Shown here piece after piece: positions 1 to 36,087 of a stretch of DNA of 36,087 nucleotides. This DNA is from Accumulibacter sp. (GTDB lineage Bacteria > Pseudomonadota > Gammaproteobacteria > Burkholderiales > Rhodocyclaceae). The position numbers and the translations under genes were made by a program. The stretch covers positions 1 to 36,087 of the forward strand of contig JAISAZ010000038.1 of the NCBI GenBank assembly GCA_031266435.1, in the 5' to 3' direction. The stretch's first letter is position 1, and each line of letters begins with the position of its first letter. Under the pieces are notes generated by a model. That model did not search any database, was not told the DNA's origin, and saw nothing but the letters and a program-made list of their open reading frames with translations.

Positions 1-20
1 GGCGTTCTTCAGCAAACAGA

Positions 21-416
21 TCAAGCTTGATCGCGCTTCTCACTTTCATCTGTGGCCCCTTTCGTATAATTCAGGATATTGGAATTATACCAGATCAGGA
101 GAGGTTTTTCGAGGAGGCCAAACAAGGCTCGACCGGCGCCTCCGTCCGGCCCCGAAGAAAAAAACATCATGCTGAAAAACGCCACCAAAAAAAACTCGAG
201 TCCCGCCATTTTCATCGCCATGCGCTTCCATGCCGAAAAATAAAGAATGCATTGCGTCAGCGCGATAAACAAAACAAACGAGCTTTTTACGTCGGTCGGG
301 GCTCTGAAAAAAATTGACCCTCCGAGAAGAAGCAGTGTAAGGGATACAAACAGAGTCGATCCGTTTGCAATTCTTGTTTGTATCCGGGGATTCAGTTTGG
401 CATTCAGCAACATCAT
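21..416 (-). CDS. Small hypothetical membrane protein
   Basis: A 131-residue protein of unrecognised family. The sequence shows three hydrophobic stretches that look like membrane segments (around TLFVSLTLLLLGG, SFVLFIALTQCILYF and FFLVAFFSMMFF) and a charged C-terminus ending SEKRDQA. The frame is open to a TTG at 437, but the ATG at 416 (a second ATG follows directly) sits behind an AAGGAACGAAAGGGA purine run that can act as ribosome binding site, so I start there. It lies 83 bp downstream of, and on the same strand as, the EF-hand gene and could be co-transcribed with it. Its base composition is lower in GC than most of the window. The stop is followed by the perfect palindrome GATCAAGCTTGATC (20-33). 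It is probably an inner-membrane protein; no function can be given. Confidence 0.6.
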   Translation of the reverse strand: MMLLNAKLNPRIQTRIANGSTLFVSLTLLLLGGSIFFRAPTDVKSSFVLFIALTQCILYFSAWKRMAMKMAGLEFFLVAFFSMMFFSSGPDGGAGRALFGLLEKPLLIWYNSNILNYTKGATDESEKRDQA

Positions 417-499
417 TCCCTTTCGTTCCTTTTCCAAATCGCACGGATCGAGGCAAGCGCAGAGAACCCCAAGCCGTGCGGAATTCTGGGAAGAAGGAA

Positions 500-1513
500 T
501 CAGACCGTCAGGTCGACCTGCTGGACGGACCCGACGCCGCCGTTTTCCCGGAGGTAAACGCCGCTCGCCCGCACCTGAGCTTGCAGGTCGTTGTTCGCGT
601 CCTTGATCGAGAACGGCGTGGCAGCGCGCGATACGCTGATCGCGCCGACGTTCGCCTCCTTGAGCGAGCGCAGGATGTCGGCGCCCGATGCGTTCTTGAT
701 CCAGACCGACAACTGCGAATACGCGGTGTCGTTTTCGTCGATCCAGCCGTTCTTGTCGCCGTCGAGCGCGGCGAGTTCGGCGAATCCGTCCCCCGTGCGC
801 GCGCCGAACAGTTCAGAACCGTCGTTGACCTTTCCGTCGCCGTTGCGGTCGAACGCCAGGAAACCGCTACCGCTCGCCAGGAAATTGATCTGTTCGCTCG
901 CTTCTCCGTCGGCGTTCAGGTCGAAGGCAAAGCGCTGGTCGGTGAGTTGCGCGGCGTTGCCGCTGAAATTGATCACGAGCGGGTCGCCCGTGTTGCGGGC
1001 GCTTCCCATGCGGACGCTCACGCTGGATTCTTCGTGATAGCTGCGCTCCATCGACAGCGACATTTCAAACGCGATGCTCTTGCCGTCCGCCGTCTGTACG
1101 ACGCCGCTGGCCGAAAACGACATCTGCTCGGTCTCCGTGTAGGATTCGTGGCGGTCGTATTCGATGGCGACCCCGGCGCCGCCCCCGGCATTCGACGCCG
1201 ATTTCGCGGCATCCAGGCGACTCTTGTCGAAGACCTCGACGTCCTTGCCGGTCATGCGCGCCAGCAAGGCGCGCAGGATCGACAGTTTGGGGTCCTCGCC
1301 ACTCACCCCCTTGTCCAGTGCCGTAACTTCCCCGGCTTGCGCGGCGCGTCCGGCGTCCGAGATATTCACGCGCGGCAAGGCCGCGTCGGCGGCGCCACCG
1401 ACGGAGGACGCAGGACGGTTGCCCGACGAGACGCGCAGGGATTCCGAGACTTCGTGCTGCCGCATCTGGCTGTGACTCGCTTCAAACTGTAGCGCCGAAT
1501 TGCTGATTTTCAT
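500..1513 (-). CDS. EF-hand calcium-binding protein, probably extracellular or cell-surface
   Basis: A 337-residue protein. Three EF-hand or dockerin-like calcium loops are visible in the second half: DLNADGEASEQ (about 198), DRNGDGKVNDGSELF (about 222) and DGDKNGWIDENDT (about 251), each with the D-x-D/N-x-D/N-G spacing. This DLNADG/FDRNGDGK/DGDKNG arrangement is found in large proteobacterial hypothetical proteins with VCBS or dockerin-like calcium sites. There is no signal peptide: the N-terminus is hydrophilic and Ser/Ala/Gln-rich, so if exported it would need a non-Sec route. The ATG at 1513 is chosen because a GGAG lies 11 nt upstream; the frame stays open to 1612 but that stretch holds leader hairpins. 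A calcium-binding role is well supported; the biological role is unknown. Confidence 0.75.
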   Translation of the reverse strand: MKISNSALQFEASHSQMRQHEVSESLRVSSGNRPASSVGGAADAALPRVNISDAGRAAQAGEVTALDKGVSGEDPKLSILRALLARMTGKDVEVFDKSRLDAAKSASNAGGGAGVAIEYDRHESYTETEQMSFSASGVVQTADGKSIAFEMSLSMERSYHEESSVSVRMGSARNTGDPLVINFSGNAAQLTDQRFAFDLNADGEASEQINFLASGSGFLAFDRNGDGKVNDGSELFGARTGDGFAELAALDGDKNGWIDENDTAYSQLSVWIKNASGADILRSLKEANVGAISVSRAATPFSIKDANNDLQAQVRASGVYLRENGGVGSVQQVDLTV

Positions 1514-1570
1514 GATGATCAATTTCTCCAGAAAAAAGTGATTTCGCTCGAAAGCCGAGACGAAACGGAG

Positions 1571-1620
1571 AGGCGCCTTGAGGCGCCCAGCCCAACACGG
1601 GCAAGCCGGCACGCTTGCCG
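1571..1620 (-). promoter_or_regulatory. Two leader hairpins upstream of the EF-hand gene
   Basis: Read on the minus strand, the region 60-110 nt upstream of the EF-hand start contains GGCAAGC/GCTTGCC (1613-1619 pairing with 1600-1606, 6-nt loop) followed by GGCGCC-tcaa-GGCGCC (1572-1587). They could shape a 5' leader or end an upstream transcript; neither is followed by a U-run. I do not recognise a riboswitch class here. Confidence 0.35.
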
Positions 1621-1685
1621 GCGATTTGTGTACCCAGATAAAACCATTCTGAGAGTTGTTATTCCTTTTTCCAATCGTTCACACT

Positions 1686-1792
1686 TGATTCCATTCCCAG
1701 TTCATCCCTTCCTTTGTCGACTTCGCCTTGCCGTACTACTTGTACTGTCTGCGGCTCGTCTTCTCGGTATGAATGAACTGGGAAAGGAATGA
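1686..1792. repeat. Dispersed ~105 bp element with inverted ends, copy 1
   Basis: The segment begins TGATTCCATTCCCAGTTCAT and ends ATGAATGAACTGGGAAAGGAATGA, so its ends are imperfect inverted repeats. Nearly the whole length recurs in opposite orientation at 23978-24083 with only a handful of differences. The core contains CCTTTGTCGACTTCGC, which also recurs in a shortened relative at 9711-9780. No coding potential is seen. This looks like a REP/BIME or MITE-type element; a mobilising enzyme is not present in the window. Confidence 0.8.
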
Positions 1793-2133
1793 GAAAACAA
1801 GCCGAAGACGCCAGGTTCCGCAACGCGCAATCGACAAAAGCACGACGATCCGGGAAGGAGTAACGGCAAGAAATACGAAACCTTGAGCCTTCGCGCGATC
1901 TTATTCGGGAGCCGCCCCGGCGCGTGGTGTTCGGGAGGAGGCTGGAGACAGGATTTGTTCGCATTGGTGTTACAGTAGGGAAGAGAGGGCGTTTTCCCAG
2001 CCGCCCGAGGATCGAAGATCCCGCATCGGCAATACCGTAAGCAATCGTCAAAAAATAACGCTTTTTTTGGAAGGAAAAATAAGAGAAGCAAGAGAACCCC
2101 AATGCCGGACTGGTTTTGCGTTGTTTTTTACAT

Positions 2134-2166
2134 GGTTTGAAGGTGGGCTTTGCTCAGCTTCAAACC
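2134..2166. terminator. Perfect 9-bp hairpin of unknown role
   Basis: GGTTTGAAG at 2134-2142 pairs perfectly with CTTCAAACC at 2158-2166 across a 15-nt loop. It stands just upstream of the AAAAGT dyad repeat. No U-run follows directly, so a terminator role is only one possibility; an operator or repeat-element end is equally possible. Confidence 0.3.
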
Positions 2167-2180
2167 CTGATCAACCCGGC

Positions 2181-2212
2181 AAAAAGTAGGGTTTTACTTT
2201 TTGACGAACACT
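2181..2212 (+). repeat. AAAAGT dyad repeat, copy 1
   Basis: AAAAAGTA (2181-2188) and TACTTTTT (2195-2202) form a perfect 8-bp dyad around GGGTTT, followed by GACGAACACT. The 24 bases 2189-2212 recur exactly, inverted, at 12990-13013 next to the lysR start, and a diverged third copy lies at 34781-34811. The AT-rich stem ending in a T-run could terminate transcription on the plus strand. Confidence 0.7.
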
Positions 2213-2475
2213 AAATGGTCGGGAAACCGAACGCGGCGGCGTCGGATAATACGGAAGAAACGCGGAAAACGCATTCAGAAAGGCTTCGAGAAGATGGCGA
2301 GAGGACTCAGGATCAAGCTTCCCGGCGAACGCGAGAACGGCGAGAGGACGAAAAACGTAACGGCGTCGCGGCCCTTGCGCGCGGAGAGGTGCGCGCGGAC
2401 ACCCTTCCCGCACAGGAGTTCTTGTGCGCTGGGGACTCGCGTACCGTCCGGCGCGGGCGACGCCGTCTCCTCACG

Positions 2476-4476
2476 ATGATCCCGGAATTCGGCCTTTTTG
2501 CGCTCGCGCTCGCCTTCGTCCTCGCGCTGACGCAGTGCGTCGGCCTTTGGCGCCCCGACTGTCCGTGTGGCATCGCGCGCTTCGCTCGGCCCGCCGTTTT
2601 CGCGCAGTTTCTTTCCCTCTCGGTCGCCGCCGCCTGCCTCGTCTTCGCGCTCGCGTCGAACGACTTTTCCGTCGCCTATGTCGTCCGGCACTCGAACACG
2701 CGCTTGCCGCTCGTCTACCGGATCGCCGCCGCGTGGGGCGGGCACGAGGGTTCGCTGCTTTTCTGGGCGTACGCGCTCGCCGTCTGGACGCTCGTTTTCG
2801 GCGTCTTCTCGAAATCGCTTTCCGGCGAGGCGAGGCATCGCGTCCTCGCGCTCCTCGGTCTCGTCGAAGCGGGTCTCCTCCTGATCCTCCTCTTCACGTC
2901 GAATCCCTTTGAACGCGTTTTCCCCGCCGTGGCCGACGGGCGCGACCTCAACCCTCTCCTTCAAGACCCCGGATTGATCGTCCACCCGCCGATGCTCTAC
3001 CTGGGGTATTCCGGCCTCGCGATTCCCTTCGCGCTCGCCGTCGAATCGCTGATTTCCGGCGCGCCCGACCTCGCGTGGGCGCGCGCTTCACGTCTCTGGA
3101 CGATTTTCGCGTGGGTTTTCCTGACGCTCGGAATCGCGATCGGGTCTTTCTGGGCGTATTACGAACTCGGCTGGGGTGGTTGGTGGTTTTGGGACCCGGT
3201 CGAAAACGCTTCCCTGATGCCGTGGCTCGCGGCGACGGCGCTGATCCACGCGCTGCCGGTCGCCGAGAAGCGCGGCGCCTTTCGTCTCTGGTGCCTCTTT
3301 CTCGCGATCGTCGCGTTCGCGCTGTCGCTGATCGGCGCTTTCCTCGTCCGCTCCGGCGTACTGATCTCGGTTCATGCGTTTTCCGAAAGCCCGCAGCGCG
3401 GCGTTTCCATCCTCGCCTTCCTCGCGCTCGTCGTCGGCGCCTCGCTCGCGCTCTTCGCGTGGCGCGCGCCGCGCGTCTCCCCCGGTGGGCGTTTCGCCTT
3501 CGCGTCGCGCGAAACCTTCCTGCTCGTCGCCGGCATCCTGGCGATGGTCGCGTGCGCGTCGATCCTGCTCGGTACGCTCTACCCCTTGGCGATCGACACG
3601 CTCGGCCTCGGCAAGATTTCGGTCGGAGCGCCCTACTTCGACACCGTATTCACCCCACTGGCGGTTTCGGCGCTTTTTTTGACCGGCGCCGCAATCAACG
3701 CGCGCTGGAAGCGCAGCGACCCTGCCGCGCTCATCCGAAGGCTGCGCCCCACCTTTCTTTTCGCGCTCGCTTTCGGGCTTTTCGTGCCCGCTTTTTTCGG
3801 CGCGTGGAAACCTCTGCCCGCCCTCGGGCTGACGCTCGCCGCGTGGATTGCGCTCTCCAGCGTCCAGAACGCCTTGACGACGATGCGCGTTGGCGCGTCC
3901 CCAACTCGGCTTTCCTTACTCCGACGCCTCATCGATTTCGGCGGGACCCACGTCGCGCACGTCGGCGTCGCCGTGCTCGTCGCCGGGATCACGCTCGCCA
4001 ACGGCTACCCCGACGAAAAAACTTTTCTGTTCACCGGCGGCGAGACGGTCGAGTTTGCGAATTACGCTTTTCGCTTCAACGGCGTCCACGGCGAGAGCGG
4101 CCCGAACTACCACGCCTTCGTCGCCGACTTCGACCTTGGCCGCGAGGGGAAAATTCTGCGCAAACTTCTCCCCGAAAAGCGCTTCTACCCGACTTCGGGC
4201 GTCGTGATGACCGAAGCCGCGATCGACTTTGCGCGCGACCTCTACGTCGCGCTCGACGCGCCCGTTGACCGCGACGCACCCGAAGGCGCGTGGAGGGTGC
4301 GAATCTCGCGCAAGCCCTTCGTCGGCTGGATATGGGGCGGATGCGCGCTCGCGGCGCTCGGCGGTCTGCTCGCCGCCTTCGGACATTGCCGCGCCGCGAG
4401 GAGGCGCGCGCCACCAAAAACGTTTGCTTCCGAAATAAAACCGGAAAACACGGCTCGACCTTCTTCGCCGACATGA
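2476..4476 (+). CDS. ccmF: Cytochrome c-type biogenesis protein CcmF
   Basis: CcmF is the large membrane subunit of the System I haem lyase, which attaches haem from holo-CcmE to apocytochrome c on the periplasmic side. The 666-residue product has the family's usual length and many membrane segments. Diagnostic motifs are the tryptophan-rich WWD haem-handling signature GWGGWWFWDPVENASLMPW (about residues 230-250) and HPPMLYLGYSG (about 170), which carries a conserved periplasmic histidine. The ATG at 2476 was chosen because it starts the expected MIPEFGLFALALAF membrane segment; the frame is open further upstream but that part is highly charged. The stop overlaps the ccmG start (ATGA at 4473-4476). 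Genes ccmA-E, normally just upstream in System I operons, are not in this window. Confidence 0.95.
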   Translation: MIPEFGLFALALAFVLALTQCVGLWRPDCPCGIARFARPAVFAQFLSLSVAAACLVFALASNDFSVAYVVRHSNTRLPLVYRIAAAWGGHEGSLLFWAYALAVWTLVFGVFSKSLSGEARHRVLALLGLVEAGLLLILLFTSNPFERVFPAVADGRDLNPLLQDPGLIVHPPMLYLGYSGLAIPFALAVESLISGAPDLAWARASRLWTIFAWVFLTLGIAIGSFWAYYELGWGGWWFWDPVENASLMPWLAATALIHALPVAEKRGAFRLWCLFLAIVAFALSLIGAFLVRSGVLISVHAFSESPQRGVSILAFLALVVGASLALFAWRAPRVSPGGRFAFASRETFLLVAGILAMVACASILLGTLYPLAIDTLGLGKISVGAPYFDTVFTPLAVSALFLTGAAINARWKRSDPAALIRRLRPTFLFALAFGLFVPAFFGAWKPLPALGLTLAAWIALSSVQNALTTMRVGASPTRLSLLRRLIDFGGTHVAHVGVAVLVAGITLANGYPDEKTFLFTGGETVEFANYAFRFNGVHGESGPNYHAFVADFDLGREGKILRKLLPEKRFYPTSGVVMTEAAIDFARDLYVALDAPVDRDAPEGAWRVRISRKPFVGWIWGGCALAALGGLLAAFGHCRAARRRAPPKTFASEIKPENTARPSSPT

Positions 4477-5060
4477 ATCGCTTTTTCTGGCCCCTCTTCG
4501 TTTTCATCGCCGTCGTCGCGCTCATGGCGCTCGGCCTCGAACGCGACCCGCACGAACTTCCTTCGCCGCTCGTCGGTCGCCCCGCGCCGGCGTTTTCGCT
4601 CCCCGTCTTGAGCGAAGCGCCGGAAGGCGCCAAGGTTTTTTCTCCCGACGAAATGCGCGGAAAGGTCTGGCTCCTCAACGTCTGGGCGAGCTGGTGCGTT
4701 TCTTGCCGCGCGGAGCATCCGCTGCTCGTCCGCATGAAAGATACGCTCCCGCTCGTCGGACTGAATTACAAGGAAGTCCGTGGCGACGGCGCGCAAGCCG
4801 CCGCAAAGCTTGACCCTGCCGCCGAGCGCGAACGCGCGCACGAACGCGCGAACGCGTGGTTGAAGCGCCACGGCGACCCCTACGCGCTTTCGGTCCTCGA
4901 CGTCGACGGGCGCGTCGGCATCGACTACGGCGTTTACGGCGTTCCTGAAACCTTCGTGATCGACAAAAACGGCGTCATACGATTGAAACATACCGGCCCG
5001 GTGACGCGCGAGGTACTCGTTGGGAAACTCCTCCCGCTCGTCGAGGAGCTTTCACGATGA
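4473..5060 (+). CDS. ccmG: Thiol:disulfide interchange protein CcmG/DsbE
   Basis: A membrane-anchored periplasmic thioredoxin that reduces the haem-binding cysteines of apocytochromes c for System I maturation. The 195-residue product starts with a single membrane anchor (FFWPLFVFIAVVALMALGL), followed by a thioredoxin fold with WASWCVSC (active-site cysteines about 75 and 78) and the GVPETF segment (cis-proline loop) typical of DsbE. The start at 4473 overlaps the ccmF stop by four bases and its own stop overlaps the ccmH start (ATGA at 5057-5060), so the three genes are translationally coupled. The frame is open upstream inside ccmF but that is shadow sequence. Confidence 0.95.
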   Translation: MNRFFWPLFVFIAVVALMALGLERDPHELPSPLVGRPAPAFSLPVLSEAPEGAKVFSPDEMRGKVWLLNVWASWCVSCRAEHPLLVRMKDTLPLVGLNYKEVRGDGAQAAAKLDPAAERERAHERANAWLKRHGDPYALSVLDVDGRVGIDYGVYGVPETFVIDKNGVIRLKHTGPVTREVLVGKLLPLVEELSR

Positions 5061-6163
5061 AAAACCTCCCGCCTCGCCTCTTTTCCACGTTTCTGTTGAT
5101 CTTGGCGTGCGCCTTCCCGGCATTCGCGCAAGACGCCGCCGGCCCCAAAGACGCCGTCGAAAAGCGCCTGCTCGCAATCTCCGCCGAACTGCGCTGCTTG
5201 GTCTGCCAGAACGAGTCGCTCGCGAGTTCCAACGCCGAGCTTGCCGCCGACCTGCGCGACCGGATCCGCGCGATGATTCTCGAAGGGAAGAGCGACGACG
5301 AAATCATGGACTTCATGAGCGACCGCTACGGCGACTTCATCCGTTACCGGCCCCGCCTCACGCGCCGCGCCGCGCTCCTGTGGTTCGGCCCCGTGCTCCT
5401 CTTCCTCGCGTCCTTCGCCGCTTTTGCCCTCCACCTGAAGCGCCGCGCCTCTACGCCGCCGGAGCGCGGTCTGACCACCGATGCCGATTTCGACGAAGTG
5501 GAAGACGCGCTTTTACGCCGCCTGAGTGAAGAGAGCCGTGAGGGCGGCGCGCGCGAATTTCCGGGGGAGAAGTGGGGAGCGCGAGGCGTCACGAGCTTGG
5601 CGCTCGCTCTTGTCATCCCGCTCGCCGCGACGGCCGTTTACCTGCGTCTCGGTACGCCGTCGGCGCTCGCGCCCGAAAGCGAAGCATCGCAGGGCGAGCG
5701 CATCGTTCGGGCGCTCGTCGGCGAACTCGAAGAAAAGCTCCGCGCGAACCCGGACGACGCGCAAAGCCGGATTCGGCTCGCGCGCATCTACAACGCGAGC
5801 GGCCGCTTCGGCGAAGCGGCGGAGGCCTTCGCCCAAAGCGGCGAAGCGATCGACGGCGACGCCGCCGCGCTCGTCGATTACGCCGAAGCGCTCCTCTTCC
5901 TCAACCGTGGGCGCGTCGACTCGAAAATCGACCGCCTGATCTCACGCGCGCTCGCGCGAGACCCCGACGCGCTCCGCGCGCTCGTCCTCGTCGGCGTATC
6001 CGCCGCCGAGCGCGGCGACCTCGGCGCGGCTGCCAATTTCTGGGAACACCTGCTCCCGTCGATCGACCCAAACTCGAAAGAAGCGCAAACGGTGAAAAAA
6101 GCGATCATCGAGGCGCGGCGGGGTCAGGGACCAGGAGACAGGAGACAGAGGACAGATCAGTGA
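5057..6163 (+). CDS. ccmH: CcmH-CcmI fusion, cytochrome c maturation
   Basis: The 368-residue product has a signal peptide (MKNLPPRLFSTFLLILACAF), the CcmH redox motif LRCLVCQN (cysteines about 47 and 50), a membrane segment near 105-127, a second membrane segment near 178-198 and a TPR-like C-terminal half that matches the CcmI role of holding apocytochrome c. The two-module arrangement is like E. coli CcmH. It is the last gene of the ccmFGH operon. The last residues (GQGPGDRRQRTDQ) and the TGA are encoded by the 7-nt repeat block that begins near 6112, so the natural C-terminus was probably slightly shorter, around EARR. Confidence 0.92.
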   Translation: MKNLPPRLFSTFLLILACAFPAFAQDAAGPKDAVEKRLLAISAELRCLVCQNESLASSNAELAADLRDRIRAMILEGKSDDEIMDFMSDRYGDFIRYRPRLTRRAALLWFGPVLLFLASFAAFALHLKRRASTPPERGLTTDADFDEVEDALLRRLSEESREGGAREFPGEKWGARGVTSLALALVIPLAATAVYLRLGTPSALAPESEASQGERIVRALVGELEEKLRANPDDAQSRIRLARIYNASGRFGEAAEAFAQSGEAIDGDAAALVDYAEALLFLNRGRVDSKIDRLISRALARDPDALRALVLVGVSAAERGDLGAAANFWEHLLPSIDPNSKEAQTVKKAIIEARRGQGPGDRRQRTDQ

Positions 6164-6380
6164 GCGGCGGCTTCGCAGGGTATAGGTTGGGCTGAGGAAC
6201 GAAGCCCAACGTTTCGCTTGCGCGAAGCGCAAGCCATTTCAGGGATCAGGGATCAGGAGACAGGAATCAGATCGGTCAACAGCGGCGTTGCCGCCGGAGT
6301 GACGAAACCCCACCCGGAATATCATCCCACCGTAGGGGCACGGAACGCCGTGCCCCTACGTGCCGATCTGATTCCCGAAC
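6112..6380. repeat. Heptamer/hairpin repeat mosaic at the ccmH/frdD convergent junction
   Basis: This fills the gap between the converging ccmH and frdD. In order: 7-nt repeats of the CAGGAGA/CAGAGGA type (6115-6160), a partial GAGCGGCGGCTTCGC hairpin, a GTTGGGCT...AGCCCAAC hairpin (6186-6210), a CTTGCGC-gaa-GCGCAAG hairpin (6217-6234), more 7-nt repeats (6239-6275), AGCGGCGTTGCCGCCGG, and a perfect 13-bp hairpin (6331-6360). The same components recur in other blocks of the window in different combinations. Confidence 0.85.
6331..6360. terminator. Perfect 13-bp GC hairpin, possible bidirectional terminator
   Basis: CGTAGGGGCACGG (6331-6343) pairs perfectly with CCGTGCCCCTACG (6348-6360) around AACG. 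Related GGGCACGGC/GCCGTGCCC hairpins occur at 11981-12000 and 26095-26114. It lies between the 3' ends of ccmH and frdD. There is no flanking U-run, so it would be a stabilising or REP-type hairpin rather than a classical intrinsic terminator. Confidence 0.5.
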
Positions 6381-6746
6381 CTAAAACCCTATCCTGAGCA
6401 ATACGAAGGCCGCAAGAAGCGTTCCGGCGAGCGCCGCGCCGTAGCAGAACAGCTTCGCCGTCGTTCCGGCGGGGACGCCGAATTCGTGCAGCGAGTGCAG
6501 AATACGGTGGAGCGAGTGCCAGAGAAAGAGGACGATGACGGCGAAAATAAAGCCTTTTCCCATGAAGTTGCGCGCGAAGCCCAGCATGTTCGGGTAGCGC
6601 ATCGTGTCGCTCGGGAGCAGGAATCCGAGCGGGACACAGAGTCCCGTGATGAAGATGAGCACCGGGCCGATGAGCGCGGCGAGGGTGCCGCCCGCGCCGA
6701 AAAGTCCCCAGAAAATTGGCGCGTTCGAGCGTTTGCGGATTTTCAT
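6381..6746 (-). CDS. frdD: Fumarate reductase membrane subunit D
   Basis: Small hydrophobic anchor of quinol:fumarate reductase. The 121-residue product has three membrane segments (about 20-42, 63-80, 97-118) and matches the E. coli FrdD pattern, including the NAPIFWGLFGAGG start region and a RILHSLHEFGV segment. The ATG at 6746 overlaps the frdC stop (ATGA, 6743-6746). It is the last gene of frdABCD. Together with FrdC it anchors the FrdAB head and forms the quinol site; E. coli-type FrdCD carry no haem, and no clear pair of haem-ligating histidines on FrdC/FrdD was assigned here. Confidence 0.9.
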   Translation of the reverse strand: MKIRKRSNAPIFWGLFGAGGTLAALIGPVLIFITGLCVPLGFLLPSDTMRYPNMLGFARNFMGKGFIFAVIVLFLWHSLHRILHSLHEFGVPAGTTAKLFCYGAALAGTLLAAFVLLRIGF

Positions 6747-7141
6747 GATAGCAGCCCTCTGATCGATGCGAACACGACGATCGAAGCGACGACCGAGGCG
6801 ACCAACCCGCCTTTGACGATTTCGCCGGCTTTGAGTTCTCTCCCGCAGACGCGGATCGTCGGGAGCGTGACCGGCATCAGGTGGAACCAGGTGTAGGTGT
6901 GGTAGACGACCGAAACGAGCAGGATCAGATGCACGACGAGTGCCGGGACGCTTTTCATGCATTCGAGCCAGGCGTTCCATGCCGCTTCGCCCTGCCCAAG
7001 CCGGACGAGACCGGCGAGAAGGATCAGCGCGTAGGCCAAAACGAAGAGCGCGGTACTTTCGTGGACGACGTATTCGACGAAGTAGGGATTCTTTTTCCAC
7101 CATCCGTCCATCGAACGGATGTAGGGTCGGCGTTTGCTCAT
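6743..7141 (-). CDS. frdC: Fumarate reductase membrane subunit C
   Basis: The 132-residue anchor subunit begins SKRRPYIRSMDGWWKKNPYF, close to the E. coli FrdC N-terminus, and has three membrane segments. The HEST segment places a glutamate at residue 28 where, by eye, E. coli FrdC has its quinone-site Glu29; the adjacent E. coli arginine is histidine here. The HTYTWFHLMP stretch matches the conserved second-helix region. The start (7141) overlaps the frdB stop (ATGA, 7138-7141) and its stop overlaps frdD, so the four genes are tightly coupled. Confidence 0.9.
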   Translation of the reverse strand: MSKRRPYIRSMDGWWKKNPYFVEYVVHESTALFVLAYALILLAGLVRLGQGEAAWNAWLECMKSVPALVVHLILLVSVVYHTYTWFHLMPVTLPTIRVCGRELKAGEIVKGGLVASVVASIVVFASIRGLLS

Positions 7142-7890
7142 TGCGAATCTCCTTTCGGCCTCAGGAAGCGCAGGAAGTAATCCAGGCTCGCGTTGATCTT
7201 GTTGATGTTGACGGCCTTGGCGGGGTCGACGTGCTTCGGGCAGACTTCCGAGCAGTAGGCCGCCGCGCTGCACGTGAACACGCCGTCTTCGGACGCGACG
7301 ACTTCCATGCGCGTGTCCGCGCCGCCGTCGCGCGAGTCCGCGTTGTAGCGGTGCAGGATCGCCATCGCTCCGGGGCCGATGAAGTCCGGGTCGAGGCCGA
7401 ACTGCGGGCACGCGGAGTAGCAGAGCGTACAGTTGATGCACGCCGCGTACTGGATGTATTCGGCGAACTGCTTCGGCGTCTGGAGATATTCGCCCTCTTC
7501 GATCGCGCGCTCTTCCTTTGGAATGATGTAGGGATGGACGCTTTCGAGCTTTTCCATGAAGCCGCTCCAGTCCACGACGAGGTCTTTTTCGATCGGGAAA
7601 TGCGCGAGCGCTTCGAGGCTGACCCGGTTCGGGTAGTAGTCGCGCAAAAAGGTTTCGCACGAGAGCTTGGGGATGCCGTTGATCATCATGCCGCAGCTCC
7701 CGCAGATCGCCATCCGGCACGACCAGCGGAAAGTCAGCGAGCCGTCGAAATTGTCCTTGATGTACTGCGCGCCCTGCAGGACCGACATATCGTCGGTGAA
7801 GGGCACTTTGTAGACTTCGGAGCGCGGCGCGGCATCGCTCTCCGGGTTGTAGCGCAGGACTTCGATTTCAATGATTCGGGGTTCAGACAT
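7138..7890 (-). CDS. frdB: Fumarate reductase iron-sulfur subunit
   Basis: Carries electrons from quinol to FrdA. The 250-residue product shows the three cluster motifs: C-R-M-A-I-C-G-S-C plus a distal Cys for the [2Fe-2S] centre, CINCTLCYSACP for the [4Fe-4S] centre and CSAAAYCSEVCPKHVDP for the [3Fe-4S] centre. The PQFGLDPDFIGP segment is very close to E. coli FrdB. The ATG at 7890 overlaps the end of frdA by 8 bases and has GGAAAGGA upstream as ribosome binding site. Confidence 0.95.
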   Translation of the reverse strand: MSEPRIIEIEVLRYNPESDAAPRSEVYKVPFTDDMSVLQGAQYIKDNFDGSLTFRWSCRMAICGSCGMMINGIPKLSCETFLRDYYPNRVSLEALAHFPIEKDLVVDWSGFMEKLESVHPYIIPKEERAIEEGEYLQTPKQFAEYIQYAACINCTLCYSACPQFGLDPDFIGPGAMAILHRYNADSRDGGADTRMEVVASEDGVFTCSAAAYCSEVCPKHVDPAKAVNINKINASLDYFLRFLRPKGDSQ

Positions 7891-9670
7891 GAGCGTCCTT
7901 TCTTTCCTGTTCGGCCTTTTCGCCCGCCGCGCCGTAGGCGCGCGCCGCCGGCGGCGACTTCGTTATTTTCACCGCGTTGTATTCGATGCGCGGCGGGCCG
8001 CCGTGCGTGCGGTAGGCGTCCGAATGCTTGAGAAAATTGACGTCGTCGCGCTCGCCGTAGCCGTCGAGCCGCTGGTGCGCACCGCGCGATTCGCGGCGGT
8101 GGAGCGCCGAATTCGCCATCGCCGCCGCAACGTCGAGTTGGTGGTCCAATTCGATCGTCGTCAGGAATTCCGTGTTCCAGACGCTGGTCTGGTCTTCGAT
8201 GGCGACATCGTTGAAACGTTCGCGCAATTCGGCGAGCTTGTCGCACGTCGTTTTCATCGTCGCTTCGACGCGGAAAATGCCGCACCCGTCTTCCATCCGC
8301 TGCGCCATTTCCTTGCGCAGGAGCGCGGCTTTTTCTTTCCCGCCGGTCTTCGTCTTCATCGCCATGAGGCCTCGTTCGACCTCACGTGCCTGTTTTTGCA
8401 AGGCTTCGGACTTTCCGAAATCGACGTGGCGTGCGTGCTCTGCCGCCGCGTCACCCGCGACTTTTCCGAAAACGAGCAATTCGGACAGCGAGTTCGACCC
8501 GAGGCGGTTCGCTCCGTGGATCCCGACGCTCGAACACTCGCCGACCGCGAAAAGCCCCGGCAATTCGGAAGCGCAACGACCGTCGACGCGAATCCCGCCC
8601 ATCGTGTAATGCACGGCGGCGCGCACCGGGATCATCTGCTTCGCCGGGTCGATTCCCATGAAGGTTTCGGCCATTTCGTAGATCAGCGGCAGGCGTTCGC
8701 GCAGACGCGCTTCGCCGAGGTGGCGCAGGTCGAGGTGGACGACCGAGCCCAGTGGGCCTTCCGCCGTCCGCCCCTTTTGCTTTTCATACCAGAACGCCTG
8801 ACTCAGGCGGTCGCGCGGACCGAGTTCCATGTATTTGTTGCGCGGCTTGTCCTGAACGGGGCCGAGACCGTAATCCTGAAGGTAACGGTAGCCGTCCTTG
8901 TTGACGAGGTAGCCGCCCTCGCCGCGACACGCTTCCGTAAACAGAAGCCCCGTGATCGGCATGCACGTCGGGTGGTACTGGACGAATTCCATGTCGCGCA
9001 GCGCGACGCCGTGCCGGTAGGCGAGCGCCATCCCGTCGCCGGTCACGACGCCGCCGTTGGTATTCTCGCGGAATACGCGCCCCGCGCCGCCCGTCGCGAG
9101 GATCACCGAACGCGCCTCGATCAGCGTGAATTCGCCCGTCGCCATTTCGATGAGGACGACGCCTTGGCAGCGCCCGTCGTCTTCGACGAGGTCGACGCAG
9201 AAATATTCGTCGAATCGCTTGATCGACGGATACTTGATCGAGGTCTGGAAGAGCGTGTGCAGAATGTGAAAGCCGGATTTGTCGGCGGCGAACCACGTTC
9301 GTTCGATCTTCATCCCGCCGAAGGCGCGCACGTTGACGTGGCCGTCTTCCTTGCGGCTCCACGGGCAGCCCCAGTGTTCGAGGCGCGTCAGCTCGGTCGG
9401 GCAGTGCGCGACGAAATACTCGACGACATCCTGCTCGCACAGCCAGTCCCCGCCGCCGACGGTGTCGTGGAAGTGGTAGTCGAAGGAGTCGTGCGCCTGA
9501 CGCACACCCGCCGCGCCCCCCTCGGCGGCGACGGTATGGCTGCGCATCGGATACACCTTGGAGACCAGGGCGATCTTCAAGAGCGGGTCGGTTTCGGCGA
9601 CGGCGATCGCCGCGCGCAAACCCGAACCGCCCCCACCCACGATGACGACATCGGCTTTATACGTTTCCAA
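7883..9670 (-). CDS. frdA: Fumarate reductase flavoprotein subunit
   Basis: Catalytic subunit reducing fumarate to succinate (or the reverse). The 595-residue product has the Rossmann motif VGGGGSGLRAA, the covalent-FAD histidine in SKVYPMRSHTVAAEGG (about residue 45), HDTVGGGDWLCEQD, HPTCMP and the substrate-binding RGEGG segment. It matches E. coli FrdA more closely than SdhA in these blocks (for example CPWSRKEDGHVNVR and FGGMKIERTWFAADKSGFH). The start is a TTG at 9670 (METYKADV) preceded by GAGAGGAAGGGA at a good distance; no ATG fits. First gene of frdABCD. The gap upstream holds a shortened dispersed repeat (9711-9780). No FNR box (TTGAT-N4-ATCAA) was seen. Confidence 0.95.
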   Translation of the reverse strand: METYKADVVIVGGGGSGLRAAIAVAETDPLLKIALVSKVYPMRSHTVAAEGGAAGVRQAHDSFDYHFHDTVGGGDWLCEQDVVEYFVAHCPTELTRLEHWGCPWSRKEDGHVNVRAFGGMKIERTWFAADKSGFHILHTLFQTSIKYPSIKRFDEYFCVDLVEDDGRCQGVVLIEMATGEFTLIEARSVILATGGAGRVFRENTNGGVVTGDGMALAYRHGVALRDMEFVQYHPTCMPITGLLFTEACRGEGGYLVNKDGYRYLQDYGLGPVQDKPRNKYMELGPRDRLSQAFWYEKQKGRTAEGPLGSVVHLDLRHLGEARLRERLPLIYEMAETFMGIDPAKQMIPVRAAVHYTMGGIRVDGRCASELPGLFAVGECSSVGIHGANRLGSNSLSELLVFGKVAGDAAAEHARHVDFGKSEALQKQAREVERGLMAMKTKTGGKEKAALLRKEMAQRMEDGCGIFRVEATMKTTCDKLAELRERFNDVAIEDQTSVWNTEFLTTIELDHQLDVAAAMANSALHRRESRGAHQRLDGYGERDDVNFLKHSDAYRTHGGPPRIEYNAVKITKSPPAARAYGAAGEKAEQERKDAHV

Positions 9671-9710
9671 TTAAGTCCCTTCCTCTCGTTGTTCAATCCG
9701 CGTCCGGCGG

Positions 9711-9780
9711 TCCGCTTCGTTCATGCCTCGATGCCGAAGCGAAGTCGACAAAGGCAAGGACGAAGCGGGAAAGGAATCAT
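9711..9780. repeat. Shortened relative of the ~105 bp element
   Basis: Upstream of frdA, this stretch reads on the minus strand as TGATTCCTTTCCCGCTTCGTCC, CCTTTGTCGACTTCGC, then GGCATGAACGAAGCGGA. It keeps the ends and the core of the element at 1686-1792 but lacks the middle. The outer arms are GC-richer variants that still complement each other (CGCTTCGT/ACGAAGCG), which indicates selection for pairing rather than sequence. Confidence 0.6.
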
Positions 9781-9832
9781 AGCCGTTTTACGGAGCACTC
9801 GCCAAGGGTGTGTCAAGAACTGGTACAAAAAA

Positions 9833-9875
9833 CCAGGTATCAGGAATCAGGGATCAGGCATCAGGTATCAGATCA
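9833..9875. repeat. Heptamer repeat tract at the 3' end of yebC
   Basis: A run of 7-nt units (CAGGTAT, CAGGAAT, CAGGGAT, CAGGCAT, CAGGTAT, CAGATCA) reaches the yebC stop codon at 9873-9875, whose TGA is part of the final unit. This is the simplest block of the family: no central hairpin is attached. Confidence 0.8.
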
Positions 9876-10598
9876 GTCGCCGAACACGGCACTCGTATAA
9901 ACGTCCTGAACGTCGTCGAGGTCTTCGAGCGCGTCGATGAGCTTCTGCATTTTCGCCGCGTCGTCGCCGGTCAATTCGACCTCGTTTCCGGGCTTCATCG
10001 TCACCTGTCCGAACTCGGAGGAAAACCCCGCGCCTTCGAGCGCTTCCTTGACCTGCACGTAATCGTTCGGCGCGGTGAGCACCTCGATCGAGCCGTCGTC
10101 GTTAGTAAGCACGTCTTCGGCGCCCGCGTCGATCGCCGCTTCCATCAGGGCGTCCTCATCGGTTCCCGGAGCGAAAAGCAGTTGCCCGCAGTGCGTAAAC
10201 TGGAAGGCGACGCAGCCGTCGGCGCCCATATTGCCGCCGTTGCGGTTGAAGGCGTGACGAACATCGGCGACGGTTCGCGTGCGGTTATCGGTCAGGCAAT
10301 CGACGATCAGCGCGGCGCCGCCGACGCCGTAGCCTTCGTAGCGGGCTTCGGTGTACTCGACGCCTTCGAGTTCTCCCGTTCCCTTCTTGAGCGCGTTGTC
10401 GATCCTGTCTTTCGGCATATTGGCGCCCTTGGCCTTGTCGACAGCCACGCGCAAACGCGGATTGAAACTCGCGTCGCCGCCGCCCATCCGGGCTGCGACG
10501 GTGATTTCCTTGGCGATCTTCGAAAAAGCCGCACCGCGCTTTTCATCCTGGCGGCCCTTGCGGTGCTGAATATTGGCCCATTTGGAGTGTCCGGACAT
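9873..10598 (-). CDS. yebC: YebC/PmpR-family protein
   Basis: The 241-residue product starts [18 protein letters not shown], the hallmark of the family, and continues with [27 protein letters not shown] and YEGYGVGG, all conserved. Members have been described as transcriptional regulators and, more recently, as ribosome-associated factors; which applies here cannot be read from sequence. It has full family length. The ATG at 10598 has GAGGATCCT upstream. The gene stands alone: frdA lies downstream on the same strand about 200 bp away with repeats between. The TGA stop coincides with the last unit of the heptamer tract. Confidence 0.95.
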
Positions 10599-10942
10599 AG
10601 GATCCTCATTCGTACTGTTGGTCGCGCCGACACGGCACGACCGATGTCATTTCAAATCACCGGCGAGAAACTCCGCAACGCCTTGCCGCGATTCACGGTC
10701 GCCCACACTCAAAGCGCGCGCCTTCGATTCATGAGCGAAATAGACTATACTATTGTTCTGGTTTTGGCTTTCCGCGAAAATAACAGCCGCCCGTCTACGG
10801 GCAAAGCGCGAAAAGCGGATGATTCCATTTCAAAATTGTCGACACCTTGGTAGCCGAGTATTCACGACGCCGTTTGATGCCGACGATTCATAAACGAAAC
10901 AGGAGTTGATTCTAACACTTTCCATGCCGGAAGACGCCCAAT
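10599..10942. other. Divergent intergenic region between yebC and the HEAGH protein
   Basis: No gene was supported in these 344 bp. A short plus-strand frame at 10731-10853 (MSEIDYTIVLVLAF...) has no ribosome binding site and no family resemblance. A TATACT at 10746-10751 could be a plus-strand -10 box, with only a poor -35 (TTCGAT) 17 bp upstream. GCCCGT-ct-ACGGGC (10789-10802) is a small dyad. Confidence 0.35.
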
Positions 10943-11710
10943 ATGGCTGGTCTTGAGCCTTCTTCAAAAGTTTTCCGCTGCCCGAAGTGCGCCGCGCACT
11001 TTGAACCGCCGCTCGACGCGCGCTCCGAATGCCCGAAATGCGGAATATGGTTCCACAAATGGGAAAAAGAATCGAAGCGCCAGCGCGCAAGGCGCGGAGA
11101 AAAACCCGAAGAGCCGGGTTTCGACGAAATCGTCAAGGTACAGAAACTTCCCGAAAACCCCTTCGTCTTCTACGGTCAGGCGGCGACGCTGATCTTCATC
11201 TCGCTGTGGGGGCTTCTCCTCATCTCGAAGAATTACCACACCGACGAAATCGACGCGACCTTCATGCACTCGATCCTGCTTCCGTTTCACGAAGCCGGCC
11301 ATCTCATTTTTTACCCGCTCGGCGAATTCATGCGCATGCTCGGCGGAAGTTTTTTCCAGGTCGCGTTTCCCTTGGGCGTCGCGTACGCCTTCCATACGCG
11401 CAAGGCGGATTCCTTCGCCGCCGGCGTCTGCCTGTGGTGGGGAGGCGCAAGCCTGATCGACCTCTCGCCGTATATCTGGGACGCGCTGGACCCGGTACTC
11501 CCCCTCGCCGAGGGCGTCGAACACGACTGGGTTTATTTGCTGGGGTATTTCGGCATCACCGACCACGCGCATACGCTCTCGATGCTCGTCCACCACATCG
11601 GCGCCTTGCTGATGATCGTCGGCGTGCTCTGTTCTTCCTCTTTCCTTTACGAGACGGAAAAAATCAAGCGGTATCTGGCGGGCAGGGGACAGAAGACAGG
11701 AGACAGGTAA
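10943..11710 (+). CDS. Zinc-ribbon membrane protein with HEAGH motif, possible metallopeptidase
   Basis: An unrecognised 255-residue protein. The N-terminus carries a zinc ribbon, CPKC (13-16) and CPKC (30-33), then a basic linker (KESKRQRARRGEKPEEPG). From about residue 73 there are several membrane segments (TLIFISLWGLLLIS, the HEAGH region, SFFQVAFPLGVAYAF, FAAGVCLWWGGASLI, a final one near GALLMIVGVLCSSS). HEAGH at 116-120 lies at the start of a hydrophobic segment, as the zinc-binding HExxH does in site-2/M50 proteases; LIDLSPYIWD (161-170) could provide a third ligand. The ATG at 10943 follows GGAAGACGCC. The last residues (RGQKTGDR) and the TAA come from the repeat block beginning near 11688. 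Peptidase activity is inference; it could be a non-catalytic relative. Confidence 0.75.
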   Translation: MAGLEPSSKVFRCPKCAAHFEPPLDARSECPKCGIWFHKWEKESKRQRARRGEKPEEPGFDEIVKVQKLPENPFVFYGQAATLIFISLWGLLLISKNYHTDEIDATFMHSILLPFHEAGHLIFYPLGEFMRMLGGSFFQVAFPLGVAYAFHTRKADSFAAGVCLWWGGASLIDLSPYIWDALDPVLPLAEGVEHDWVYLLGYFGITDHAHTLSMLVHHIGALLMIVGVLCSSSFLYETEKIKRYLAGRGQKTGDR

Positions 11711-12115
11711 CAGGGATCAGATCGGTTAGCGGCGGCTTCGCCACCAATCAGGTATCAGGAATCAGATCAGTGAGCGGCGGCTTCGCCACCAATCAGGTAT
11801 CAGGAATCAGATGTCAGGTATCAGATCAGTGAGCGACGGCTTCGCCGCCGGAGAAAGATCGTTGAAACGCCGATCGGTTTTCATCTGATCCCTGATTCCT
11901 GACATCTGATGCCTGGTTCCTGATACGCGCCTGCGGAATCGTTGGGCATCGCTTCGCTCACCCCAACCTATGCCGCCGCTGGGCACGGCACGCCGTGCCC
12001 CTACGAGTCGGTCACCGACGGGAAAGATCGTTGAAATACCGATCGGTTTTATCTGATTACGGATTACTGAATACCATTCTGTCTTCTGTCCTCAGTCTTC
12101 TGTCCTCAGCAAAGC
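11688..12115. repeat. Heptamer/hairpin repeat mosaic at the HEAGH-protein/lysR convergent junction
   Basis: The block runs from the last codons of the HEAGH gene to the last codons of lysR. It has 7-nt repeats (11690-11720), then three successive units of TATCAGGAATCAGATCAGT followed by GAGCGGCGGCTTCGCCACC or a variant (11729-11850), the segment GGAGAAAGATCGTTGAAAC...CCGATCGGTTTT (11851-11883), inverted 7-nt repeats (11885-11925), a GTTGGGCATCGC...CCCCAACC hairpin, a perfect 9-bp GGGCACGGC/GCCGTGCCC hairpin (11981-12000), a second GATCGTTGAAATACCGATCGG copy and a final CTGTCCTCAGTCTTCTGTCCTC tract. Confidence 0.85.
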
Positions 12116-12985
12116 ATCGACAAGTTTCGCGGCGAATCCCGACAGCGACTTCCGCTCGCGGACACAGATTTGCAGGTCGCGATTCGCCCAGGGTTCGTCG
12201 ATTTCGACGGTGACGGGGGGTTCGGGGAGTCCGACCGTCCGTAACGCGCTCAGCGGGACGAGTCCGACGCCGACACCGGCGCCGACCATCCGGCACACGG
12301 CGTCGAAGCCGCGCACCTGGATGCGGACGTTGAGGTGGCACCCGAGCGACGCCGCGGCGCTCATCGTGAAGGTGTGAATCGCCGAACCCGCGTGCATCAT
12401 GACGAAAGGATAATCTGTGACCTCGGAAAAGCGCACCTTGCCCTTCGACCCGGCGAGCGCGTGCCCCTGCGGGACGATGAGGACGAGGCGATCGGCGCGG
12501 TAGGGTATCCGTTCGACCCGCGCGCCTCCGTCCCCTCCGGCGACGATCCCGACTTCGACTTCGCCGCGCGCGACGGCGACGACGATCTCCGGACTCGGAT
12601 GTTCTTCGAGCGTGACGCTGATTTTCGGGTTCGCGCGGAGGAATCCCCCCAGGTCGTCGGGAAGATAGCTGTGGATCGCGTCGGTGTTGGCCCAGAACCG
12701 AATGTGACCGCGCACTCCGGCGGCGAAGGGTTCCAGGTCGGCGTGCATCTGTTCGAGCCGTGCGAAAACCCTTCTGGCGTGTTGCAGCAGGACTTCACCG
12801 GCGGTCGTCAGGCGGACTCCGCGCGGCTCGCGCGCGAGCAACGAGACGCCCAGCGCTTCTTCGAGGCGGTGGATGCGGTGGCTCGCCGAAGACGCCGCGA
12901 GGTTCGCGCGGTACGCGCCGTGCGTCAGGTTTTGCGCTTCGGCGACGGCGATGAAGAGCCGCAGGTCGACGAGGTCGTATTTCAT
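12092..12985 (-). CDS. LysR-family transcriptional regulator
   Basis: A 297-residue LysR regulator: N-terminal winged helix-turn-helix (DLRLFIAVAEAQNLTHGAYRANLAASSASHRI..., about 5-60, with LEEALGVSLLAREPRGVRLTTAG) and a C-terminal substrate-binding domain of normal length (HIRFWANTDAIHSYLP, VEVGIVAGGDGG, VGAGVGVGLVPLSAL). It is divergent from the EamA transporter gene, whose start is 176 bp away, so the transporter is the likely target. The ATG at 12985 lies directly next to an AAAAGT dyad repeat (12990-13013), which could overlap its promoter. The C-terminal residues RTED and the TGA are part of the heptamer repeat. The effector is unknown. Confidence 0.93.
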   Translation of the reverse strand: MKYDLVDLRLFIAVAEAQNLTHGAYRANLAASSASHRIHRLEEALGVSLLAREPRGVRLTTAGEVLLQHARRVFARLEQMHADLEPFAAGVRGHIRFWANTDAIHSYLPDDLGGFLRANPKISVTLEEHPSPEIVVAVARGEVEVGIVAGGDGGARVERIPYRADRLVLIVPQGHALAGSKGKVRFSEVTDYPFVMMHAGSAIHTFTMSAAASLGCHLNVRIQVRGFDAVCRMVGAGVGVGLVPLSALRTVGLPEPPVTVEIDEPWANRDLQICVRERKSLSGFAAKLVDALLRTED

Positions 12986-12989
12986 CGTA

Positions 12990-13013
12990 AGTGTTCGTCA
13001 AAAAGTAAAACCC
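12990..13013 (-). repeat. AAAAGT dyad repeat, copy 2
   Basis: The 24 bases are an exact inverted match to 2189-2212. The copy lacks the left AAAAAGTA arm; instead the flank reads CCCTGACCGGGTTGG. It sits 4 bp upstream of the lysR start codon in the divergent lysR/EamA control region. Confidence 0.7.
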
Positions 13014-13160
13014 TGACCGGGTTGGTTCGCCAAAGGGCGTCAGCCGCCGCCGCTCGCGCCTTGCCCTTCGTCAAAAACGAACGCAGGATTGTCGATAGAG
13101 CAATTGTCGCGCGACTTGCGACGATTCATCATTCATACTACGCTTTTTCCACGTTCGAAC

Positions 13161-14213
13161 ATGTTTTCCAACCGCCTTTCTCCCGAACGCGTCGGCGTCA
13201 TTTTCGCCGTTCTGTCCGCGCTCGGTTTTTCGCTCAAGGCCATCTTCGTCAAGCTGGCGTACATGGTCGCGCCGGTCGACGCGATCACGCTCCTCTCGTT
13301 TCGGATGATTTTCTCGTTCCCGGTCTTCCTCTGGGTCGCGTTCGCGTCCTTGCGCGCCGGCCCGTCGATTTCCGGGCGCGACTGGGTTTTTCTGATCGTA
13401 CTCGGCCTTTTCGGGTATTACGGTTCGAGCATACTCGATTTCATGGGGCTGCAATACATCTCCGCCGGACTCGAACGCCTGATCCTCTTTACCTACCCGA
13501 TGCTGACGATCCTCATCGGCGTCGCGTTCATGGGAAAATCCTTCGACCGGCGCGAAATAAAGTCGATGGTTTTATCGTACGCCGGAATCGGGCTGGCTTT
13601 CGCGCACGACCTGCGCGTCACGAGCGAGGTCGGACGCGTCGTCGTCGGCGCGTGTCTGGTATTCGGCGCGTCGCTGAGCTACGCGGTCTACCAGGCGTAC
13701 AGCGAAACCGCGATCAAACGCTTCGGCGTCGCCCGCTTCTCGTCGCTCGCGACGCTCGTTTCAGCCGCCGCGACGGAAATCCACTTCTTCGTCGCGCAAC
13801 CCCTCTCGGCGCTCGTGCAGCCCGCGCCGATCTATTACTACGGGATCGCAATGGCCGTCTTCTCGACGATTTTGCCGGTCTTCATGCTTTCGGCGGCGAC
13901 GCGCCGGATCGGCGCGTCGCGTTCGGTGCTGATCGGCGCGCTCGGTCCGGTGCTGACGGTCTTCTTCGGCTGGTGGCTTCTCGACGAGGGAATCTCGTTC
14001 GCGCAGGTCGTCGGAACCGCGCTCGTCCTTGCCGGCGTCTTGCTCGTCGGGAAGGCGAAGAGCGCGGAAGGCGTCAGGCGGAAAGATTCAGACGCGAACA
14101 GATCTCCAGCGTCAGCGCCGACTGGTTCATCGAAAAGAAATGAAGCCCCGGCGCCCCACCTGCCAGAAGACGCTCGCAAAGACGCGTCACGAGGTCGAGA
14201 CCGAAGTCCCTGA
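13161..14213 (+). CDS. EamA/DMT-family transporter
   Basis: A drug/metabolite-type membrane transporter with about ten membrane segments in two EamA halves (for example VGVIFAVLSALGFSLKAIFVKLAY, LERLILFTYPMLTILIGVAFMG, and in the second half SVLIGALGPVLTVFFGWWLLDEG). The substrate cannot be read. The ATG at 13161 begins MFSNRLSPERVG; the frame is open from 13089 but that part has no family likeness. The conserved protein ends near residue 304 (GVLLVGKAKSAEG); the last 46 residues are hydrophilic and are encoded antisense to the 3' end of metF (14074-14213), so they are probably read-through after loss of the original stop. LysR is divergent upstream. Confidence 0.9.
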   Translation: MFSNRLSPERVGVIFAVLSALGFSLKAIFVKLAYMVAPVDAITLLSFRMIFSFPVFLWVAFASLRAGPSISGRDWVFLIVLGLFGYYGSSILDFMGLQYISAGLERLILFTYPMLTILIGVAFMGKSFDRREIKSMVLSYAGIGLAFAHDLRVTSEVGRVVVGACLVFGASLSYAVYQAYSETAIKRFGVARFSSLATLVSAAATEIHFFVAQPLSALVQPAPIYYYGIAMAVFSTILPVFMLSAATRRIGASRSVLIGALGPVLTVFFGWWLLDEGISFAQVVGTALVLAGVLLVGKAKSAEGVRRKDSDANRSPASAPTGSSKRNEAPAPHLPEDARKDASRGRDRSP

Positions 14214-14913
14214 TCGCGTCGGTATCGTCGCTGAGTTCCTCGAATTTGCGCCGCATCCAGCGCGGCAGTTCGGCGCCGCAATTATCGGAAAAGCGCGCGA
14301 GTTTCGAAAAACTGTTGATCGGCATGACGCCCGGAACGATCGGAATCTCGACGCCGAGCCGATGCGCGTCGTCGACGAGGTTGAAGTACGCGTCGGCGTT
14401 GTAGAAATACTGCGTGATCGCCGAATCCGCCCCGGCGCCGACCTTTTTCACGAAACCCGAAAGGTCGTCGCGCGGGTGCCGAGCCTGCGGGTGCCATTCG
14501 GGGTAGGCCGCGACGCGGATATGAAAATGGTCTCCGGTTTCCCTGCGGATGAATTCGACGAGTTCAGCCGCGTGGCGGAATTCGCCGGCCTCCGCCGTCC
14601 CGGAGGGCAGGTCGCCGCGCAGCGCGACGACATCGCGGATTCCCGCCGACCGGTAATCTTCGAGGATTTCGCGGATTTTGGCGCTCGTCGAGCCGATGCA
14701 CGACAAATGTGGCGCGACGCGAGTCCCCTCGGCCTTGATTTCTTTTGCGATGTCGAAGGTGCGCTCGCGCGTCGTCCCGCCCGCGCCGAAAGTGACCGAA
14801 TAGAAATCGGGGTTCAGCGCGGCGAGCCGCTGGCGAACGGCGCGCAGTTTCTCGACGCCTTCGGGTGTCTGCGGCGGAAAAAATTCCACCGAAAGTTCGA
14901 TTTTCTGTTTCAT
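14074..14913 (-). CDS. metF: Methylenetetrahydrofolate reductase
   Basis: Reduces 5,10-methylene-THF to 5-methyl-THF, the methyl donor for methionine synthesis; FAD enzyme with a TIM barrel. The 279-residue product shows SVEFFPPQTPEG, SVTFGAGGTTRERT, the HLSCIG strand, DVVALRGDLP, the VAAYPEWHP block, AITQYFYN and VPGVMPI, all characteristic of bacterial MetF. It follows ahcY with a 19-bp gap, so it is probably co-transcribed and controlled by the SAH riboswitch. Its last 140 bases overlap the antisense end of the EamA gene. Confidence 0.97.
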   Translation of the reverse strand: MKQKIELSVEFFPPQTPEGVEKLRAVRQRLAALNPDFYSVTFGAGGTTRERTFDIAKEIKAEGTRVAPHLSCIGSTSAKIREILEDYRSAGIRDVVALRGDLPSGTAEAGEFRHAAELVEFIRRETGDHFHIRVAAYPEWHPQARHPRDDLSGFVKKVGAGADSAITQYFYNADAYFNLVDDAHRLGVEIPIVPGVMPINSFSKLARFSDNCGAELPRWMRRKFEELSDDTDAIRDFGLDLVTRLCERLLAGGAPGLHFFSMNQSALTLEICSRLNLSA

Positions 14914-14932
14914 GGTGGGGTTTCCGACGGGG

Positions 14933-16348
14933 TCAATAACGATAATGATCGGCCTTGTACGGCCCTTCGACGGGCACGCCGATGTAGCGCGCCTGCGCTT
15001 CGGTCAGCGTCGACAGTTCCGCGTTGAAGCGCGTAAGTTGCAGGCGCGCGACTTTTTCGTCGAGCCGCTTCGGCAGCGTGTAGACGCCGACGGGATACTC
15101 GCCCGTGCGGGTAAAAAGCTCGATCTGCGCGAGCGTCTGGTTCGCAAAACTCGACGACATGACGTAGCTCGGATGCCCGGTCGCGCAGCCCAGATTCACG
15201 AGACGCCCCTTCGCGAGCAGGATGAGGCGCTTGCCGTCCGGGAAAATGACGTGGTCGACCTGCGGCTTGATTTCTTCCCACGTGTATCGTTCGAGCGAGG
15301 CCACGTCGATTTCGTTGTCGAAGTGCCCGATATTGCAGACGATCGCCTGGTCCTTCATCTTTTGCATATGCGCGTGCGTGATGACGTGGAAATTCCCCGT
15401 CGTCGTGACGAAAAGGTCGGCCTTGTCGGCAGCGTATTCCATCGTCACGACGCGGTAGCCTTCCATCGCCGCCTGGAGGGCGCAGATCGGGTCGACTTCG
15501 GTCACCCAGACCTGCGCGGAAAGCGCGCGCAGCGCCTGCGAACACCCTTTGCCAACATCGCCGTAACCGCAGACGACCGCGATCTTCCCGGCGATCATCA
15601 CGTCGGTCGCGCGCTTGATCCCGTCGACGAGCGATTCGCGGCAGCCGTAGAGGTTGTCGAATTTGGACTTCGTCACGGAGTCGTTGACGTTGATCGCGGG
15701 AATCTTCAGTTCGCCGTTCTGGTGCATCTGGTACAGACGATGGACGCCGGTCGTCGTCTCCTCGGTTACGCCGAGGATTTTTTCGAGACGCGACGAATAC
15801 CAGGCGGGGTCTTCTCCGATGCGCGCGCGGATCGCCGCGAACAGGATTTTTTCTTCTTCCGAAGACGGTGCGCCGAGTACCGAAGCGTCTTTTTCGGCGC
15901 GCGCGCCCAAGTGCAGAAGCAGCGTCGCGTCGCCGCCGTCGTCGAGGATCATGTTGCTATCGACCCTTTCGCCGTTTTCCGCCGCAGGCCAGTCGAAAAT
16001 GCGGTGCGTATAATCCCAGTAATCGGCGAGCGATTCGCCCTTGACGGCGAAAACCGCGATGCGGCGCGCGGCGATCGCCGCCGCGGCGTGGTCCTGCGTC
16101 GAAAAAATATTGCACGACGCCCAGCGGACTTCGGCGCCCAGCGCGACGAGCGTCTCGATCAGAACGGCCGTCTGGATCGTCATATGAAGCGACCCGGAAA
16201 TGCGCGCGCCCTTCAGCGGCTGCGTGGGTGCGAATTCTTCACGGATGGCGACAAGCCCCGGCATTTCGGTTTCGGCAATCCGTATTTCTTTGCGCCCCCA
16301 GGCGGCGAGTTCGGGGTCGGCGATGACACAATCGGTAAAAACAGCCAC
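14933..16348 (-). CDS. ahcY: Adenosylhomocysteinase (SAH hydrolase)
   Basis: Splits S-adenosylhomocysteine into adenosine and homocysteine, removing the inhibitor of SAM-dependent methylation. The 471-residue product has [23 protein letters not shown], the [14 protein letters not shown] block, [20 protein letters not shown], the NAD-binding [15 protein letters not shown] and a C-terminus ending [10 protein letters not shown], as is usual (the last residues reach into the partner's NAD site). The start follows CAGGAG. A clear SAH riboswitch lies about 100 bases upstream. Confidence 0.98.
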
Positions 16349-16445
16349 AACGTTTCTCCTGAAAAACGGCGGCTCGAACGAAGGAAAATGGGAAAGCGCG
16401 TAGGGAAGGCTTTCTCACTCCTCGCCGCGACCGTCGCGGGTTGAA

Positions 16446-16512
16446 AAGTGAGCGCCGTTTACACCGAGCCTGAAACCGCCATTCGTCGACGGTCTTGCAA
16501 CGCTCCTCGGAT
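16446..16512 (-). promoter_or_regulatory. SAH riboswitch upstream of ahcY-metF
   Basis: On the minus strand the leader reads CCGAGGAGCGTTGCAAG (5' end at 16510), then a variable hairpin GACCGTCGACGAATGGCGGTTT, then CAGGCTCGG and finally AACGGCGCTCAC (to 16448). CCGAG pairs with CTCGG (P1), and GAGCG with CGCTC (pseudoknot with the 3' segment), which is the conserved layout of the SAH riboswitch known upstream of ahcY in beta- and gammaproteobacteria. In this class SAH binding turns the downstream gene on. The riboswitch starts a few bases after a TATAAT box. Confidence 0.93.
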
Positions 16513-16520
16513 AGTGCCGA

Positions 16521-16548
16521 ATTATAATCCTGAAAATCGTTTTGACCA
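16521..16548 (-). promoter_or_regulatory. Probable sigma-70 promoter of ahcY-metF
   Basis: A perfect TATAAT -10 box (minus strand, 16526-16521) lies 16 bp from TGGTCA (16548-16543), a 4-of-6 match to TTGACA. Transcription would start around 16514, exactly at the 5' edge of the riboswitch. Confidence 0.6.
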
Positions 16549-16570
16549 CTGGTTTTTTCCAGGTTGAGCA

Positions 16571-16619
16571 CTGATTTTCCCATCCCGAAAAGGCGCGGAC
16601 GAACCGGAAAAGGAATCAG
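16571..16619. repeat. Short inverted-end repeat at the 3' end of the HD-GYP gene
   Basis: The segment CTGATTTTCCC ... GGAAAAGGAATCAG has inverted ends and shares the TGATTCCTTTTCC(G)GTTCGTCC arm with the dispersed ~105 bp element family. It overlaps the HD-GYP stop codon (TGA of TGATTCC). Confidence 0.5.
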
Positions 16620-17875
16620 GCGGCTTGGTCGACCCAGAGTTCGTTGAGATCGGGGAAATTCCACCGCGAGGGGTTTTCGCGCGAGACGATTTCGTCGGAG
16701 CAGTTTTCGTTAGAGAGGTCGACGATTTCGGGAATGATGCGCTTGTGGGTTTTTGTCGAGTAAAAAACCTTGACGCGCGGCCTTAAAAGAGAGTCTTCGG
16801 CCTGTTCGACGACGACGGCGATCCCGCCGAACTTGAGCCGGACGAGCGAACCGACCGGATAGATGCCGAGGCTTTTCACAAAGGCTTCGAGCAATTTTTG
16901 GTCGAGATGCCCCTTGGACCATTTCGCCATCTTGTGCAGGGATTCCGCCGGGTCCCATCCGGGTTTGTACGGGCGGTTGGACGTGATCGCGTCATAAACG
17001 TCGCAGATCGCGCCCATTCGGGTGAATATTGAAATATCCTTTCCGTGGAGTCCTTCCGGGTAGCCCGTCCCTTCGATCTTTTCGTGGTGGTGGAGCGCGA
17101 CTTCCAGGACGATTTCGTCGTCGCAGTTGTTGTCGAGCAAAAGCCGGTGACCGTCTCCCGGATGCTTCTGGAGCAGGGCGAACTCTTTCTCGGTGAGTTT
17201 GCCGGGTTTGTTGAGAATGTCCTTCGGTGTCAGCGATTTTCCCAGGTCGTGCATGAGGCCGGCGATGCCGAGGCGTTGCGTCTCGTCCTTGTTCATTCCG
17301 AGCTGCTTTGCGAGGGCGATCATCAGCGCGCTGACGGCGATCGAGTGCATATACGTGTAGCCGTCCGCCGTCTTGATGCGCGCGAGACTGATCAGCGCGT
17401 GCGGGTTTCGCGCGATCGAATCGGAAATTTCGTCGACCATATTCTCGGCGCCTTCGGTATTGATCGACTCGCCCATGCGCGCTTCGCTGAACATCGACGC
17501 GACGGCAGTTCTCGAACGCGAGTATATTTCGGCGGCGTTCTCGAATTCGATCGCGATCGGCGCCGATGCCGGCCTTGCCTCTTTGCCGTTCGTCTCTTTC
17601 CCGTTCGCTTCTTTGCCGTTGGCGTGTCGGGGTCTCACTTCGACGTCTTCCACCGAATCCGCCTCGCCGAGCGAATCCCCGCTGTCGGGCAGGTCTCTGC
17701 CCTTTTCCGTATCGATCCAGACTTCTTTGATGCTGCTCGCGCAGAGTGCCTCGATGTCTGCCGGGTCGACGATGGTGAAAGATTTTCGCCAAAACGGATG
17801 CGCGATCCAAGAGCCGCAAAACTCTTCGATGAACATGTAAGGAAGCAACTGGCTTACTTTTATTTTCTTGAGCAT
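16616..17875 (-). CDS. HD-GYP domain protein, probable cyclic-di-GMP phosphodiesterase
   Basis: A 419-residue protein with an N-terminal DUF3391 domain (MLKKIKVSQLLPYMFIEEF...) and a C-terminal HD-GYP domain. Catalytic features are intact: H in YMHSIA (167), HD of HDLGK (199-200), HPGDGH, HHHEKIEGTGYP (252-263) with the GYP triad, and DVYDAITSNRPYK. Such proteins hydrolyse c-di-GMP and affect motility or biofilm. The linker has three NGKE(A/T) repeats (about 86-100) from a 15-nt DNA repeat. An ATG six codons upstream (17893) is an alternative start; MLKKIKVSQL is preferred because it is the usual N-terminus of the family. The stop lies inside a repeat. It may be transcribed on from metK, from which a hairpin at 18080-18117 separates it. 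Confidence 0.92.
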   Translation of the reverse strand: MLKKIKVSQLLPYMFIEEFCGSWIAHPFWRKSFTIVDPADIEALCASSIKEVWIDTEKGRDLPDSGDSLGEADSVEDVEVRPRHANGKEANGKETNGKEARPASAPIAIEFENAAEIYSRSRTAVASMFSEARMGESINTEGAENMVDEISDSIARNPHALISLARIKTADGYTYMHSIAVSALMIALAKQLGMNKDETQRLGIAGLMHDLGKSLTPKDILNKPGKLTEKEFALLQKHPGDGHRLLLDNNCDDEIVLEVALHHHEKIEGTGYPEGLHGKDISIFTRMGAICDVYDAITSNRPYKPGWDPAESLHKMAKWSKGHLDQKLLEAFVKSLGIYPVGSLVRLKFGGIAVVVEQAEDSLLRPRVKVFYSTKTHKRIIPEIVDLSNENCSDEIVSRENPSRWNFPDLNELWVDQAA

Positions 17876-18079
17876 CACTTCGGGGCAACGCATCGCAATG
17901 GGAAAGTTTTACCACAGCTTTCCGAAAAGCAATACGAAAAACACGACATTCTCGGCGTTTTGCCAAAAATATGTTTCGCCGAACATCTCATGCGCCGCTT
18001 CGCGGGCGGAAAACAAACGGTGTCTTCAGGGCGGCATCTGTTTACACAAGCTTGCATATGTTTTTACAAGTTTACACAT

Positions 18080-18117
18080 GCAAACGGCACAGGACGAAAC
18101 CGCCCCGTGCCGTTTGC
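18080..18117 (-). terminator. Strong 11-bp hairpin downstream of metK
   Basis: GCAAACGGCAC (18080-18090) pairs perfectly with GTGCCGTTTGC (18107-18117). It starts about 29 bases after the metK stop on the minus strand. The sequence after it on that strand (ATGTGTAAACTTG) is only mildly T-rich, so it may be a Rho-independent terminator of weak type or a stabilising hairpin. Confidence 0.5.
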
Positions 18118-18145
18118 CAGACGCTTAAAGCCCTTCGAAGCGCCG

Positions 18146-19303
18146 CTAGGCGTTTTTGAGGCTTTCGACCTTGTCGATCGCTTCCCAGGTGAATTCGGGT
18201 TCGTCCCTGCCGAAGTGCCCGTACGCGGCGGTCTTCGCGTAGATCGGGCGCAGGAGGTCCAGCGATTGGATGATCCCTTTCGGCCTCAAGTCGAAGTGCG
18301 CTTCGACGAGTTGAACGAGCTTTTCGTCCGGGACTTTCCCCGTCCCGTAGGTCTGTACCATCAGGGAAACCGGACGCGCGACTCCGATCGCGTAGGCGAC
18401 CTGAACTTCGCAGCGCTCGGCAAGCCCCGCCGCGACGATGTTTTTCGCGACGTGACGCGCCGCGTACGCACCCGATCGGTCGACCTTCGACGGGTCTTTC
18501 CCCGAAAACGCGCCGCCTCCGTGCCGCGCCATCCCGCCGTAGGTGTCGACGATGATCTTCCGTCCCGTCAGCCCGCAGTCGCCGTGCGGCCCCCCGACGA
18601 CGAAACGACCGGTCGGGTTGATCAAATAGCGCGTCCTGGCGTTGATCATTTCCGGGGGAATCACCGGCTTGATGATCTCTTCGATCACGCTTTCGCTGAG
18701 TTGCGCGTGGGAAACTTCCGGCGCGTGTTGCGTCGAGACGACGATCGTATCGATGTACGCCGGTTTGTTGTCGACGTAACGCACCGAGAGTTGGCTCTTG
18801 GCGTCCGGGCGCAGCCAGCCGAGTTTTCCCGAGCGCCGGACTTCGGCCTGACGCTGCATGATCCGGTGCGCGTAGTAGATCGGGAAGGGCATGAGCGTCG
18901 GCGTTTCGTCGCACGCGTAGCCGAACATGAGTCCCTGGTCGCCCGCGCCCTGGTCGAGGTCGAGCCCCTGACCCTCGTTGACGCCTTGCGCGATGTCCGG
19001 CGACTGCCGGTTGATTGCGGTCAGGATCGCGCAGCTTTTGTGGTCGAAGCCGATTTCGGAGTCGTCGTATCCGATCCGCCGGATGACGTCCTGCGCGATT
19101 GACCGGTAGTCGATATGCGCCTTCGTCGTGATCTCGCCCGAGATGACGACGAGTCCCGTCGAAACCAGCGTTTCGCAGGCGACTCGGCCCGCGCGGTCTT
19201 CCGTGAGAATCGCGTCGAGAATCCCGTCGGAAATCTGGTCGGCGACTTTGTCGGGGTGACCTTCGGAAACCGATTCCGAGGTAAAAATGTACTCTTGTGT
19301 CAT
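18146..19303 (-). CDS. metK: S-adenosylmethionine synthetase
   Basis: Makes SAM from methionine and ATP. The 385-residue product has the family landmarks: [19 protein letters not shown] at the N-terminus (methionine/ATP site), [12 protein letters not shown] (signature 1), the [19 protein letters not shown] block and [16 protein letters not shown] (signature 2, P-loop-like). Length is normal. It lies divergent from lpxL, an arrangement common in betaproteobacteria. The 5' leader (19304-19435) is highly structured. With ahcY and metF it forms a SAM-cycle neighbourhood, although HD-GYP separates the two transcripts. Confidence 0.98.
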
Positions 19304-19435
19304 TGTGTCCGCTCCATTGGGAATGACCGAAGCCAGGGCGCGCGCGCCGCGCGGTCCTTGGCATTTTCGTTCGAAAATTCCCTGTTAAATCCCCCGTTCT
19401 TGTGGCGTTGCCAACTCCGGGGTCTGAGCAGACGA
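19304..19435 (-). promoter_or_regulatory. Structured 5' leader of metK
   Basis: On the minus strand, four helices follow each other: GTCTG/CAGAC (19433-19422); an outer CCCCG/CGGGG stem (19422-19418 with 19396-19392) enclosing TGGC-aac-GCCA (19413-19403); a perfect ATTTTCG-aa-CGAAAAT hairpin (19378-19363); and a GC helix closed by GCCAAGG and CCCTGGC nearer the start codon. I do not recognise any published SAM riboswitch consensus. It may be an unclassified leader or simply chance in GC-rich DNA. Confidence 0.35.
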
Positions 19436-19584
19436 CGCTTTAGCAGCTTTATTCGGCTATTCGCGCGCTTTCTAAGGCTTTCGGGCTTTGAACGCCCTGC
19501 CGCCGCATCGCCGCGCGATTCTGGCGCCTCGCCTTGCGCGCCCGGAACCGAAGCGGGAGCTTCCACTCCCTTCCGCCCTGCAAG

Positions 19585-19613
19585 TTGTCCTGTTAACTCG
19601 GCGGATGGATAAT
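19585..19613 (+). promoter_or_regulatory. Probable promoter of lpxL
   Basis: TTGTCC (19585-19590) and GATAAT (19608-19613) are 17 bp apart, matching 4 of 6 and 5 of 6 of the sigma-70 consensus. This would give a leader of about 45 nt with a GGAGGA ribosome binding site before the TTG start at 19665. Confidence 0.5.
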
Positions 19614-19664
19614 TATAGGTTTTGAACCAATGCGGGTCAAACGCTTGGCATCCCGGAGGATCGC

Positions 19665-20549
19665 TTGATACGTCTTTTTCGTTTTCTCAGCCACTTTCCA
19701 CTGTGCGTGCTGCACGCTTTGGGCGCAGTGACGGGCTATCTGACCTGGCTTGCCTCGCCGACCTACCGCCGCCACCTGCGCGAAAACAGCGCGCTCGCGC
19801 TCGGCGCGCAAGGAGCGCGGAGAATCCGCTCGGCGGTCGTCTCCCACGCGGGAAAGTCGACGCTTGAATTGCCCAAAATCTGGCTGCGCCCACTCGACGA
19901 GGTCTTGAGCCATATCCGGCACGTCGAGGGTGCCGAAGTCAGCGACGCGGCGTGGCGCGCGGGCAAGGGAGTCATTTATTTGACGCCGCACCTCGGTTGC
20001 TTTGAAATCACCGCGCAATACCTCTCTCGGCGGATGCCGCTGACGGTTCTCTACCGCCCTCCCCGACAGGCCTGGTTGCAAACCTTGATGGAGACCGGGC
20101 GGACGCGCCCGCAAATGTCGCTCGCGTCCGCCGACCTTCGCGGTGTTCGCGCGCTGATGAAAGCGCTGAAGCGCAACGAAGCGGTCGGCCTTCTCCCCGA
20201 CCAGGCGCCGAAGGCCGGCGAAGGGCGATGGATCGATTTTTTCGGAAAACCGGCCTATACGATGACCCTGGCGGCGAGGCTGTCCGAGAGCGGAGCGAGC
20301 ATCGTTCTGGTGTGGGCGAAACGCCTGCCTCGCGGGCAAGGCTTCGAACTCCGTTTTCAATCGCCGTCGCGCCCGATTTGCGGAACGACCGAAGAACGCG
20401 CGCGAAAAATCAACCGCGAAATCGAAAAGCTCATCCTTCAATGCCCCGAACAATATTTGTGGGGCTACAACCGCTACAAGCGTTCGCGCGGAGCCGGGCA
20501 GGAAACAGGAGACAGAGGTCAGGGACAGATGACAGAGGACAGAAGATAG
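19665..20549 (+). CDS. lpxL: Lipid A biosynthesis lauroyl/myristoyl acyltransferase (LpxL/LpxM family), copy 1
   Basis: Adds a secondary acyl chain to Kdo2-lipid IVA at the inner membrane. The 294-residue product has an N-terminal hydrophobic anchor, the acyltransferase H-x4-E motif in TPHLGCFE, the LPDQAPKAGEG block and the CPEQYLWGYNRYK signature near the C-terminus, all typical of LpxL. The start is a TTG at 19665 with GGAGGA four bases upstream. The true protein should end near NRYKRSRG; the last residues (QETGDRGQGQMTEDRR) and the stop come from the heptamer repeat block. It is divergent from metK. A second, diverged paralogue lies at 34811-35695. Confidence 0.93.
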   Translation: MIRLFRFLSHFPLCVLHALGAVTGYLTWLASPTYRRHLRENSALALGAQGARRIRSAVVSHAGKSTLELPKIWLRPLDEVLSHIRHVEGAEVSDAAWRAGKGVIYLTPHLGCFEITAQYLSRRMPLTVLYRPPRQAWLQTLMETGRTRPQMSLASADLRGVRALMKALKRNEAVGLLPDQAPKAGEGRWIDFFGKPAYTMTLAARLSESGASIVLVWAKRLPRGQGFELRFQSPSRPICGTTEERARKINREIEKLILQCPEQYLWGYNRYKRSRGAGQETGDRGQGQMTEDRR

Positions 20550-20700
20550 AGGACAGAGCGGCCTTCGGCCTTTGTAGTCAGGCATCAGTAATCCGAGGGA
20601 GGCAATTACGCGACATCTGACGACTGAAAACTGGTCACGAAGCGAGCGTCAGCGAGCGCTCTGTCCTCTGTCCTCAGTCTTCAGTCCTCTGTAACGCCCG
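20497..20700. repeat. Heptamer repeat block at the lpxL/ugd convergent junction
   Basis: 7-nt repeats of the CAGGAGA/CAGAGGA/CAGAAGA type run from inside the 3' end of lpxL (20500-20555), continue through a CGGCCTTCGGCC core and CAGGCATCAGTAATC units, and return as inverted repeats CTGTCCTCTGTCCTCAGTCTTCAGTCCTCTG (20661-20691) inside the 3' end of ugd. The two arms can pair with one another over most of their length. Confidence 0.85.
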
Positions 20701-22014
20701 CCCGATCGGATAATATTCAAAGCCGTGGTCGCGCGGAATCGAGGGTTCGTAGAGATTCCGTCCGTCGAAAATCACCGGGTGCTTCATCAGCGACTTCATC
20801 GTTCGGAAATCGGGGCTTTGGAAGGCTTTCCACTCGGTGACGATCAGGAGCGCGTCGGCGCCTTTGAGCGCTGTGGTCGCGTCGTTCGCAAAGGCGAGGT
20901 CGGGACGTTCTCCGTAGACGCGCAAGGCTTCCGGCGTCGCCACCGGGTCGAAAGCCGAGACCGTCGCGCCGCGTTGCAAAAGCGACTCGATGAGCGTCCG
21001 GCTCGGCGCTTCGCGCATATCGTCGGTATTGGGTTTGAACGCGAGTCCCCAGAGGGCGAATCGCCGCCCCGCGAGATCGTCGCCGAACCGTCGGCACACT
21101 TTGGCGGCGAGCACGCCCTTCTGCGCTTCGTTGGCTTCTTCGACGGCGTCCAGGATACGCAGCGCAGCGCCCTTTTCGCGCGCCATTTTCTTGAGCGCGC
21201 GAACGTCTTTCGGAAAACACGACCCGCCGTAACCGCATCCGGCGTACAGAAAGTGATAGCCGATCCGCGTATCCGAGCCGATCCCCTGGCGGACGCGCTC
21301 GATATCCGCGCCGAGTTCTTCGGCAAGGAGCGCGAGTTCGTTCATGAACGAAATCCGCGTCGCCAGCATCGCGTTCGCCGCGTACTTGGTCAATTCGGCG
21401 GAACGCACGTCCATCGAGACGACGCGTTCGTGGTTGCGCTGGAAGGGCGCGTAAAGACGCCGCAAGAGAGCGGCGGCTTTTTCGTCGTCGGTCCCGATGA
21501 CGATACGGTCGGGCCTCATGAAGTCGCCGATCGCCGCGCCTTCTTTCAGAAACTCCGGGTTCGACGCGACCGAATATTCAAAGTCGACACCGCGCGCGCG
21601 CAATTCTTCCTCGATGACCTCGCCGACGCGCTTCGCCGTCCCGACGGGAACCGTCGATTTGTCGACGACGAGCGTAAAGCCGCACATATGGCGTCCGATA
21701 TTCCGCGCTGCTTCGACAACGTAGCGCAGATCCGCCGACCCGTCTTCGTCGGGCGGCGTCCCGACGGCGATGAACTGAATCTCCCCAAAGGCGACCGAGG
21801 CTTCGATATCGGTGGTAAACGAGAGCCTCCCCGCGGCGACGTTGCGCGCGATCAGCGCGTCCAAGCCGGGTTCGTAAATCGGAACGCCGCCCGAATTGAG
21901 CGTATCGATTTTCTGCGCATCGACGTCGAGGCAGAGGACTTCGTTACCGACCTCGGCGAGGCAGCTTCCGGTCACGAGACCGACGTAGCCCGTTCCAATC
22001 ATCGTAATCTTCAT
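20674..22014 (-). CDS. ugd: UDP-glucose 6-dehydrogenase
   Basis: Oxidises UDP-glucose to UDP-glucuronate, precursor of surface polysaccharides and lipid A sugar modification. The 446-residue product has the NAD motif [19 protein letters not shown], the [10 protein letters not shown] segment, [21 protein letters not shown] and the catalytic cysteine in [16 protein letters not shown], followed by the [15 protein letters not shown] block. The ATG at 22014 has AAGGGA upstream. It follows msbA by 48 bp and may be co-transcribed. The C-terminal QRTED and the TGA are encoded by the repeat, giving the same RTED ending as the LysR protein. Confidence 0.96.
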
Positions 22015-22062
22015 TTTTCGATCCCTTGAATCATTTCCATCCACACACGCGAAAACGGCGGG

Positions 22063-23901
22063 TCAGGCGTCCGTCTCTTCGACCACGCCCACGCCGCCGC
22101 CGCCGTCCGCTTCGCCCGCTTCGTCGGAAAAGCGTCGGGCGTGCAAGCGGGTGTAATGCCCGTTTTTCGCGATCAGTTCGGCGTGCGTCCCCTGCTCGAC
22201 GATGCGTCCCTGATCCATGACGAGAATCCGGTCGGCCGATTCGATCGTCGAGAGGCGGTGGGCGATGACGAGCGTCGTGCGCCCGTCCATGACCTTTTCC
22301 AGCGCCGCCTGGATGTGCCGCTCGGACTCGGTGTCGAGCGCGGAGGTCGCCTCGTCGAGGATCAGGACAGGGGCGTTCTTGAGAAGCGCCCGTGCAATCG
22401 CCAGACGCTGGCGCTGCCCGCCCGAAAGCATGACGCCGTTCTCGCCGACCTTCGTCTCGAAGCCTTCGGGCAGATTATCGATGAATTCTTTTGCAAACGC
22501 GTCGTCCGCTGCCTGCTGCACCGAAGCCCTCGGCGCGTCCGCCAGATCGCCGTAGGCGATATTGTTCAGGACGGTATCGTTGAACAGGTTGACCTGCTGC
22601 GTGACGAGCGCAATCTGCCGGCGCAGGTTCGCAAGGCGGTAACGCTCGACGGGAACGCCGTCGAGCAGGATTTCACCGTTCTTGTGCGGGTAAAAGCGCG
22701 GAATCAGGCTCGCCAGCGTCGATTTTCCGCTGCCCGAACGCCCGACGAGCGCGACCATCTGGCCGGGTTCGATCGAAAGACTGATGTCGTCGAGCACTTT
22801 TTTCGCCGACCCCGGATAGTGGAAACTCAGATTCCTTATTTCCAGCCGTCCTTCGATACGCTCGCGTTCGACCGTCCCGCTGTCGTCTTCGGGCGTCTGG
22901 TCGAGTTGCTCGAAAATGCTTTCCGCGCCTGCCAGGCCTTTCTGGATCGTCGCGCTGACCTCCGATAATTGACGAATCGGCTTCGGCAAAAGGCCCGCCA
23001 TCGTGATATACGCGACCAGATCGCCAATCGTCGCGTCGCCGCGCAGGAGCAAGACCAGATACAAGAGAGCCGCCATGCCGGTGTAGACGACGATCTGGAG
23101 CGCGGGCGTATAGACCGCGGAAATCCGCGACATCTTGAGGTTCCTTTTCGTATTCTCGGCACTGACATCGAGAAAACGCCGACGCTCGTAGGTTTCACCG
23201 CCGAAGCTGCGCACGACGCGATAGCTCTGAATCGTCTCGGACGCGACGTGCGTCACCTCACCCATCGCCGACTGAATCTTCCAGCTCTGCTTGCGGAATT
23301 TCTTGTTGGCGGTCGAGACCATCAGCGAAATGACCGGGAGAATCGCCAGCATGACAAGTGTCAGCTTCCAGTTCATGTAAATGAGCGCGACGAACAGGAA
23401 GAATACCGTCATCCCTTCCCGGATGATGATCTTGATCGCGTCGGTCGCCGCGCCGGTCACCATCGTCACGTTATACGTGATCCGCGAAATCATCTGCCCC
23501 GAATTGTGATGGTCGAAGTAGGGGTTCGGAAGCGTCAGGAGGTTGTTGAAAAGCGCAACGCGCAGGTCGTGTACCAGCGAGAGCGACACCTTGGAAAGGT
23601 AGTAGTTTCCGAAAAACGAACCGATACCCTGGAGAAGCGCGATCACGACGATCACGAACGGGACAGCCTCCGGGAAACGCAGATTTCGGATGAACTCAAA
23701 TGGAATATTTTCGAAGAACTTCACGCCGGGGTCGACAAGGCTGTCGACGAAATACTTGAGGATGCCACCGAGCATCGGCTGCGTCGTCGCAAACAGCATA
23801 TACCCCAAAAGGCTCAGCGCGAACGGCGCGCTGTAAGGCAGGACGTAGCGAAGCAGGCGCAGATACACCGCAAAACTCGACGGGCGGTTGGAATCGGTCA
23901 T
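22063..23901 (-). CDS. msbA: Lipid A export ABC transporter MsbA
   Basis: A half-size ABC exporter that flips lipid A-core across the inner membrane. The 612-residue product has an N-terminal six-helix membrane domain with the MsbA-typical segments NPYFDHHNSGQMISRITYN and SYRVVRSFGGE, then the ATPase domain: Walker A GRSGSGKST, Q-loop VTQQVNLFNDTV, signature MLSGGQRQR, Walker B VLILDEATSALD and H-loop IAHRLSTIE. The C-terminal tail is unusually rich in Gly/Glu/Asp (EADGGGGVGVVEETDA). The start at 23901 (MTDSNRPSS) is chosen over the upstream ATG at 23994 because the extra residues lack family likeness and reach into a repeat. Confidence 0.95.
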   Translation of the reverse strand: MTDSNRPSSFAVYLRLLRYVLPYSAPFALSLLGYMLFATTQPMLGGILKYFVDSLVDPGVKFFENIPFEFIRNLRFPEAVPFVIVVIALLQGIGSFFGNYYLSKVSLSLVHDLRVALFNNLLTLPNPYFDHHNSGQMISRITYNVTMVTGAATDAIKIIIREGMTVFFLFVALIYMNWKLTLVMLAILPVISLMVSTANKKFRKQSWKIQSAMGEVTHVASETIQSYRVVRSFGGETYERRRFLDVSAENTKRNLKMSRISAVYTPALQIVVYTGMAALLYLVLLLRGDATIGDLVAYITMAGLLPKPIRQLSEVSATIQKGLAGAESIFEQLDQTPEDDSGTVERERIEGRLEIRNLSFHYPGSAKKVLDDISLSIEPGQMVALVGRSGSGKSTLASLIPRFYPHKNGEILLDGVPVERYRLANLRRQIALVTQQVNLFNDTVLNNIAYGDLADAPRASVQQAADDAFAKEFIDNLPEGFETKVGENGVMLSGGQRQRLAIARALLKNAPVLILDEATSALDTESERHIQAALEKVMDGRTTLVIAHRLSTIESADRILVMDQGRIVEQGTHAELIAKNGHYTRLHARRFSDEAGEADGGGGVGVVEETDA

Positions 23902-23977
23902 TTGGCGGCAGGATGAAGGGCGAGAATACGAATTGTAACAGCGGAAGAACGCGAAATTGACCGAAAAACGCGTTTGA

Positions 23978-24083
23978 TGCCTTTTCCAGTTCATTCATGC
24001 CGAGAAGACGAGCCGCAGACAGTACAGGTAGTACGGCAAGGCGAAGTCGACAAAGGAAGGGATGAACTGGAAATGGAATGATG
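23978..24083. repeat. Dispersed ~105 bp element with inverted ends, copy 2
   Basis: Read on the minus strand this is almost identical to 1686-1792: CATTCCATTTCCAGTTCATC, the CCTTTGTCGACTTCGCC core, CTGTCTGCGGCTCGTCTTCT and GAATGAACTGGAAAAGGCA. It is in opposite orientation to copy 1, in the gap between the methyltransferase gene and msbA. Confidence 0.8.
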
Positions 24084-24144
24084 CCTCAAAAGAAGGCGCC
24101 CGTCGGCCCCGGCTTGCCGCCAAACGCCCAGAGTTTGACCTTCG

Positions 24145-25062
24145 TCAAGCTTCCCTTCGGCAATACGGGTTCCTCGGAAGCTCGAGACAATCCCATCCCG
24201 ATGCTTTGAATGCGTCCACAGTCGAAGCGTCGAACGCGGTTTTCAGGAAGGCGATCTGCAAGAGGTCGTAATCCTGAATCCTCAGCTTGCAAAGCGTATC
24301 CCTCCGCTTGATCGACTTTATCATCGACGCAAAAAGCCGCGACTTTTTTTCATCCGCCGGCTCGAATTCAACGCCTTTTTCATAAAAGTCGTTGACCCCC
24401 CTGATCAACAGAGACGGCAAATCCAGTGCCATCGCGATTTTTACGGCATCCCTGCGAGAAATCTTGAACACGTAATTCCCGACCTCTTCATACTCCGCGT
24501 CGACCAGACCGTCGCATTCGGAAATCCTTTTCCCCCTTGCGATACTCTTTATGTTTTTAGCAATTTTGTAAATGACTCTGTCACTTGAAAACTTGTCGTT
24601 GGGCTCTGCCAGAAACACCCCGCATTTTGCCACGCGCAGCATTTCGTAAAGCGCAAGCCAGGGGCGCGGGAAATGGTGAAACGACTCCTTGCAAAAGACA
24701 TAATCGAATTCGCCGTCCCGAAACGGCATCGATTCGGCGTTTACAACCCTGTACTCCTCGATGAATCCTCTTTTTTTCGATTCCGCCAAGAGTGTTTCGG
24801 AGATGTCCGTGGCGAGAACATTCTTAAATCCATGGCTCCTGATTGCGATGGAATCCAGCCCCCAGCGTCCGTCGCCTATCGTCATCCATGAACGGTCCTT
24901 GCACTTCATGTGTTCGAGAAATCTGTAATACCTTTCGTGCCGCCAGTAGTCCGCGGTAGATTTATCGAACCAGGTTTCAGCAGTTGCAGCCCGCTCCGGC
25001 ACCTCCATATAGGCGGCAAAATGCGCATCGTGTTTTTGATAGCTCTCTCTGATAATGTCCAT
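24145..25062 (-). CDS. SAM-dependent methyltransferase (class I), probably acquired
   Basis: A 305-residue methyltransferase-like protein. Motif I is TIGDGRWGLDS (about 61-71), followed by an acidic residue in NVLATDIS (about 86), then the motif VVNAESMPFRDGEFDYVFC with ESFHHFPRPW, as in Methyltransf_11 enzymes acting on small molecules or glycans. The C-terminal third is lysine-rich and unassigned. AAA and ATA codons and lower GC set it apart from the neighbours (visible in 24250-25060), suggesting transfer. It lies between msbA and a lipopolysaccharide-kinase-like gene, so a role in surface polysaccharide is plausible but not shown. The ATG at 25062 begins MDIIRESYQK. Confidence 0.8.
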   Translation of the reverse strand: MDIIRESYQKHDAHFAAYMEVPERAATAETWFDKSTADYWRHERYYRFLEHMKCKDRSWMTIGDGRWGLDSIAIRSHGFKNVLATDISETLLAESKKRGFIEEYRVVNAESMPFRDGEFDYVFCKESFHHFPRPWLALYEMLRVAKCGVFLAEPNDKFSSDRVIYKIAKNIKSIARGKRISECDGLVDAEYEEVGNYVFKISRRDAVKIAMALDLPSLLIRGVNDFYEKGVEFEPADEKKSRLFASMIKSIKRRDTLCKLRIQDYDLLQIAFLKTAFDASTVDAFKASGWDCLELPRNPYCRREA

Positions 25063-25298
25063 ACCATACTCTGTAGTATGTTAATGAAGTTCCCGCGCAT
25101 GCCTCGCGGATCGCCCCGATCTCATGAAGGAAAATTTCACCGGCCGTTTTTGTGTCCATCCGCCCAGCATTTTCTGCATCTCCGTAAAAAAACATATACA
25201 TCGCGGGACTCGGCACAAACGCCGCGCTACAAGACGTAACGCAACAGACACATCGCTGAACCCGACGTGCCGTTAGGATATGTCATTTAGCCGATGGT

Positions 25299-25967
25299 AT
25301 GAATCGAAAGGATACTAGACGGATTGTAACAGCGCAAGAACTGGAAAATTGGCTGAAACGCGGAGACGTGCTCGAACACGACTCGCGCGGTCCCAAAGTC
25401 GTGGCGATGAAGAAGGCCCCCGACGACTTGGAGACCGTGTTTCTGAAAATTTTTTACACTCGTCGTCGCCCCTGGCTCGCGCGCCTGTTTCCACCCGCCG
25501 CCCGCTTCGCCAAAAACACCGGGATTCTCAAAAAGGCAGGGGTTCCCACCCCTGAAGTCGTCGAAACCTTCTGGATCGACCCGTCCGCCGGTCTTTCGGC
25601 CTGCCTCTACCGCCCTTTGCCCGGATGCACCCTGGAAGCACTGTTGAGACGTGAGCCTTCGGAAATCGACGCGCTTTTGCCGAAATTGGCAGGATTCATC
25701 CGCCGGCTTCACCGCCATCGCATCTATTTCCGCTCGCTCCACACCGGGAACATCGTTCTGATGCCCGACGGCAACTTCGGCCTGATCGACATTCTCGACC
25801 TCAAACAACTCCTCTTCCCTTTGGGGCCTTGGCGTGTCCGGCGAAATTTCCAGCATATGAAACACCGCCTTGATCGGGAAAATCAGACCGCGTTCCCGTT
25901 CGAGGAGCTTTTGCGTCTGTACCGTGAGAGAACGGATTTTGGCAGCGATGAGAAAGACGAATCGTAG
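25299..25967 (+). CDS. Lipopolysaccharide kinase (Kdo/WaaP)-like protein
   Basis: A 222-residue protein of the eukaryotic-like LPS kinase group. Visible landmarks are TVFLKIFYTRRRPW (likely nucleotide-binding lysine about 50), AGVPTPEVVETF, a hinge YRPLPGCTLEALL, the catalytic-loop-like FRSLHTGNIVLMPDG (about 144-158) and LIDILDLK (Asp164 as metal ligand). The usual HRD is replaced by a RSLHTGN arrangement; several LPS kinases vary here, so activity is likely but unproven. The ATG at 25299 has only a weak ribosome binding site. It is divergent from the methyltransferase and convergent with the FecR gene, the gap to which is packed with repeats. Confidence 0.8.
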   Translation: MNRKDTRRIVTAQELENWLKRGDVLEHDSRGPKVVAMKKAPDDLETVFLKIFYTRRRPWLARLFPPAARFAKNTGILKKAGVPTPEVVETFWIDPSAGLSACLYRPLPGCTLEALLRREPSEIDALLPKLAGFIRRLHRHRIYFRSLHTGNIVLMPDGNFGLIDILDLKQLLFPLGPWRVRRNFQHMKHRLDRENQTAFPFEELLRLYRERTDFGSDEKDES

Positions 25968-25994
25968 TAAAGGAATCTCTGATTCCTTTGCAAG

Positions 25995-26714
25995 TGTCGG
26001 CGGGTTTTCAAGCATTCCAAACCCCTCCTATCCTCCCCTTATCAGGGGAGGAACCACGTTGTTATACGCCCGCGCGTCGTCGATTGGCGCGTAGGGGCAC
26101 GGCGCGCCGTGCCCAGCCAAGTATCAGGAATCAGAGGAGAGGGATCAGATCAGTTAGCGGCGGCGTTGCCGCCGTATGTGCGAAAACCATTCCACCACGC
26201 ATAGGTTGGGGTGAGCGCAGCGATGCCCAACATACGGCAAATGACCGCGCGAAAACCTACCGAACAAAGTAATGTGGCAGGGGTTCCCCACTTTCCCCCT
26301 GACAAGGGGGAAATGAAGGGGGTTTCGGGGTTTCGGGGTTTCGGGGTTTCGGCAAGCGTCAGAGCGTTTTCATGCCTCTTTCAAACCGCCCTGTCCCATC
26401 ATTCATGCGCATGCGGAATCGTTAGGCGTAGCAATGCTCAGCCCAACTTATACCGCCGAGAACGGAGCGGAAACGCTATAGGTTGGGCTGAGCGCAGCGA
26501 GAGCCACAACGTTTCCGGGGCGGCATGAAAAAGAGCCTACCGCCGGCTTCCCGCCGGAGAAAAAGCGACAAAATACCGATCGGTTTTCTTCTGTCTCCTG
26601 TCTCCTGACATCTGTCTCCTGATACGCGCCTGCGGAATCGTTGGGCGTAGCAATGCGTAGCCCAAGCTATACCGCCGATGGGACACGCCGTGCGCTTGCA
26701 AAATCGTCTCCCTT
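25995..26714. repeat. Long repeat mosaic at the kinase/FecR-protein convergent junction
   Basis: This 720-bp block has no gene. In order it holds: CCTCCCCT-tatc-AGGGGAGG hairpin (26033-26052), GGGCACGGC/GCCGTGCCC hairpin (26095-26114), 7-nt repeats (26118-26150), GTTAGCGGCGGCGTTGCCGCCG, TAGGTTGGGGTGAGCGCAGC hairpin element (26202-26232), CCCCCT-gac-AAGGGGG (26295-26310), the G-rich octamer array (26318-26352), further CCCAACTTA/TAGGTTGGG elements (26420-26515), CTGTCTCCTGTCTCCTGAC units (26590-26620) and another CGTTGGGCGTAGCAATGCG element (26639-26670). Confidence 0.85.
26318..26352 (+). repeat. Octamer array (GGGGTTTC)n with G-quadruplex potential
   Basis: Four G-tracts (26318-26322, 26327-26330, 26335-26338, 26343-26346) are each separated by TTTC, giving four tandem GGGGTTTC units. 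This fits the G4-N4-G4-N4-G4-N4-G4 pattern of a stable intramolecular G-quadruplex on the plus strand. Confidence 0.85.
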
Positions 26715-28418
26715 TCAAGGCTTCGTTATGGTTCCGGCGCCGAAACCTACGTCGTAGCTACCGCCGACGTAGTCGATACCGTAATCCACCGGTACGAGGC
26801 CACCCGAGTGGACGATGTTCAGGTCGACATTGGGATTGCCTTTTATCCAGGTGGTCGCGTAGGTCGTCCCATCAAGCGCCACACCATTGAATGTATTGGC
26901 ACCGCCTCCTTGCGAGAAGTTGTCTACTATAAAACCGCCCGGTGACATCACCGTCCCGACGCCGCCGATAAAATCTACAGCGAGCGGTGCGGTTATCGAG
27001 CTTGCGGAATCGGTCCCCAAGCCGCTACCGTTCAAGGTCGCATTCGAGATATTGCCGCTTGTCAGGTTGACGTCGAAGGTGAAGGTGCCGGAAAAAGTGT
27101 TGAGGCCGTAGGACGTATACAGATTACCCGAAACCGATCCGGTCGTCAGCATCGGCGGCATCACGCCCCACGTACCACTCAAGGTACCAGTATCTATCCC
27201 ACCCCAGCCGGAAGAATTGATATCGTAGCCGCCGGACACCGACGAACCCAGAACGCCGGGAGTCGGCGAAGTGAAGGTCAAAGTCGTTGCGTCAGTGGAA
27301 ACAATAGGAGGAACATATGCCACAGACCCCGGAGCGTACGAAATCGCGTGCCCGGTAAAGCCGCTGATGACGGTGGTCCCCGCAGTCATTGTCCCACTCC
27401 CGCCGACCACGTCGAATTGTTCGTAAACAGAAAGAGGAGTCACCACCAAGCCGTGCATTTCCGCACTCGTGACGGCACCGGTACCGAGGTTTACGTTGAA
27501 GGCGAAATCCGCCGAATACACCGGCGTGTTGCTTCCCCCGGAAGCCAGCAAGCCCGATACGTAGGTCGACCCGAGCGGCGCCGGACTGGGTCCCAGCGAA
27601 CCTCCGGGGAGTAGCGGCGAGAGCGGCAGCGTTTTGAGCGGCGTATCCGGCGACGCCGTTCCGCTGTCCGCGTTGACGTACGCGAGCGGGGGGTCGGTCG
27701 GAATGCGGACGACCATTTCGGGTTCGGGTGCGGCGGCGGCGACGCCGCGTCCGCCGAGGAAGGCGAGGTCGCGCCCGAGTTCGCGCCGGTCTTCGGGCTG
27801 GATCGGTTCGGTACGCAGCGGGTCGTCGGGGAGGGTAATCTTCTGTCCGCCCGGAACGCGGATGTCGTTGACGTAGACTTCACGCGTCGTGTTCTCGACA
27901 TACACGGTCGTCACGCCGTTCATCGAGCGCATACTGATGATCGTCCCACGAATCCCGACGTGCGCTTCAGGGGTCGTGACCTTGAACCCCGACGGGTTCA
28001 TTTCGACGACGCGTCCCGTGACGACGCGCGCGACGCCCTGCATCAGGTGAACGTCGAAGACCGGCTTTGATCCGCTGTCGGCGTAGTCGCGTAAATCCAG
28101 ACTCGTATTGCTCCCGACCGCCACCGTGCTGTCGTCGTTGAACAGGATGCGCGCGCGTCCCGTCGCGTCAGTCGTGAGTGTGTCGGTCACTTCGACCGGC
28201 GAATGAACGGCAAGTGGAATCGTCTTCCCCTCGCGCGTGACAAACGCCCCCGGTACGACGCGGATGACTTGGCCGATCTCAGCCGCGATCACCGCGCCAC
28301 TGGAAAGAAAGAGGCAGACCGCAAACGACATCGCGAATCCAGAAGAAGCGAGACGAAAGTTTGGAACGCGATCGACGAAACGATGAACGATGTGGGGGAC
28401 GAAACGACGCCAAGCCAT
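26715..28418 (-). CDS. Secreted FecR-domain protein with C-terminal beta-rich repeats
   Basis: A 567-residue exported protein. The N-terminus has a long signal peptide (hydrophobic MSFAVCLFLSSGAVIAA, about 30-46). Next comes a FecR domain (about 50-165): RARILFNDDSTVAVGSNTSL and VTTPEAHVGIRGT are classic. A proline-rich linker follows (PLSPLLPGGSLGPSPAP), then two related beta-rich stretches beginning FAFNVNLGTGAVTSAEMHG and FTFDVNLTSGNISNATLNG, resembling the barrel domains of transferrin-binding-like surface proteins. The ATG at 28418 has GGGAGG six bases upstream and is the best start. The frame remains open upstream through the (TTCC)n tract, but those residues (PSFL repeats) are probably untranslated. 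Free FecR proteins without sensor partners are often envelope proteins; the role is unknown. Confidence 0.85.
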   Translation of the reverse strand: MAWRRFVPHIVHRFVDRVPNFRLASSGFAMSFAVCLFLSSGAVIAAEIGQVIRVVPGAFVTREGKTIPLAVHSPVEVTDTLTTDATGRARILFNDDSTVAVGSNTSLDLRDYADSGSKPVFDVHLMQGVARVVTGRVVEMNPSGFKVTTPEAHVGIRGTIISMRSMNGVTTVYVENTTREVYVNDIRVPGGQKITLPDDPLRTEPIQPEDRRELGRDLAFLGGRGVAAAAPEPEMVVRIPTDPPLAYVNADSGTASPDTPLKTLPLSPLLPGGSLGPSPAPLGSTYVSGLLASGGSNTPVYSADFAFNVNLGTGAVTSAEMHGLVVTPLSVYEQFDVVGGSGTMTAGTTVISGFTGHAISYAPGSVAYVPPIVSTDATTLTFTSPTPGVLGSSVSGGYDINSSGWGGIDTGTLSGTWGVMPPMLTTGSVSGNLYTSYGLNTFSGTFTFDVNLTSGNISNATLNGSGLGTDSASSITAPLAVDFIGGVGTVMSPGGFIVDNFSQGGGANTFNGVALDGTTYATTWIKGNPNVDLNIVHSGGLVPVDYGIDYVGGSYDVGFGAGTITKP

Positions 28419-28553
28419 GACAAGCCTCCCGAAGACGGATGGAGAACGACGAAGGAAACGAAAGGGACGAAGAAGATGCGTCGAAAACGCGGAACGGCGC
28501 GGATTTATGACACCGCGCCGGGTTTTCGACCGGCGGGAAAAAGCGGAAAAGTG

Positions 28554-28573
28554 CGCCGCGCGTCCGCGCGGCG
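28554..28573. promoter_or_regulatory. Perfect 9-bp GC hairpin between the GGAA tract and the FecR gene
   Basis: CGCCGCGCG (28554-28562) and CGCGCGGCG (28565-28573) are exact complements around TC. Lying in the upstream region of the FecR gene just after the tetranucleotide tract (minus-strand direction), it could form in the leader RNA. Confidence 0.4.
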
Positions 28574-28590
28574 GAGTCTTTAGAGAATCA

Positions 28591-28645
28591 GGAAGGAAGG
28601 AAGGAAGGAAGGAAGGAAGGAAGGAAGGAAGGAAGGAAGGAAGGA
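28591..28645. repeat. Tetranucleotide microsatellite (GGAA)13.75
   Basis: Uninterrupted GGAA units run from 28591 to 28645 (TTCC on the strand of the FecR gene), about 173 bp upstream of its start codon. Pure tetranucleotide tracts of this length are slippage-prone. Confidence 0.95.
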
Positions 28646-28681
28646 GCAAAAACCGTGCCTGAAGCGCTCGTGCACGTCATG

Positions 28682-28753
28682 AAATTGCTACAATTCGTAG
28701 AATTCGTACCGTCCGCAGAATTCACACGATTTGCACGATTCGCACAACGCGCG
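28682..28753. repeat. Degenerate 9-nt tandem repeat
   Basis: Eight successive 9-mers: AAATTGCTA, CAATTCGTA, GAATTCGTA, CCGTCCGCA, GAATTCACA, CGATTTGCA, CGATTCGCA, CAACGCGCG. The consensus is close to CGATTCGCA. It lies 37 bp from the GGAA tract, upstream of the FecR gene. Confidence 0.7.
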
Positions 28754-28997
28754 CGTACAGTCTCCCCGCCGCTCATTCTTGCCGGCTCGTCCTTTTCGGA
28801 TAAGAAATACCGCCCTGCCCTATCCACCCTCGATTCTCCCCTTTATCGAGCGTTCCGTTCCCTGATTCCAAGCAACAACACAGACTTGCAAGAGAAGAAT
28901 AGCAAATATTTCACGGCGGTGAAATAAAAAAATACGGAAATCCACCTCTCACCTTTATGAATGACCACAAGGGTATGTTCCAGCGATGACCTCCGGT

Positions 28998-29180
28998 GGG
29001 GCACGGCGTGCCTATCAGGTATCAGGAAACAGGAGACAGGAATCAGATCAGTGACCTGCGGCTTCGCCGCCGGAGAAAGATCGTTGAAACACCGATCGGT
29101 TTTCGTCTGATCCCTGATCACTGATTACAAAGGCCGAAGGCCGCTCTGTCTTCTGTCCTCTGTCTTCTGTCCTCTGTTTC
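28998..29180. repeat. Heptamer/hairpin repeat block between the FecR gene and pduO
   Basis: The block contains TATCAGGTATCAGGAAACAGG units, CAGATCAGTGACC, GCGGCTTCGCCGCCGGAGAA, AGATCGTTGAAACACCGATCGGTTTTC and inverted units CTGATCCCTGATCACTGATT, ending with CTGTCTTCTGTCCTCTGTC tracts. It is one of few blocks located between divergent genes. Confidence 0.85.
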
Positions 29181-29257
29181 GCGGAAATGCAAAAAACCGC
29201 TACGCGACCGCGCTTATCTAGGATAATTGCCTTTTCCCCACCTCAAGGAGAACGGAC

Positions 29258-29824
29258 ATGGGCAATCGTCTTTCAAAGATAGTCACGCGGACCGGCGACG
29301 CGGGAACGACCGGCTTGGGCGACGGCTCGCGGATCGCCAAGGATTCGCTGCGCATCGACGTCATCGGTGAAGTCGACGAACTCAATTCTTTCATCGGCGT
29401 CCTGCTCGCCGAAGAACTCTCCGGCAATATTCACGAGCTTCTGCTCGCCGTGCAGCACGATCTTTTCGACATCGGCGGCGAGGTCTGCATCCCGGTCGGT
29501 TACACGGCGATCAAGGAAGACGCGATCGAACGCCTCGAAGCGGCCGTCGAAGAGATCAACGAGACGCTGACGCCGCTCAAGGAATTCATCCTTCCAGGCG
29601 GGGTGCGCCCCGCCGCGCTCGCGCACTTGGCGCGCTCGGTCTGCCGCCGCGTCGAGCGCCGCATCGTCCGTCTGGCGAACGCCGAGCCTGTTTCCGAAAA
29701 CATCCGAAAGTATTTCAACCGCCTGTCGGATCTGCTTTTCGTTCTCGGTCGGGCGCTCAACAAGGCGGGGGGACGCGGCGACGTGCCTTGGGCGCACGCA
29801 CGGGTGAAAAAGCCGCGCGATTGA
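29258..29824 (+). CDS. pduO: Cob(I)alamin adenosyltransferase, PduO type
   Basis: Transfers adenosyl from ATP to cob(I)alamin, making coenzyme B12. The 188-residue product has TRTGDAGTTGLGDGSR (ATP binding), RIDVIGEVDELNSFIG, LFDIGGE, FILPGG, the RSVCRRVERR helix and NRLSDLLFVLGRALN, all conserved in the PduO family, and normal length. The ATG at 29258 is preceded by AAGGAGAACGGAC. No other B12 genes are near. It converges on aroG through a repeat block. Confidence 0.96.
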   Translation: MGNRLSKIVTRTGDAGTTGLGDGSRIAKDSLRIDVIGEVDELNSFIGVLLAEELSGNIHELLLAVQHDLFDIGGEVCIPVGYTAIKEDAIERLEAAVEEINETLTPLKEFILPGGVRPAALAHLARSVCRRVERRIVRLANAEPVSENIRKYFNRLSDLLFVLGRALNKAGGRGDVPWAHARVKKPRD

Positions 29825-29836
29825 TTTTCCGGGGAG

Positions 29837-29977
29837 CGCGGTACGCCTTATCAGGTATCAGGAATCAGGAGACAGGAATCAGATCAATTACCGGCGGCTT
29901 CGCCGCCGGAGAAAGATCGTTGAAACACCGATCGGTTTTCTTCTGTCTCCTGTCTCCTGACATCTGTCTCCTGAAAC
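29837..29977. repeat. Heptamer/hairpin repeat block at the pduO/aroG convergent junction
   Basis: A compact, complete example of the composite: GCGGTACGCC, CAGGTATCAGGAATCAGGAG units, CAGATCAATTACCG, a GCGGCTTCGCCGC hairpin (29895-29907), GGAGAAAGATCGTTGAAACA, CCGATCGGTTTTC, and inverted units CTGTCTCCTGTCTCCTGAC up to the stop codon of aroG. Left and right heptamer arms are mutually complementary. Confidence 0.88.
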
Positions 29978-31051
29978 TCAGCGTTCGGCGACGACGAGGC
30001 GGCGCTCGCGTACGCTTTCGGCGAGCATGTCGAGCACCGTCACCGAATCTTCCCACCCCAGGCAGGCGTCGGTGATGCTTTTGCCGTATTCGAGGTTCTT
30101 TCCCGCTTCGAGGTTTTGACGTCCCTCGACCAGATGGGATTCGATCATCACGCCGAAGATGCGGTCTTCTCCGGCGGCGAGTTGGTCGGCGACGTTCCAC
30201 GCGACGTTGATCTGGCGTTTGAAATCCTTGCAGCTATTCGCGTGCGAAAGGTCGATCATCAGGCGCGCGGCAAGCCCCGCCGCGGCGATTTCCTTCGCCG
30301 TTTCTTCGACTTGCCCGGCTTCGTAATTCGGCGCCTTCCCGCCCCGAAGGATGACGTGGCAGTCTTCGTTCCCCGAAGTCGAGACGATCGCCGACTGCCC
30401 GCCCTTGGTGACCGAAAGGAAATGGTGCGGAGAACGCGCCGCGCGGATCGCGTCGAGCGCGATGCGTACGTTGCCGTCGGTTCCGTTCTTGAATCCGACC
30501 GGACACGACAGCCCCGACGCGAGTTCGCGGTGCACCTGCGATTCGGTCGTCCGAGCGCCGATGGCGCCCCACGAAATCAGGTCGGCTGTGTATTGCGGTG
30601 AAATCGTGTCGAGAAACTCCGTCGCACAGGGCAGACCCATTTCGTTGATTTCGATCAGCAGGCTCCGCGCCATCCGCAAGCCCTCGTTGATGCGAAAACT
30701 GTTGTCGAGGTAGGGGTCGTTGATCAGTCCCTTCCACCCGACCGTCGTGCGCGGCTTTTCAAAATACACGCGCATCAGGATCAAGAGCTCGTCACCGAGG
30801 CGCTCCGTTTCGGCGCGAAGGCGTCCGGCGTATTCGAGCGCTCCGTCGGTATCGTGGATCGAGCACGGCCCGATGACGACGAGCAGACGGTCGTCCGCGC
30901 CGGAGAGGATTCGGTGAATCGTCTGGCGCGCGTCGAAGGTCGTCTGCGCCGCCTGAAAACCGACCGGAAGCTCGCGCAGGAGGTGCTGCGGGGAGGCAAG
31001 TTCCTTGATCTCGCGTATCCGCAAGTCGTCTGTATTCGGTTTGCTGCGCAT
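29978..31051 (-). CDS. aroG: 3-deoxy-7-phosphoheptulonate (DAHP) synthase, AroG type
   Basis: First step of the shikimate pathway: condenses phosphoenolpyruvate and erythrose 4-phosphate. The 357-residue product is a class I-alpha enzyme close to E. coli AroG (DDLRIREIKELASPQHLL, VVIGPCSIHD, MRVYFEKPRTTVGWKG, GAIGARTTESQVHRELASG, IVSTSGNEDCHVILRGG, MIDLSHANS, GVMIESHLVEG, KSITDACLGWED). The feedback amino acid cannot be assigned with confidence. The start at 31051 (MRSKPNTDDLR) has AGGGTGAATCG upstream. The stop lies directly against the repeat block. Confidence 0.96.
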   Translation of the reverse strand: MRSKPNTDDLRIREIKELASPQHLLRELPVGFQAAQTTFDARQTIHRILSGADDRLLVVIGPCSIHDTDGALEYAGRLRAETERLGDELLILMRVYFEKPRTTVGWKGLINDPYLDNSFRINEGLRMARSLLIEINEMGLPCATEFLDTISPQYTADLISWGAIGARTTESQVHRELASGLSCPVGFKNGTDGNVRIALDAIRAARSPHHFLSVTKGGQSAIVSTSGNEDCHVILRGGKAPNYEAGQVEETAKEIAAAGLAARLMIDLSHANSCKDFKRQINVAWNVADQLAAGEDRIFGVMIESHLVEGRQNLEAGKNLEYGKSITDACLGWEDSVTVLDMLAESVRERRLVVAER

Positions 31052-31195
31052 CGATTCACCCTGTGATCTGTTTTGAATCCGGGATTCTACCCGAATATCA
31101 AGGCGACGCTTCAAGCCCGAACACCGGCGCAACCCCTCCCCCGTCCGCTCGTCGCGCGAACGCGAGGCGTGTACGTGTATCGTTTCGGAGAAAAT

Positions 31196-32656
31196 TCAGG
31201 CCGTTCCGCCGACCGTCAGCCCGTCGACGCGCAGCGTCGGCTGCCCGACGCCGACCGGGACGCTCTGACCGTCCTTACCGCAAGTGCCGACGCCCGAATC
31301 GAGGCGCATGTCGTCGCCGATCATCGCGATCCGGTTCATGACGTCGACGCCGTTCCCGATCAGCGTCGCGCCGCGCACGGGGTGGCCTATCCTGCCGTTT
31401 TCGATCAAGTAGGCTTCGGACATCGAAAAGACGAATTTCCCATTCGTGATGTCGACCTGACCGCCGCCGAAGTTGAGCGCGTAGATGCCTTTTTTCACCG
31501 ACGCCAAGATCTCTTCGGCGGTCTTGTCGCCGTTCATCATCATCGTATTCGTCATGCGCGGCAACGGCGGGTGCGCGAAGGACTCGCGCCGCCCGTTCCC
31601 GGTCGGAGAGACGCCCATCAGGCGGGCGTTGAGCGTGTCCTGCATATAGCCTTTCAGAACGCCGTCTTCGATCAGAACGGTTCGGCGCGTCGGGTTGCCT
31701 TCGTCGTCGACCGCAAGCGAGCCGCGCCGCAGCGGCAGCGTACCGTCGTCGACGACCGTGACGCCTTTCGCGGCGACGCGCTCGCCGACGCGCCCCGAAA
31801 AAGTCGAACTGCCCTTGCGGTTGAAATCCCCTTCGAGGCCGTGGCCGACGGCTTCGTGCAGCAGGATTCCCGGCCAGCCGGGACCGAGGACGACCGTCAT
31901 CGGCCCTGCGGGCGCGGGACACGCATCGAGATTGACGAGCGCCTGGTGTACCGCGTTTCGCGCGTAGGTACGCAGGGTCTCGTTGTCGAAACACGCGTAA
32001 TCGGTGCGCCCGCCGCCGCCGAACGAGCCTTGCTCGCGGCGCGCGTTCGCGCCTTCGACGATGACCGTCAGCGAAACGCGCACGAGCGGGCGCACGTCGG
32101 CGACCGTCGGGCCGCCGCTCCGCGCGACGAGGATGACTTCGTATTCCCCGGCGACCGACGCCATCACCTGGATCACGCGCGCGTCTTCGGCGCGCGCGTA
32201 GCTTTCCAGCTTTTCGAGCAGACGGACTTTGGCGTCCGCGTCGAGCGAGAGCAGGGGGTCGATCGGCGCGTAGAGTTCGCGTATTGCGTGCTTTCCCGGT
32301 TTCGACGCGGTCTTCACGCGGGCTTTTTGCCCCGACGCCGAAATCGCGCGCACCGCCTTTGCCGCGTCGACGATCGAGGGCAGGCTGACGTCGTCCGAAT
32401 ACGCGAACGCCGTCTTTTCGCCGGAAACGGCGCGCACGCCGACGCCTTCGTCGATATTGAAACTCCCGGACTTGACGATGCCTTCTTCGAGGCTCCACGC
32501 TTCCGAACGGCTGTACTGGAAGTAGAGGTCGGCGTAATCGACACCCGGCGTCACGATCGAGGCGATGACGCGCGAAAGATCGCCGTCGTTCAAGTCGTGC
32601 GCGGACAGCAGGGTTTCCTTGGCGTGCGCGAGTCGCGCATCCGAATTTTGCATCAT
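31196..32656 (-). CDS. tldD: Metalloprotease TldD
   Basis: TldD works with TldE/PmbA as a hetero-oligomeric zinc protease in the cytoplasm; known substrates in E. coli are microcin B17 precursor and CcdA. The 486-residue product has the HExxxH zinc motif in LLHEAVGHGLEGD, the GSSTFSGRVGERVA region, RESFAHPPLPRMTNT and the GGGQVDITNGKFVF block, ending with GVGTCGKDGQSVPVGVGQPTLRV, all typical. The start at 32656 has GGGAGA at good distance. The partner gene tldE is not in the window. It follows waaP by 28 bp. Confidence 0.97.
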   Translation of the reverse strand: MMQNSDARLAHAKETLLSAHDLNDGDLSRVIASIVTPGVDYADLYFQYSRSEAWSLEEGIVKSGSFNIDEGVGVRAVSGEKTAFAYSDDVSLPSIVDAAKAVRAISASGQKARVKTASKPGKHAIRELYAPIDPLLSLDADAKVRLLEKLESYARAEDARVIQVMASVAGEYEVILVARSGGPTVADVRPLVRVSLTVIVEGANARREQGSFGGGGRTDYACFDNETLRTYARNAVHQALVNLDACPAPAGPMTVVLGPGWPGILLHEAVGHGLEGDFNRKGSSTFSGRVGERVAAKGVTVVDDGTLPLRRGSLAVDDEGNPTRRTVLIEDGVLKGYMQDTLNARLMGVSPTGNGRRESFAHPPLPRMTNTMMMNGDKTAEEILASVKKGIYALNFGGGQVDITNGKFVFSMSEAYLIENGRIGHPVRGATLIGNGVDVMNRIAMIGDDMRLDSGVGTCGKDGQSVPVGVGQPTLRVDGLTVGGTA

Positions 32657-32684
32657 GGCATTTCTCTCCCGAAGGGCGCTTTGG

Positions 32685-33488
32685 TCATATCGCGTCGCCG
32701 TAGCGCTGCTTGCGCCGGTACAATTTTTTCATCTTTTCTTCCAGCAAGGGGAAAAGTCCAGCTTCCTCGCGCAAAACCTCGCGCAGGGACTTTTCAAAGT
32801 AGCCGCGCACGAAACGCAGCTTGTCGCGCCGCGTCATGCCGATTTCGACGATCGAAAAATAAAGCGCCGCCAGGTCCTTGTCGCGCCAGCGTTTCGGCAC
32901 GGCCGCGCGCGTCTGCGCGCGGTGGAGGTCGATCAGCGCGAGCGAGATCGCCTCTGGAGACGGCGGCGGGTTGACGGACAACAAAAAGTGGCAGATGTAG
33001 CAGTCGCGGTGATTGACGCCCGCGCGGTGCATCGCGCCGACCATTTCCGCGACCCTTGCGACCAGCGCGCGCTTCAAGGCCAGGGGCGGCGGCGCGGCGC
33101 GCCAATCGCGCGTGAAGACGTCGAGATCGACCGCAGGCGCGATTTCACGAGTAATGATGAACGAATGCCTTCGCGTCATCTCGCCGCGCTCGCCGAAAGC
33201 CACCGCCGTCATCGTGGGGACTCCGGCCTCGTGCAGGCGTTCGAGCGCCCTCCACTCCTGCGCCGCGCCGAGCACCGGGAGTTTCAGCGTGAGCAGATTC
33301 TTGACGATTTCCCGGAGGCTGTTGCCGCGATGGATCTTCACGAAGTAGCCCAGGCCGTCGATTTCCACGCGCAGTGTGCGGCGGACCTTCATGTCACGGA
33401 AAATTTCACCTTGCAGATTTTCGACTTCGACGAAAGGGTCTTTCCCGCGCCAGAGCGACAAAAAGGGTTCGGCAAGGACGAGTTTCAC
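32685..33488 (-). CDS. waaP: Lipopolysaccharide core heptose(I) kinase WaaP/RfaP
   Basis: Phosphorylates the first heptose of the LPS inner core, needed for outer-membrane stability. The 267-residue product parallels E. coli WaaP (EPFLSLWRGKDPF, LQGEIFRDMKVRRTLR, YFVKIHRGNSLREIVKNLL, AGVNHRDCYICHFLL with the HRD catalytic loop at 160-162, LIDLHRAQ and PKRWRDKDLAALYFS). The GTG start at 33488 overlaps the waaG stop (GTGA, 33485-33488), so they are coupled. The upstream frame in waaG is shadow sequence. Confidence 0.96.
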   Translation of the reverse strand: MKLVLAEPFLSLWRGKDPFVEVENLQGEIFRDMKVRRTLRVEIDGLGYFVKIHRGNSLREIVKNLLTLKLPVLGAAQEWRALERLHEAGVPTMTAVAFGERGEMTRRHSFIITREIAPAVDLDVFTRDWRAAPPPLALKRALVARVAEMVGAMHRAGVNHRDCYICHFLLSVNPPPSPEAISLALIDLHRAQTRAAVPKRWRDKDLAALYFSIVEIGMTRRDKLRFVRGYFEKSLREVLREEAGLFPLLEEKMKKLYRRKQRYGDAI

Positions 33489-34609
33489 CGCGCGCGCTCC
33501 GCCAATACGAGGTCCGCGGCGCGTTCGGGCATTGAATACAGGTCGGCCGCGTCGGCGTAATCGAGTCCCTTGCGCGACCAAGCGCGGCGCGCCGGCTCGT
33601 CGGCAAGCATCTCGGCGAGCGCGGCGTCGAGCGCGCCCTGCGTGAAGGGACTCGTGAGAACGCGGCCGGCGTCGGCGTCGGCAACGTAAGGCGCGTAACC
33701 GCACACGTCGGTTGTGAGCACCGGCAGACCCGCCGCCATCGCTTCGAGCAGGACGGTCCCGGTGTTTTCGTTGTACGCCGGATGGATCAGGAGGTCGGCG
33801 CCGAGCAAAAAGCGCGGGATGTCGTCGCGCCCCTTGAGGATCGTCGCCCGCGCGCCGAGGCGAAGCGCCTTGATCTGGAGCAGGAAGGGCGTGGGGTCGT
33901 CCTGGCCGACCGCGATCAGATAAACGCGCTCGCGCAATGCGGCGGGGAGCGCGGCGACGGCTTTGAGGCTGCGGTCGAGACCTTTCGTCTTGAACCCGGA
34001 GCCGATCTGAACGATCAGCAGGTCCTCGTTCATCCGACCGAATTCACGGCGGAATTCGGCGCGGACGGCGGGAGCGTCCGGCGGCGCGCGCCGGTCGCGC
34101 GCGATCCCCGGAGGAAGGAGGTGAAAGCGTTCCGGCGGCGTCGCGTAGTGCTTGACGAAAAACGGGCGTTGCGCGTCGGAGATCATCAGGATTTCCGTTT
34201 TGCTCTTTGCGTCGAAGACGGCGCGCTCGTACGCGGCGAAATGCCGGTAACGCGGCGACCACCGGTAAAAAAACGGCCGCAGCGAACGCGCTTTTTCTTC
34301 GTAGCACGGGTCGGCTGCGTAATAGACGTCGAGTCCGGGCATCTTGTTGAAGCCGACGACGCGATCCGCCGGGTCGCGTTTCACGTCCTCGGCGACCCAC
34401 GCGGTGAATTTTTCGTTCCGCCTCGTATTGGAACACGCCTTGACCGGAGCGACCCGGACGTCGAAACCTTCGGGAATCGCGCCCTCCCAGATCAGGGTAT
34501 AGACGCGGACGGCGTGGCCGCGCCTTTGGCATTCGCGCGCGATGCGCAGGAAATCCCGCTGCAATCCGCCGAAAGGAAAATACTTGTACAGGACGAACGC
34601 CAGCGTCAC
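33485..34609 (-). CDS. waaG: Lipopolysaccharide core glucosyltransferase WaaG/RfaG
   Basis: A GT4 glycosyltransferase adding glucose to heptose II of the LPS core. The 374-residue product begins TLAFVLYKYFPFGGLQRDF and contains RVYTLIWEG, DRVVGFNKMPGLDVYYAAD, the RFHLLPPGI hinge, HPAYNENTGTVLLEAMAAGLPVL (EX7E-type motif) and the DLYSMPERAAD end, close to E. coli WaaG throughout. I start at the GTG 34609; the frame remains open to 34810 through non-conserved, Arg-rich sequence. It overlaps waaP. Upstream lpxL2 lies on the same strand about 200 bp away. Confidence 0.95.
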   Translation of the reverse strand: MTLAFVLYKYFPFGGLQRDFLRIARECQRRGHAVRVYTLIWEGAIPEGFDVRVAPVKACSNTRRNEKFTAWVAEDVKRDPADRVVGFNKMPGLDVYYAADPCYEEKARSLRPFFYRWSPRYRHFAAYERAVFDAKSKTEILMISDAQRPFFVKHYATPPERFHLLPPGIARDRRAPPDAPAVRAEFRREFGRMNEDLLIVQIGSGFKTKGLDRSLKAVAALPAALRERVYLIAVGQDDPTPFLLQIKALRLGARATILKGRDDIPRFLLGADLLIHPAYNENTGTVLLEAMAAGLPVLTTDVCGYAPYVADADAGRVLTSPFTQGALDAALAEMLADEPARRAWSRKGLDYADAADLYSMPERAADLVLAERAR

Positions 34610-34780
34610 GCGCGAGGATTCCGGGAAAGTCCTCCCCCGCCGTGGGCGGCGGCCGTGCGAGCGCGCGCGAAGGGTTTTTCGGTCTGGCGGTTCAAGGGTA
34701 TCGGCGTTCCGGGAAAAGACAAACTGAAGATTATACTCGGTCGGCCAAGGAGCCTTGCAGGGTGAAAATCCGTGCTTAAT

Positions 34781-34811
34781 AAAAGTAAAATCCACTTTTT
34801 TGACGAACATT
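34781..34811. repeat. AAAAGT dyad repeat, copy 3
   Basis: AAAAGT (34781-34786) pairs with ACTTTT (34794-34799), followed by TTGACGAACATT as in the other two copies (2181-2212 and 12990-13013). It sits immediately downstream of the lpxL2 stop codon. Confidence 0.6.
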
Positions 34812-35695
34812 CAGGGATAAACCCCCGCCTCGCCGTCAGGGCGCGTCTTGAAGCGGCGGTGCACCCAGTAGTATTGCTCCGGCATCGAACGGATCGCGTC
34901 CTCGATGACCGCGTTCATCCGGCGCGTGTCGGTTTCCACGTCGGCGCCGGGGAAAGCGTCCCACGCGTCGCCGATCTCAACGCAATAACCCTCGGCACCC
35001 GGCAGAACGCGCGTCGTGACGAGCACGATTTTCGCGTCGGTGACGCGCGCGAGGCGCGCGAGTCCGGGAATCGTCGCGGCCATGACGCCGAAAAACGGGA
35101 CGAAAATCGAATTGCGCCGACCGAAATCCATATCCGGCAGGTAATAGAAAGGGCGCCCCCGGCGCATCGCCTTGATCGTCGAGAGCATCCCGTCCTGCCG
35201 CGAGAGCAGCATCTGGTCGCCGAAGCGCTTGCGCCCGCGAAGGACGAGTTCGTCGAAGACCTTGTTTTTCTGCTTTGAATAAACGCTCAGCGAATCGAAG
35301 ATCATTGCGATCCTCGCGCCGCCCGCGTCGATCCCGACAAAGTGCGGCGTGAGCATGATGACGGGCGTCCCCGCGTCGATGAGGCAGCGGATTTTTTCCT
35401 CGCCTTCGATGCGTATCAGCCTGCGCAGGCGATCGGGGCTACTCCACCACAAGAGGCTGCGCTCTATGAGCGCGCGCCCCAGGACTTGAAAATGCGCTTT
35501 CGCGAGCGCGTCCCGCCGCGCCTCGTCGAGTTCGGGAAAGCACAGGCGCAAATTGGTTTTCACGATTCGTCTGCGTTCTTTTCCAAAGCCGTAGAGGACG
35601 CTCCCCAAGCCGCGACCGAGTGGCGACAGGAGCGCGAGCGGCAAAAAGTGCAGCAGCCAGAGAAAAAATACGGCGATAAGGCTCAAAAGTCGCAT
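34811..35695 (-). CDS. LpxL/LpxM-family acyltransferase, copy 2
   Basis: A second lipid A secondary acyltransferase, 294 residues from the ATG at 35695 (MRLLSLIAVFFLWLLHFLP), which has GGATTGAA upstream; a TTG at 35719 gives 8 extra residues. Motifs are the acyltransferase H-x4-D in TPHFVGID, YLPDMDFGRRNSIFVPFFGV and MPEQYYWVHRRFKTRP. It differs markedly from copy 1 at 19665-20549 (which has HLGCFE), so the two probably add different chains or act in order. It is first in a minus-strand series leading to waaG, waaP and tldD. The stop adjoins the AAAAGT repeat. Confidence 0.92.
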   Translation of the reverse strand: MRLLSLIAVFFLWLLHFLPLALLSPLGRGLGSVLYGFGKERRRIVKTNLRLCFPELDEARRDALAKAHFQVLGRALIERSLLWWSSPDRLRRLIRIEGEEKIRCLIDAGTPVIMLTPHFVGIDAGGARIAMIFDSLSVYSKQKNKVFDELVLRGRKRFGDQMLLSRQDGMLSTIKAMRRGRPFYYLPDMDFGRRNSIFVPFFGVMAATIPGLARLARVTDAKIVLVTTRVLPGAEGYCVEIGDAWDAFPGADVETDTRRMNAVIEDAIRSMPEQYYWVHRRFKTRPDGEAGVYP

Positions 35696-35867
35696 TTCAA
35701 TCCATCGAGAGCGCGCCAAAGCGACGCGGAAGCGAGGCTTCCCACGCGGGCGCGCTCCGTAAAGCGAAGGTTTTCAAAACGAGGCGCCGGGTGTTCGACT
35801 GCTTGATCCCGCCTCGGTACGTCTTCTTATTGTAATTCCTTTTCAAAATCGTTCGGCCGGGCCAGGG

Positions 35868-35950
35868 AGACAGGAGACAGAGAATTCTTGCGGCCTTCGG
35901 CCGGAGAAGAATCTTTGATCACCCGATCGGTGGTTCAAGGATCTTTTCCG
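35868..35950. repeat. Heptamer/hairpin repeat block, diverged copy
   Basis: GACAGGAGACAGAGAATTCTT is followed by a GCGGCCTTCGGCCGG hairpin, AGAAGAATCTTTGATCA, CCCGATCGGTGG and TTCAAGGATCTTTTCC. The order matches the composite of other blocks (heptamers, GC hairpin, GATCNTTGA, CCGATCGG) with many changes. Confidence 0.7.
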
Positions 35951-35977
35951 GTGGCAACACTACCGCTAAGTAATTGT

Positions 35978-36023
35978 CTATGAATAATATTTACAGTTAG
36001 ATGTTCATAGGTTATACTGTAAA
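35978..36023 (+). promoter_or_regulatory. Promoter with two interleaved inverted repeats
   Basis: TTTACA (35990-35995) and TATACT (36013-36018) are 17 bp apart, each matching the sigma-70 consensus at 5 of 6 positions. CTATGAA (35978-35984) pairs with TTCATAG (36004-36010), and TTTACAGT (35990-35997) with ACTGTAAA (36016-36023). The second dyad covers both promoter boxes, as an operator would. The ATG at 36026 lies only about 8 bases after the -10 box. Confidence 0.6.
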
Positions 36024-36025
36024 GC

Positions 36026-36087
36026 ATGACAGATAAAGACGAAAGCGCATTGAGAATGCGCATAGACATTATGCTCCCGTCGCTCAA
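36026..36087 (+). CDS. Partial gene at right edge, possibly ISAzo13-type transposase
   Basis: Only the first 20 codons are in the window: MTDKDESALRMRIDIMLPSL, then it runs off the edge. The pattern of a helix ending IxxMLPxLN is reminiscent of the N-terminus of ISAzo13-family transposases, but this is too short to be sure. An in-frame ATG at 36056 is an alternative start with more normal distance from the promoter. The local DNA is AT-rich compared with the window, which favours a mobile or acquired origin. Confidence 0.4.
   Translation, partial: MTDKDESALRMRIDIMLPSL

Follow-up and report, generated by a model that had tools for sequence, protein, structure and literature searches.

In Xanthomonas (GGGAATC) and Nostoc (GGGGA(C/T)T), tandem heptamers are described as mostly intergenic, with inverted pairs in 70-75 cases, at a mean distance of 28 nt to the 5' ORF and 160 nt to the next; 16% are found between convergent ORFs, versus 7-8% between divergent ones (PMC4692102). 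For REPs, the usual location is between unidirectional or convergent ORFs, and their GTAG termini often provide the stop codon (PMC3733652). A bias of location is already on record in both accounts. In Geobacter metallireducens, four classes of mostly paired sites include a class 3 of five tandem MTYCTGA heptamers (16 sequences aligned), proposed as putative regulator binding sites (PMC2700814), and the TAACTGA repeats of the Beggiatoaceae form intergenic heptamer arrays with a patchy distribution across phyla (PMC4679880).

The elements described here resemble the Xanthomonas type in their tandem 7-nt units, their inverted pairs and their position close to where the upstream ORF ends. As far as the account in PMC4692102 goes, they differ from the Xanthomonas and Nostoc heptamers in the sequence of the unit, the scarcity of GGG tracts, a set repertoire of hairpin interiors and the stop codons inside or touching the arms; their sites are common to a sister species, whereas the longest Xanthomonas repeats lie at different genes in two species. 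From the GTAG- and CGTC-tagged REPs of PMC3733652 they are set apart by their heptamer arms, their larger composite build and a genome in which no RAYT was found. The CTGA core of Geobacter class 3 resembles the reverse complement of the type A units found here (PMC2700814). The Beggiatoaceae repeats are reported to lie mostly just upstream of start codons and to be nearly all direct (PMC4679880), unlike the present elements.

Architecture of the elements and the convergent pairs of the window

The elements consist of inward-pointing arms of a 7-nt unit, CAGRNNN, flanking a hairpin interior, and are composites of about 120-190 nt. Neighbouring arms at most 200 nt apart were oriented +- in 96 cases, -- in 42, ++ in 35 and -+ in 10. 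With regard to the terminal inverted repeats of MITEs, inverted arms are present and their unit number is variable. In a sample of 891 kb, one third of the genome (at most the first 20 kb of 60 odd-numbered contigs, plus the window), 269 runs of at least three units were found versus 1 in one first-order Markov resample, and a 30-nt core had 57 matches genome-wide (at most three mismatches) versus none for the reversed pattern, so the repeats are not a product of chance. Runs of at least four units comprise 937 units; among the six commonest only CAGGGAT (106) holds a GGG, the others having GG at most. Judged from these unit counts, G-tracts of three or more, which could form G-quadruplexes as in the Xanthomonas type, are few. 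One palindrome of the mosaic starts with GTAG, but the heptamer elements do not. Read in any of the three frames, a tandem 7-nt unit gives one and the same heptapeptide, and, CAGATGA apart, the commonest units encode no stop, so that a gene may extend into an arm whatever its frame.

In the window, by which we mean the whole stretch of 36,087 nucleotides, the five non-overlapping convergent gene pairs of the first-pass annotation are present, and Pfam matches support CcmH, frdD, LysR, LpxL, Ugd, the APH kinase, FecR and PduO; the HEAGH protein had no Pfam match. Repeats occur in all five gaps. The gap boundaries first assigned were wrong: ccmH, the HEAGH gene, lysR, lpxL and ugd end inside the repeats, not ahead of them, and the ORF-to-ORF gaps had to be corrected for this reason (Table 1). 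The kinase/FecR gap is the weakest of the five, as neither stop codon is touched by its repeats. EamA/metF is a sixth convergent pair; its genes share 140 bp, and it is free of repeats. Of the blocks that had been set aside as exceptions to this placement, the one at yebC also marks a gene 3' end, whereas the one at 28998 does lie in a divergent gap. A search of the window against Rfam gave no match at the repeats, the sole match being a SAH riboswitch elsewhere.

Table 1. Corrected convergent gaps and repeat features of the window
Feature	Position	Strand	Remark
ccmH/frdD gap, ORF to ORF	6164-6380		
HEAGH/lysR gap, ORF to ORF	11711-12091		
lpxL/ugd gap, ORF to ORF	20550-20673		
kinase/FecR gap, ORF to ORF	25968-26714		
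pduO/aroG gap, ORF to ORF	29825-29977		
Sense heptamer arm within ccmH 3' end	6125..6159	+	ccmH stop ends 6163
Second heptamer arm with hairpin, ccmH/frdD gap; then GTAGGGGCACGG palindrome	6240..6274	+	
Heptamer remnant, yebC 3' end, tandem gap	9834..9875	+	longer element at same place in G166
Heptamer arm within 3' end of HEAGH-protein gene	11683..11724	+	stop ends 11710
Complete type A element: direct heptamers, hairpin, GAAAGATCGTTGAAACGCCGATCGGTTTT, inverted heptamers	11794..11922	+	
Type B heptamers holding lysR stop	12077..12107	-	lysR gene end 12092
Type B element	20499..20691	+	arms contain lpxL stop (20549) and ugd stop (20674); interior inverted in G166
GGGGCACGG palindrome, short heptamers and GCGGCGGCGTTGCCGCCG hairpin, kinase/FecR gap	26082..26177	+	
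Type A right half (diverged core and inverted heptamers), kinase/FecR gap	26551..26625	+	
Type A element joined to type B heptamers, divergent FecR/pduO gap	29009..29177	+	
Complete type A element, pduO/aroG gap	29850..29973	+	arm 4 nt from aroG stop, ~26 nt from pduO stop
Partial heptamers and diverged type A core, near contig end	35859..35934	+	

Gene junctions and stop codons across the genome

Genes in the sample were called with a hexamer model of our own, by which starts are unreliable and stops sound, and gaps of at least 30 bp were classed. Heptamers were present in 35 of the 64 gaps between convergent genes, in 45 of the 282 between tandem genes and in 19 of the 82 between divergent genes. 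The proposal that every convergent junction is filled therefore holds for the window and fails for the genome sample: the full score in the window was a lucky draw, and the bias is weaker genome-wide. The excess itself was borne out by the permutation test that had been called for, applied to this one-third sample. With controls for gap length and promoter space, the expected convergent number was 10.8, rising to 21.5 when 100 bp per promoter was excluded; the observed number, 34, was reached in 0 of 2000 permutations in either version. Convergent occupancy (55%) also exceeds the 29% expected from two independent stops, which indicates that something further acts. Native flank in occupied convergent gaps had a median of 14 bp, versus 89 bp in the 29 unoccupied ones, a comparison that left out 18 convergent pairs with gaps below 30 bp, whose inclusion would bring the unoccupied median to about 40. 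The other palindromes of the mosaic show the same location bias. Contigs often break at heptamer repeats, which hides occupancy at contig ends; 36 of the 269 runs fell in neither a classed gap nor a gene.

Sense arms start within -60 to +300 of the end of the stop codon at 118 of 772 gene 3' ends in the sample. In 30 of these the arm starts at -1 to +4, and in 42 it starts earlier, with the stop inside the arm; among the 76 arms from -1 onward 39% contact the stop, where uniform placement predicts 3.6% at 0 to 4. When gene calls were dispensed with and a stop at the end of an open frame of 80 or more codons was sought 0-6 nt ahead of the arm, contact was found for 37 of 222 arms in this genome (G000) and 19 of 98 in its sister species (G166), versus about 2.5-5% at shifted positions. 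The suggested bias toward transcript ends is thus real by gap counts, by the controls and by stop contact. No preference for a stop codon was seen (TGA 54, TAA 13 and TAG 12 at elements; 520, 148 and 104 overall).

The arms abut gene ends and sometimes replace the gene's own stop. Relative to orthologues, the G000 protein ended in 4 to 20 unaligned residues in the nine usable of ten comparisons (seven genes), the one set aside being ccmH versus G167, which aligned partially; where the arm lies at the stop, lengths agreed within one residue in 4/4. Among element-free genes, unaligned C-termini of at least 5 residues occurred in 32% of 112 comparisons with G171 and 25% of 16 with G167.

Of the junctions compared between G000 and G166, 11 were occupied in both, 1 in G166 only, 0 in G000 only and 77 in neither. 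The sister species thus shares 11 of the 12 occupied junctions, and the odd one falls short of a clean empty site. Judged by eye, 8 of the 11 shared junctions have different interiors in the two genomes, one of them through inversion. G166 was equated with a deposited MAG by 100% identity over 119 nt at a contig end. No occupied junction was shared with G171 or G167 in eight comparisons (seven junctions), and the type A core, counted 137 times in G000 and 125 times in G166, is missing from nearly all congeners (1 in G168, 0 in 25 others). The few comparable sites revealed no recognisable target-site duplication.

Stop contact at 0-6 nt extends to other groups. In a collection scan for heptamer-armed stretches (80 of 98 used, groups assigned from record titles) it was found for 15 of 54 arms in records titled Betaproteobacteria other than G000 and G166, 9 of 26 in Alphaproteobacteria, 9 of 34 in Gemmatimonadota and 9 of 28 in other groups, versus about 2.5-5% at shifted positions, the control value being 4% for Alphaproteobacteria and Gemmatimonadota. 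The strict inverted pattern occurred in 1 of 369 genomes, the present one alone, and is therefore rare despite the 98 stretches of the scan.

Origin of the bias and its significance

One explanation is tolerance alone: elements land anywhere and survive only in promoter-free 3' flanks. The rise in the expected convergent count on excluding promoters agrees with this, as does the median distance of 150 nt between block edges and starts, but neither permutation version attained the observed number, and the arms cluster at the stop codon instead of being scattered through the spacer. A comparison is provided by M, a mobile element about 106 bp long that this genome also carries. It occupies 5 of 64 convergent, 14 of 282 tandem and 10 of 82 divergent junctions, and 8 of 38 copies are convergent versus 13% of net spacer bases (p 0.12), so it has no significant convergent bias, although the difference between it and type A is modest (p 0.02-0.05); its left and right ends agree in 8/8 copies, under a search pattern that required T[GC]A at both ends. 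Tolerance alone explains the bias badly, and we consider it unlikely. Alternatively, elements might be retained for a function at the 3' end, as terminators or as shields of the mRNA. On either strand, a strong fold is predicted for two complete elements (about -64 kcal/mol, z -6.9 to -8.4), and the sites are kept in both sister species though their content changes; a third block folds weakly (z about -1.6), however, and 46 of the 96 elements, examined for pairing of their arms, gave no clear sign of covariation. Among the 24 of type A, all 500 permutations of the arms paired better than the true partners; among the 22 of type B, whose arms are correlated in unit make-up (0.86), 49 of 500 permutations equalled or beat the true partners. 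Protection of the mRNA is possible. As to bidirectional termination, terminator-like hairpins are equally frequent at occupied and repeat-free convergent ends (18/70 versus 10/38), and a pattern scan of 16100-36087 of the window gave 24 versus 27.2 in shuffles. Occupied tandem ends are richer (14/45 versus 32/204, p 0.02), but their gaps are longer, so that more sequence is scanned and matches are favoured. Termination has no clear support here. No element is present in 29 of 64 convergent gaps, nor in the 115 gaps sampled in G171. On the whole, a selected 3'-end function appears quite unlikely.

Movement by a RAYT transposase, as for REPs, would fit the shared location habit (PMC3733652) and the palindrome with GTAG. 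The REP description there, as far as it goes, has no heptamer arms, and the Y1_Tnp profile (PF01797) gave 0 matches in the 95.8% complete genome, the control being positive in 5 of 14 genomes; RAYT was rejected as the mover, and a REP-type origin is very improbable. Nor did the analysis turn up any other transposase or mobilising agent. The CsrA protein binds GGA motifs. Sense arms rich in purines, with GGA in many units, could suggest CsrA-type binding arrays in 3' UTRs, but a search of the 95.8% complete genome found no CsrA (PF02599), and this candidate was rejected as extremely improbable.

Among the readings offered at the outset, targeting to 3' ends fits best. By a slight balance of probability, we favour non-coding repeats seeded at gene 3' ends and then remodelled in place. 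In the common ancestor of G000 and G166, elements would have been seeded at the stop codon or slightly upstream, by a few codons, replacing native spacer and, in some genes, the native stop. The sites would then have remained stable, with their interiors being exchanged, inverted, shortened or lengthened in place. Seeding itself was probably directed to gene ends, although the occupied divergent gaps imply that gene ends are not required. Turnover may be driven by recombination between the arms of different copies, or by template switching, as the simplest route; this is suggested by the 11 junctions judged by eye. The convergent bias would in good part follow from a convergent gap having two gene ends and no promoter. 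More speculatively, and on balance rather unlikely, the heptamer-armed elements of several phyla may be placed exactly at stops by an integration or templated insertion that reads gene ends, with the arms as exchange handles through which the cargo hairpin at a fixed site is replaced time and again.

If truly placed at stops, the elements would form a class of bacterial repeats by which protein C-termini and gene 3' ends are rewritten while the genes survive. Such placement would also be relevant to the clustering of heptamer repeats at the ends of genes in unrelated bacteria, which has been reported for Xanthomonas. With the pair of G000 and G166, the stability of sites can be tested directly against the turnover of their cargo.

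Convergent gaps and the elements that occupy them

The repeats are built from arms, arrays of 7-nt CAG-units that face inward (within 200 nt, plus followed by minus in 96 cases and minus by plus in 10), and could be divided by their interior into two types. The interior of type A (~52 nt) is the hairpin CGGCGGCTTCGCCGCCGG followed by AAAGATCGTTGAAACACCGATCGGTTTT, and that of type B (~96-110 nt) runs from CTCGCTGCGCTCGCTT through GGCCGAAGGCC, with CAGAGGA and CAGAAGA as arm units. The first-pass annotation had placed one family of such repeats, together with GC hairpins, in each of the window's five gaps between non-overlapping convergent genes. The gaps and the gene order are as described, but five of the ten genes stop within the repeats, not ahead of them, and the occupancy of five out of five does not extend to the 2.66 Mb genome of 121 contigs (G000), where 35 of the 64 convergent gaps in our sample that measure 30 bp or more are occupied. 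The corresponding numbers are 45/282 for tandem and 19/82 for divergent gaps (Fisher, convergent versus tandem 7e-10, versus divergent 1e-4). Heptamer runs, defined as at least three CAG[GAT]NNN units, numbered 269 in the 891,246 sampled bases, against 1 in a single Markov resample, and 27 of them lie mostly inside called genes.

The proposed bias toward convergent gaps is upheld in this wider count: none of 2000 permutations reached the 34 heptamer-bearing convergent gaps observed, whether 10.8 are expected from net spacer length or 21.5 after 100 bp is reserved for each promoter. For all repeat blocks, heptamers and others, with promoter space excluded, 42 were observed versus 34.5 expected (6/2000 permutations). 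The other palindromes of the mosaic (GTAGGGGCACGG.., TATAGGTTGGG.. and CCCCTCCCC..) show the same bias, occurring in 13, 19 and 10 of 64 convergent and in 18, 25 and 10 of 282 tandem gaps, respectively. In the sister species G166 the occupied gaps were 16/33 convergent, 18/111 tandem and 6/37 divergent, which is not independent of G000 because the sites are common to both; in the sample of the congener G171 none was occupied (0/19, 0/70 and 0/26).

A separate repeat family, M (101-107 bp, ATTCC..GGAAT), served as an internal control. It behaves as a mobile element: its flanking T[GC]A triplets agree in 8/8 copies found with both ends, and each sister genome was compared at the orthologous gaps of the other, where about six copies found in one are missing. 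In some copies the TGA doubles as the stop of a gene. Among the 64 convergent, 282 tandem and 82 divergent junctions, M was found at 5, 14 and 10, and type A cores at 20, 21 and 5, respectively. By copies, 8/38 M are convergent versus 13% of net spacer (p 0.12), and 24/57 type A (p 7e-8 against spacer share). The contrast between the families is modest, with p 0.02 to 0.05 for convergent and 0.003 to 0.02 for divergent junctions.

Features of the window and of loci outside it (L-numbers)
Feature	Location	Strand	Observation
M copies, roughly 106-bp palindrome	window 1688-1790, 23977-24079		absent from the orthologous gaps of G166
Further family of repeats, with the 25-nt perfect inverted pair AGGGTTTTACTTTTTGACGAACACT	window 2046-2214, 12990-13014		parts of 2046-2214 match several G166 places
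EamA/metF tail-to-tail overlap	window 14074-14213		140 bp in G000 and G166, 116 bp in G167 and G171; no repeat
SAH riboswitch (Rfam RF01057, 50.9 bits)	window 16443-16514	-	unremarkable; precedes the S-adenosylhomocysteine hydrolase gene
Element at the lpxL/ugd convergent gap	window 20499-20691		interior inverted versus G166 (L114), between the same gene ends
pduO/aroG convergent gap			same core in G000 and G166
Shared junction	L048:14067		same core in G000 and G166
Shared junction	L029:12639		same core in G000 and G166
Tandem site	L018:8421		element immediately after TGA in G000; spacer kept in G171
Junction with repeats alone in G000	L020:10035-10546		two small genes in G166 (L127), by eye presumably a toxin-antitoxin pair
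Convergent gap	L064 3027-3713		by its sequence, a putative RNase P RNA gene

Arms at stop codons

A sharper pattern than gap type is that sense arms, which read along the gene, start at the stop codon. In the G000 sample a sense arm starts within -60 to +300 of the final base of the stop at 118 of the 772 gene 3' ends: 42 before -1, 30 at -1 to +4, 7 at +5 to +14 and 39 further away, whereas uniform placement in the spacer would put 3.6% of the starts at 0 to 4. Nine of the 42 early arms start at -4, and there a first CTGA-type unit supplies the stop with its TGA; in 29 genes the arm begins more than 10 nt before the stop. Native flank, summed over both sides, has a median of 14 bp in the 35 occupied convergent gaps versus 89 bp in the 29 unoccupied ones of at least 30 bp (~40 when 18 smaller-gap pairs are added).

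In comparisons with orthologues from the congeners G171 and G167, the last 4 to 20 G000 residues were unaligned in the nine usable of ten rows (seven genes), the orthologue having its own ending and its own stop, and in four rows with the arm at the stop (three genes) the protein lengths were equal within one residue. Control rows lacking elements also had at least five unaligned residues (32% of 112 for G171, 25% of 16 for G167), so that the ending of any one gene is weak evidence; the direct evidence for altered gene ends is the heptamer-coded tails themselves.

Stop contact accounts for the convergent bias in part. An arm abuts 39/128 gene ends in convergent and 29/282 in tandem gaps, on both sides in 12/64 convergent gaps. 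Two independent stops at the tandem rate predict 29% convergent occupancy versus the 55% observed, and in gaps of at least 100 bp 47% versus 65% (p 0.007). Roles in termination and shielding, also proposed from the window, are possible but not well supported. Good folding on both strands was seen for two complete elements (z -6.9 to -8.4) and not for the block at 29015 (z about -1.6). Terminator-like hairpins are equally common at occupied and repeat-free convergent ends (18/70 and 10/38); at tandem ends they are more frequent when the gap is occupied (14/45) than when it is not (32/204, p 0.02), the occupied gaps being longer. In type A the arms of one element pair worse than arms from different elements, and in type B slightly better, not significantly.

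The location bias itself is not new, given precedents in earlier accounts: REPs are described as lying for the most part between unidirectional and convergent ORFs, with GTAG termini that often supply the stop codon (PMC3733652); Xanthomonas GGGAATC heptamers form inverted pairs, have a mean distance of 28 nt from the 5' ORF and are found between convergent (16%) and divergent ORFs (7-8%) (PMC4692102); and Geobacter has MTYCTGA sites of five units (PMC2700814). The open-access literature searched, mostly as listings, yielded no report of heptamer-armed elements that take the place of a stop codon, of interiors exchanged at fixed sites or of cross-phylum stop contact.

Sister genomes and other phyla

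Type A cores were counted in 28 genomes of the genus: 137 in G000, 125 in G166, 1 in G168 and 0 in the 25 other congeners. G166 probably corresponds to the deposited MAG Accumulibacter sp. isolate Gx485_bin129, since one of its contig ends matches a contig there without mismatch over 119 nt. Eighty-nine orthologous junctions could be read in G000 and G166; both genomes are occupied at 11, G166 alone at 1, G000 alone at 0 and neither at 77, and none of the G171/G167 counterparts of occupied junctions is occupied (eight comparisons, seven junctions). Sites common to G000 and G166 and empty in G171/G167 imply that the readable sites predate the G000/G166 split; most simply, they would be younger than the divergence from G167 and G171. 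Judged by eye, the interiors differ at 8 of the 11 shared junctions; the other three keep the same core, and two of these gained or lost units. The opposite interior at lpxL/ugd would represent an inversion or replacement in place. From shared sites with differing interiors, the simplest expectation is that copies exchange interiors through their arms.

The strict inverted pattern is rare, being found in 1 of 369 genomes of the class sample, G000 itself. In the species-genome collection, 98 stretches matched a pattern of two inverted CAGGNAT-unit pairs; by record title they fall into Gemmatimonadota, Alpha-, Beta- and Gammaproteobacteria, Acidobacteriota, Gemmataceae and further groups. The 80 of these that were examined held 81 matches, 7 at edges; convergent gaps are in slight excess among the other 74 (48 tandem, 17 convergent, 9 divergent; p 0.01 from gap number, 0.04 from length). 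Stop contact outside the genus is strong and independent of our gene calls: in the same 80 stretches a stop that ends an open frame of 80 or more codons precedes the arm by 0 to 6 nt for 9/26 arms in Alphaproteobacteria, 9/34 in Gemmatimonadota, 15/54 in Betaproteobacteria besides the probable G166 record and 9/28 in the remaining groups (0/2 in that G166 record), against 50/1440 shifted control positions. The type A core occurs in 2 of the 80 stretches, both from the probable G166 record, so that what the stretches have in common is the architecture of the arms rather than the interior.
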